Made by a program: the position numbers and the translations under genes. A DNA stretch of 64,000 bases from Polytrichum commune (lineage: Eukaryota; Streptophyta; Polytrichopsida; Polytrichales; Polytrichaceae). The stretch is from NCBI GenBank assembly GCA_950295325.1, contig OX485805.1:37557501-37621500 (forward strand), read 5' to 3'. How positions within the stretch are numbered: the first letter of the stretch is position 1; each line of letters begins with the position of its first letter. The notes under the pieces are model-generated. The model saw only the letters and a program-made list of their open reading frames with translations, made no database searches and was not told the origin of the DNA. Of the stretch, positions 1 to 64,000 are shown piece after piece.

Positions 1-949
1 TACACACAAGGACAAACTCGAGTCCGGTTGTAGGGAGTTTTTTTTTGTTTTGTTTCTTACCACATATAGCTTAGGGTGGGGTTTACATTAGGGTCCGAGA
101 CCAAAGAAACGTCAAACTCAAACAAGCATGTTGGTCAAAGAGTAATACTTTGGACTCAAGGAGTTACAACGGGGTCCAGTTGCAAAGTTTGAGATTATGA
201 AGCAGCGCTAATGTGGTATGATTGTTCCACCAAATCTTGTCAATCGTAACTTAAGAGAATATTCTGCTTGGTTTGAGAATCCAATCTTTGAACTTGAGTC
301 CAAAAGTGAAGTCCATTTAAGTGGTCTTTTGGACCCCTCCAAGTTTCTTACACCCACCCTCGTCATGATTGCAAGCTTCAAATTCAGGAAATGATTTGGT
401 GTTCAAAGTCATCTATAACATTACTCAAGCTATATCAAGATCTCCATTTCCAAGGGGAGGGGGGAGCCTACAAACATAAAGTAGAGGCGCCCATTCCCAA
501 GAAGGACCCCATCGACAATCTATAGGATACCGTAATTTCAATCAGGCCAGGACTCGATTGCAGTCGAGCTGGAAGCAATAGTGCCATGACACATGTCATG
601 GTTTTGCGTGCTAAAGCGGGGAGGAATGTGGAGTTTAATTGAGCGGTTATGGTAGACTCTAGACATCGGTGATATGTTTAGACCAACTTTTAACTTCAAA
701 AATCCACAATAATTTCAATTTACAGAATATAATTACTGAAATTTGTGCAATCCTCTTGATTTCTATCTTCCTACATGGGCATGAATTTGCATTGCCTTAT
801 ACTTCTCCAAACATGGTGTAGAATCTCTTAAGTGATTGGTTATGGGTGCTTCTACTCTAATTGATTCCCAACCAATGATTCCCGAACCTGCGTATAATAC
901 ACAGCAGTCAAGTACCTTTGCTTAGCCTGGGCCACATGTGTCACATGTT
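1..949. other. Intergenic DNA, no gene recognised
   Basis: No open frame here has recognisable protein character, and I see no terminal repeats or RNA gene. A short imperfect palindrome around the word ATGACACATGTCAT lies near 586-600. The DNA resembles the decayed repeat background of the first 30 kb. Confidence 0.5.
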
Positions 950-1300
950 AATATCTCCGAGAGTTGGCGAATATATCAAGCATGTTGGACTTTGCAAACC
1001 CGGATTTATATAAGGTATGGGCGTGTTATGTGGTTTGCTTTTCATGTTCCCCACCTTCTACCGATTAGATTTACACAATAAAACTTGTGTTGCATGAGCA
1101 AATCTACAATGAAATATCTGAAGAAGAAGAAAAAACTAGATTGAAAATTTGACCTCCTCTTAACTAATTATGGTTATTGGAAGTGCATGTTTGTTGATTT
1201 CTTAACTAAATACATAGGTCCTTCCAATCGTGTTCACTATTGAGTGTAGAGTAGTTATTGAGATTAGAAGTTGTAGTCCGATCTCTTTAAACATGTGTCT
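950..1300 (+). repeat. Fragment of the R1 dispersed repeat
   Basis: This stretch is recognisably similar to 55980-56240. Shared blocks in the same order include 'acttctaccrattagattta', 'ggaagtgcatg.ttgttga', 'cttaactaaatacat' and 'gtccratctctt'. The inverted counterpart is inside the R1 copy at 10.4-14.2 kb. It looks like an old, diverged piece of a non-coding repeat. The frame that opens at 1295 (138 residues) begins inside this repeat and has no family resemblance I can name, so I do not call it a gene. Confidence 0.55.
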
Positions 1301-2774
1301 TTTTATGATGTTCTCTCTTTGATCCTTGTCGAACCACATACCAATCAAAATATAAGGGTCCGATTAAGAAAACAAGTTACTTCAAACCCGTTTGCCTTAA
1401 CAATAGTCGGTTTGCCTTCACATAAGTTAATGCACCATATTTGTGCGAAGTATTACTATTCATTTTGTGAAGGTGGCCCAACACAAGGGGTTGTTTACAC
1501 CATGGACCATGAAGTTGTCCCAAGGCTCCGTAAAATTTGTGATTGGTTGTTGAGCTTTACCCGGGACCACTTCAATTTACACCAAGGAAAAAAAAGAGTC
1601 AAAATGACCATGGAGTTCGAGGTCCCCGAAAGACATATTTCAAGACCTACATTATCCACTCACATGGTCCAACGGGGTTTTGTTGTGGGGGAGGCAAAAG
1701 AGGTGCTCTAGTAGAAAAAAGGCAAGGGCCCATGGCAGAGAAAAACTATCATAATCAAATTTCAATGAAACATTTTGGGGGAAAGAGAAAATGAAGATAA
1801 GGGAAGACACAAGAATGGTCAAATCTGAAGAAGAAAACAAATCCCCTCAAAATTGCCCTCTTTGGGCATATATTAGACAAAATCATCACATTCACTTTTG
1901 GGCGCACGGTCATTCCTCGGCTGGGGCGAACCAACCCGTACATTGGCTCCTTGGAGGCAAGGGTTTAGGCATCCAACAAAGAACGAGTGTATGGGTTAGT
2001 TCACCCAAACTGTCATTCTTCTTGGTCCACATTCGGTTTTACAGCTAGGGAGGGGCCCAAAGTCTTTGTAAACTGAGTTCTTCAAGGAATCGGAGCATGA
2101 AAAAAGGCCATCTTCCACGGTCCATGGTGTAAGCCGGCCCTAATTGGGGGCTTGATGCTTTCAAAGCTCCCCGGCGCTAGGGTGCAACACCCTAGTCGGC
2201 GGAGGAGTAATGCTATGGCCCTTTCAAAGTTCAATGATCACCGGCAGTTCATCCGTCCAAAGACATGTATGTAAGTGAGTGACTGGCAATAAAGTGTGGT
2301 GTTTGGAGTTCTTTAATCCTACAACTTGTAAGGTGGCATGATGGTGTTCGAATGGCACTAGTTTTAAAGGGCGACCCACTTAATTAGTAGCATAGTATAT
2401 ATCTCCCCCTACTCGATTGAAAACCCTTAGATAAGTGGTTAAGCCAAAGCTTCCACAACTTGTAACTTAATTAAGTATTAGTTAAACTAGCTTCCTCATC
2501 CCATGTGCTTGCCCAGCCAGCATTCAATGCCAACCGCGCAATATATGTGCATTAATTTTATGCTGGTTTAAAGCTCCGTTGTTTGGATGGCATTGCCTGG
2601 ATGCCAACAACAAGCTGCCACAATGTGAATACGGTGTGTGTATATCCACAAAGAGGATTTATTATTCCGTTAGGGCCAATGGAAGATGCTCCGTTGAATG
2701 GATGAAAAAACACGAGTCTCGGAACTATGTTGAACGTCCGGCCTACATGAATTAAGTATTGTTTATAGTCCACC
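1301..2774. other. Intergenic DNA, no supported gene
   Basis: Several short overlapping frames exist on both strands (for example 1295-1711 +), but none has motifs, a clean start context or a second copy with a preserved frame. I see nothing else definable. Confidence 0.4.
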
Positions 2775-3036
2775 CACACTTACTGGTGCGGGCCACCAGT
2801 GAACGGTTCCTACCAGCACTGGTTACATTCAATGGCTCGCACTCGCTAAACCAACTCTAGAAGTGGTCCCTACTGGGAGGCGTCCTTCGTTGCTTGCCCA
2901 AACCAGTGAGTGTGGACATGCTATATTGCACGGTCACGGGAACCGTTCGTCCACAAGTCTTCGTAATGGGCCAAAGCTCGAAATAAGTCGCAGACACCGT
3001 CGATTGTTGTGCCAGTAAATAAAGTGCAAAGCTAAT
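2775..3036 (+). repeat. Dispersed repeat, partner at 13.58 kb with flipped interior
   Basis: The words 'cttactggtgcgggccacc' and 'ttcctaccagca' occur here and at 13590-13625 in the same orientation. The following block (ggttacattcaatggc...aaccaactctagaagtgg) recurs at 13627-13690 as its reverse complement. The two copies therefore share their outer part but have the inner ~55 bp inverted. No coding frame is recognisable. Confidence 0.5.
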
Positions 3037-3235
3037 CACTGATCGTCCCAATTAGTGTGTGTTACTATTTGAAATTTCGGAGTTCAATAACGTCTTTCTT
3101 AAGGGTATGATTTTTACTAACAAAAGTTCAATAGGCTTTGCTATGTGAAATACTACATACATCCACATTAAATAGTTATAGCAATAGTGTAACCCCGCGT
3201 CGTAACACACACACTAAAATGGAATAATCAGTGTG
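3037..3235. mobile_element. MITE-like element, family M2 copy a
   Basis: The ends are imperfect inverted repeats. The left end is 'cactgatcgtcccaattagt' followed by GTGTGTTACT; the right end, reverse-complemented, starts 'cactgattattccattttag' and continues TGTGTGTGTTAC. The same arrangement, with an inner GGRGTTACRCAAYGC-type block, recurs at 5.15 and 7.56 kb. There is no internal coding capacity. Target duplications are not clear, so the element class is undecided. Confidence 0.5.
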
Positions 3236-4911
3236 GAGTGCTACTAGTGGTGCAGTGGTCATAGCTCCGACAAAAGGTCGGGAAGCCCAAAGTCCAAAGG
3301 AACCACATGTACCGAATCCCACTTCAACACGACTTCCAAAAATTGTGGGGGATGAAAAACCTGCAAAATGGATGACAATGCCGAGTTCTCTCCGACGCCA
3401 TTGGTGGTTTATGGGTAGTTGGGGCTTCAATTTGTGGGCGTTCGGCAATAATGTTAAAGAAGTTTTTTGGGATGATAATGGTGGCCACGTCATTGACTCG
3501 TCATCTTTTTGGGGCATTTCTTGTTTTGTTTTGGTTAGGGCTCCTTTTTCCATCCAAAGGGAGACGGCTTTCGTGCATTGTCTAAGGTAAACGTGTGTTG
3601 TTTGGATACTTTTCCTTTTTGCACCCACTTGTCGTAGGACATGAAACACGCAATTCATGAGATGTGAGATGATTTAACACATCCAAATGGCAGCCATTGT
3701 CGTTTCATTCATGAATATTTGGAGCTCGTATGAATATCTTGTTCATTATCAAAGAGAATATCCCAACGTGCTTATCAAGTGGTCATATACCCCCCCTCCT
3801 CCACAAACATGTTGACTACTGAGCCTAGAATGGTTAGCATATTGCGAGCACTTATTCCAATCTCCTTTGAACGCATTCCTATTTGGTGTCCGCTCATAAT
3901 ATATCCGCACTTGACCACATACCACCCGACTATAGGTGTTTAAATTATTGCTATGTTGGAATTAGACATGTTTGCCTTATCCAAAAATCGTCAAGCTACA
4001 TCACCACCGCGTTTGGAGGATATGTGTATGAGTCACCACGGTCCCTGCGTAACATTTTTCCTACATTATATTGTTGAGCTTCGAGCTCAGATTACCATCT
4101 TAACTCCTAAAAGACCACGTGTAGAGTGAGACGACACTTTTGACAACATTGAACATTATTTTTAAAACGCTTAACAACATCCAAATGTGCTCAGAATTGG
4201 AATAACACTAAATCACCCAAACCGTCGCTCCACTAAATTGTAATTCTAGTATTTAGAATAAACCACAACTATGTGGGTTCCTTCAAAATGTTCCAAAATG
4301 CTAGATATGGCCTTACGGTCCTTTAGGGGTCAAAGTATACCCCCACAATCACAATCCGATATGGAGGTTGAGGTGTATAGATATCATGTTGATTTTAAAG
4401 TTGCAAGTTTATGACCCTAGGCACCCATCTACGATGATGGTATATTGATGGGGATTGTGAGTACGGAGAGTACGGAGTCCACAACTCTATGTATAATGAA
4501 CACAATCCTTTGGGCTCGATTGCCATCGGGACTCTTGTTCTCGGTGCCGTTTAGGTTATGTCTCGGGGGCGGTCATTGGGTTTGTGACGAGGGGCTAGGC
4601 TATAGGCACATACCAAACACAAAACTTTTCGTTTTTTCTTATGTCGAGGCAAGTAAAGTGAGTTTTTGGACGTTCACTAATACCTCTCATTGAGGGTGTT
4701 TAAAATGCATAGTTCCCCCCTATACACGGAGGTGGGTGAACACACATGCGAGTGTGGGGGAGCCTCGTTCTATCATGATCTATCACATGGTTGGAAGTAA
4801 GGTAGAAAGACATGAGGGGTGTTGTATTCACCTACAAAGTATCTACGTAGGTGACCTCCAATGTACAGGGAGAACTAGCAACATGTTACAAGTTCGTCGG
4901 TTGACAACATT
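3236..4911. other. Intergenic DNA with overlapping unassigned frames
   Basis: Frames of 119 residues (3231-3590 +) and 160 residues (3176-3658 -) lie opposite each other over the same DNA, so at most one could be real. Neither has a motif I recognise, and both overlap the end of an M2 element. A frame at 4736-5131 (+) runs through two strong hairpins and is more likely incidental. Confidence 0.35.
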
Positions 4912-5032
4912 CCATGTAGTATTCTTGGATATTCCCCACATTCAGATTGAATGTGGAGAATATCCAGGACTACTACGTGGCATACTGCCAGTCCCACATA
5001 ACATTGTTATGAAACTGGATAATGTTATGTGG
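4912..5032 (+). other. Two consecutive strong stem-loops
   Basis: The first hairpin pairs 4912-4944 with 4948-4980, a 33-bp stem with a 3-nt loop. By my count only two positions are true mismatches and two more are G:U wobbles. The second pairs 4994-5005 (ccacataacatt) with 5021-5032 (aatgttatgtgg), a perfect 12-bp stem. Weaker relatives of the surrounding sequence occur near 8430-8500, 8900-8970 and 27230-27300. This could be a foldback transposon remnant or the precursor of a small RNA; the sequence does not decide between them. Confidence 0.6.
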
Positions 5033-5151
5033 CCCAAAAAGAATGATTTGTATTTCAAAATATGCGAAACAAACCGATCCTCCAAGGATTGTATAACCTT
5101 CGAGATGAGAACGGACAGTGAGTTGTGGTGAAAACGTGTGTGGAGGATAAC

Positions 5152-5372
5152 TACAATGATTATCCCAATTATTGTAGGTTGCTATTTGGAGTTACACAAC
5201 GCAGTGACGTCTTACTCAAGAGTTCGATTTTACTAATGAAAGTTCAATAGGTCCGTTGGACATTATAAAACATATATGACCTTGCTTGGGGGGGGGGGAA
5301 CTACATTTTCATGAAATGGTTAAAGCATTGCGTAACCCCGAAAAGTAACGTGCACTAATTGGGATAACCAAC
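5152..5372. mobile_element. MITE-like element, family M2 copy b
   Basis: The left end contains 'gattatcccaatta' then GTTGCTATTTGGAGTTACACAACGC. The right end, reverse-complemented, contains 'ggttatcccaattagt' then GTTACTTTTCGGGGTTACGCAATGC. These inverted ends are about 45 bp long and imperfect. The interior shares 'tactaaygaaagttcaatagg' with copy a at 3.1 kb. It has no coding frame and includes a 12-base G run near 5288. Confidence 0.55.
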
Positions 5373-6783
5373 GTAATCATCTCATGAGCACAAGATGAAC
5401 ATTGTGGATGAAACACCTTGTGCATTAATGAAAAAACACAAAGAAATCATTGGAAGTTCTCTTCACTTGGTCGAGCAACCGGTTGAAAGTAAAATGATAT
5501 ATTCTAAAAGCAATCTAGGTATAACGGATGGTCTCATTCAAACAATGGCTAGATGACTTCAAAATTTGAGGATCTTGACTCGTTGTGTTCAAATTCTCGT
5601 GGTTGGTTTACGAATCCATTGCACCGATGCTCCTTTTCATTTTGGGGGCGACTCGGGACAAATGAGATTCGAATGCCCAAAAGGCATGGATGCATGTAAT
5701 CACCCAATCAAGGATGTATATTTTCAATGGACACTACCACTAGCAACCCTTCACCGAAGCCCGAGTTACAACCAACCATTGTGGGTATGGGTTGGACCAA
5801 CCTTTTCTTGGTCCAACGATTCCCACCGTGATTGGACACTTCATGTGAGACTTTGGGTCTAGGAACTCGAACATTCTTTGGCTCTTCTACCATCCTAACT
5901 AGCTTAGCCGCACGGGGTGTTTCCCAAGTGAGTTTCTCAACACGATTCGTAAGCCGTATAATTTTGGTCCACATTGGCTCAAACTCACATACGAGGCCGC
6001 ATCTCGACTTTCGCTTTATCCAACAATGGACTAGCAACTCCTCCTTACTTGTAACGTGTGGGAGCCGTGCTTCCAAGCTCACACGTGGGTTCCAATTGCA
6101 AGGTTTTAGCGAAGGTGCTATCACCACATTGGTCCTCATTTATGGGCATCGATTACTAAATTCTCGTGTCATATGACCATGTCTTTAATATCCGATCATA
6201 TTCAATGTGATTAGAACATTGTGTGATAATCGTCGCGTGTTCATTGTTGAGAGGGTTTAAAGATGAGGTGCTACGATTCAATTGAAAAAAAGCATTCAAT
6301 GTCATCAAGTATCCAAAACATTACCCAGTAAATGGGTTGTGTTCAGTTGGCCTGGTTTCAAATTTCAGTTTGGTTGTAGTGGGATTCTAGCATCCAGAGT
6401 CTTTATTCTCAAATCTATGTTGGACCCACAAACACAACTCATCAGTTGAATAATATTATGTCATAATTTGTTGAGTTGCACTATTGTTTCATTATGCACA
6501 TGTGGTTTGGATCAATTATGTCGTTCAATTCATTAGTATTGCAAACATGCTTATGTCCTCATATGCACACATCTTCTTGTCTTGTTATGTTATTGTAGTG
6601 TTCACCAAATGTCCAAATCTTAATCATGTCCACCATACAATTTTGAAAATCCTTTTTTCCCCACACCTACACAAAGAACAAATACAAATACTACTAATAT
6701 TTTTTTGCTAAAAGGTGATGTGGCATGAAATCAATTAAAGTTCAACAAACAAAGTGCCTAATTGATGAGGTGTATAGGTGGAT
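5373..6783. other. Intergenic DNA, no supported gene
   Basis: Opposed frames at 5708-6139 (-, 143 residues) and 5832-6176 (+, 114 residues) overlap each other and have no recognisable motifs. No repeat partner for this stretch was found in the window. Confidence 0.35.
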
Positions 6784-7277
6784 TGGTATATAGGTGAATG
6801 CATGAAATCAATACACAATACCAACAACAATATCAAAGAACCTATCTTACTGGCACCAAATTTGTGATACCATTCAAATATTGATATTTGATTGGCATCC
6901 AGAAAATATATACTAATGTTGGTATGGTATCATCTTTCTTGCCACCATTCGAGTATCTATAATGAGGACTATAAATCATAGGTTTTCTCATACCAGCAGG
7001 GTATGGATATTGGAAGGTGATCTTGTTTCAAACACCATTCGGGCTATATGCAACGCAAGAACCTTCATACTAGGCAAAAGCATCATAATATGATTACGGT
7101 TCAGAATGGTGGTGACTCAAACAATAACTCAGGTATACAAAGATCTCTCACCTTGACATATTGTATCCACCAAATGTCACATTTGACTATTTTCACTAAG
7201 TTAATACTTAGATTAAGATTCATTGTTGCCATTATTGATATTGATTATTGATACCCAATGCATTCACCTATATGCCT
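6784..7277. mobile_element. MITE-like element with ~20-bp inverted ends
   Basis: The left end reads 'ggtatataggtgaatgcat' and the right end, reverse-complemented, reads 'ggcatataggtgaatgcat'. That gives a near-perfect inverted repeat about 490 bp apart around a non-coding AT-rich interior. A second copy of the left end plus 'atcaaagaacctatc' occurs at 18694-18740 without an obvious right end. I could not find a convincing target-site duplication. Confidence 0.5.
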
Positions 7278-7562
7278 TCACCAACATAGGTTTATACCCC
7301 CCCCCCACACACACATTGTGAGCTAAAATTTAAAGCTATGTGTGTAAGGTAGATGAATATGTTATAGAAAGTTAAACCTACAGAGATTCAACCATTAAAA
7401 TATTGCATGTTTCTTCAAGAATTTTTATTTATTTTGAATTAAACGAGAGTTCACATTTCCCGTTTTTATTTTATTTTGACCAACTTTGATTTTCTTCCTT
7501 AATTCACTCATAGGTGGTTTCAACTCTCGAACCTCCACTACATGTAACAACCACAGTAAATA
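7278..7562. other. AT-rich spacer
   Basis: The spacer contains a short C-run and CA-run near 7298-7314. Otherwise it holds nothing definable. Confidence 0.4.
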
Positions 7563-7768
7563 GTGTATTTATTATCACTTACTATTTGGAATTACGCAAT
7601 GCTACAACTATTCACTATATATCTCTATTTTGCCAATGAAGGTAAAAACTGATTTTTTTGACATTATAGAACAATAACATCTTAACCTGGTAAAAGAATA
7701 CCAGCTTATTGATAGTAGGAATATAATATTGTGTAACTCCAAATAGTAAGTGACTGACAGTAAATAAA
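7563..7768. mobile_element. MITE-like element, family M2 copy c
   Basis: The left end TCACTTACTATTTGGAATTACGCAAT matches the reverse complement of the right end, TCACTTACTATTTGGAGTTACACAAT, over 25-26 bp with two differences. The flanks extend the pairing loosely (TATTTATTA). The block ATTTGGRRTTACRCAAYG is shared with the other two M2 elements. The interior is AT-rich and non-coding. Confidence 0.6.
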
Positions 7769-8204
7769 TATGTAGTGTTAGGTAAGCCTTGCAAGGAAGG
7801 TTCTAGGAACTTCCACACAGAAACTGAATACTTACATAGTCAATGCCTTATATTTTCACCCCTTCTTTAATACACTTTAAGAGCATGATTGCTCCACGCT
7901 GTCCCCCAATGACAGAGCCAGGGCGGTAATACCCGGCGGACGCTGCTTTGGACCGCTGGTTTAAAGCTAGCAAGCGACCCGGTGGCTAACTGATTATCCG
8001 GGTGGACCGTTGGATAATGCTAGATGTCTTAAAATATGGCTTTGGAACCGGTCAAGAGGGGGACACTTGGGGAAGTCTCCCGGAACCCATCACTTTCATC
8101 CAAGTGGCCGAAGGGCGTCGGCTCCGCCTCCTTCGTGGATGAATGTCGTTCTCTTCGATGAAGTTCGTTGAGCCTTGTCGGGGTTTGGTGGGGGGGGGGG
8201 AGGG
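7769..8204. other. Intergenic DNA, GC-richer patch
   Basis: The stretch 7890-8190 is GC-richer than its surroundings. No frame in it has recognisable protein character. It abuts a tandem duplication on the right. Confidence 0.35.
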
Positions 8205-9066
8205 AGGCTCCTTCAAATGAGCAGGTGGCCTGCCGCACAATTCGTAATCACAAAGGAATTCAATGACAGAAGCTTCTCCATAGTATGGGGAGTGTGGTAA
8301 AAACATGTCATTTATAGGGTTGTTTCTTATTCATTCTAATTTAAACCTCGATAAACTTATGTCCTCTAACCATAACATTATTCAGATCCATAACATTGTT
8401 TCTTGTGAGAACTGACAATATTTCACGTAGTATTTTTGGGTATTCCTCACATTCGATCTGTTACACATTCACTCATATGTGTTAGGTGTTATGTTGAATA
8501 ACAATCAAAAACCATAAGTTTTACATGGGATTTTATTGTGTATGAGCGAACTTCTCATCCATCCAACATCGAAATGTGATCCCATGTAGAGTTGTTGCAA
8601 ATTTATCTCAAATGACTTGAACTAGATTGATTTGGGGCCTTTACATGGCTAATTGACTAAAAGTAATAGCATTTTGGGATTCGTACTACTAGAGCTTTTC
8701 TTCAAATGAGCAGGTGGCATGCCGCACAATTCGTAATCACAAAGGAATTCAATGACAAAAATTTCTCCATAGTGTGGGGAGTGTGGTAAAAACATGTCAT
8801 TTGTAGGGTTGTTTCTTATTCATTCTACTTTAAACCTCGATAAACTTATGTTCTCGATTCATAACATTGTTCAGATCCATAACAATGTTTCTTGTGGGAA
8901 CTGACAATATTCCACGTAGTATTTCCGGGTATTTCTCACATTCGATCAGTTACACATTCAATCATATGTGTCAGGTGTTATGTTAAACTAGATTGATTTG
9001 GGGCCTTACAAGGCTAATTGACTAAACGTAATAGCATTTTGGGATTCGTACTACCAGAGCTTTTCT
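8205..9066 (+). repeat. Imperfect tandem duplication, ~495-bp unit
   Basis: The block beginning 'caaatgagcaggtggc' at 8213 recurs at 8705. The block ending '..tagcatttt gggattcgtact' plus 'agagcttttct' occurs at 8625-8702 and again at 8985-9066. The second unit lacks about 130 bp present in the first (roughly 8490-8625). The two units are mostly identical with scattered substitutions, so this is a tandem duplication followed by a deletion in the second unit. There is no coding frame. Confidence 0.8.
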
Positions 9067-10421
9067 GTCGGATGAATGAGACGTATGTTCATATGTGGTA
9101 ATTCCCTCTACCCTAGCAATTCACTCTCCCTTGGTAGGTGCTACGAAATATCACCCATTGAATTGAGCATGGATCGAGTTTGGTAACGCAACTACGTTTT
9201 CATTGTCCATTAGTGTTATCTACATCGTTTGTTGAAGAGGCATGAAAATTGGGAGTTTCATGTCTATTTGGAGGATTTTTTTCTTTTCTTTCTAAACCCT
9301 CTTGCTCTTGGTTTGTCATAGTGTAAAATAAAACCCATGAAGAAATTTTCATCTTGGACGGTTTGAGGAGGGAAAGAAAGTTTGGAGCATCTTTGTGTGA
9401 TGAGAACATGGCACATAATTAGAGTGTGGAGGAAGCTTGTGGAATACGAGTGTTAACAATAGATTAGTCATTTTTACTAAGAAGATAGTTAAGAGGTACA
9501 AGGAGGACCTTGTTGGGAAACTTTTAGGAGTGCTAACTAGACCAACAAGATTATTTGGGACTAAAGAATGTAAGGATAAGAGCGATGCATGCATGCGCTC
9601 CTTAGGATGAGCACATAGAAGTTGCGGTTAGGATAGTGATAGGGTTTCTTAGACCACAAATCATGCTTAAGAAGTATAAAAAAGCATGTGTAGAGTAGAA
9701 GGCATGTTTGGGAGTTTTTTTGTGGTATGCAATTTACATTGATGGACGAGGCATCAATAGTTTGAATACAAGGGGCTTACTATTGAAGGGAATTTTCTTA
9801 CTCTTGTTTGATGCTTTGCTACAAGGTGACACTGTATTTGTAGTAATTACCAAATAAGTCTTCAATATAATAAATCAAAAGGAAGGGTAGAAATCAAAGT
9901 TCTTTTACAAGGAGATGTTGCGGTACCACCTCTACAACACCAATTGCTACTTTATACCATAGGTGTAATATTATGATCTCAACATGTGTAAGACAATAAT
10001 ATATGTATGTGTTGATATAAAGGAAATAATCATGTAAGAAGAAATATTAAGCAAGAAATTGTGTGAGTAAAATAATTGTGAACATTGAGAGGGGTTTGAT
10101 TGAGATGGATGACCCTCTGTATTAGTCCAACAAAATAAGACACCCTCTCGCGCTTTGGTCCTTCTACAGTTATGTTGACCAATAGGCAAGGAAATACGGT
10201 GGGATTTGACGACAATTGTTATATCTCCACCTCCTCCCCTCTAAAGCATAGTTGGAGGGAGATGTGATGGTGACAGTGGAGATGTTCTATTTCCCTTTGT
10301 CTTGAATTGAACATATCTACACTTGGAGCTCTTTCAATGTGCCACGTAAAACTATGGGAAGGGGCCTCTAGCTCTCGTAGAAAAACAATTGTCCCACTCA
10401 AGGTTTAATTGTACTCAAACC
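9067..10421. other. Intergenic DNA, no supported gene
   Basis: Only short frames below about 80 residues with no motifs are present. No partner for this stretch was seen elsewhere in the window. Confidence 0.4.
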
Positions 10422-13400
10422 TAAACCAATTGGAGTTGGATCTGTTGAGGTACTTATCTTTTGGTATTTTGAAAAATAAAAAAGAAAAAGAAACATCGGA
10501 TTTAATATCACCGGCGTAAATATGAGCCCGTTCATATTATGATTGGCCATGATGCAATACATGATGTAGCGCCTTCCTTTTGGCAATTCGAATAAGTGAC
10601 TGGAAAACCTTGCAACTTTGCTAGAAATGGTCACCAAATAGTATTATTGGTCCAAATCCAATCTCATAAAAATAACAACACCTAAACAATGTTGCTTGAA
10701 TGCTTGTTTGGTTTGGGCCCACAAAACATGTAGCAATGTTTTTTGGAAACATATAGAAGTGACCTCGTCGAGGTGGTTTAGGGCCACTTTACATGTAGGA
10801 GGGCCTGAGGGCTCTCAACCCATGATATACAAATCATGTGATTAGTTGACAAGCTGGAGGCAATCCAACTTCATCATACACTAGACCTTAAAGGCTCGAG
10901 GGTCTACGTGCAAACAAGTGGAAAAATGTTTCATGATCTACTGGATATTGCATCATGTCCGTCAAATAAATTAATGATGGGTCTAACACATACTAAGGAC
11001 TGTGACAATCAACTAAACTACTAGTAGCTCTTGAAAATACTATATTGCCATGGTGAGGGCCCGAACCCAAACAAATATTGCAGTCTCTCATCGTGATCCA
11101 CTTTCACTTCACAATAACCTTGAGGGCCCATCATTTGCAAATTTGGTTTTCTATTTCCCACGGTACGGGCTTTGGATGATTCTGAAGGGGCTCTTGATTT
11201 AAAATTTTCCTTGATTTAGTTACGATTATTGAAATGTGTATGTGCTAATTCTCTAAATGAATACCTAGTCCCCCTCGTTGTTGATTATTAATCTAGCACA
11301 GTTGATAAGTTTTTAACATGTAGTCCAATCTCGTTTAGACACATGTCTCGTTGAGAGTCTTTCATGGATCTAACCTAACCATAAAATATTTAAATACATG
11401 TGTCCGATCAAGATAAATAACCGAACAAGGCCAACTTACCTCAATTCAACTCATGCATGAGCTCAACAAAAGTATTCTCAATGAGTTTGATAGGTTTGGT
11501 GTAAATACGAAGGAGTTTGATATTGTTCATGGGAGCAATCTTCTAAAATGTAGCATGTCTTTTTGTTTAAAAAAATACATACATAGGAGAGTTGTACAAT
11601 TGTACGGTTAAGAAAAGTATCTACAAGATTCTCACATACCTTTAACCTAGACAATATGTTTCAAAATAATGACATCTTGGCAAGTTGTTCCTTCAATTGG
11701 GATATTGAAAGATAAATCTTCATATCAACATCAATTGGATGATCCTTGGATGCATGCCCGTCATGATTTCCCCTATGTCATTTATACATCTTTATTGGTA
11801 GTTCATAATACACACTCGAGTCATAAAAACATGTCACTAACATCACCCCAAAAGAATTCAAACCTTGAAGGCTATAACACAAAGCTTGAAAGCACATGGA
11901 TTCTAGATCCTTGAACAACCATTAAAGGTGAAGTGCGGTGTAGTAGGTAGTATAGTGCCAAGTTAATGTGGCAATACATGAAAGTCGGTAGTTATTGAAT
12001 AACCGATCGATCAATCACTCGTGGATAGGGTGTCATTATAGCCATTATTGTCTTGTAAAAGGCATGTTCTCATGAAGGCAAGGTTTTACCCTTTGGTCTT
12101 CCACTGTGAGCGGGGAGACCTTTGAGCCAACTTGGTCAATATCCTTACTTCTTGCTTATCAATTGGTTATTCACATAATTGCTTCAGCTATTTCTTGTAT
12201 TGTTTCTTGAATAATATATGTTAAAGAATATAGATTAGTGGTTAGTTCTACCTGTTAATTGGTCTTCTAGCGGTGAATCATTTTTGTAGTAAATAAACAT
12301 AAATTATAATACCTTATTGTAATGTAGACGAAGGAAGACCTACTCATTGAGTGGCACAAAGTGACCTTTGACTTTGTGAGACTTAAAAATTCAAAAGTCT
12401 TTACCCAAAAGTCCTATAATGTCAACAAAATAATGTTCTCATACAAAGATTCATGAGCTTCAACTATGCATCCCCATGATGCTTGCATATATATTTGAAG
12501 TTTTGGGTCCATGAGGTCACATTGCACCCAAAATTATTGATTTTAAAATTTTAAAATTATCCTGTAAAATGTGGCCCTATGGCAAGCCCCATGCAATATG
12601 AATGCCTAGACCTATTTGGTTCAATGTATTTGTTGTGATTACTTACAAATTACCAAACCACTCTATGGTGGGCATTTTCACATTTACATGTGTTTTTGGA
12701 CGTTAGTTTGAACTAGGAGTTGATTCATCCGACCAACAATTGCAATTCACGAGGATTGTCATTTCTATGTCAATGCGTTCATAACTAAATCCTAAAGTAA
12801 TGTCTAAATTTTGAGCAAGCAGTCCAATCTCATTGTCTTTCAAGTGTCATACATGTATTGAAAAGAGATTGGGCCCCATCTACAAATCCCATTGTCTACT
12901 CCACACTCAACAATACAAAAACATAGTTGGGAGAACCCATGTATTTAGTCAAGGATTCAACAAGCATGCACTTCTTATAAGCATAACAAACTCAGGGGAC
13001 ATCCAATTCTTGCTGATGCTTTATCATAGATTTGTTAATGCAACACAAGTTCCATTGCGTAAGTCTAATCGGTAGAAGTTGGAGGAAAAGGGAAGTGGGC
13101 CAAATAACACCCACATATATACCTTAGTGGTGTGCACCGTTTGTGTGGAGTGTGCAACAAGGTAAGTGAGCCACAAATGCGGGTCTATGACCTCAAATTT
13201 GGGGGTGGTGATGTGGCCCACTTTATTTTCTTGGGGAGTTGGGCCACACCTTGAAGTGTGGTCGGTTGGTCGGCATGGCCATCAATTTCCTATCTCTAAC
13301 CCTCTCTCACACATGGCTAGGGTTTCGCGATGTCTACGTAAACTCATCCATTGCTTGGGTGAAAATGGAGTGATTTATGTTATAGCATGTAAATGACGAT

Positions 13401-14208
13401 TCTAAACAACTTGACTCCGGGATCAATATCAAAGTTTTCAAATTAGTTTAATAGAATGTAGCTTGAATGAATAGACCCTCAACCTTATAAGGAACTACAC
13501 TAAATATGGTATCTAGCGTCATATGGTATTTGGTGTCACTATGGTAACTTTTTGCATGACACTTCTTATGAATAGTAGCTCACCCACACTTACTGGTGCG
13601 GGCCACCGATGAACAATTCCTACCAGCAAGGGCCACTTTTAGAGTTGGTTTAAGTAGTGAGTGCCATTGGATGTAACCAATGTTGGTACTCACTGTTCAA
13701 TGGTGGGCTATAAGTCTACAAGTACTATCATGGCCGATGGATGCGTTCATCCATTGACATAAAGCCTACCTTCTCTTGTCAACAACTTGTGATGAAATAT
13801 TGTCATGGGTTATTCAAAATTGGATGAAAAAATCTATACTCCCCCCCCCCCGAAGGATTACAAGGAACGAAAAACAATGTTGGGTTAACATTTAGTGTTA
13901 GTGACACTATAATGTGGTTTACAATTAGTACTGAGCAAGACAGTTAGAATTGGTGACACTAAATATCATATTTATTTAGTGTAGGTTTTACTAGAGCCCC
14001 TTCATCCATGATGGATGAATTTACATAGACGCCACGACTCCCGTTCCCTTACAAATTGGTAACAAGTATACTTATAGCATACCGCCGGGGCTTTCTATCT
14101 CGTACATAGGTGTGAGCCTATGTGTTCCGTATGTGGGACCATCCCTTCCTTTCATTTAGGCCTTCAATCAAGGAATTTGTGCACGAATTATGGGAGCAAT
14201 AATTCCAT
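10422..14208 (+). repeat. R1: 3.8-kb non-coding repeat, left copy
   Basis: This block is matched end to end, in inverted orientation, by 55009-58960. Matching points in order include the left end 'aattggagttggat' (58950 end), the sequence near 11690 (57440), the 12000-12110 block (57010-57110), 13100-13400 (55700-56070), 13880-13990 (55250-55330), and the right end 'gagcaataattccatgg' (55010). Divergence and indels are moderate. The translated frame at 13166-13396 resembles its counterpart at 55705-55974, but many frames do, so this reflects DNA homology rather than protein conservation. I see no LTR, TIR or coding domain, so its class is unknown. Confidence 0.75.
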
Positions 14209-16113
14209 GGCTGAAGTGGGCCTAATTAAACTTCTTTCACTACCTAGCATACTATGTACATTACTATATTTATCTTAATATGCCACTTAGGATCTAAGAG
14301 CCTGATCTTATGGTAGTTCTCCAACTACCATAAAAATATACCTAGTGTCAACTAAGTTGACATGGATGAACATGGCAAAAGGGGTTATCATGTTATTGTG
14401 AAGGTGAAGGTGAAGGTGTCGCTTAGGTGCTTTGAGGCTAAAAAGTGGTCATTTGGAGGGAGAATACCAAAACTAATACAAAGTTCTTATTGTTGCTACA
14501 CCAGCCTTGGTACTTTAAGTCTCGGATGTGTTATTCGTTCAAAGTTGGAAATGTTGTCATAACATTACTGAGCATTGTGCATTCGTTCATGTGGGTCTTA
14601 AGAATTAGAAGTAACTATCCTAGACTGAAAAATGGTCAAAAGGTGAGAAGCATACCCAATACAAGTTTTGGAGTAAGGGGTAAATGACATGTGTCATTAG
14701 AAACTTGTTTTATGTCACTGAAAATTTCGCAGATCTATCACTATGATAGATTGCAATGTTCTTCCACTAATGTAGGACAATTGCCCGTGGAATTATGTTG
14801 GTAGTGACCATATATTTACTCCATTGTGGTGTTGATGATGGAGTCGTATTCAATCAATTCAATCTTGACATCAATAACAAAATGATATCAATCTTGACTA
14901 CAAGAAGAAAAATCATGTAATTTTAGGTTTAGTGAAGAAACCTATGGTAGTGAGTCGTAACATGACACCATGCTTTAGGTTTTTTTATATAAAATATCTA
15001 AGAAAGTGCCTCTTCCTAGTCATTACATTACACATCACTAATGTGTTGCACCCCTAGTGATCGGAAGTTGGTTAAAATCATCCCCCACTTGCTCCTTTGG
15101 TAAGACGGCTTTGCGGAAGCGCAAACTCAATTTCATGGAGGTTCCAAGCTATTACATGAACCTTCCAACCCATGTTACTGGAGTGTTCTACAAAATTCAT
15201 GACCCCTCTAAATTGGTTCATGATTATCTTAAACCAACTTGACATGTGGCACACCTCAATTTCATGACAATGGACCTTCACCTTTAACAACTTCATGAAT
15301 CTTTCAAACCAAATTCACAAATCTTTCAAACCAAGTGGTTCTCGTATTCTCAACTTCTCGACTTTCTCGCCTCCTTGTTTCACATTCTTTGCCTTCTCAT
15401 TCGCAACATCCGGTTGTTGGTGAGAGCTTCCAAACATTGTCAAGTACTAGGTCTAATAGCATAATCAACTTGGAAGCAACTTTGTGTGTCCACATACAAC
15501 TCTCTAGTTCTCTAGTGTGTTGATCCAGTTCTCTAGCATGCTCAGGTTCCTCTTACGAGGTTTTGTAATGGTTCCATGCCTCAAGGTCTCCTTTACACGA
15601 CACAACAAAATTGATAGTTGTTTTGTCTTCATCCTGCTACATACATGGATGTACATCAAAAAATTCACATTCTCTTTCTTCACAAGTTTTGATGCTCACT
15701 CGTTGTCATGTTTGTTTCTTAACTGGAAGCCAGTGGAAACAATTCGCTATGCGTTGATTCAGGTCAGGACTAGTGTTGGTTACATCTTAATGTTAGACCT
15801 TTTGTTGGTGAGGGTTATAGTTTCTTCTTCTAAATTGCTTCAGTTCAGTGGCCATGCCTAGTCGCCCGTGTAGATATAACCTTATGAATGGTGCACTTCA
15901 CTCATGAATCATACATCCTATTTCTAATGAGGGCTTATGTTACGTTAACACGAGTGAACGTTACAATTATTCTTACGAAACTATTCAGAGCATAGCCAAA
16001 GCTTTTGAAGAAATGGTCAATTAGTGCCCAAACATAGAGGTGGTGTTCGCTATCCAATTTTACAAGACAAGCACATTCAATGATTAGTAGAACGGCCTGA
16101 TGTAAAATCAAAC
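14209..16113. other. Intergenic DNA, no supported gene
   Basis: Short frames only (up to 114 residues at 15517-15861 +), with no recognisable domain. A GAAGGT triplicate lies at 14400-14418. A CT-rich segment lies near 15330-15420. Confidence 0.35.
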
Positions 16114-16634
16114 ATCAGCGTAAAATGTCTCCGTTGTCAGCTAAATGAAAGTTTTCAATTCCCATGCCTTGTATCTATCAGTTGTGTCTCAAAAGGCACT
16201 CGAAGTCAAGTTGCATTTACCCTCAAGTTGGTGTGCTATCAACCAGATGATTATAATAGTGGACAACGTCTCAGATATTGTAACAATATCAGCGTAAAAT
16301 GTCTCCGTTGTCAACTAAATGAAAGTTTTCAACTCCCATGCCTTGTATCTATCAGTTGTGTCTCAAAAGACGTTCGAAGTCAAGTTGCATTTACCCTAAG
16401 TTGGTGTGCTATCAACCAGATGATTATAATAGTGGAAAACGTCTAAGATATTGTAACAGTATCAGCGTAAAATGTCTCCGTTGTCAACTAAATGAAAGTT
16501 TTCAATTCCCATGCCTTGTATCTATCAGTTGTGTCTCAAAAGGCATTCGAAGTCAAGTTGCATTTACCCTGAGTTGGTGTGCTATCAACCAGATGATTAT
16601 AATAACGGAAAACGTCTCAGATATTGTAACAGTC
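16114..16634 (+). repeat. Three tandem copies of a 173-174-bp unit
   Basis: Units start with ATCAGCGTAAAATGTCTCCG at 16114, 16288 and 16461, and the third ends at about 16634. They are nearly identical, with a handful of substitutions and a one-base length difference. That length difference changes the reading frame between units, so the frames at 16228-16759 are by-products. The high similarity points to recent amplification. Confidence 0.9.
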
Positions 16635-16639
16635 GGGTA

Positions 16640-16830
16640 CGGTTAATTGTGCAAGCCAAGGTTAAAGTGGCGATGTCTTTTGTGACCAAGGGTCCTCCTG
16701 TGATGCGATCCATAGCAGCCACTCAAAAAGAGTTAATTAAAGGTAAGTTGCTAGGGTAAGCCAGATCTTGACTCCTTTTTGGAGCTTTCTAACTTGGTAC
16801 ATAAGTTGTCTACGTATGTGCAATTAGATT
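16640..16830 (+). repeat. Dispersed fragment with exon-like end, inverted partner at 61.0 kb
   Basis: The segment from 'ggtcctcctgtgatg' through 'aaaaagagtta' and 'ttgcwagggtaagccaga' to 'cttggtaca' is matched in inverted orientation by 61000-61145. A GT donor-like word (AAAGGTAAGTTG) follows a short open frame here. It may be a fragment of a once-transcribed gene or of a repeat; I do not recognise the protein. Confidence 0.5.
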
Positions 16831-19420
16831 CCTCCACACTAATTTATCAACATTCCCCACTACTTTGAACATTGACTACTACAAAATACACGAATTTTTG
16901 GGGGTAAATGTGGTTGTTGTATGGATGGAAAAACAACGTCATAAGTTTGTGTGATTTGATGACCCAAGGTGATTTTTATCGGTAAAGAAGCAGCCGCTTC
17001 TCAAAGGCAACCTGATTGCACATATCATTGTAGGTGGTCATGTAGAAGCTCATGAGAGCCAACACATGCTAAGGCTAGACGCCTACCTCGTTGAGCCAGT
17101 CCCCCACCACTATTACCGAGGCAAAGGGGCCATGGTGGAAATACAATCTCCATATTGTTGTGTTTAATTCGTTTAAGTAAACCTCTCTAGATTGATGCAT
17201 GATGTTTGATGTTGATTTTGGGATGGAATAATATTTAAATAGACTGATAGACTATGATATAATTAACTAGATTTCACCTTGAATACCAAATGTAGGGCCC
17301 ACACTCAAAGACGCATGTGTCTAACCTTGGCTGCAAACCTGACCTGGGCCCGACCTATAAAACATTGGGAAATGCATGGAAACGATATAAGTCACTTGTT
17401 TGACAAAATACTAAAAGCGAACTCTTTGAGTGTGTAATTCCATGTACCCATATAATTATGTTTTGATATTCCAATGTCGCTTTGGTATCAGTGAACTCAA
17501 TCCAATATTACACATGAGCTGGCAACTATGATCAAGGTGAGGCGTCCCTCGTTCACGCCAACGCTATGGACCGACATCATCTCTCTTTATATACATTCCA
17601 ATGTAGCACCCTATGATAAGTAGACTTGTATGATATAACCCCTACATTTTGGATATACCGACAAATTTTAATTCAAAATTTAGAATTTGCAATTTCTAGA
17701 CATTTCCAACACCCAACTCAATTGAGGACACTTCTTCTAGTTTGGTGTGCTTTTTGACTTTCGGATGCCTCGAGAAGAGTTATTAGAGTGGGCATCTTCA
17801 TTTGGGAATGCTTTGGCCCCACATGCCACCATAACTAATTTTGGGACATAATTCCAAACCATGCCCAAGATACCCTTGAATCTTCCACGTGACCTCTTGG
17901 TGTGTAAGCCTAAAAGTTTGAGAAAGTTGAAGACCTCCCCAATCCCCATAACTCAAGCTCAACTTACATTGACAATGAGAGCTTTTGGTTGCATCAATGC
18001 TCAAGGCCTCTCACGTATGATAAATTAAGTCTCGATGATAGTGACGACCCTTGCCGGTTGAAGGTCTAATTTCAAATGCGAACTTAATCTTGTCTTTGAC
18101 CAAAGAAACAATGTTCACAATGTCTACTTGTAGGGAAGGCTAAGATCCTCTTTGTAGACCAACCCTTAGGGCCACTTCACACACGAGCCAAGAGCCGTGA
18201 CCATGAAATTGTGAGAGCCCAAAAGAAAGTGTCCAAAGGCCGTCCCAAGACACCTCCAAAATCATGTTGTGTGGTCACGGATTCTCAAGTGTAGTGTGAA
18301 GTCATATGTGACAGGGCTCTCAACCAAATGGTATTTCAATGAATGTCTATTCAAGCAGGTCCTCACGCATGATAAAATAGAATAATTCAACGGTTGTGAG
18401 TGTTCGGAGGGCCATGGTCTCCCGGTTTTGTGTTAGGCCTACCTCCAAGAGGTTGTTTTTGGAAATAATCCGAGTGACCATGAAACATGATTCATTCGAT
18501 GCCATGTAGGAATCCATGTCGACTCTACATCCATCTTGCATTCACATACTCTGTTGGTCCCTCAGGCGTAGTGTGAAGTGAACTTGGACCGGCTCCACCT
18601 TTTCCACCAATGAGAGTGCTCGAAGTGTAATGGTCATGGGCTGTCATTCTCGTGTGTGAAGTGGCCCTTGGTGGTGGTAAAGATCAATGTTGGATTGGTA
18701 TATAGGTGAATGCAAGTAGTGGTATCAAAGAACCTATCCATGGGTATCCTAGATATAACGCCAATCAAGTATCAACATTTCACATGTATCTCCAGGTGGG
18801 AGAATCTTTATATGCCTAAATTGTCACTTGGATGAACGCCATTCTAAATCATATTGATGCTAGAGCAATTGTAGCCTATGTACTATGAACATTCTTGCAT
18901 GATACATAGAACCCCAAATGCTCTCAAAAACATAAACGCCTTCAAATATCCATAGCCTATTGGTATAAAAAAAGAAGATACCTGAATGGTAGAGGAAAAG
19001 ACGATACTAGATGAAGACCGGTTTTGACCTATGAAAACTAAGGATTGCTTGGACTACTTAATGTGATAGGTTTGTGACAACTTAGACAAAGGTATTCTTT
19101 AGTGACAAAAGATGCAAATCCCACAATGATTTTTTGCAAGCCAAGTGCCACATGGGCTCTCCTATTCTATGCTTTCCAATCCAAAACAGGCTCCTAAAGC
19201 ATTATCACGTCACAAACTTCCAAATGATTAATGATGTGATAATTAGTAGGTTGAAATTACACATAGTGGTGTATATAACATGATTATTTTATTACATTCA
19301 TACAATAAATAAAATGAATAATACCATATTGTGACATATAAAATAGAAAAATATGAATATATATAGAAAAATACAATCATCTTGACAATGAATACATAAT
19401 TATGATGTTAATTCTTTAAA
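16831..19420. other. Intergenic DNA with partial copies of other repeats
   Basis: The stretch 18150-18690 shares words with 25970-26480 (for example 'gccgtgaccatgaaa' and 'agtgtgaagt'), indicating the same old repeat family as R1. The stretch 18690-18745 repeats the left end of the element at 6784. There is no supported gene. Confidence 0.4.
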
Positions 19421-20740
19421 TGCTCATACAACCTAAAATGGTTCGCCACCTAATATTTTGAAGAAGTTTGCGATCCACTAGGTGGCAATTCATGTGGATG
19501 TAAGACATCTATTGGTGAAGGGTGATGTCCACTACCGTAGTTTACTAGCAGGTTAGGCAACTTGCTGCCTAATATTTAATTAAAGTTCAAAAAATAGGTT
19601 CGGCACCTAAAAATAGTATATTCATATTTTCGGCAATTTTCTCTTCCAATTTTTAAAAATTCAGCTTACATTCATTTTTAATTTTCTATTTCAATTTATA
19701 TCTTGTACATCTCTCTTGCATTGAATGACAAGTAAGATGTGAGTGAAGAGTTGAGAATGCTCTGTGCTTTATGCAAGTAGAGTGGAGTTGTGTTCAACAA
19801 TGCATATGGGATATGTAAACTTTGAGGTGAAGCACCTAGTTAGACGTCATTTTTATAACACGCATAACTTTTGCACAGAGTCTTCAAATGACATAAAATT
19901 TATTGGAGGTGACATATTATTTTATTTCTAAACTTTTCATAGACCAACAAAATTCCAAAAAAGTTGATCTTCTATGCACAAATGAGCTCCAAAAAACTGT
20001 TATGAACGCATTTTAATTTTTTGATCTTTACACGGCTGCAATGTTTTGTCCATATCTTTTGCATAAAGACTCATTTTGACACAAAACTTGTTGGAGGTGG
20101 AAGAAGGATTGATTTCTCAACTTTTGTTAGTTGGACAAAATTCTATAAAACTTCATCTTCTATGCTCAATTGGACTCCAAAAATTTGTGTACAACACATT
20201 TGAAAAGCCTCGCCTAGAGTCTTGCTACTTCTTAACTCATATTCTTTGTGGACTAATGTACGTGAGCTTGATTACAAAAGGAGCACCTTCTCTCCTTCAA
20301 AATTCACATATCCTTCCACTGTAAGTAAAACTCTAGTGAGAAGTAAAAATTTCTTACTTTTAGGCAATTTTGAAAAATAATTAATTTTATATTTGGCAAA
20401 AAATGCCAATAATATTCCAAAATTTTAGGCATCTATTTTTAGAATTATTTTGTGCCGAACCTGCTATTAAACTACGGTATCATGTGAGCCAATATAACAT
20501 ATAAAAACCTCATGCTCCAAGTATGTATAAATTATTGCTAGTTTAGAAATGCTTATGTTGGAAATGCTCCTTGATGAAGGCCATGCTTATATGTCCTTTC
20601 GACCTAGCAATGTGGTCCAATTGACTCCAAATTTCACAACAAGACTTTATGGTAGCCTAGTTTACATCTGTACAGTTGGAATTGCTTGGTTTGGAAATAC
20701 CCCAAAATGTCTTCATGTGACCCTTCAATTTTGAGGGACC
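19421..20740 (+). repeat. R3 repeat copy 1, split by a nested TIR element
   Basis: The outer parts, 19421-19534 and 20478-20740, together match the uninterrupted stretch 23845-24222. Shared words include 'gtttgcgatc', 'ccttgatgaaggcc', 'atatgtcctttcgac' and 'gtacagttggaattgcttgg'. The 943 bp between them are absent from the other copy and are flanked by TA. This copy is therefore the occupied site, and 23.97 kb is the empty one. Confidence 0.8.
19535..20477. mobile_element. 943-bp TIR element with TA duplication
   Basis: The left end is CCGTAGTTTACTAGCAGGTT. The right end, reverse-complemented, is CCGTAGTTTAATAGCAGGTT. The match continues as AGGCA versus CGGCA, giving about 25 bp with two differences. 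TA stands at both borders (19533-19534 and 20478-20479), and the related empty site at about 23970 has a single TA. A TA target is typical of Tc1/mariner-type elements. The interior carries no transposase; it holds an imperfect ~170-bp internal duplication (about 19850-20010 and 20030-20200). This is most likely a non-autonomous element. Confidence 0.85.
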
Positions 20741-21779
20741 TCTATCTTAGTAAACATACAAGGGAGAATAAAAATAAAAATAAATCAAACATGAAGGTGT
20801 GAATAAAAATTAATACCTTCACCTTCAAGATCCACGTGTCTTGAAAATAACGATCTAAATTTTCTAGAGTTATTTTACAAAGCAATGGCTTCTACCAAAA
20901 TAAAGCCACGATCAATCTACATATATTTAATTGCAACATGTACCACAAATTTCAAGTCCTTAGTTTGTAAATTATTGTGAAACTTGATTTTAGTGCAATT
21001 TTGATAGAAAAATGCTCGCTCATATTGAAGTAAGTGTATGTGTCTATGTATATATATATAATACCTATGTTTGCAAAAATAAATAAATAAAAATACTTCA
21101 ATTGTAGTGTGTGATTACAACTCACAATAGACCATAAATCATGGAAGGTTTTATTATGTCATTCTGTGGATGTTTGGATCTTATAAACATGAAATTCTTT
21201 CCTGACCGCATTGATCATGGTAACGTTTATTTTTTCCCAAATTATTTTTCCAATTATAAAATGGGCACAAAGTTTTTACAACTCTATAACATCGTAACTT
21301 TTCATGCCAACTTGTCTAGAAGACAAATCACATGGGTTCAATATTTTGAAACAACCAATCACATAATTGTGTTGAAAATGTATCTCCAAATCTTTGCAAA
21401 CATTTTTTGCAAAAGAGGTCTGAAATACTAAAGCCTCCATTAAATCATCTTATATCCAATTCCTTATTATTTCTATATCATGATATTTACAATCACGAAT
21501 TGCAGATGACAACATCTAAAGATAACATCCTAAGGGTCCAAATGAAGGAATGATATGATAATTAATATCATCATTGAAAATCGACTCATTCAAATTGGTA
21601 TTCTTAATGATAAATGTCATTTGAAATAATGTAATCTCAGATCTTACAAGTGCATCAATATTGCCGACACAAATGAATTTATATTAAAATATTATGTATA
21701 ACATAGACAAACTTTATAAAATGTATGTTAAAAAATTTCAATAATAAATTACCTAAAAATCCTTAGTTTGGAATAGAGC
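20741..21779. other. AT-rich DNA, possibly the distal part of the hAT relic
   Basis: Very AT-rich, with a short TA run at 21048-21058. Reverse-strand reading of 21100-21780 gives only broken frames. It may be the decayed C-terminal part of the hAT-like transposase to the right, but I cannot show the dimerisation domain. Confidence 0.3.
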
Positions 21780-22770
21780 AAATGTGTGATAACATCATCA
21801 TTAGTATGTTGAACATCACGAAAACAAACTATAATGTTTTTTTATTGAATCACATAAAATAATTATAGTTTGCCCCCTAGACAACCATCGAATTTTTTTA
21901 ATACCGCTTATTTTTTTTTAGATGTCATACAATTTTTTTTCATGGTTGCAAATATATAATTTCCTCTAGATGTTTTTCTAAAGTGAGTATCAATGTTATT
22001 TGACAACTTGTTAATAATTTTAGACATATCTTTATATGTCATACTACTTGTAATATTCAGTGATGAAAGATTAACCATGTGAGCAACACAACGGATAGAC
22101 CATAGAAAAAATTAATTTAATTTTCCAACTTTAGAGCAATTCTATTGCAGCTATCTAATATTATTATCGTACCATCTAATGCAAAACCAACAAAGTTTTC
22201 CAGCTCCAAACCTTATTGCTTCAAATTTTTTAGTATTATGTCATATATTACGCCAATGTTATTTTTACCATCAGGATTGTGCAACAAGCCATTAAAGACA
22301 TATGCGGACACACCATCCTTAAAAAATGTGGCAAACATAATTGAACGGCCTATAACAGAATCATCTATGAATTCATCTATTATTATTTTAAAATATTGAG
22401 AATTTTAGACTTTATCAAGTACTTTGATTTGAAACACATTTGTTATACGAATCAACATATCAATACATGATTTATCATCATGATATAAAGTAGGGATAAT
22501 ATAAGTTTTCAGGTGTACCAACAAGTCACGTAAATAAATATACCAACAAGTCACTAAAGTGAATGGTTTCATTCCTATGTAATATGTTGCCTTGAAGAGT
22601 ATAAGAATAACATCATTAGTCGCTCTAGACTGTTAAGCAATGTGTTTCTCAATTCTCTTACTTCCGAATTGGACAGCCCATACCAACTTTCCATGCTCCA
22701 CACTTTTGAAATGATTTTGAAAAGTTGAATACTTAATGTTGAATGAGCTAATTGTTGTAAAAACTTCACG
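21780..22770 (-). pseudogene. hAT-like (DUF4371-type) transposase pseudogene
   Basis: Reading the reverse strand in one main frame gives, in order: a segment with YYIGMKPFTL followed by a region ending in a short 'KIIIDEFIDDSVIGRSIMF'-type block (the family's first catalytic-Asp region), then FVGFALDGT (compare the family's VGFxSDGA), then RCVAHMVNLS (family CxAHRxNL), then KIRWLSRGQ (family RWLSRG). This order is characteristic of DUF4371/ZMYM-type hAT transposases. Several in-frame stops and at least one frame change interrupt it, and the N-terminal zinc finger is only hinted at near 22680-22720. It is a dead relic. It ends abruptly at about 22770, where another inverted-repeat structure begins. 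Confidence 0.7.
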
Positions 22771-22771
22771 C

Positions 22772-22985
22772 CAGTGATCGGGTAGATTTTTGGACATAAT
22801 CGGTTGAGATCCTAGTGTTTGCTAATCCAACCGGTTACATGTTGACATCCTCTGGTTTTCCTTGATTAAACCGGGGGATATTCCATAGATTCCTCTAAAT
22901 TGATCGGTAATTTTCCTGCAGTCTTGAACATAAACCGGTTATTTCTCAAACTCAACCGGTTCATTTGTAACTAACTGCCAGTTCT
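22772..22985 (+). repeat. Left arm of a 2.8-kb foldback-like structure
   Basis: It starts CAGTGATCGGGTAGATTTTT and contains 'gatcctagtg', 'ccggttacatgttgacatc' and 'ggttatttctcaaactcaac'. Each of these recurs in inverted orientation in 25345-25560. The CAGTG start resembles hAT-type termini, but the flanking 8 bp on the two sides do not match, so I leave the class open. Confidence 0.6.
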
Positions 22986-23844
22986 CCCCAATCATTGCTT
23001 CACGCCTCCCTGTTGTCCTGCAACCATTATCGGATTTGAACTCTAACAACCAAAAATCTTGAATTCACTTGTCATTCTGCAAGGTATATGCAGATTGGAC
23101 TGCATTTATGTTATTACTTGCCTATCTGAATTAGAGGCAGAAACATAAGCTGCCACTACATGGACTACCTCTAGCTCTGATTAAACTTTACCAACTCCGA
23201 ACAATGTACTTCTAAGTGTTCTTTGTTCTTTCGTTGAAATCATCTTGATGACAATGATGAGACCTACAAAAGGGTGTCACAATAAACATTAACATTTCAA
23301 ACTCGATATAATCAAAATTGAAATCCTAACCCTAAAACTTCAAAACTAATGTATATCTAAATACACACTAAAAAATTATCTATCTCCCTAGAATTTGAAT
23401 ATATCTTTAGAAATGATGCACTACGCTTAATACCTAGTTCAATGTTTTCTACTTAGTTTTCATAATTTGCGCGTCGACAAACAAAGAAATTTGCGATAGA
23501 TCAATAAAAAAGAGTGGAAGGAATACGAACAACTCCAAAACACAATGTCCTGTATGCTATGAAGACAAGAGGTCAACAATATAGCTCTTGGAAAACTTGC
23601 GCTAACATAACTACTCCTCAATCTCACACTAACATAACCACTTCACTCTTTCAATCAATCACACACTGCAAAATACACCCCACAACACGATGGTGACCGA
23701 ACTGTAAAAACGCCGAGCTCATCACCCAAAAACGTGAATAGGTCTAAAGCATAAGATTTTGGAAGGTAACTTGACACGGATTTTTACTTCGTGGAAATTA
23801 AACCCAACATATAACAATGCAACAAACAATGCCCCTCAAGTAAC
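22986..23844. other. Interior of the foldback-like structure, no gene
   Basis: No recognisable coding sequence and no additional repeat partner seen. Confidence 0.4.
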
Positions 23845-24222
23845 CCTTAAATGGTCATACAACCCAAAATGGGTCGTCATCTAATATTATGATGGGGTTT
23901 GCGATCTATTAGGTGACAATCTACGTGAATGTTAGGCATCAATTGGTGTAGGGCGGTGCCCACTATCATGTGAGCTAATGTAAGATATATAAACTTCACG
24001 TTCCAAAAATTGTTAGTTTGGAAATGCTTGTGTTGGGAGGCAGTTGTACGAGTTGCCTCCTTGATGAAGGCCCTGCTCATATGTCCTTTCGACTTCTCAA
24101 ATGTGGTCCGATTGACTTCAAATTATCATAGCAAAATAGCCTAGTTCACATATGTACAGTTGGAATTGCTTGGTGTGGGAATACCCCAAAACGTCCTCAT
24201 GTGACCCTTTAACTTTAAGGGT
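23845..24222 (+). repeat. R3 repeat copy 2 (empty site)
   Basis: This is an uninterrupted counterpart of 19421-19534 joined to 20478-20740. The sequence CCCACTATCATGTGAGC at about 23967 is the pre-insertion equivalent of the TA-flanked element at 19535-20477. Confidence 0.8.
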
Positions 24223-25344
24223 GATGGACTTCATTTAAATTTCATAAAAAAAAACCCAATTTTTTGGGAGCAGCTCATTTGTCAACCACAACATATATTA
24301 TGACAAAGTTGTCAGGTATCAAAAATTTGTAGCCTCACCAAAATAGTAATGAAACAACAAATTCCATAATTTCATGTTGTTGCCTCTAATGAAGGCCTTG
24401 TTGATATGTCAATATGACCTAACAAATGTATTCCGACATGTGCTATGACACTCGTATTCTACCTAGTGGTGAAGCAAGGTCAATTTGCTTTGAGATTTAT
24501 CAACTGAAAAATAGCAATACCATTTAGTACATGGTGAAGAGATTCTCAATCATATAATCCTTGATATAAGTGTGAGCGTTGTTGTTCATCGTTCACATCC
24601 AACCGATACCTCTTCCTCAAATCTTTACTTGAATGACAACATTTACTCCGTAAGTTAATGGTTCATAACTCCCAAAATGACTTCAATGTAGTATTCCTTC
24701 GGGTGCCATGAAAACCAAGGCTTATACTTCAGCTGCGCATCTTCAAATTTCAAAGCAAACGTGATGCAAAAAGTTCGGACTCAATAAATCTGAAGCTCAA
24801 TCAAGTTCAATCAGTCATTAATTTGTACAAAAGTTTGAGAGCTGCGACCTTGACCTGCAAAAAGCTGTGGGGCATTCAAGAAACGAGGTGGATTGATTTT
24901 GCAATGAGTGATGAAGTTACACACACCGCGGGGAGACTTGCATTGAGAGAGTTGAAGAATTGAAGAAATTAAGAGATCATCAACTTTGATCAATTCCGTC
25001 ATGAAGATGTAAACCTTCCTTTGCTACTTTTGAACTTTTCATTCAACTCTTGGGGCCGGTTCACATGCGGTTCCAAGTCCCAAATCCCAATCATGTCATC
25101 AAGTCCGGACATGGAGGCAAAGTCTCAACTTTTGAGCCTCAACACACCATTAAAAGTGTGGCTTTCATCCTTTAAGGTCATATCTTGATTGTTTTTATGC
25201 AAAAATATTCTCGGAGACTTGTGGTCAAAGTTGGGTATAGATTTTCTTCTCAACACAAGGTTCAAATCTCACATCCAAAAAGTGTCGCCATGTAGGCATC
25301 CATGTCATACTTGGGACTTGGGACTTGGGACCTATGTCCGGGAA
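24223..25344. other. Interior of the foldback-like structure, no gene
   Basis: No supported coding sequence. A CTTGGGA triplicate lies at about 25314-25332. Confidence 0.4.
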
Positions 25345-25560
25345 GAACCGGCGGTTACTTACAGATGAACCGGTTGAGTTTGAGAAATAACCTGTTGACG
25401 TTGGAGACTTCAGGAGAACCACCGTTCATTTCAGAGGAATCTATAGAATATACCTCAAATGAATAAAGCAAAACTAGAAGAAGATGTCAACATGTAACCG
25501 GCTGGATTTAGAATCACTAGGATCTTGACCGACTATCCCCAAAAACTTCCCGGGCACTGC
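25345..25560 (-). repeat. Right arm of the foldback-like structure
   Basis: Its reverse complement starts CAGTGCCCGGGAAGTTTTTG and follows the left arm at 22772-22985 through 'gatcctagtg', 'ccggttacatgttgacatc' and 'gtttgagaaataacc'. Divergence is moderate, so the structure is old. Confidence 0.6.
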
Positions 25561-25959
25561 TTGGGACCCATGTGAAGTGGTACGTCCTAACTTCCTTGCC
25601 CTCGACGGCTGAGATTGCACGGATTGACCGCAAGTGAACTGGGACTTAGGGTTAGGACTTGGGAGCCCGTGTGACATGGCCTTTATTTGAACAGAGAGTT
25701 GGGATTAGGGTTTGGTGGGAGTGCGTGCCGCTTCAAGTCGAGCTGTCACAGGCTGTGAGTTCACTGTCTCTCCAGATTCATGGTTTGAAGAAGTCTAAGA
25801 AGTGATACGTCATAATAAATAACTTAAGCTTCTTCAACACATTCGACTGAAAAAAAAAAATAACATGGATCGATCTTGCCTCGATTCAATCAATTTGAGT
25901 TCATGGTGCTCCAGATGATGGGAGTCAGAAGCCTCGCTGGCACACACAATCACTACAAG

Positions 25960-26500
25960 CTTGTGTCGGCGGCCACTTTACTCACAGCCCAAGTGCCGTG
26001 ACCATGAAAATCTAAGGGCCCTTTAAAATCATCCAGAGGCCGATCCCTGTGACGATTATAAATTCAATTTTGCAACTGATGGGCCCTCAAGGTTAGTGTG
26101 AAGTGAACGTGGACCGTGTTGAGGGATTGCACCATATGTTCGCATCGGGGTTCCCGCCACGGTAATATAATGTTTATAGCAGCTAATGGCAATTTACTTG
26201 ATTGTCATAATTCTTAGTTTTGTGTTTGACCCATCTCATTTTGATGGGTCCGATGCAATATTTGGTAGGCCATGAAATGATATATGCTTGTTGTCATGTA
26301 GGATGTCACGTTAGATTTTTCATCAATTAGAATTCTCTCGTGCCGTCTAGGTCTAGGGTAAAGTGAACTTGGACCGTCTCTGACTTCTCGACCATTCACA
26401 TGATTTGTATATCATGGGTCAAGGGGCCTTCAAGCTCTAGTGTAAAGTGGCCATGAGTTCTCGGTGATTGTCATGTGCCACAAGGGTTCATGAATCTACC
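25960..26500 (+). repeat. Fragment of the R1 repeat family
   Basis: It is related to 58185-58640 in the same orientation. Shared words include 'gagccctcaaggtta', 'gtaaagtga', 'ttgattgtca' and 'atttgtatatcatgg', in the same order. There is no coding content. Confidence 0.55.
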
Positions 26501-28112
26501 AAGGTGGTAGATTTGCATATCTCTTTCACTGATGCACGACAATAGCTTAGGACTCATGTGTTGGTAATGAATGACATTCATGAAGCTTCGATCCCTTTGC
26601 AAAAGCCAAAACCATAACCTTATCAAGCATGTGCCAAAAGCTCTCCACGGACCCACTAGTATATGGTGAGTTGTGCTAAGACAACTCTCGAGTTTTTCTT
26701 TCAATATGTTTGAAAAACGCTCGCAACACTTTTTGACTTCTTAGGCATTTTATGGTTAATAAAACCGGAGAGAGGGAATTATCGTATGCCAACGTACGTC
26801 TCCTCCATCCAACATACAAAACTTGACCCCCTATAAGTTTGTTGCCGATACATCTTAAATGACCTCAAGTAGACCAATTCGGGGATCTTTAAAACTAATT
26901 CCAGTGTTAAATCAACTTAAAAAAGTAACCTCATGGGTGCATACTATTTCAAAGCTTTTTATATTGGATGATATGAGAGATACACACATATAGATAATTC
27001 CCTCTCCACCTATAAGTTGAACCATGGATAAAATTAGCACCATGTATATGAAGCTGCAAATGCAAGTATCGACCAAAACCCCATGGTTGGTGATATTTCA
27101 ATATCCTGTTGTTGTGTACCAGTTTACAATAATTGGATTGGTGTGCAATTATTAGTGGATCATTTAAAACAATTTGATACTAGCCAGTAGGCTTTTGTAC
27201 GAAGAAAACATCTGTTTTGAATATGGGGACTATTCTGTGGAATATTGTCAATCCCATAGAACACTGTTATGCATATGAATAATGTTATGTGTCTTGAGAA
27301 CCGCATGTATAGGGGTTCTCCACAGAGTAGGTAATTATTAAATTTTCTTAGGGGGAACCACACATTTAGAGATACTAAAGTCTTTCTTGATACATCATAC
27401 GGTCCATCATATTGTTTGCACAACTATTTTTATGTTGTGTACAATCTTTCCCTGATGGAAATTGCATCAGATAATGGCTGTTAGCTCAACTTGATTTGCG
27501 GCCACTCGCTACTTCGATGGGGTCCACCCAATAGCCATTATCTAGTAGGGTTTGCCATGGCCAAATATAGCTTGGGCTTCATGGCTTGTATCTATGTAAA
27601 CTCATTCATTTTGGATGAAATGTTTATAGTTAAAACAATGTGAGTCCCTTTAAGGTTGAGGGTTGATTAATTCCAACTAGACTCCAATAGACCTGTTTAG
27701 GGTCTTTGGTGTTGTTTTTAGAGTAAAATTGCCTAGATATGTATGGTGTGTTTAAGTAAATGTGGACATATTTCAAAAAGTTTGGACGTTTTGGTTGCTT
27801 CAATTCTATCACATGATCCTACAATACACTTATGATATACCTAAACTTTATGGAAGATTTGCGAATCCTTGTTGATTACTTGAATGTTATGATGTTAAAA
27901 TACGATGGAAAAATTCAAATATCATTTATCTAATGTTATATAAATATAATTAAATGCTCAGTAGTGGAAAATACAACCAAATGCTATATATTAGCATAAT
28001 CGACTATGCATATTCCATTGAAGGATCTTAACATTCAATCCTATCATAGGATCCTATGATAAAATCCAACATGCTATAAGTTTGGACTTGGACTTGGACT
28101 TAGTCATGTGAT
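26501..28112. other. Intergenic DNA, AT-rich
   Basis: The stretch 27230-27300 is a diverged relative of the hairpin-bearing sequence at 4.9 kb (shared 'aatgttatgtg'). A GGACTT triplicate lies at 28083-28100. No supported gene. Confidence 0.4.
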
Positions 28113-28120
28113 ACTTAAAT

Positions 28121-28463
28121 CTCGGGGGGGGGGGGGGGGTAGTCATTGGTTGGAGTAGCAACATACGTGCGAACAAATGATAGGGTATTTTAAAAACATG
28201 GGGGCTAAAAATTATAAATGGACTTAAGAGTAATATAGGGTATCAAAAATGTCACTGGACATCTTTAAAGTACTATAGGGTATGGAATAATAGGTAATTT
28301 GGAATTATAAGTAATGCAAGCCATTTTTCTATCAACCCAAAGTAGAAAATTTTATAATGATAGCATGTGGAAAAAAGAAGAGAATTGAAAGTAATACCCC
28401 CCTATAAAATAGTGGTTGTTCGCACCTATATCCTTAACTTTTTAACACACTGCCCCCCCCGAG
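28121..28463 (+). mobile_element. G-run MITE, copy 1, with 8-bp target duplication
   Basis: The 343-bp element begins CTCGGGGGG (an 18-base G run) and ends CCCCCCCCGAG. The 8-bp flank ACTTAAAT is present on both sides (28113-28120 and 28464-28471). The interior is closely matched by 31055-31393, including 'gtcattggttggagtagcaa' and 'gagtaatatagggtatcaaa'. An 8-bp duplication fits hAT-type (or related) mobilisation. It has no coding capacity. Confidence 0.92.
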
Positions 28464-28471
28464 ACTTAAAT

Positions 28472-29072
28472 ATGTGTTATGTGTGTATATGTTTATGTAT
28501 ATATTTTAGGCTACGGTAATGAGCGTCATGTACAATGTTTGCAAAGTGTACATTGTAGTGTTTACAATAAATTTTTATAACCCTATAAATATCACGTTCA
28601 CTAAGTGTCAACATAAGTCATTATTTTCAACCTAAATGTTTTTGTAAATTGACATTTTAAGGTTTAAAGAGTGACAAATGTGGAATAAAGTAGGTGGGTG
28701 AAGTGACAACTAAACTTACTTTTAGTTCTACTTTCACCTTTGTTTTTGACACTAATTGATAACATGGTAACAATTAGTGTAATTTATGCTTGGACTATGA
28801 ATGCACGGTATGTGACACTATTGGGTTGGTAACATGAAGTATCATGATAAAGCAACATACGTACTTTTGGATTTTTGACTTTGATTTAATTTTTTTTCTT
28901 CTTTCGAATAAATCCTGAGCTATAAGGAATTGCCATTGTTTTCATTAATTGTCAACTTACGTGGCTGCCAAAACTATTAGATACTGACAGAAATGTTATA
29001 TACTAACATTTTAAGACACTAGGGTGAACGCTATACTGACATCACTACTTGTGTTTAATAACATCAACAAGC
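28472..29072. other. AT-rich DNA, no gene
   Basis: No repeats with partners in the window and no supported frame. The right part lies just beyond the 3' end of the MULE-type relic. Confidence 0.4.
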
Positions 29073-31690
29073 TCAAGTAGTCACAACATTTCGTTGTAGG
29101 TACATTGGAGCGTAGATTAACTTGTTGCTTGTGTAATCCATCTTGCATAGGAATATATACACATAGTAAAGGTGTTTGCAATGCACCCATTTCCCTTTTT
29201 TTCCCAAAGCCATGGAGGATATTTTGATGAAGTCCAAGCATATGCATTGGAGGATGTCACCAATTGTAACACGGTAGGAGTTGTCTTCCTTGGAGACGAT
29301 GTTAATGATCACTCCAAATTTTGGATATGAAATGCCAGTCACTCCAATAACATAGTACATGTGCATGAGTCCGGTGCTTATCCCATTTGTTTTTGTGATC
29401 CACCGTTGGTGTTGTTGGATTATGTCACACTTTCTTTGAAAATTTGGAAGTTGGGTGGGTGTGCGGATTTGGTGGCACATGAGAACGCGGCCGAGGGATT
29501 AGGAATGTCGCAATTGTTGAAAGCCTACGACGTGGCGAAAGGGCCTTCCTCTATTGCAATTAGAATGCGGTGTCTTTGAGTGCCAACACTTCTTCCCTCG
29601 AGAGATTGGTGCCTATCTTCACCAGCCATGTGATGGGAGCTATAGGCCAGTCCAGAACATACATTTTTTTGTTGTCACTCACGCACCATTTGATGTTGTT
29701 GGGGCATAACCAAAATTGATGTTCCACATTGTTGGTGGAACGAAACTCCTTCAACTCTTTGCAAGTTGAAGCAGGAATGCCATGTTTGCAAGTACCGACT
29801 TTTGCATTGCAAAAAGTACTTGTGTTGGCTTGCATCGCCCAACATCCTTTGGTTGAATTTGGGGACAATCTAGCAATTTGCCACTAAGAAGCAGGGCAAT
29901 TAGTCTTTAACACAATGTGGTATGAGCCACAACATGCTCTGCATAATTCAAGGACTCTTCTATGCATGCTCTTTTTGCTCGAGTGTTAAGGCAAAGAATG
30001 GAATAATTCACTAAGGTCGATGTGAGTCGCAATCGGCTCTGGATGGCAAGTCAAGCTTCTGTTTGGTGGATCCAAACAACTCCGAGCCTTTCAAGGCACA
30101 ATCCCTAGTGTTTAGATCTTTTGCCCCCGGATAAGACTTCATGGCCTCCGCCAGTAGCTTTGGATCCCCGCACCTGGCAACATCCTTGAGTTTCAAGAAC
30201 ATTGGATGAAGACCTTTACCAGTAGAACCCCCTTCCAATCATGACCTATAATTTGTAATTCGCATGAAGGCACGGATCAAGTTGTCCACTGTCGCTTCGT
30301 ATAGGCAAATCATCTTGTTGCTAGACTGTTGGAATCATTTGTGCACCGTCTTTGCAAGGTCGCATGTTGGCATTTCTATACATTCATCTATTATCATATC
30401 CTATGAACACTATACAAATTAAAGTAGATTGTATATATTTCTTAGATGTTCAAAATAAAATAACATTGAAGATATAGTATGGTAATGTACTTACAACAAG
30501 CATGTAACCATCCCATTGTTTGTAATGGAAGTGACGAAACCCCAACCACTTGGGCAACTTTAGATGACAACCATCATGAACGAATCACATGATATTTGGT
30601 CTCAACTTCTTCCATTGTCTTCGTGTCCTTGTAATCTTTGAATATTTGCTTGTGCTGAAATTGCAAAAATGGTTTGCTAGACTTTTGTGTCAGCTTATCC
30701 AAGCTCGTAGACCAGTGGAAAAGACATTTGTATTCACGATCGACCATAGGCAACCTAGGGTCACCGTCCCCATAGGTCTTTTTAACTGCATTCCAATTAG
30801 CTTGTGTATTGTTTGTCATGAAACCCTTGAAGTTTATGTTTTGCACTTCATTTTTCGATATGACAAAATTCAATTTTTTCCATAAGAGAATTTGTGTTGT
30901 GCCATCTTTAGATTGCATGTTACAACACACAATTGTTATTGGAACTCAATAGGTCTAGAGATTAGATTGCACAAACATATTACACATACACAAAGGCATA
31001 TGAACAATGATTGGAGTGAGATGGTCTCCTCCACCCCTTGCCTTGCCCTTTATTCTCAGGGGGGGGGGGGGGTCATTGGTTGGAGTAGCAATACACGTGC
31101 GAACAAATGATAGGGTATTTTAAAAACATGGGAGCAAAAAATTATAATTGGGCTTAAGAGTAATATAGGGTATCAAAAATGGCACTGGACATCTTTAAAG
31201 TACTATAGGGTATGGAATAATAGGTAATTTGGAATCATAAGTAATGCAAGCCATTTTTCTATTAACCCGAAGTAGAAATTTACATAATGATAGCATGTGA
31301 AAAAAAGAAGAGAATTGAAAGTAATACCCCCCTATAAAATAATGGTTGTTCGCACCTATATCCTTAACTTTTTAACACACTACCCCCCCCGAGCCTTTAT
31401 TGCTCATTTTTAACCTTCACGTAGGTTCACATCAAACCATTTTGGCATTTTAGAAATGAGGTAGAGATGCTTCTTGGTGAGCTATTTAGTTCAGCAAGTG
31501 GGTGAAGGGTGGGTGCATCATCTGGTGACCGTCAATTGATTGATGTAGCCCTTCCACCACCCATGTCCAAAATTTGTCAAGATCCAAGGCTACGATTTCA
31601 ATATCAGGCACAACTTTACTATTGCCGTCCACCCATGCACAAATCTTTGACATCGGGTGAGCTTCCCATGACCCTTCAAATTTTCTTTGA
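29073..31690 (-). pseudogene. MULE-type transposase relic with SWIM zinc finger
   Basis: On the reverse strand, from high to low coordinates: a segment at about 31650-31530 (DLDKFWTWVVEGLH); then 30930-30574 with NFKGFMTNNTQANWNAVKK and CLFHWSTSLDKLTQK; then an intron-like gap with GTAAGT and an AG acceptor; then 30360-30011 (CDLAKTVHK, ATVDNLIRAFM, GDPKLLAEAM); then 29868-29560 (QFWLCPNNIKWCV, KIGTNLSREEVLAL); then 29480-29073, where CICLDF...KWVHCKHLYYVY gives the CxC..CxH spacing of a SWIM finger. Stops interrupt the frame, at least two of them where homologues would have Trp, and the pieces lie in different frames. The order matches Mutator-like transposon proteins I recognise from non-seed plants (family recall, unverified). 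A G-run MITE is inserted at 31055-31393. Confidence 0.7.
31055..31393 (+). mobile_element. G-run MITE, copy 2, with 8-bp target duplication
   Basis: The 339-bp element begins CTCAGGGGGG and ends CCCCCCCCGAG. CCTTTATT flanks it exactly on both sides (31047-31054 and 31394-31401). It is nearly identical to the element at 28121-28463, in the same orientation. It sits inside the MULE-type pseudogene, so it is younger than that insertion. Confidence 0.93.
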
Positions 31691-32695
31691 AAAACAAATT
31701 ATTTTCATGGAAACCATTTTGATTTGCTAGTGAAGTTATTATATATTATTTATAGCTTTTTCTTGTTGCCCAATTAAATTAGCATGGTTCACATCAATCA
31801 TAGACACTACAAGCATAATTTTTTTTTTGCGTTCCACTTGCCTCTAGTATCACATGATATATTAGAGCTTCTGGATCATTATGCTTTTCTTTGTAAGAAT
31901 TGGAATTTTATTGGTGCAATTGTTTGATGTTGAGAAACTGTAAGTACCTAGACATTGAATCATGGTGAGCACCTATGTGGCACTCCTATTACATAAGTAT
32001 TTGCAACTCCAAGTACTGGCACAACCTCAGAATGTTGTGTAGGTATTTTGCAAGTAATTCATGGGATCATGCAGGTTGTTCAATCAAGATAATACCATGG
32101 AATGTTCTCTGCTTCAACACTTTGAGTGCTAAAAGCTAATTTCCATGTTGGATTGAGCATGGTGTTGTCGAATGTGGATATTACGCGTGCCAAATTCTTT
32201 GCAGAAAATAATTATTTTGTGTCAATCCAGTCAACACTCTGTGGTATTGCTTGTCGAATTTGGGTCATGAGCCATGGGTGACAACTTCGACTAGACTTCG
32301 CAAACACCAGAAAATACGGAAGAAGCGTCCTTGAAACTTAACGTCATAGTGTGCATTATTGACATATCCTTGCCATAAATTTCTACTGGATACTATGTTT
32401 CAAACATCTGTCAGTTCCAGGTCACCAACCACACACAACTTGCATGATCATTTTCTTTCGATCCAGCTACCTACACTCTTTAATGACAGTGCACAATTGA
32501 AGATATTCAAAAACCCCAACATTTTGAAATTGAGATCCGAATCGACTGTTTTGATTGCTGGACATGTAGTAATTTTCCACTGAACAATTTGACTGGATGC
32601 ATCACTTCTTTGCTTTGGCTGATCTTGGTTTGAATTGATTTGTATGAAGTGCATGATCCTTCCTCTCATGAACGCTTACGGCGATCTATTTCTGC

Positions 32696-32815
32696 AAAAT
32701 TGGATATGACGCAGAACGGGAAGCAATGTGGGAAATGGTTGCTGAGGATTTCGACACGCTCATGAAAATTGCTGCGAGCATCGAAGATCCAGAGCTGCAT
32801 GTGAAATTTATAAAC
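32696..32815 (+). other. Exon-like segment of unknown protein
   Basis: A 40-codon open segment reads KIGYDAEREAMWEMVAEDFD, continues with LMKIAASIEDPELHVKFIN, and ends at a donor-like AAC|GTGAGC. A further exon-like piece follows a TTTTGTGTAG acceptor at about 32902 (MQSTLFAKLQYEYPGF). The same segment is kept on the minus strand of the right arm near 54370-54480. The composition is protein-like (acidic, amphipathic), but I do not recognise the family. It could be the remnant of a host gene carried along in the duplicated unit. Confidence 0.35.
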
Positions 32816-33787
32816 GTGAGCTGTGTGGCTGTTTCTTGAGCTGCGTCCTAAGATTGCACAGCTATTGCTTCCCAAGATTGTGGGAGTTTGAGCTTTTTGT
32901 GTAGATGCAGAGTACACTGTTCGCCAAATTGCAATATGAATATCCCGGCTTCACTGAATGAAGATGAAGAGATATCTGAGATCCGCTTGTTCATAACCCA
33001 CTTCCTGTTGGCAAGTACACTCTGAACTTCACTGCTAATTCTCAATGGGAGGATTTTGACAACTACTTCCTGGAAACATGTAGCTGTGAGGGTAGACAGT
33101 TAAATTGAACAAGCAGAATGTGTCATCGATCACCAGAACGGAGATTGATCAATGAGCACGAACAGGGGAGCTACCTGTTTACTTATCCAAACCGATCATG
33201 AAGATAGGAAGTAGAGAGCATAGACTTCGTCTCCGAGGATCAAACATTCTCGAGTGGATTTTGTACACGACAACAGCTTCATTTCACCTCAATTCTCGGC
33301 AAGAACGTTCCATAAAGAATCAGATTCAGATTCCCGTCTCTGATGGTCATCCCAATGTGCATTCACAGATACATCCACGTGATGGAGTCCCACGGCCAGC
33401 ATGTGAATCAAAAAGGTCTACACACTTTGTCACTTGATGCTCGCACTGAGCGCTTCGGAAATTAGCGTTTAGAACTCTTGGCTGTTTATACACCTAGAAT
33501 TGGCCAAGAACCGGCCACAGCTAAATCTCAGGGATACGCAACAAAACCATGGACCTAATACCTGGGAGGAGAATGACAACTGCAAAACGTCATCTGCAAC
33601 GTTGCCAGACAATGGATACGATTCAACGTCACAACCAACACTGATCCAGTATAGATTGGTCGGACGCAGTGAGCACTAGGTCAGTGGTATCTGCGGGGTC
33701 TTGTCCAGCTTTCCCTCACCACTCGGAGACAAATTGCGCACGCTTTAGTTGATTCGGCTACTCCAAAAATTGAATTGGTGACTCCCC

Positions 33788-34041
33788 ATGCATGCACATG
33801 AATGTCAGCGTTCGCCAACTGCAAGTGGCCATGCAGGCAGCTGCAGTCGAGCCTAAAGTGAGCCTAAAGTGCACCGGAAGAAGATAACCCCAATCCAAGG
33901 AACGTCGAGGCACGACTCATGAAGGATTATCAGTTGGCAGTTGGCACGTCGACAACACTTTCATGGGGTGGAATCACGCGGCGACTTCGACGTTGCTAGA
34001 GGTGTCGAGATCCTGTATAACGGAGGCGGTGAGCTATATAA
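33788..34041 (+). promoter_or_regulatory. Promoter of gene A1: RY motif and TATA box
   Basis: A TATATAA box at 34035-34041 lies 140 bp before the A1 start codon, which predicts a 5' leader of roughly 110 nt. An RY element CATGCATG is at 33788-33795. Both are present at equivalent positions in the other two copies (RY at 46512-46519 and 60972-60979; TATA at 46264-46270 and 60721-60730). RY motifs are known targets of plant B3-domain factors of the ABI3/FUS3 type. Binding here is inference. Confidence 0.6.
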
Positions 34042-34180
34042 TGTGCACACCGTCCTCGGAGTTCACCATCATTTTTCATTGCAGCTGCAGCTACCGGATC
34101 CATCCTCCTCATACTTCTCCTCCCGCTTTCTACAGCTCCAGCACTTCACGAGGACTCAGAGAGTTGGATCGAGCGATCAA

Positions 34181-34561
34181 ATGGCGTCCGCCGCGAAGAG
34201 CGCGCTCATCTGCATGGTCCTGTTGGCCGCCGTCATGGCGGTGCATGGGGTCAGCGTGAGTGTTAAGAACCAGACTCCTGTGAGCATCAACGTGAACGGC
34301 ATCGACATTGCGGCGGGTGTCACAGCCGTCGTCACCGTCACCCAAGAGGCGTTGGGCCTGGTCCTGAGCTTGGTGAACAGCCTGGGGAACGAGATCACAA
34401 GCTCCATCGACCTCCCCCTGGGTGTCACGGAGGTGATCCTCACCCAGGTCGTGGGTGGCATTCAGGTGACGGTGGGCGCGGTCACCACGACGCTCCTCAG
34501 CCTCCTGGGCGGGTTGGTGAACTCGCTTCTGGGCCTCGTTCTCGGCACCATCGCCGTGTAG
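34181..34561 (+). CDS. Secreted hydrophobic 126-residue protein, gene A1
   Basis: The protein starts MASAAKSALICMVLLAAVMA and has a clear signal peptide, with likely cleavage after VHG (residue 23). The mature ~103 residues contain no cysteine and almost no charge (one Lys, a few Asp/Glu). They are built of alternating Val/Thr/Ile stretches (probable beta-strands), an NQT sequon near residues 30-32, and a strongly hydrophobic C-terminus (LLSLLGGLVNSLLGLVL). An in-frame extension runs upstream to 33941, but it would include the TATA box, so the MASA start is preferred. The coding part is GC-rich compared with its AT-rich neighbourhood. After the stop, a donor-like CAGTCAG|GTACGG-type site at about 34597 and later AG/GT pairs are conserved between copies, suggesting a spliced 3' UTR. 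I do not recognise the family. A cell-wall or surface-active role is only a guess. Confidence 0.8.
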   Translation: MASAAKSALICMVLLAAVMAVHGVSVSVKNQTPVSINVNGIDIAAGVTAVVTVTQEALGLVLSLVNSLGNEITSSIDLPLGVTEVILTQVVGGIQVTVGAVTTTLLSLLGGLVNSLLGLVLGTIAV

Positions 34562-34883
34562 AACAAACTTAACCTGCAATCGTCTCCATCAAGTCAGGTA
34601 CGGCACTTCTACATTGTGAATAATTATTTGCTGGCCAAAGCGGCACCGCCTGAATTCTTTCGTGCACAATCGATCAGTATTCAAGATCAGGCCGGGAATT
34701 AGAGCGGCATCGGTCGTACGTCGTGAAAGTCGTGTTCTTTACTCTGATCATGGAACTTTGTGCTTTGCAGTATACTTTCTCTACTTACAGAATGCATGGA
34801 GACTGGTGACGTGGCTGGGTTTTGTAAGCATAGATCTGTCACCGATAATTTAACATTTCTGTTTTGTTTTTGGTATCCACAGG

Positions 34884-35769
34884 TCACCTCACGAGTTGCT
34901 GGGGCGCTTGATCGGTGGTCGGAAATGCGTATAAATCCATTTCCTGATGAGGCTGGGCGACTGAGGATCATCATGGCGTTCGGCAGAGAGCTGAAGGGTG
35001 ATGTGCTCAAGTAGTCATATAAGCAATGTAATTTGTATACAGTGGATATTGAGGAACCCGACCTCAAGAAGCTATGGGCAGAAATTCCGAGATAGTGGTT
35101 GCATCTCAAAATGCCTATTCAGTGCTGGGAAACATTTCTTTGTGAAATTCCTGGTCCTGATTGATAAGGTTGCAAATAAAGATTCTTCCACCATTCTTTG
35201 GAAAATCGTTGCAGAGTCCAGAGCTGATAACATTTGCGCTCTTGATTGTTATACTGAGATTTTACATGCTGGTAGGGAAGTCGTGAAATTGTGTTCACGT
35301 TTTCGTGTTCCCGAATTCCGTGCGGTGATGATGAACTTAGAGCTCCTGCAATGTTGCTGGCTACTTGCCTCCTATTACTTGCAATATGTCTCAAATACAA
35401 TTGCCATGGGCCATGTGTTATGATTTTTCTTCGTTTTGAGCAATTTACATGAAGCAAGGATCAGCCTTTGACCTGGGTCGACAGACTTTCTCCATGGAAA
35501 TTCTTTGGAGTGATGACACAAGATGCTTCTTGTCACAGACGAGTCTTACAATGATGCGTAAAGCTGTTGCTGCTAAGCTCACAGTAACAGAAAAGAGACA
35601 CAGCATAGAGAAGGTAATACTCAAGAACTTCGTATCAGGTCGAGTTGATACGGTTACTAAACATACGACTACTGAAGGAAGCAAACAAAATAATGTGAAC
35701 GAGGATAGATTCTACACGAAAGAATGGTGCAGCTTTGACTTGCAGAGAATTTGCCTGAGTGTAGGTTAA
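34884..35769 (+). other. Conserved open segments between A1 and B1, function unknown
   Basis: Three open segments follow A1. The first is 34884-35012, after a TATCCACAG acceptor-like site, ending RELKGDVLK-stop. The second is about 35128-35423 (VANKDSSTILWKIVAESRAD). The third is 35449-35769 (RHSIEKVILKNFVSGRVDTV). Counterparts exist on the minus strand at 45300-44525 and 59890-59104. In the second unit the first segment has TGA where this one has CGA, and in the third unit the last segment is truncated. Because the copies are recent, preserved frames are weak evidence for coding. They may be 3' exons of a longer transcript or passenger gene fragments. Confidence 0.3.
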
Positions 35770-35799
35770 TACATGACTTGATGAAGACGAACGAAGCTA

Positions 35800-36041
35800 A
35801 TTTGGTCCTACACAACGCCGTTGAGAAGGCCGACAACGTGGCCCAGAAATGCATGTTGTGCACTCACCAGGTCATTAACGGCCATGGTGAACCCGTCTAC
35901 CATCATCTGAATGGCCATCCACAACTTTGGTGAGGACCACCTCCGTGGCGCCTAGGGGGCAGTTGTAGGAGCCTGTGATCTCCTTCCCCATGCTGTCCAC
36001 CAAGTTCAGGACCACACCCAACACGTCTTGAGTGACGTTGA
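35800..36041 (-). pseudogene. B1: decayed paralogue of gene A, tail-to-tail
   Basis: On the reverse strand this stretch follows the second half of gene A: NVTQDVLGVVLNLVDSMG-like, then GATEVVLTKVVDG-like, then the closing LLGLVL region in broken frames. It lacks the signal-peptide half, contains stop codons, and is interrupted at 36042 by a copia LTR. It faces A1 in convergent orientation, as B2 faces A2 in the other arm. Confidence 0.75.
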
Positions 36042-36900
36042 TGTTAGAATTATTACCGCATCCACTTACGAATCACTCACCAACATTAACTTAGTACCAA
36101 TCCCGTTACCACATTAACTTACCAATTAGTTACCAAGTTACTTTTCTCTGAAGATAACTTTAGACTCAACTTGGAGAGAACTCTCCTTTTACATTCATTG
36201 CACTAGAAATGGCTCTGATGAGAATAGCCAACATCACTACTTTCACTCACACACAAGTGAATTCTCTAAAATCACTCCACCACTTGTATTTGCAGATAAG
36301 TAAACTTGTGTAGATAAGCTTAATACCTCAAATATAAATAGAGTTGTATGTCTTTGAGTTGTATCTCATTCAGTGTGTACCTGTTTGATCAAGGTGAGAA
36401 GGAATTCCAAGGATTTTGAACATGGTATCATAGCGATACTCTTTTTTCTAGAACGTAGTCATTCATCACTAAGCATTGTAGAGAAGAGTCGATCATAACT
36501 ATCAATCACAGTTTGCAAATGTATGCTAGAGCAGCATAGTCTCAGGTAGACTGAGTAGGTTTTGTCGAAGTGACAACATCCATTGAGAGACAACAGTAGT
36601 TGAAAGTGTTAGGTGAGAACAAAGTCTTCAAGTCGTTGCAGTCCTTGTTATTACATCCACAAGTCTGCTGGAGTACACCATCGTAGATCCCAGGTTGGAG
36701 AGGAAAATCTTAGCACAGAGAGGAGGAATTTGGCTTCACAATAGTGTTTTGACTTGCACAGCAGAAACTAGAGATGTCGGCAGAAGCTAGTCCATACAAC
36801 ATGAGTGGTGCCAACAAACTTGACGGCATTGGTAACTATTCTGTGTGGAAGATTAAAATGAGAACAATATATAGAAAGGGAGCATTTCATGCACCCTAAA
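36042..36900 (+). mobile_element. Truncated Ty1/copia: LTR, primer site, gag start
   Basis: A 381-bp LTR (36042-36422) starts TGTTAGAATTATTACC and ends TTTTGAACA. It is followed at once by TGGTATCATAGCG (36423-36435), one mismatch from the usual plant copia primer site TGGTATCAGAG, complementary to the 3' end of initiator tRNA-Met. At 36774 a gag-like frame opens (MSAEASPYNMSGANKLDGIG, then NYSVWKIKMRTI), matching copia gag N-termini, and stops after about 42 codons. No pol or second LTR is present here. The first ~160 bp of this LTR are duplicated in the right arm (43748-43897). Confidence 0.85.
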
Positions 36901-38162
36901 GGGAGCAAGCATGGTCAAGTATACAGAATAATTGTTCTGTTATCCTAAAACCTTAATGTTTTTGGTTAAACGCTTAAAAGTAATAGTAAATTGTTGTTTA
37001 TATTGGATTTCTTTTCATAACGCCCTTTATTGTTGTGTTAGGTACTCAAATATAAATATGAAGATGGCCTCTTTAGAAAAATTCATTAAAAGTACTGTGC
37101 AAAAGGTAATGGCTAAATATGGTTCAAGACTTAGATTTCATGACCTTAAATATTTTGAAGTTAAAATTTTTCATGTTCTTTGAGTTCACTATAAAATTGA
37201 GGGCAACATTTCAATTATTTATAGAAGAACATCAATTTGATGTAATTTCAACATGTTTTAAACAAATTTTAGACAATTACGTGTTCAATATATCTACTTG
37301 GACACTACTTGCACCACCTTTGAAAATATGTAGACTATTCTTGATTTTTTATTTTTTATTTTTGTCAACGTGAATTGCTTGGCTTTGTATATTAATGTGT
37401 TCTTCAAATGTTTATGATGTTTTCCTTCACAACAATCAAAGCTAGTATATAATTTTAAATCATCTTCACTTAAACCTGTGCAAGGTAATGAAGCTCTATA
37501 CTTGACCATGGTTGCGCCCCAAACCAAAGTACATTATTCCTTGTCTATAGATGTTCCATGGTGTAGCCGTCGAGTTATGTTGGAAATTTTGAAAAATGTT
37601 TTTGGGGTAGCCCGAAAATGGAATATTCTCATGGACAAAATTAAGAAAATTTGGGCACCTGTTTCAATAAATTGTGGGTTACCCCAAAAATATGCAAGTG
37701 GGTTTGTGAGAAGACAAATACATCCACAAAAATAGGCATCCAAGGTCCGCTCATGAAATAGTTTCACTTTTTAACAAGCTTGGCTTTGAACACCCATTTT
37801 GAGATAATTGTGTTCTTCCTAGCCGGTCGATCCACAATTTACCATGTTTGATTTCTTGTAATCTAGTTTGATTACTGTCTCAATCTTTCTTGAAGATGTG
37901 TTGTCAAAATCATGTCATGTATCACAGTTCACATGTATGTATGTTTGGGATCATACACATGAGATTTCCTTCCTTTGTTACATATCATTTAGCCTGGACA
38001 GTTTGTGTATCCATCATGAGCCTTCAGTGCACCATTTTCAGCTTTGGTTTTTTTCAACTTTGACCTAGAGACTCGATTTTTCAGTGAAAAGTGTAATGGC
38101 TGTTGCTATAGTAAAGCCAAGATTGGCAATGTGTATATTTGATATGTTCTATATGATTGCAG
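36901..38162. other. AT-rich DNA upstream of the DUF89 exons
   Basis: I searched this stretch for the N-terminal exons expected for the DUF89 gene and found none. An open stretch at 37478-37735 with a possible AG acceptor near 37608 is protein-like but unrecognised. The boundary with the copia fragment on the left is not defined. Confidence 0.35.
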
Positions 38163-39786
38163 ATATGGAGGAAGTACTGGACGAGATTCAGGCGCATCCA
38201 GAGAGCCATGGCGGACCTCCTGATTGCATTGTAAATTTGTTAAATTTTTGGCAAGTTATTGTTTTGCAGACACTGTTGGTTTCCCAGACCTCACTTATGT
38301 ATTCAACTTAGTGGTCAATGTTGCATTAGTGATAAATGAAACATATATATATTCCAATATATAAAGTGACTATGTGGACTGAGGTGAAACTTCAGTTGCG
38401 AAGCAGACACTACACATTGTTTGATATCCTCTACTGTCGGTGAACATGAAGGCATGTGACACTAGTTGCTGGAAAACAGATGGTTCATCAGCAGTTTGTC
38501 TTTGTCAAATTAGAATCGGTTCCTAAAGTTTCTAATGATTGATTTCGGAGATGACATGTTTTGAGCTTGGTTATATGATTTTATGTGCAGTTTCTCTGCA
38601 GGCTTCGTGACATTAGTCTTCGGGAAGTAGGGTTCTATGACATGTATAGACAGATCAAGGTACCTTTTTTTTCAAATTTAACTTTGAGTGTTGCCCAGTC
38701 ATCTCTGTTGTGCAATCTAGATGCTGTGAAACATTGAATATGGGTTTTTGTAGTGATGAGGCCTTTGAGGGTCATTTCTGAGTTTAACTTATGATTTCAA
38801 ATCAAACACTCAGATGAATTTGTATATTTACAAAATTATGTTTGAGTACGTAACAGGACGATGAGAATACAAAGGCTTTAGCTTTGCTGGAGGGCGTAAT
38901 TGCCCAAGCAGATGCAATCACGGATATTGGGGCCCGAATAGAACATCTTGTTAAGGGTGTCTTCTCTGGAAATATCTTTGACCTTGGGGGCTGCATGCCC
39001 AGGTATTGGCTATGATTGTAATGACCAAAGGAATGAGGTTTTGTTTTCTCCATTTGGGTAGCACTTTGGAATGTGAACTTCCGTTCCAATTATTGGATAA
39101 TGAACTGGTAAATCTGAAGGTTTTGCGATCCAAGTGGCAGAGTACTCTCACGAGAACTTTATTCATACAACAAAATTCAGATTTCTGCATGAACGAAGGC
39201 TCCTCAATGTTCAAATATTTGAAGCAGTTTGGTGAGAATGGTTTTGCAAATATGGTCTGGATTTTTTTTCTGGAGATTAGACATTGACCTGCGTAAAAGT
39301 CGAAATTATTTGAGGAGACTCTCATATTTTACTATCTTTGTGTGCGATGTGAAAAGCTGGCAGAGATATTTGTATCCTCAGGGTCAAACTTTCAGGAAAG
39401 TTTTGATAATTCACTGCCTCGACCATGGGCGATTGACGATATTGACCAGTTTAAGCTGAAGTGGCTACGCAAGCCCTGGAAAAAGGTTGGTCACTCTTGA
39501 AATTTTGTATGAGAAAACTGTTCGGTTTGTTTCACCAGTTATGATGTGGAAAGCTTAGTAGTGACAGCATAGTATTTTTATGAGGAGGAGAATTGAGATG
39601 CTCTTGTGTGCATATTCATTGCCCGGTTTCCTCTTTGGTCAACCCTGTAAAATTCTAACGAGGGCCACTGTGTGGGATTGCTTTGTTGTCTTACAACAGG
39701 CAGTGATTTTTGTGGATAATGCGGGATCAGATGTAGTGTTGGGCATTTTACCACTTGCAAGGGAGCTCCTCCGACGAGGTACAAAG
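38163..39786 (+). pseudogene. DUF89 (phosphopantetheine phosphatase-like) gene, central exons
   Basis: Five exons are visible: 38163-38230 (HPESHGGPPDCI), 38591-38659 (FLCRLRDISLREVGF), 38857-39002 (HLVKGVFSGNIFDLGG), 39357-39485 (LPRPWAIDD ... WLRKPWKK) and 39700-39786 (AVIFVDNAGSDVVLGILPLA, then RELLRRGTK). They have standard GT/AG borders, except that the phase between the third and fourth exon does not fit cleanly. The VDNAGSD block is the metal-binding core of DUF89/ARMT1 phosphatases, which in plants and the PANK4 C-terminus remove phosphate from 4'-phosphopantetheine-type compounds (CoA damage control). The first ~100 residues and everything after RRGTK are missing on this strand. The last two exons lie downstream in opposite orientation. 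The gene cannot be expressed as an intact protein. Confidence 0.88.
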
Positions 39787-40550
39787 GTCTGGGTTTTATG
39801 CTCACTGCACTTTTTCTTGTGTTGTTTTTCTTCCATTTTTCTTTGCTTGTACCTTGCTACAAACAGGGTTTTATTCTAAGCCTCCAAGTTCTGTAGACGT
39901 GACCCCAGGCAATGAAGTATCTATATGATCATGTTCTCAGTTACTGAAAGAAAAATTTGAAATACATTCAAGGTTTAATCATGTCACCAGGGGATTTTAG
40001 TTGTTTTGGGCAAGTTGTTTTGGAAAGCAGATAGGCTATTGTCTATGAAACTCGGTGGCAGTGCAGGTGATTGCCTATGAGACCTCAAATAAATCACTGT
40101 TGTTTTTTGGAGAAGGCTAAATCCCCTGTAGTAACACACAGCTGGCTTGGGCGTGGCCATCGTGGCATGCGGACCCGTGGTGGTGCCTGGTCCATTTTGC
40201 CCCCTCGCTGACGCCCGGGACCCAAACCCGAGTCACTTGCACATTGCAACGCCGTAACACTAATGTGTGTGGGCATGGCCGCTTGACCTCAAATCCCATA
40301 TTGAGTGCACTTCACCTCCAAGGTCTAAAAGCCAATATATGTGTGCACTTCCATTTAGCAAATAAGCAATTGATTGGGATTTCATTTTGGAAGTGAAGCC
40401 ATCAATGAAGCACGTAACTTGGAGGTCAAAAACATCACAAAATCCTCGTTAACATTGAAGTTATAATTTTTGTGACTTACCATTTGAAATTATCTTTGTG
40501 ATTCTAAATTTGATGTGCTGATTTAATATGTATATTTTATGGTATTTTAG
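39787..40550. other. Sequence where the next DUF89 exons should be
   Basis: The expected exon after RRGTK (family: VVLAANELPSIND) is not found on either strand here. A GC-richer patch at 40120-40290 has no recognisable coding content. Confidence 0.45.
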
Positions 40551-40645
40551 GTAATGCCGTCTACCTTTCACAAGAATTCTACACAGAACAATGGGTAGGG
40601 AGCTTCGCCTCCATGGAATCTAGTCTACTAGTCTGTGATGTGCAC
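40551..40645 (+). other. Orphan exon-like segment
   Basis: A 95-nt open segment is bounded by TATTTTAG| and CAC|GTAAGT, both good plant splice signals. It reads NAVYLSQEFYTEQWVGSFAS, then MESSLLVCDVH. It starts with a two-nucleotide partial codon and does not fit the phase of the preceding DUF89 exon. I do not recognise it; it may belong to another gene shuffled into this interval. Confidence 0.4.
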
Positions 40646-40876
40646 GTAAGTATGAACAGAAAATGATAATGCTTTCCCTGAAAGAAAATTGCAAAAATAG
40701 GAAACCTGCACAACTGAGCCAGTTCACAGACAGCTTGAAGAGAAGTGGAGCTAGACAGTGTAGAATATCAACAAAGCCACGATGCGGAAATGACTACTTG
40801 CAGGAATTGCCATCAACTGTGAGAGAGTGACTGCAATATTTTAACCATTTGACAAGACTAAGAAGATTGTTTTCAT

Positions 40877-41281
40877 CTAGGGAATTGCTTCTGTGAACTT
40901 AATAACGCAGTCGTAAAGCCTTCCTCCCAAAAACTCAGCAACCTCTTTATGCTTCACCTGAACCAGAGCACCAACCAGCCAAGGCAACCTTGTGTCAGTA
41001 GAAGAATATAGGTGTCCACAAATTTTCTCAAGTGTGAAGATATATGTTTTCAGTTTAGTCAAGCTTTCAGAAATATTTCAAGAAGGAATTTCAAAGTCGC
41101 ACTGCTTGATTACTGCACGACCTGCAGAAGGGCAAGATCTTAAATTATATTTGACTCTTGCCACATGGTTCGTCATAGTCATGAGCACCGAATCCAATAG
41201 AAGGTAATGGGAACTCACCATTCCCATTTTGACCGAGTCACATTTGAACTGTGCATACAAATTTGTCTCAATACTCCGGCC
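40877..41281 (-). pseudogene. DUF89 gene, last two exons, inverted
   Basis: On the reverse strand, exon 41281-41219 reads GRSIETNLYAQFKCDSVKMG, then M, preceded by CTTTCAG and followed by GTGAGT. Exon 40957-40877 reads VKHKEVAEFLGGRLYDCVIK, then FTEAIP-stop, preceded by GGTTCAG. Together they are the exact C-terminus expected of the same plant DUF89 protein whose central exons lie at 38163-39786 on the + strand. Both exons are clean, with no frameshift. The inversion, and the absence of the roughly 80 residues between RRGTK and EGMGR, indicate a rearrangement rather than simple decay. Two different gene copies joined by rearrangement (or by assembly) is the alternative. Confidence 0.88.
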
Positions 41282-41728
41282 CTGAAAGTGAACAAATAGC
41301 AGTGGAAAACACATAATTTCTATGACTCATGGAGATGTTTGTTAAGTGCTCATTCATTGGTGTTCCTTCACCTAAACGTTTCATGTTAGGTTTGTTGTCC
41401 ACCTCCCCTTCCTCCTCTCTTGCCCACTCCCTCCGAAATTTGCAAGTCTCTTACCTAACGTTCTGTACCAAGAGTTCGTTCCACAACATCATCATCACTG
41501 GATAATAACTTAAACCTGGTATCTCTCTCAGCATTTGGGTCCCATGAACTCTATATGAATTCATAATCTGTTTTGGGAAGGTCAATTGCATGCGCTCATT
41601 CCGTCGATGTCCTCACTCTGCTGATCGGTAAAGACCATGCCTTCTGTTTCTCCTTCAGAATTCCAGGCAAGATTGCTACCTGCTCATGGATAAGCAATGT
41701 CGCATCGTCATTTCCGATCTTTTGATTT

Positions 41729-42568
41729 CTAAAAGCAAAGATTAGTCATTGTATTCAATGCTCCCGATGCACGCAGACTCAACCTCCTGTTTTGGGAAAT
41801 TGGCATCACAGGTTTACAGAAGGAAAAGTCTTCTGAAGGTGCCAACCCAAGAATCACCTTGTCTGTGTCTCCGACCACACCCAAACCCTCCTCTTCCTCC
41901 TCCTTCGACCTCAATATGCTCAACAATTTGGGCTTCTCGTCGATCCGCAGCTCCGCCGCATCAACCTCATCTTCGTCTCCCTCGAATGATGATGAGGAGC
42001 CTCAATACTATAATTCATCAAATCCGACCATGATGGTCCGAACCAGCAATCCGGTGACCACCACTAAGAGTGGGCTGGTGATCACCAAGCTACGAGTCTT
42101 CGTGGGCTTCGATCCTCGAGAGGAGCTGGCTTACGAGGTTTGCAGGCACTCGATCCTCAAGCGAGCCACCGTGGCAGTGGAGATCGTCCCCATCAAGATG
42201 CAAAACTTGAGGGAATGAGGATTGTATACCCGTGCTCAGGATGCTACAGAGAGCACCGAATTCTCTTTCACCAGGTTTTTGACACCGTTTCTGTCTGGGT
42301 TCGAGGGATGGTCGGTGTTCGTCGATTGTGATTTTCTGTATACGGCAGACATCCGGGAGCTGGCGGAGCTGATCGACCCGGACCACGCAGTCATGTGTGT
42401 TCACCATGACTACTCTCCCACCGCAACACACAAAATGGATGGAGCCTTGCAGACTTGCTATCCTCGCAAGAACTGGTCCTCCATGGTCCTTTACAACTGT
42501 GCTCATCCCAAGAACAAGATCTTGACTCCTGAATTGGTCAGCTCGCAATCAGGAGCATTCCTTCACAG
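41729..42568 (+). pseudogene. Plant glycosyltransferase gene, 5' exon with nonsense codon
   Basis: One open frame contains a Ser-rich segment, then KLRVFVGFDPREELAYEVCR, SILKRATVAVEIVP, an in-frame TGA at 42216-42218, then TESTEFSFTRFLTPF, FVDCDFLYTADI (DxD motif), DPDHAVMCVHHDY, KMDGALQTCYPRKNWSSMV and SGAFLHR. It ends at a GT donor at 42569. This order is that of a plant nucleotide-diphospho-sugar transferase-like family. The TGA stands where homologues have a Lys/Arg between LR(E) and GLY; a CGA-to-TGA change would explain it. No start codon with a membrane anchor is visible upstream. The 3' exon (family: WNFLxGHN ... GGPWFE) is absent downstream. Confidence 0.85.
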
Positions 42569-43747
42569 GTGTGTTTAATTCCCTTCGTAGAAAACTTAAA
42601 AGTATCATCACTTTCAATTTAGGCGTCTGATGCTTCAGACTCGATCCAATGTGCTACATGTAGTAGCCAAGGTTTTAGATCAAGCTTCCCGAGTCCGAGT
42701 GGTAAAAATTTTAGGTTTCTGCCATTTTCCTCAACCATCTTTGCAAGGTCCACTTGCCAGCTCGCAATCAGGAGCATTCCTTCACAGGTGTGTGTAATTC
42801 CCTTCGTAGAAACTTAAAGTATCATCACTTTCAATCTAGGCGTCTGATGCTTTAGACTCGATCCAATGTGCTACATGTAATAATCAAAGTTTCTGATCAA
42901 GTTTCCAAGTCCGACTGGTAAAAGAATGAGAGTTGCTGCCATTTTCCTCAACTATCTTTGCAAGGTGCACTTGTCAACTCGCAATCAGGTGCGTCAGGTA
43001 GCCCTCCTGCAGCAAGATTCCTCCCTTCGTTAAGAAAACTAACAATATGTAAATTGGAATTCATGCATATGTCACTTGAAACCTTCAGACTCGATCCAAT
43101 GTGCTACATGTAGTCGATATTTCTGATCAAGTTTCCGAGTCCGAGAGGTAGCACAATTAGTTTTGCTGTCATCGAGTCCTAAACCCACAGCTCAATCATC
43201 TTTGCAAGGTGCACTAGTCAACTCGCAATCTACTTCATTCCTTCACAGGTGTGAACAAAATTAGAACCTCCTGCAACAAAGTTCCTTTGCAGGAAACATC
43301 AAGTACCTTCACTTGCAATTCAGGCATCTGATGCTTCAGAGTCATCCAATGTGCTACATGTAGTCAAGGTTTCTGATCAAGCTTCTAAGTCGAAGAGGTA
43401 AAACAATTAGGTTTGCTGTTATTGAATTCTCAACCCATAGCTCGATCGGGCACATTCCTTCACAGGTGTGTACCCAAGATCAGACCCTCCTGTAACAGAT
43501 TTCCCTTCATTCGGAAAATTTAAAGTGTCACTGCAAGTTGGTATTCAGACTCATCCAATGTGGTAATCAAGGTTTCTGATCAAGCTCCCGAGTTGGAGAG
43601 GTTACAATTACGTTTGCCATGATTGAATCTTCAACCCACAGTTCAATCATCTCTGCAAATGTGCACCAGTGAACTAACGCGCATTCCTTAACAGGTCTGT
43701 GCCCAAGATCATTCCCTCCTGTAACATGTCCCTTCGTTAGCAAAACT
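42541..43747 (+). repeat. About six tandem copies of the exon-end/intron segment
   Basis: The word CTCGCAATCAGGAGCATTCC plus TTCACAGGTGTG (the last exon codons and splice donor of the glycosyltransferase) starts units at 42541, 42760, about 42977, 43221, 43441 and 43672. Unit lengths are roughly 217-244 bp. Each unit also carries 'gactcgatccaatgtgctac' and 'tttctgatcaag'. Divergence increases to the right. The array ends where the inverted A/B arm begins. Confidence 0.88.
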
Positions 43748-43897
43748 CAATGTAAAAGCAAAGTTCTCTCCAAGTTGAGTCTAAAGTTATCTTCAGAGTA
43801 AAGTAACTCGGCAACTACTTGGTAAGCTAATGTGGTAACTGATTGGTACTAAGTTAATGTGGTAAGTGATTCGTAAGTGGATGGGGTAATAATTCTA

Positions 43898-44137
43898 ACA
43901 TCAACGTCACTCAAGACGTGTTGGGAGTGGTCCTGAACTTGGTGGACAGCATGGGGAAGGAGATCACAGGCTCCTTCAACTGCCCCCGAGGCGCCACGGA
44001 GGTGGTCCTCACCAAAGTTGTGGATGGCCATTCAGATGATGGTAGACCATGGGTTCACCATGGCCGTTAATGACCTGGTGAGTGCACAACATGCGTTTCT
44101 GGGCCACGTTCTGGGCCTTCTCAACGGCGTAGTGTAG
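43898..44137 (+). pseudogene. B2: decayed paralogue of gene A
   Basis: It reads INVTQDVLGVVLNLVDSMGK, EITGS, then RGATEVVLTKVVDG, then falls out of frame with stops before the closing region, whose DNA (TTTCTGGGCC...GTGTAG) still resembles the A stop region. It is the counterpart of B1 and convergent with A2. Confidence 0.78.
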
Positions 44138-44524
44138 TGATGAATGAAACATAGTTACGTTCATCCAGTCATCGCAATGGATGCATTCCGTCGATGTTGC
44201 AGAACATTCCACAAAGGATGTTTCCGCAGCAAGAGGATGTATTTACTCATGAGAGGATTATGAAGATCTATCTTATGAAGTGTAGTGTATCAGGAGTAGA
44301 GAAGAATTGGAGAAGACAATCTCTTGATAGATACGGCAATCCATAGCATAACGATCAAGAGTTGTACCAGGCGTAGGAGTAATGAGAGACAATACTCCGT
44401 AAGGTGTAAAGCTCAGCTTAGAAATAAAATTTCGTTCAGTAAGCAGAGTTATTCTTCACAGATACTTGTCGTGATCGATCCGAATTTGCGTCATGTAGGA
44501 TCAAGTTAGCTTCGTTCGTCTTCA

Positions 44525-45300
44525 TCAAGTCATGTATTGACCTACACTCAGGCAAATTCTCTGCAAGTCAAAGCTGCACCATTCTTTCGTGTAGAATCTA
44601 TCGTCATTCACATTATCCTGTTTCCTTCCTTCAGGAGTCGTATGTTTAGTAACCGTATCAACTCGACCTGATATGAAGTTCTTGAGTATTACCTTCTCTA
44701 TGCTGTGTCTCTTTTCTGTTACTGTGAGCTTAGCAGCAACAGCTTTACGCATCATTGTAAGACTCGTCTGTGACAAGAAGCACCTTGTGTCATCACTCCA
44801 AAGAATTTCCATGGAGAAAGTCTGTCGACCCAGGTCAAAGGCTGATCATTGCTTCATGTGAATTGCTCATCACGAAGAAAAATCATAACACAGGGCCATG
44901 GCAATTGCCGTTGAGACATATTGCAAGTACTAGGAGGCAAGTAGCCAGCAACATTGCGGGAGCTGTAAGTTCATCATCACCTCACGGGATTCAAGAACAC
45001 GAAAACGTGAATACATGCTCACAACTTGCCTGCCAGCATGCAAAATCTCAGTATAACAATCAAGAGCGCAAATGTTATCAGCTCTGGACTCTGCAACGAT
45101 TTTCCAAAGAATGGTGGAAGAATCTTTATTTGCAACCTTATCAACCAGGACCAGAATTTTCACAAAGAAATATTTCCCAGCACTGAATAGGCATTTTGAG
45201 ATGCAACCACTATCTCGGAATTTCTCCCCATATATAGCTTCTTGAGGTCGGGTTCCTCAATATCCACTAAATCTATATCTTATATTGCTTATATGACTAG
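44525..45300 (-). other. Conserved open segments between B2 and A2
   Basis: These are counterparts of 34998-35769. The reverse-strand frame 44812-44525 (RHSIEKVILKNFISGRVDTV) keeps 95 codons with a few conservative changes from the left arm. Frame 45163-44930 keeps VANKDSSTILWKIVAESRAD. As in the left arm, no family is recognised and coding status is uncertain. Confidence 0.28.
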
Positions 45301-45746
45301 TTGAACACATCATTCTTCAGCTCTCTGCCGAACGCCATGATCCTCAATCGCCCAGCCCCACCAGCAAATGGATTTATACGCATCTCCGACCATCGATCAA
45401 GCGCCCCAGCAACTCATGAGGTGACCTGTGAATACCAAAAACAAAACAGAAATGTTAAATTATGGGTGACAGATGCTTACAAAACCCAGCCACGTGACCA
45501 GTCTCCAGGCGTTCTGTAAGTAGAGAAAGTATACTGCAAAGCACAATGCAGCTCCATGATCAGAGTGAATAACACGACTTTCACTACGTACGACCGATGC
45601 CGCTCTAATTCCCGGTCTGATCTTGAATACTGATCGATTGTGCACGAAAGAATTCAGGCGGTGCCGCTTTGGCCTGCACATAATTATTCACAATGTATAA
45701 GTGCCATACCTGACTTGGTGGAGACGAATGCAAGTTAAAGTTTGCT

Positions 45747-46127
45747 CTACACGGCGATGGTGGCGAGAACGAGGCCCAGAAGCGAGTTCACCAACCCGCC
45801 CAGGAGGCTGAGGAGGGTCGTGGTGACAGCGCCCACCGTCACCTGAATGCCACCCACGACCTGGGTGAGGATCACCTCCGTGACACCCAGGGGGAGGTCG
45901 ATGGAGCTTGTGATCTCGTTCCCCAGGCTGTTCACCAAGCTCAGGACCAGGCCCAACGCCTCTTGGGTGACGGTGACGACGGCTGTGACACCCGCCGCGA
46001 TGTCGATGCCGTTCACGTTGATGCTCACAGGAGTCTGGTTCTTAACACTCACGCTGACCCCATGCACCGCCATGACGGCGGCCAACAGGACCATGCAGAT
46101 GAGAGCGCTCTTCACGGCGGACGCCAT
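45747..46127 (-). CDS. Secreted hydrophobic 126-residue protein, gene A2
   Basis: This encodes a 126-residue protein identical to A1 except for Ala-to-Val at residue 5 and Gly-to-Ala near residue 123 by my reading. The signal peptide, the cysteine-free mature part and the hydrophobic C-terminus are intact. The DNA also differs at only a few positions from A1, whereas the flanking DNA has more substitutions and several indels. TATA (46264-46270) and RY (46512-46519) sit upstream on the reverse strand. The 5' flank is cut by the copia insertion about 970 bp upstream of the start codon, beyond these promoter motifs. Confidence 0.8.
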   Translation of the reverse strand: MASAVKSALICMVLLAAVMAVHGVSVSVKNQTPVSINVNGIDIAAGVTAVVTVTQEALGLVLSLVNSLGNEITSSIDLPLGVTEVILTQVVGGIQVTVGAVTTTLLSLLGGLVNSLLGLVLATIAV

Positions 46128-46263
46128 TTGATCGCTCGATCCAACTCTCTGGATCCTCCTGAAGTGCTGGAGCTGTAGAAAGCTGGAGAAGAATGAGGAG
46201 GATGGATCCGGTAGCTGCAGCTGCAATGAAAGATGATGGTGAACTCCGAGGACGGTGTGCACA

Positions 46264-46519
46264 TTATATAGCTCATCGCCTCCGTCATACATGATCCGGC
46301 CACCTCTAGCAACGTCGACGTCGCCGCGTGATTCCACCCCATGAGAGTGTTGTCGACGTGCCTACTGCCAACTGATAATCCTTTATGAGTCGTGCCTCGA
46401 CGTTCCTTGGATTGGGGTTATCTTCTTCCGGTGCACTTTAGGCTCACTTTAGGCTCGACTGCAGCTGCCTCCATGGCCACTTGCAGTTTGGCGAACGCTG
46501 ACTTTCATGTGCATGCATG
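46264..46519 (-). promoter_or_regulatory. Promoter of gene A2: TATA box and RY motif
   Basis: The reverse-strand TATATAA is at 46270-46264 and CATGCATG is at 46519-46512. Spacing to each other and to the start codon is close to that in A1. Confidence 0.6.
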
Positions 46520-47095
46520 GGGAGTCACCAATTCAATTTTTGGAGTAGCCGAATCAACTAAAGCGTGCGCAATTTGTCTCTGACTGGTGAGGGAAAGCTG
46601 GACAAGACCCCGCAGATACCTCTCACCTAGTGCTCACTGCGTCCGACCAATCTATACTGGATCAGTGTTGGTTGTGACGTTGAATCATGTCCAGTGTCTG
46701 GCAACGTTGCAGATGGCGTTTTACAGTTGTCATTCTCCTCCCAGATATTAGGTCCATGGTTTTGTTGCATATCCCTGAGATTCAGCTGTGGCCGGTTTTT
46801 GGCCAATTCTAGGTGTATAAACAGCCAAGAGTTCTAAACGCTAGTTTCCGAAGCGCTCAGTGCGAGCATCAAGTGATAAAGTGTGTAGACCTTTTTGATT
46901 CACATGCTGGCCGTGGGACTCCATCACGTGGATGTATCTGTGAATGCACATTGGGATGACCATCAGAGACGGGAATCTGGATCTGATTATTTGAGGAACC
47001 TTTTTGCTAAGAATTGAGGTGAAATGAGGCTGTTGTCGTCGACTACAAAATCCACTCAAGAACGTTTGATCCTCGGAGGCGAAGTCTATGCTGTC

Positions 47096-48112
47096 TGAAG
47101 AAAATGTGGACTAATACACATGTATCTGTGTGAGAAGTTGCTTTGAATTGAAATGAAAATTTTATTTCTACTTGACTGGAATGCACATCTTACGGAATCC
47201 CTTTCTACTGTATTCCTACGCCCGATGTGGATCTATTGTATCTACGCACTATCTTGACTAGCTAAAGCATATGCTCTCTATCTGTCTATCAATTGTGTGC
47301 TTACAAAGATGCTTCCGAAGACTGACTACCTGCAGTTAAGTATCAGTGCTCAAGGGGCGCCTAGTTCTGGAAGCTTCGTCGCGACCTCTGACAGAATTCA
47401 TCCGAATGACTGATGAACGTAAGTAGTTACTTTCATCGCTCCCACTCGTTCTTCGGTCATTCGTGAACCCTAACCCTGGCTAGGTGGTGCAGCCTAGTTC
47501 TTCCTAAGAGTCTGAAACCTAACCCTAAGCCTAGAGGTCTAAACCTAGAGATTGCCTTGGTGAATTTGATTTGTTGCTATGACGTCCTGGTTCACCACGT
47601 CACCTTCACAGGAGAATATGGCGCAACATGTCTCTTCAATCATCACCCAACAGTATGTAGGTGCACGTTGTTTAATCATGCCGGGGCAGATATGGTTTCG
47701 ATCATTTCCTAAGTATGGAGGAGCATCCCCTTTAATCATGTCAGGCGGCCTTTTCGCCTTAAGCTCGTCAGGCGGTTGCTCAAATCTCTCAAGCCTTTTC
47801 AGCCTCGACATTTCTTCTTTGAAGCCCTTCTCATCTCATACTTCTTGCAGTCAGACTCGTTGTTCCTTCAGCTTTGTGGCTCGATTATGGCTCTTGCAGT
47901 GACTTCAGCTTCGCGTTCCGCAACAGTCTCCTACTCCATGCTCCGCGATGGTTTTAACTTGTGTTGTCTTCCTTGTTAACTTTCCTGCTTTGCTGTTGCT
48001 TGTCGACTTCTTGATCTGTTTCTCATCTGTGTGCTAACTTCCTTGTTCTGTCTTTGCTTGCTAGCTCCTTAATTCCTTCTAACTTGTGTCCTGTGACCAG
48101 GTTGCTGCTCTC
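47096..48112 (-). repeat. Inverted copy of the element's 3' end
   Basis: It begins TGAAGAAAATGTGGACTAAT, the reverse complement of the true LTR end (…CACATTTTCTTCA at 48429). It continues through the whole LTR and about 190 bp of internal 3' sequence, ending in GTTGCTGCTCTC at 48112. The frame 47545-47811 (-) is residue-identical to 53286-53552 (+). This copy preserves the LTR's last 50 bp that the actual 3' LTR has lost. Confidence 0.92.
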
Positions 48113-48117
48113 ACAGA

Positions 48118-48429
48118 ATTCGGATGAATTCTGTCAGAGGTCGTGACGAAGCTTCCAGAACTAGGCGCCCCTTGAGCACTGATACTTAACTGCAGGTAGT
48201 CAGTCTTCGGAAACATCTTTGTAAGCACACAATTGATAGACAGATAGAAAGCATATGCTTTAGCTAGTCAAGATAGTGCGTAGATACAATAGATCCACAT
48301 CGGGCGTAGGAATACAGTAGAAAGGGATTCCGTAAGATGTGCATTCCAGTCAAGTAGAAATAAAATTTTCATTTCAATTCAAAGCAACTTCTCACACAGA
48401 TACATGTGTATTAGTCCACATTTTCTTCA
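48118..48429 (+). repeat. Partial 5' LTR in direct orientation
   Basis: It matches 53690-53951 of the 3' LTR and then extends a further ~50 bp to the LTR end TTTTCTTCA. The upstream part of this LTR, with any promoter it carried, is missing and replaced by the inverted segment. Confidence 0.88.
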
Positions 48430-48444
48430 GGTTATGGGCCCACC
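48430..48444 (+). other. Primer-binding site for half initiator tRNA-Met
   Basis: GGTTATGGGCCCACC directly follows the LTR end. It is complementary over 15 nt to the anticodon stem-loop region of plant initiator tRNA-Met (GGUGGGCCCAUAACC), not to the tRNA 3' end. Drosophila copia uses such an internal half-tRNA primer. Known plant copia elements usually use the 3' end. Confidence 0.85.
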
Positions 48445-48488
48445 GCAAGAGATCTAGCTTTTGATTGAAGTTCTATTGTCTACATACC

Positions 48489-51400
48489 ATGGATAAGAGA
48501 GACTCTGAGATTCGAGTGTTTGACGGGACTAAGTTCCCTGTCTGGAAGTTCTATATGGAACTCTGTTTCTCCACCCGAGAGGTAATGCCTATTGTCAATG
48601 GCACCACACCGCAACCAGGTGCAGAAGCTTCAGAACTTGAGAAGGCAGCATGGATAAAGGGTGATAACCTGGCAAAGCAGTTGATAGGCGCGTCAGTAAC
48701 TCTATCTGTGCTAGAAAATCTCGTCAATTGTACAACCGCAGCTTCTATGTGGTCTACACTGTGTGCATTTTATCAACACAAATCAAAAGAAAACATATAC
48801 ATGGTACAGAATAGCTTCTATGAATACAAGATGAGCATAGGAGATTCCATCAACACCCATGTTAACAAGGTTATTAGCATGGGTAATCTTTTAAAGGATC
48901 TGGGCAAACCAGTTGATGATGACATGCTTATCACCAAAATAATCTGTAGCTTACCTCCCAGCTATAATAGCATTGTTACCGCCTGGACTAACCTCCCTGT
49001 TAGCAACAAACCGTTGAAAATCTTAAGGTTCGCCTGCTGCAACTGGAACATCTCCTGGCGCTACAAGGGGGAGAACTTGCAGGCGACTCAGCATTTTTCA
49101 CCCGCTCCAACAGAATGCCCTCACAGAACAAGAAGTCGCACCATGAGCAAAACAAAGAGTACATCAAGAACCTGAAGGGTCGCACTCGTTGTTACAACTG
49201 TGGAGAGCACGATCACTGGACAACAGAATGCCCACAACCAAGACGCAATAAAGATAAGTTCTCAAACCAAAAGAAGAACAGAATTGATTATCAGCAACGA
49301 TTTTCCAAGACCAAACGTAGCGACGCTTATGTTGCTACATCTGAGCAGCCTAATTCTTGTTCAGATAACTCAGAACAAGACTCTGAACCAGATGCTCACG
49401 CGTTCATGGTCGTCAACAAACGGTCACAGGCATTGAGTGTCAACCTGGACAAACAAGCCTGGTATGCCGACTCAGGAGCTACTGAACACATGACAGAACG
49501 CCGCGATTGGTTTGCTACCTTTAAAGACATACCATCAGGCACATGGGCTGTTGCTGTAGCAGATGACAGAGATTTGTGGGTCAGAGGGATAGGTGATATC
49601 CATATCACACGCCTAGTTGCTGGAGAACACAAGAAAGGCATTCTCAAGAAAGTATTATTCATACCTGAATTGCGGCGGAACTTGTTCTCCATTGGACTTG
49701 CATCCAAAGCCGGCTTATCTTTCCAGACCCTCGGAAGCAGATGTGTTCTCTATGACGATCTTGGACGAGGCCCGATAGTAATGGAAGGCACCCAAGTTGG
49801 AACACTCTACAAACTCTCTATCAGTCCTGTTCTTCCTACACCAGCGCCGGATCTCCCACCTGCACTAGCACTGGCTACGCCACCTGCAGATCGACCCCCA
49901 TCGTCAGTACTTGCCGTCACCAATTCTTGTGACACTGACTTAGTACTCTGGCACAACAGAATGGGCCATGTAAGTGTACAAACGATCAAGAATATGAGCA
50001 CACACAACAGTGTCAAGGATATGCCAATTCTTGCTCATAACACACTACCTGGTATCTGCTCCGGTTGTGCTCTGGGCAAACAACACAAATCGACATATCC
50101 CTCGAATTCAGAGAAAGAAAGGTCAAAGATACTTGGAGAGTTGCTGCATGCCGACTTGTGTGGAAAGATGTCCACTACTTCTTTAGGAGGTGCTCGTTAT
50201 TACATTTTAATCAAAGACGATTGTACTTCCTTCAGATTTGTCGTTTTTCTTGCAGCAAAAAGCAGTGCTATCAGATTCTTCACTAAAGTCTTACGATATG
50301 TCGAGCGGACAACCGGAAACCCCGTCAAGACTCGCACTGATCGCGGAAAGGAGTTCTGCAACGCTAATTTCGACTTACTACTTGAGAACGAGGGCATACT
50401 ACGCGAGACAAGCACCTCATACACTCCCCAACAGAACGGATATGTTGAACGTGACAATCGCACCATCTGTGAAGCCGCTCGGAGCATGCTCCATCTTCAC
50501 AACTTACCCCTGAAACTCTGGGCAGAATCCATTCACACAGTAGTCTACCTCCTTAACCGGACCATCAACACCCAGGTTGGTTTTGTGACTCCCTACGAAT
50601 TATGGTTCAAAAAGAAACCCACTGTTTCTCATTACAAAACTTTTGGTATTCTTGCTTATATCTTCACTGATAAGTCTCAGCGTACTAAGTTTCAACCCAA
50701 AGGTTCTCGGGTTGTATTTGTCGGCTACAGCGACACAAGCAAGGGTTGGAGATTTTGGAATCCACTTACAGATCGTGTTTCGGAAAGCTCTGATGTGATA
50801 TTTGATGAGGCTATTGCTTACTCCCCATCTCTTTCTCAACCAAACAACCTCCACACGATGACATTCCTTCTTCCCTATTCTTCAACCTCGAACCCCCTGT
50901 TATCCCCCCTCCCCCACCCTAGATCGCTCCCATTCCTCTTCCAGTGGGAGTCTCCTCCACATCAGACTCTCTCCCTTCTCTCGAGCCTGATAGTCCTTCT
51001 GACTCTCCATCAGACCCTCTAACTTCTTCTGATGACCCCCTACCATCTCCTGCTCTTCCTTCTATTTCGTCTCCTCCTCCCTCTACTATTCCCTCTTCCT
51101 CTCCCCTCACAGACGAGCCTATTCACCATAAGTATCGTTCTCTCACTGATATTTACACTGACTCACCTGCTCCCGCACAAATCCCCTCTGCTCCACCACC
51201 CGCTCAGCTTCTCCCTCCACCACCCCCTTCCCCAGCGTCCTCTGCACAAAGTTCTTTTGCCAATATGATCACATCTGCAGAAACATACCGCGAACCAGCT
51301 ACATACACTCAAGCCATCATGTCTCCTCAAGCTGCGTATTGGAAAACAACTATGGAACGCGAGTATGATTCATTGATGGAAAATCGTACCTGGATACTCG

Positions 51401-52875
51401 TTCCCCCTCCACCCGGCCGCACTATTGTTCAATGCAAATGGGTGTACAAGATCAAGTATACATCAGCTGGTACCATTGACAAATACAAAGCACGGCTTGT
51501 GGCCAAAGGTTATAGTCAAGTTCATGGCATTGACTATACAGAAACCTTCAGTCCAGTTATCAAGCACGACTCTGTCCGAGTTATCTTCGCGATCGCGGCT
51601 GTCCTACGCATGCACATGCGACAATTCCACATCGCGACGGCCTACCTCAACAGCGATCTTACCACCCGCATCTACATGCACCAACCTGAGGGGTTTACCA
51701 GCACCACACATCCTTCTCATGTGTGCTTACTCTTAAAGAGTCTTTATGGCCTCAAGCAATCTGGCCGCTTGTGGAATCACACCTTTGACGCTTTTCTCAA
51801 GCTCTATAACCTTACCACCAGCGACGATGACACTTGTGTCTATTACTGACTTACTCCTACCAACTCTGTCGATCTAATTGTCGGCATCTTCGTCGACGAT
51901 GGTATCGTTTGTGCCTCAGCTCCCACAGATCTTGATGCAGTTATCCACCATCTTCAGACCACATTCAAAGTCACACATGGTCCTATGGATTACTACGTCG
52001 GCTTTCAGGTGCACCGCGATCCTAACACTCATTCCATACTCATTAACCAGGCTCGCTACATCGCTGATATTCTTGACCGCTTCAACCTAGACAAGGCAAA
52101 CCCGGTCACCACCCCTGCCGACACCCACATCCCACTACAAGCTATGCTCGGCCCAGACGACCTTACCCTTCCTCCCTCTGTCTTATACCGCGAAGCCGTC
52201 GGATGCCTCATGTATGCCATGGTCTTAACTCGCCCGGACATTGCATTTGCTGTTAGCAGGGTTGCCAAGTTCACCAGTGCCCCTCGCACCTCCCATTGGA
52301 CAGCAGTCAAACGCATCTTTCGCTATCTCTCCGGGACCATCAACATGGGTATCTCCTACTCTGACTCGCTAGCAACTCTATCTCTCCGAGGTTATTGCGA
52401 TGCAGATTATGCTGGCGACCATGACGATCGGAAGTCACGAACATGTTACCTCTTCCTTATCGCAAATGGCGTGATCGCTTGGAGCAGCAAACACCAAGGG
52501 TGCACAGCCGACTCCACCACTGAAGCGGAGTTCGTCGCCATGGCAGAAACAGTTAAGGAAGCCATCTGGCTTCGCCGCCTCCTTTTCAGCCTCGGTTTCC
52601 CTTCCTCCACACCCATTCCCCTCTTCTCTGACAACCAAGGAGCTATCCAACTTGTTAAGAACCCCAAATACCACAAATGTACCAAACACATCGAAGTCAA
52701 ATATTACCTCATTCGAGAAAAATACGAACTTGACCAGATCGATGTTCTTTATGTTCATACCAAACAGCAGCTTGCAGATATCCATACCAAACCTCTTCCC
52801 CGCGAAGCATTTCAACACCTCCGCCGTCTCCACGGCCTTGCTACTCCCCTGTCTCGAACGAGTGGGAGACCTTGA
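48489..52875 (+). pseudogene. copia gag-pol polyprotein, inactivated
   Basis: Domain order is that of Ty1/copia. It has gag (from 48489), a CCHC knuckle CYNCGEHDHWTTEC (49190-49231), protease WYADSGATEHMT (about 49460), GAG-pre-integrase ending CSGCALGKQH, and an integrase with HADLCG, RTDRGKEF and NGYVERDNRT supplying D, D and E. Reverse transcriptase follows, with KARLVAKGYSQ and FVDD (51889-51900), then RNase H with CDADYAGD and DSTTEAEFVAM. Lesions are a one-base frame change at about 49007-49010 in gag, a frame change before 50944 plus a TAG at 50920-50922 in the linker, an in-frame TGA at 51847-51849 just before FVDD, and His (51628-51630) in place of the first catalytic Asp of reverse transcriptase. 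It cannot act autonomously. Confidence 0.93.
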
Positions 52876-52900
52876 GATATGGGTAGAAGAAACAAAAGCG

Positions 52901-53042
52901 AGCGTTCTCACAGGAGAGCAGCAGCCTGGTCACAGGACACAAGTTAGAAGGAATTAAGGAGTTAGCAAGCAAGCGTTCTCACAGGAGAGCAGCAACCTGG
53001 TCACAGGACACAAGTTAGAAGGAATTAAGGAGCTAGCAAGCA
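52901..53042 (+). repeat. Tandem 71-bp pair before the 3' LTR
   Basis: AGCGTTCTCACAGGAGAGCA starts at 52901 and again at 52972. The two units differ at very few positions. The inverted left-end copy ends inside the second unit. Confidence 0.85.
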
Positions 53043-53171
53043 AAGACAGAACAAGGAAGTTAGCACACAGATGAGAAACAGATCAAGAAGTCGACAAGCA
53101 ACAGCAAAGCAGGAAAGTTAACAAGGAAGACAACACAAGTTAAAACCATCGCGGAGCATGGAGTAGGAGAC

Positions 53172-53951
53172 TGTTGCGGAACGCGAAGCTGAAGTCACTG
53201 CAAGAGCCATAATCGAGCCACAAAGCTGAAGGAACAACGAGTCTGACTGCAAGAAGTATGAGATGAGAAGGGCTTCAAAGAAGAAATGTCGAGGCTGAAA
53301 AGGCTTGAGAGATTTGAGCAACCGCCTGACGAGCTTAAGGCGAAAAGGCCGCCTGACATGATTAAAGGGGATGCTCCTCCATACTTAGGAAATGATCGAA
53401 ACCATATCTGCCCCGGCATGATTAAACAACGTGCACCTACATACTGTTGGGTGATGATTGAAGAGACATGTTGCGCCATATTCTCCTGTGAAGGTGACGT
53501 GGTGAACCAGGACGTCATAGCAACAAATCAAATTCACCAAGGCAATCTCTAGGTTTAGACCTCTAGGCTTAGGGTTAGGTTTCAGACTCTTAGGAAGAAC
53601 TAGGCTGCACCACCTAGCCAGGGTTAGGGTTCACGAATGACCGAAGAATGAGTGGGAGCGATGAAAGTAACTACTTACGTTCATCAGTCATTCGGATGAA
53701 TTCTGTCAGAGGTCGCGACGAAGCTTCCAGAACTAGGCGCCCCTTGAGCACTGATACTTAACTGCAGGTAGTCAGTCTTCGGAAGCATCTTTGTAAGCAC
53801 ACAATTGATAGACAGATAGAGAGCATATGCTTTAGCTAGTCAAGATAGTGCGTAGATACAATAGATCCACATCGGGCGTAGGAATACAGTAGAAAGGGAT
53901 TCCGTAAGATGTGCATTCCAGTCAAGTAGAAATAAAATTTTCATTTCAATT
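53172..53951 (+). repeat. 3' LTR, truncated at its right end
   Basis: The probable start TGTTGCGGAA follows a purine-rich GGAGTAGGAGAC, which would serve as polypurine tract; this start is an inference. The right end stops at TTTCAATT, about 50 bp short of the complete LTR end preserved at 48429 and 47096. It then passes directly into host DNA CTACTTCCTATC. Confidence 0.7.
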
Positions 53952-55006
53952 CTACTTCCTATCTTCATGATCGGTTTGGATAAGTAAACAGGCAGCTCCC
54001 CTGTTCGTGCTCATTCAATCTCCGTTCTGGTGATCGATGACACATTCTGCTTGTTCAATTTAACTGTCTACCTTCACAACTACTGTTTCCAGGAAGTAGT
54101 TGTCAAAATCCTCCCATTGAGAATTAGCAGTGAAGTTCAGAGTGTGCACGTGCCAACAGGAAGTGGGTTATGAACAAGTGGATCTCAGGTATCTCTTCAT
54201 CTTCATTCAGCGAAGCCGGGATATTCATTGCGATTTGGCGAACAGTGTACTCTGCATCTACACAAAAAGCTCAAACTCCCACAATCTTGGGAAGCAATAG
54301 CTGTGAAATCTTAGGACGCAGCTCAAGAAACAGCCACACAGCTCACGATTATAAATTTCACATGCAGCTCTGGATCTTCGATGCTCGCAGCAATTTTCAT
54401 GAGCGTGTCGAAATCCTCAGCAACCATTTCCCACATTGCTTCCCGTTCTGCGTCATATCCAATTTTGCAGAAATAGATCGCCGTAAGCGTTCATGAGAGG
54501 AAGGATCATGCACTTCATACAAATCAAATAAAACTAAGATCAGCCAAAGCACACAAGTGATGCATCCATTCCATGGTATTATCTTGACTGTGAATAACCC
54601 ACATGATCGCATGAATCACTTACGAAATATCTCTACAGCATTCTGAGGTGTTGCTGATACTTGGAGTTGCAAATACTTATGTAATAGGAGTGCCCATAGG
54701 TGCTCACCATGATTCAACGTCTACGCGCATACAGTTTCTCAAAATTGAACGATTTCACCATAATAAAATTCCAATTCTTACAAAGAAACGCATAATGATC
54801 CAGAATTTCTAATATATCATGTGACACTAGAGGCAAGTGGAAAGCAAATAATTTATATGCTCGTATTGTCCATGATTGATATGAACCATGCTAATTAAAT
54901 TGGGCAACGAAAAAAACTATAGATAATAACTAATAAATAAAAACTTCACTAGCAAATAAAGATAATTTCCATGAAAATAGTATGTATTTCAAAGAAAATA
55001 TTTAGG
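53952..55006 (-). repeat. Right arm of the A/B unit, distal part
   Basis: This continues the arm interrupted at 47095 and is the reverse complement of 31676-33230. It includes the exon-like segment (reverse strand near 54370-54480). It stops at 55006, where R1 begins. In the left arm the corresponding point lies at the edge of the MULE-type pseudogene. Confidence 0.88.
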
Positions 55007-55008
55007 GC

Positions 55009-58000
55009 CATGGAATTATTGCTCTCATAATTTGTGCACAAATTCCTCAATTGAAAGCCTAAATGAAAGGAAGGGATGGTCCTACATACTGACACAGAGA
55101 CACAAGCGTATGTTATAAGATTGAAAGCCCCAGGGGTATGTTTAAAGTAAACTTGTTACCAATTTGTAAGGAAATGGGAGTTGTGGCGTCTGTGTGAACT
55201 TATCCATTGTGGATGAAGGGGCTCTAGTAAAACCTACATTAAATGTGATATTTAGTGTCACCAATTCTAATTGTCATGTTTAGTACTAATTGTTAATTGT
55301 GGTATAATGTCACCAACACTAAATGTCAACCCAACATCTTTTTTCATTCCTTGTAATTCTTTGGGGTTTATAGATTTACAATGTCACAATCACTGTCACT
55401 TGTCAAGTGATTTTTCATCCAAAATTTCAATAATCTATGACAATATTTCATCACAAGTTGCTGACAATAGAAGGTATGGTTTTGGCCAATGGATGAACAC
55501 ATCCATCATCCATGATAGTATGAGTAAACTTATTCATAGGTGTCATCCAAAAAGTTAGCATAGTGACATCGAATACCATATGACGTTAAATATCATATTT
55601 AGTGTAGTCCTTATAAGGTTGAAGGCCTATTCATTTCAACTATATTCCACGAAACTAATTTGGGATCTTTAATGCTAATCCTGGAGTCAAGTCATTTAAA
55701 ATAGTCATTCACATGCTATAATGTAATTCACTACATTTTCACCCAAGAAATGGATAAATTCACGTAGACATTGTGAAACCCTAGCCATTTGTGAGAGAGG
55801 GTTAGAGGTAGGAAATTGATGGCCATGCCAACCAACCCACCTCACTTCAAGGTGTGGCCAAACTCCCCAAGAAAATGAAGTTGGCCACATCACCACCCCC
55901 AATTTTGGGGTCATAGACCCGCATTTCTGGCTCACTTTCCTTGTTGCATGCTCCACACAAACAATGCACACCACTAAGGTATGTGGGTGTTCTATGGGTT
56001 ATTTTCCTTTTGCTCCAACTTCTACCAATTAGATTTATGCAACATAAGTTGCGTTGCATTAACAAATCTATGATGAAGCATCAAGTTGAACAAGAATCGG
56101 ATGCCCCTTGAGTTTGTTATGGTTATGGGAAGTGCATGCTTGTTGAATCCTTAACTAAATACATGGGGTTTTTCCAACTATGTTTTATTGTTGAGTGTGG
56201 AGTACCAAGTGGGATTTGAAGACGTGGTCCAATCTCTTTTCAATATGTGTATACCACTCGAAAGACACTAGTTACAGTGAGATCAGACCACATGCTCAAA
56301 ATTTAGACAAACCTCTAGGATTCGGTCATGAACACATTGAGAGAGAAATGACAATCCCTTTGATTTGCAATTGTTGATCGGATGAAACAACTCCTAATTC
56401 CAACCAATGTCGAAAAACATATGTGAATGCAAAAATGCCCAGCATAGGGCCACATATTTTAGAATGATTTGGTAACTTTAGTAATCACAACAAATACATT
56501 GAGCCAAATAGGTCTAGGCATTCATATTGGATGGGCTTGCCTTTTAATAGCAAACACAAGGATGAATATGGTGTGAATAGAATCTCAATGTTCTTTTTGT
56601 TGGTTTTATGAGTATTGTGTGTTTAGCATGTTATGTTTATTGTGTATTAGCATGTTATAACACTTAACATGTAACACTCACTAGTCTTACCAATTGTGTT
56701 TTTGTAGGGGAGTGAAATTTTCTCAAAATATATGAAAATATAACACTTATAGGGGTAACACTTATAGAGTCCATACTGTAATAAGTTATTATAATTTGAG
56801 CATGTCTACTACATAATAATTAAACACTAAAGACCAATTAACGGGGAGAATTGACTACTGAAACCCCATGAAATTAACTAAACTACATACTAATATAATA
56901 TTTATTGTTTAAAGCAACAATACAAGAAATAGACAAAGCAATTCAGTGAATACCCAATTGATAACCAAGAAGTAAGGACATTGACCGAGTTGGCTCAAAT
57001 TTATCCCTGTTCACTATGGAAGACCAAAGGGTAAAACCTTGCCTTCATGAGCACATGCCTTTTACAAGACAATAATGGCTATGATGACTCCCTATCCATG
57101 AGTGATTGATTGCTAGGTTATCCTATAATTTCTGACTTTGATGTATTGCTACATTAACTTGGTGTTATGTGCTACACCACACTCCATCTTTAATGATTGT
57201 TCAAGGATCTAGAATCTATGTGCTTTCAAGCTTTGTGTTAGAGCCTTCAAGGTTTGAATTATTTATGGGTGACGTTAGTGACATGGTATTATGACTCGAG
57301 TCTATGCTTTGAATTACCTATCAAGATGCATGAATGACATATGGGAAATAATAATGGGCATGCATCCAAGAATCATCCGATTGTTGTTCATGTGGAGATT
57401 TATCTTTCAATATCCCAATTGAAGGAACAACTTGCCAAGATGTCATTATTTAGAAACATATTGTCTAGGTTAAAGGTATGTGAGAATCTTAAAGATACTA
57501 TTCTTAACCGTACAAATGTACAACTCTCCTATATTTGTTTTTTGAAAACAAAAAGACGTGCTACATTTTAGAAGATTCTGATCACTTTACGATCATTCTT
57601 TGTTTCATGTTCACATACCTTCAAATGATTTTGCACTATATATATACAATATTGATATGATAACAATGTACATGATTCATCATTTTGTTCCTTTTTAATA
57701 ATTTAAGAAACTCATTTTTGAGTAAAAGGAAGAACAACCGCAAGAGGAGAGCCCAATGACTGGGACCCTTCAAGAGTGCAAAGAAATGAGATCTGTCACC
57801 AAGTCATGGCCTCCTAGTAAATTGTTAGATTGCCGCCATGAACAATATCAAACTCCTTCATATTAATTTACACCAAACCTTTCAAACTCATTGAGAGTAC
57901 TTTTGTTGAGCTCATGCATGAGTTGAATTGAGGTAAGTTGGCCTTCTTTGGTTATTTATCTTGATTAGATACATATATTTAAAGGTTATTGTTAGTGGTT

Positions 58001-58960
58001 TGGTTAGATTCATGAAAGGCATCCAACAAGACAAGTGTCTAAACGGGATTGGACTACAAGCTCAAAATTTATCAATTGTCCTAGAGTAATAGTCAACAAC
58101 AAGGAGGACTAGGTATTCATTTAAAGAATTAGCACATACACATTTTAATAATAATTGTAACTAAAACAATGAGGATTTGAAATCAAGGGCCCTCAAGAAT
58201 CATCCAAATCCCAAACTGTGGGAAATAAGAAAGCCAATTTTGCAAATTATGAGCCCTCAAGGTTATTGTAAAGTGAAAGTGGATCATGATGAGGGACTGC
58301 AACATATGTTTGGGTTCGGGTCCTAACCGTGGCCATATAGTATTTTTGGGAGCCACTAGCAATTTAGTTGATTGTCACAAGCCTTAGTATATGTTACACC
58401 CACCATTAATTTATTTTCATGGACATGACGCAACATCTGGTAGATCAAGAAACACTTTCCACTTGTTCTCATGTGGACCCTCTAGCCTTTAAGGTCTAGT
58501 GCATGATGAAGTTCGACTAACTCTGGATTGTCAACTAATCACATTATTTGTATATCATGGCCGAGAGCCCTCAAGCTCTCCTACATGTAATGTGGCCCTA
58601 AACCACCTCGGTGAGGTCAATTCTATTAGTCTCCCAAAAAATTGCTACATGTTTTGTGGGCACAAACCAAACATGCATTCAAGCAACATTGTTTAGGCAT
58701 TGTCAGTTTTATGAGGTCGGATTTGGACCAATAATACTATTTGGTAACTGTTTCTATCAAAGTTGCAAGGTTTTTAAGTCACTTATTCAAATTGCCAAAA
58801 GGAAGGCGCTACACCATACATTGCATCATGGCCAACCATTGATTATATAGGGTGAATGGGCTCATATTCATGCTGGTGATATTAAAACCAATGTTTCTTT
58901 TTCTTTTTTATCTTTCAAAATGCTGAAAGATAGGTACCTCAACAAATCCAACTCTTATTG
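55009..58960 (-). repeat. R1: non-coding repeat, right copy
   Basis: It is an inverted copy of 10422-14208 over its whole length, ~165 bp longer through small indels. Its two ends coincide with the end of the second A/B unit (55006) and the start of the third (58961). It therefore either inserted between two tandem units or marks a recombination junction. There is no coding domain. Confidence 0.75.
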
Positions 58961-59044
58961 GTTCACCATGGCCGATGATGACCTGGTGAGTGCACAACCT
59001 AAGTTTCTGGGCGACGTTCTCAGCCATCTCAACGGCGCTGTGTA
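58961..59044 (+). pseudogene. B3: terminal remnant of the A paralogue
   Basis: Only the last ~84 bp remain (GACCTGGTGAGTGCACAAC ... GCTGTGTAG), corresponding to the 3' end of B2. There is no usable frame. Confidence 0.65.
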
Positions 59045-59103
59045 GGACCAAATTAGCTTCGTTCGTCTCCATCAAGTCATGTATTAACCTACACTATGTT
59101 TAG

Positions 59104-59890
59104 TTACCTTATCAACTCGACCTGATGTGAAGTTCTTGACTTAGATGTGAAGTCTATTACCTTCTCTATGCTGTGTCTCTTTTCTGTTACTATGAGCTTA
59201 GCAGCAACAGTTTTACGCATCATTGTAAGACTCATCTGCCACAAGAAGCACCTTGTGTCATCACTCCGAACATCACTCCATGGAGAAAGTCTGTCGACCC
59301 AGGTCAAAGGCTGATCCTTGTTTTATGTGAATTGCTTATCACGAAGAAGAATCATGATACATGGCCATGGCAATTGCGGTTGACACATATTGCAAGTACT
59401 AGGAGGCAAATACCCAGCAACATTGCAGGAGCTCTAAGTTCATCATCACCGCACGGAATTCGGGAACACGAAAACGTGAACACAATTTTACCACTTCCCT
59501 GCCAGCATGCAAAATCTCAGTATAACAATCAAGAGCGCACATGTTATCAGCTCTGGACTCTGCGACGATTTTCCAAAGAATGGTGGAAGAATCTTTATTT
59601 GCAACCTTATCAATCAGGACCAGGAATTTCACAAAGAAATGCTTCCCAACACTGAATAGGTATCTTGAGATGCAACCACTATCTCCGAACTTCTGCCCAT
59701 AGCTTCTTGAGGTCCGGTTCCTCAATATCCACTAAATCTATATATTATATTGCTTATATGACTAGTTGAACACATCATTCTTCAGCTCTCTGCCGAACGC
59801 CATGATCCTCAATCGCCCAGCCTCACCAGCAAATGGATTTATACGCATCTCCGATCATCGATCAAGCGCCCCAACAAGTCCTGTGGTGAC
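59104..59890 (-). other. Conserved open segments, third copy
   Basis: The reverse-strand frame 59725-59399 again reads VANKDSSTILWKIVAESRAD, then N(M)CALDCYTEILHAGREVV. The RHSIEKVI segment is truncated by the deletion near 59110-59140. Coding status is uncertain, as in the other copies. Confidence 0.28.
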
Positions 59891-60200
59891 CTGTGAATAC
59901 CAAAAACAAAACAGAAATGTTAAATTATTGGTGACAGATGCTTACAAAACCCAGCCACGTCACCAGTCTCCAGGCGTTCTGTAAGTAGAGAAAGTATACT
60001 GCAAAGCACAAAGCTCCATGATCAGTGCACGACTTTCACTACGTACGACCGATGCAGCTCTCATTCCCGGCTTGATCTTGAATGATGATCAATTGTGCAC
60101 GAAAGAATCCAAGCGGTGCCGCTTTGGCCTGCAGAGCAAGATTCGCAATGTATAAGTGCCGTACCTGACTTGATGGAGACGAACGCAGGTTAAGTTTGCT

Positions 60201-60581
60201 CTACACGGCGATGGTGGCGAGAACGAGGCCCAGAAGCGAGTTCACCAACCCGCCCAGGAGGCTGAGGACGGTCGTGGTGACCGCGCCCACCGTCACCTGA
60301 ATGCCACCCACGACCTGGGTGAGGATCACCTCCGTGACACCCAGGGGGAGGTCGATGGAGCTTGTGATCTCGTTCCCCAGGCTGTTCACCAAGCTCAGGA
60401 CCAGGCCCAACGCCTCTTGGGTGACGGTGACGACGGCTGTGACACCCGCCGCGATGTCGATGCCGTTCACGTTGATGCTCACAGGAGTCTGGTTCTTAAC
60501 ACTCACGCTGACCCCATGCACCGCCATGACGGCGGCCAACAGGACCATGCAGATGAGAGCGCTCTTCGCGGCGGACGCCAT
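60201..60581 (-). CDS. Secreted hydrophobic 126-residue protein, gene A3
   Basis: Length and signal peptide are the same as A1. By my reading it differs from A1 by Leu-to-Val in the TTTLLSLL segment (TTTVLSLL here) and Gly-to-Ala near residue 123 (shared with A2). The start codon context (GATCAAATGGCG) is the same in all three. The promoter has a longer TA stretch (TTATATATAT at 60721-60730). Upstream homology to the other units ends about 400 bp before the start codon, so this copy has a different distal promoter. Confidence 0.8.
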   Translation of the reverse strand: MASAAKSALICMVLLAAVMAVHGVSVSVKNQTPVSINVNGIDIAAGVTAVVTVTQEALGLVLSLVNSLGNEITSSIDLPLGVTEVILTQVVGGIQVTVGAVTTTVLSLLGGLVNSLLGLVLATIAV

Positions 60582-60720
60582 TTGATCGCTCGATCCAACT
60601 CTTTGGATCCTCGTAAAGTGCTGCAGCTGTAGAAAGCTGGAGGAGGAGTATGAGGAGGATGGATCCGGTAGCTGCAGCTGCAATGAAAGATGATGGTGAA
60701 CTCCGAGGACGGTGTGCACA

Positions 60721-60979
60721 TTATATATATAGCTCATCGCCTCCGTCATACATGATCCGGACACCTCTAGCAGCGTCGACGTCGCCGCGTGATTCCACCC
60801 CATGAAAGTGTTGTCGACGTCTTATCTGCCAATTGATAATCCTTCATGAGTCGTGCCTCGATGTTCCTTGGATTGGGATAATCTTCTTCCGGTGCACTTT
60901 AGGCTCACTTTAGGCTGGACTGCAGCTGCCTGCATGGCCACTTGCAGTTGGGGAACGCTGACTTTCATGTGCATGCATG
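60721..60979 (-). promoter_or_regulatory. Promoter of gene A3: expanded TATA and RY motif
   Basis: The reverse-strand TATA region at 60730-60721 is lengthened by TA repeats relative to A1 and A2. CATGCATG is kept at 60979-60972, right at the edge of the duplicated unit. Confidence 0.55.
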
Positions 60980-60999
60980 GGGCTTATATGAATGTGCCT

Positions 61000-61145
61000 A
61001 CGTAGACTACTTATGATGTACCAAGTGAGGAAGCTCCCAAAAGGAGTCAAGGTCTGGCTTACCCTTGCAACTTAACCTCAAATAACTCTTTTTCAGTGGC
61101 TGCTATATATGGATGGCATCACAGGACTGTTCACTACTACAATGA
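61000..61145 (-). repeat. Inverted partner of the fragment at 16.64 kb
   Basis: Its reverse complement carries 'gtcctgtgatg', 'agcagccactgaaaaagag' and 'agggtaagccaga' in the same order as 16690-16830. It directly follows the third A/B unit. Confidence 0.55.
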
Positions 61146-63054
61146 GGGCAAATAAGACCGTTATTGGAACGTATTTGTTTCCAAGGAAATCTGTCAACAT
61201 AAATTTGGAACACCTCTAGAACACACCACTACATCATACGTGCTTGCAATATTTTTTTTCCGTTCGAGTTTCCAACGGTTCTCATATGGTTGTATGACAT
61301 AATTTCACTATCATCACATCATGTTTCATTGGTTTTTGTTGCAATTTTGTATTTTATTTTATTTTCATATATCTCGCAATCTTGGAAGAGATGCAAGTAT
61401 GTTGATATTCAGACATTTTCATATCGTTATCTTGATGAATTGTGTGCATATATATGAAAATTTTATATTCTTTTGTGTCTCATTTAATTGACATTAAGAG
61501 TGATTTTTTGTTGACGTGTTCAACACCACAATGCATTATGGAGCATTAATAGGAAATGCATTTATAATAACAGATGATGTAGCGTGCCTAGTGCACATGC
61601 ACACAACTTAAGGTTACATCAATGTACAAACGTGTATCTAGGGAAGTATTCTTTAGGCCCCAATTATAAATGCATGGGTGATTTTATGCCACCTTTTTAT
61701 TTGCAAAAATGGAAAATGATACTATTACAAACATTCATATGTCTACTTACAAGGTCAACAAAAGTATGTGTATAGTACCTTAGAAGTGCACTCCCCGTAA
61801 TATGCACAAGGACCAATCATGGTGTTCATATACCTACAATAACAATGGAACATCCAATGCATGAAGAATTTCAAAATGAATTTAATATTCGGAAGTACAG
61901 TAATAAAGACCATGGGTTTTCATGACTTCAAATCTTGAATGAATGGGGCCATTCACGGTTGGGGTACTACTTTTGGGACAAAGGACTTAAGGACTTTGTC
62001 GCATTGATCTTGGTTTTTATCATGATTTACTATTATTTTATCAATAAATTTTACATAAATAAGTAGATAGTTCATAAACTTTATCAAGAAAGATTTTTAT
62101 TATTATTTAATAATCACCCTAAACCCTAAACCCTAGGCCACATCAGTGGCATTTTTTTGCTATTTAGGTGTGCATTGGTGGTCAATTATTTCCTGTTATG
62201 TATCTTGGTACCTTGGTAAAAGTGCCATGTGTCCATTCGTATAAATTTTTTTGTCCAATTCTAATACTAGACGTTCCTTTTACGTGTGGCCGTGAGTATA
62301 TGTATATTTGGACATGTTTGGTGCCACATGTAAAGTTGGGCAATTGCTATTCAATACATATTTGGTTCTATTGGTACACACTTGAACGATGAGTGTGAGG
62401 AAAATTTTTGGGATCGTTTCGATTGATTCTTGTTGTCCTTTTTATTCTTTGATCCTAAGGTGAACAATTAAGACAACACTCTTGAATGTCCTTTAAGGAA
62501 TCAAAAAGATATCTTAGATGACCCTATTCCTTTTAAATTAACTTTGTCAGTGTACTCGATATGGAGTATGAAATGTAGGTATGATCCAAAATATGCTTCA
62601 CAATACAAATCTAAGCATACCAAGCATGTGAAGTTATCCAAAAAAATCCGTTTTCCGTTAGACGGCCAAAAGTAGTACCCCAACCGTGAATGGCCCTGAA
62701 TTTCAAATACGTGTCATTGGAAAACGGGGTTGTAATGATGCTACAATGAAGACAAATTTCTCATCAATTGGGGAAGCATAATTTTTTTTGAAATTCATCA
62801 TGAAACTATTTTATTTCTTTCAACAACATGGATGACTTGAAATGAATGGGAAATTTACATGTTGGAGATCTTTAGCAAGAGTTGGGGGTGGAAGGTGAAC
62901 TTCACAAACATGTAATCATCTCCAGAATATTTTTGCATTATACTCGATTAAAAATGATGAAAGTAAAGTGAATCTATGTTTTTTATAATTTTATAATAAC
63001 ATAAAAAATTTCATTAACAAAGAGAAATCTATCCAACAAGTGAGGATAAAACTC
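61146..63054. other. AT-rich DNA with a telomere-like motif
   Basis: The sequence at 62117-62135 reads CCCTAAACCCTAAACCCTA, two and a half plant-type telomere units. A shorter AGGGTTTAGGGTT occurs at 63356. No gene is recognised. Confidence 0.5.
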
Positions 63055-63300
63055 GGGGGGGAGGGGCACTCCCTTGTATATTTTGCATACACCTGTGATA
63101 ATGACCTATTAAAATGGGGGCTATTTACCTATGAGAAAGGATTATAAGGGATGCTAATTTTTGAAATAATGGTAAATTGTTGTGATTATTTGCACCCTAT
63201 TGGTAATTATAAATTCTTGGATGGTTGATTTTATGGTACCCTATATTACTTATATGTATTTTTTTCCCCTGATTGCCCCCATTCCTTAAAGTGTATGATA
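63055..63300 (-). mobile_element. Diverged relative of the G-run MITE, incomplete
   Basis: It starts CTCGGGGGGGAGGGGCACT. Its reverse complement contains 'taagtaatatagggta' and a GGGGGC block upstream, in the order seen in the 28.1- and 31.1-kb elements. The other end (around 63300) has no CTCGG terminus, and I see no target duplication. It is probably an old truncated copy in inverted orientation. Confidence 0.45.
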
Positions 63301-64000
63301 CAATAGAATTCTTGTTAGAAGCACATGTACAAAGTAAGAGAAACAAACATTTACTAGGGTTTAGGGTTCAGGATCACACTGAAGTCCGGGCAAAGCAAAA
63401 CACTAAACAATAACAACAAAAGATTGCAATTACATGTCATTAAGCAACACGAGCCAACGAATAAAATTTATGTTGGATAACACAATTAGAAACCTTGAGG
63501 TCTTAGGGAACAGGCCAGCCACATGTGTCTCAAAGTCACATTTACAAGGTTTGCAGAATCCCTACAATTGATGCCTTGATCTTCCAATCCTACACATTGG
63601 AGGAAAATCCCACGCCATGCAAGCAAAATCCACCTAAACTAGCTAGGCTACCATTTACACATGTGGGAGATATGAGGGTACTCGAATTGAAATGACTACT
63701 ACAGATTTCAAGGTATACTAATGATCATTCAGTCCTTTTTCCAAATTATATCTCCACATGTGTGAGATAGTACAAATTTAGCAGGTTTTATTTTTTATTT
63801 GAAATGAACTCACTCAATGAGTTTGCATCTACCTCATCTAAGGTGTAGATTTTGCTAGTTGATTCATACAGTAGAGACACAGTTGAGATAATAGCATCCA
63901 CATCAACCCACACATAGTCACTCTCAACATACTTATATTTGTTGAGACCCGGCTGTTTTTTGAACCAATGGAGGTAAGCCATAGCAGTTGGGAAGAGCGT
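63301..64000. other. AT-rich DNA at window edge
   Basis: A reverse-strand frame at 63788-63982 (64 residues, MAYLHWFKKQPGLNKYKYVE...) is bounded by a stop and the window edge. It has no motif I recognise, but it could be the start of an exon. Confidence 0.3.

Follow-up and report, generated by a model that had tools for sequence, protein, structure and literature searches.

The closest described counterparts of the locus analysed here are the W palindromes of Salix purpurea, whose arms measure 14-73 kb, are 96 to over 99% identical and are described as undergoing arm-to-arm gene conversion; patches of high identity within them are attributed to conversion, and the decisive test in that account was the comparison with related species (PMC7023750). 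Interlocus gene conversion between duplicated genes is described as the non-reciprocal copying of a limited tract from one paralogue to another (PMC3924818), and complex duplications as arising by microhomology-mediated break-induced replication (PMC2621351). In a 64,000-nucleotide stretch of DNA from Polytrichum commune (contig OX485805.1, positions 37,557,501 to 37,621,500; the window) we find a duplication that belongs to an already known kind of structure. Like the W palindromes it combines a spacer between inverted arms with genes in several copies, indels confined to a single arm, uneven identity between the arms and LTR retrotransposons within the palindrome; unlike them it has arms of ~8 kb that are 86-96% identical, and the willow palindromes lie on a sex chromosome (PMC7023750). 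On the sequence of the locus, we propose that an old inverted duplication had its inner ~3.6 kb, which carries a 126-codon gene, probably reset at a later time by gene conversion or re-copying.

Geometry of the inverted duplication

Self-BLAST of the window paired a copy A on the forward strand (31666-36195) with a copy B on the reverse strand (55013-43749) far beyond chance (top piece 3967 bits), bearing out the inverted duplication reported in a preliminary description of this DNA. All four end coordinates given there lie within 10 bases of the self-BLAST ends, and the spacer, put at 7.5 kb, measures 7,553 bases; the inner pairing thus stands, whereas the limits set for the duplication do not, as the pairing runs on to 10424-14211 versus 58963-55007. 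These outer segments are reverse complements of each other, with 83-87% identity in the self-BLAST pieces and 78.6% in a gapped search for the end piece 13710-14211, and ~440 bases of the left one (12234-12674) align poorly, at 61-64%. Outer and inner segments are colinear, with equal order in both arms. Because the left point 14211/31666 meets the right point 55007/55013, which it faces, 10424-14211 and the sequence from 31666 onward constitute a single left arm. Long colinear arms in opposite orientation, with a spacer between them, make the region from 10.4 to 59.0 kb an inverted segmental duplication, or imperfect palindrome, of 48,540 bases overall.

The outer part of the arms, which we call R, occupies 10424-14211 on the forward strand in the left arm, and its final part there, 31666-32103 on the same strand, belongs to a self-BLAST piece (31666-32104 versus 55013-54567) of 84.9% identity. 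It is followed by a 491-bp block carried by A alone (32103-32593, forward; a gap in B) and then by copy A of the inner unit (32594-36195, forward). On the right, the outer arm (54568-58963, reverse; from self-BLAST and arm alignment) leads into copy B of the unit, which a copia insertion (47096-53951) and a solo LTR (44138-44493) split into three parts on the reverse strand: an outer end (53952-54567; 32594-33215 versus 54568-53951, 96.3%), a middle (44494-47095; 33213-35818 versus 47096-44488, 94.2%) and an inner end (43749-44137; 35808-36195 versus 44137-43749, 94.4%), the inner unit as a whole being 94-96% identical in self-BLAST. Other one-arm differences are 254 bp found on the right only (57578-57831) and 141 bp found on the left only (13569-13709). 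A block of 17.45 kb (14212-31665, strand not assigned), delimited by colinearity and by alignment of the junctions, is likewise restricted to the left arm, and either an insertion on the left or a loss from the right arm would account for it; its ends share CCATGGC/CCATGAC, a CCATGRC motif which fits a target duplication and a microhomology deletion equally. Pfam searches of the six frames of 14212-28700 gave no match above the cut-off and one below it (E 0.047), and there was no match for two ORFs in 28701-31665 or for four ORFs at 1277-6139.

Inverted arms are a recognised cause of assembly errors, and the whole structure could in principle be a false inverted join. Such a fold-back would, however, leave near-identical arms, whereas the actual ones are 4-14% apart and carry different indels, such as the solo LTR that B alone carries, flanked by a 5-bp duplication of its own; hence, we regard an assembly artefact as most improbable.

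Divergence step and the shared gene

An end-to-end alignment of the arms contains 502 differences in 3611 columns of the outer part (13.9% divergence, 86.1% identity) and 159 mismatches in 3583 columns of the inner unit (4.4% divergence, 95.6% identity); as the poorly aligning ~440 bases at 12234-12674 were excluded from the outer counts, the outer divergence is too low if anything. The best single change point, itself a simplification, lies at A 32084/B 54587 (~32.1/~54.6 kb) with a log-likelihood ratio of 103, against a maximum of 8.2 among 200 permutations evaluated at each fifth position. This step adjoins the 491-bp block carried by A alone, and the self-BLAST pieces on its two sides (84.9% and 96.3%) agree with it independently of the joined alignment. 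More than C-to-T decay is needed to account for it, because transversions by themselves differ as well (outer 189/3611 versus inner 69/3583, P 1.7e-14), and uniform decay after one duplication does not yield two divergence levels. One duplication might still have sufficed if the unit had evolved more slowly under constraint, and its coding part is indeed strongly conserved, with 6, 5 and 3 differences in 381 bases between A and B, A and C (a third copy, described below), and B and C; yet the unit without its CDS is equally low in differences (153/3202) and the change in divergence is abrupt, which makes constraint an improbable explanation.

The lower divergence of the inner unit in comparison with the adjoining duplicated DNA of the arms is one mark expected of a palindrome maintained by conversion. 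The near-identity of arms that goes with ongoing exchange was not found, and because the inner unit is 4.4% divergent we do not class the locus as a conversion-maintained palindrome, and suggest that it worked as one only at one time; any conversion would, by the same figure, be neither recent nor continuous. We infer that conversion or re-copying caused the step, conversion between the arms being the simplest route to a reset of the inner part. This parallels interlocus gene conversion in that a limited tract would have been copied non-reciprocally between paralogues, and differs from it in that the ~3.6-kb tract is deduced here from one arm pair only (PMC3924818). Near to conversion, yet distinct in its history, is a scheme of two duplications, in which the outer arms came first and the unit was re-copied into the same position by repair via the remaining homology. 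The divergence step is equally expected in this case, and the third copy of the unit is evidence of its further copying; but the second copy would have had to settle next to R exactly in register and with its orientation unchanged, both of which conversion provides automatically, and we consider two duplications possible, though on the unlikely side.

The third, truncated copy of the unit, C, lies at 58960-60982 in the orientation of B (reverse strand), with 92.7% identity to B and 92.6% to A in self-BLAST. Each copy holds an intact reading frame of 126 codons, at 34181-34561 in A (forward; plus stop), 45747-46127 in B (reverse) and 60201-60581 in C (reverse), which begins with what appears by eye to be a signal-peptide-like N-terminus. 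Against the few differences within the CDS, the flanks show, per 1618 columns, 89 between A and B, 129 between A and C, and 119 between B and C; the codon changes comprise 2 nonsynonymous ones per pair and 4, 3 and 1 synonymous ones for AB, AC and BC respectively. The product matched nothing in Pfam and, at E values up to 5, no sequence in the PDB, tblastn confirmed no relative among 31 IMG/VR and 271 GTDB stretches holding a peptide pattern, and an AlphaFold2 model made without an alignment had a mean pLDDT of 45. Inspection by eye for shared termini, as expected of the unit if it were a mobile element, revealed none; the ends of the arms lie in an LTR and at C.

Over 1999 columns of the three-way comparison, private sites number 78 in C, 51 in A and 39 in B, with 5 three-state sites. 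The longest runs of variable sites are 10 for A=C (a length that none of 10,000 shuffles attained) and 11 for B=C (attained by 1 of 10,000), which hint at exchange involving copy C, with the reservation that clustered mutations can likewise generate long runs; the longest A=B run, 6, for the very pair that the proposed reset concerns, was reached in 5549 of 10,000 shuffles and is not beyond chance, and no A-B patchwork was seen in this comparison. We tentatively raise the possibility that a lineage-specific gene for a secreted protein is kept near-uniform, down to its synonymous sites, by conversion among its three copies, inverted and direct, while its surroundings decay.

Older retroelement, tandem array and spacer genes

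The unit also contains a diverged fragment of its own gene in antisense orientation. In A this fragment lies at 35704-36041 on the reverse strand and is 71% identical to 34332-34675 read as the reverse complement; its counterpart in B is 81% identical over 143 bases. In both copies the fragment is cut at the equivalent point by the LTR of an older copia element, the 5' end of which occupies 36041-36900 on the forward strand, the right limit being approximate. As B has the same cut as A, this LTR predates the separation of the A and B inner units. It begins TGTTAGAATT and in A continues to a primer-site-like TGGTATCATAGC and then a gag start, which gave a weak DUF4219 match below the cut-off (E 0.067); in B it ends after ~155 bp, at a tandem array. 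The copia LTR fragment noted earlier at the left junction is real, but more than a neighbour of it, the first ~155 bp lying within both arms.

The array (42539-43750, forward, from self-comparison) consists of diverged units of ~217-250 bp, with 65-79% identity in six pairs and 89% between the first two repeats. It originates at the exon end and splice donor of a glycosyltransferase-like gene, five copies of which exon end, with the GT donor, it contains, and it extends to the inner edge of B, in keeping with the right junction as first described. By these identities, most of the array is more diverged than either the outer or the inner class of arm sequence. The glycosyltransferase-like gene itself (42048-42569, forward), when compared with a 251-residue Stella ORF, is 60% identical to residues 6-180 of the latter; it had been called broken, and it does carry an in-frame TGA (42216-42218) and lack its 3' part. 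Three bacterial queries found only chance-level matches in the window beyond the exon end GAFLHR (E 2.8 or worse), the search of PDB gave nothing credible (best E 0.13), and Pfam searches of the six frames of 39900-43802 gave nothing up to E 0.1.

The other gene of the spacer encodes a DUF89/ARMT1-like phosphatase, its exons matching both Pfam PF01937 and At2g17340 (1xfi). It had been described as scrambled, and an inversion is present, limited, however, to the last two exons: five exon matches lie in order on the forward strand (38174-39789; aa 83-244 of At2g17340), whereas the last two, at 41302-41216 (aa 314-342) and 40957-40886 (aa 342-365), are on the reverse strand (40886-41302). The gene is thus broken and partly inverted, and a pair of broken copies in convergent orientation would be indistinguishable from one inverted gene. 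Residues 1-82 and 245-313 were not found with an approximate query sequence, so that this absence counts for little.

The preliminary description had proposed that a single event of breakage and inverted repair would account for the duplication, the exon inversion and the array. All of these features do lie inside 24 kb, and the inner edge of B both cuts the LTR and adjoins the array. However, the array (65-89%), the outer arms (86%), the inner unit (95.6%) and the copia insertion (~99%) fall into different divergence classes, and the DUF89 inversion sits within the spacer without an edge in common with either arm, its ends showing, in either orientation, only matches of 8-15 bases at chance level (E 0.62 or worse). 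A single event is hence very unlikely, and we take the case as a caution that adjacent rearrangements need not be one event. For the inner edge of B by itself an origin by break repair is still a fair guess, because the LTR interrupted there runs on in A. Microhomology-mediated break-induced replication (PMC2621351) is a candidate mechanism for this joint; microhomology, if present, amounts here to no more than a few bases, and the joint is not diagnostic.

Proposed order of events and later insertions

With the reset by conversion or re-copying as the favoured reading, we describe the locus as a larger and older inverted duplication, built up in layers and probably reset at its core; it resembles the layered duplications ordinary in plants more than the product of one dramatic breakage. 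The introns, copia elements and types of gene present point to a land plant as the probable host. An old inverted segmental duplication would have produced two ~8-kb arms, each made up of the outer R and the gene-bearing unit, which then decayed to ~14% divergence while each gained its own insertions and deletions. Later non-reciprocal copying between the paired arms, by ectopic gene conversion or break-repair re-copying, may have reset the inner ~3.6 kb, halting where the 491-bp length difference disrupted pairing, and the reset part would since have diverged by 4.4%. In this respect the locus offers, in one place, a clear example of two levels of divergence meeting at an indel within an inverted duplication, which is the expected look of conversion stopped by a length difference. 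The partial copy C would have split off after the old duplication and ahead of the last reset, given that A and B are closer to each other than either of them is to C; the inner edge of B, with its cut LTR beside the array, would be a new joint. A reasonable order, suggested by the divergences, which date neither the solo LTR nor the inversion of the exons, would be: the antisense fragment, the older copia LTR, the array, the inverted duplication of R and the unit, copy C, the inner reset, and finally the two insertions that B alone carries, the solo LTR and a young copia element.

The solo LTR (44138-44493, reverse strand, 356 bp) is flanked by a 5-bp duplication, TGTAG. The young insertion (47096-53951, forward) has Pfam matches to gag and reverse transcriptase between direct LTRs, the makeup of an LTR/copia element. 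Its 3' LTR is truncated and its 5-bp duplication is not preserved; the LTRs are ~99% alike (~1% difference), and the 1 kb at its left repeats its right end in inverted orientation (47145-48112 versus 53952-52985, 99.9%).

The young copia insertion

The young copia insertion (47096-53951), an LTR retrotransposon lying within the right inner arm of the imperfect palindrome, carries at its left side an inverted copy of its own right end, 99.9% alike over 968 bp, which apparently took the place of the start of the 5' LTR; its 3' LTR lacks the final ~50 bases. Downstream of the 5' LTR we find GGTTATGGGCCCACC (48430-48444), whose apparent complement is the initiator tRNA-Met anticodon region and not the tRNA 3' end. 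Priming by a half-tRNA is the type seen in Drosophila copia.

Bacterial likeness of the glycosyltransferase-like gene

The truncated glycosyltransferase-like gene in the palindrome spacer (42048-42569) shares 60% identity with an alphaproteobacterial protein, and relatives are encoded in 41 of the 79 pattern-bearing stretches; together these observations suggest an old transfer or a common bacterial origin.

Repeats on the left side and the flank of unit copy C

Immediately outside the left inner arm lies an LTR-like direct repeat of ~350 bp (28114-28467 and 31048-31397; 93% alike, 2.9 kb apart). Further left, 8211-8498 and 8700-8987 form another direct repeat, its two 288-bp copies being 92% alike. 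The block confined to the left arm (14212-31665) contains three copies of a 173-bp tandem repeat, 95% alike (16114-16633). Part of the same block (16696-16816) is matched in inverted orientation, at 85% over 128 bp, by the flank directly past the outer end of the third, truncated unit copy C (60999-61126), and this match is not colinear with the palindrome arms.
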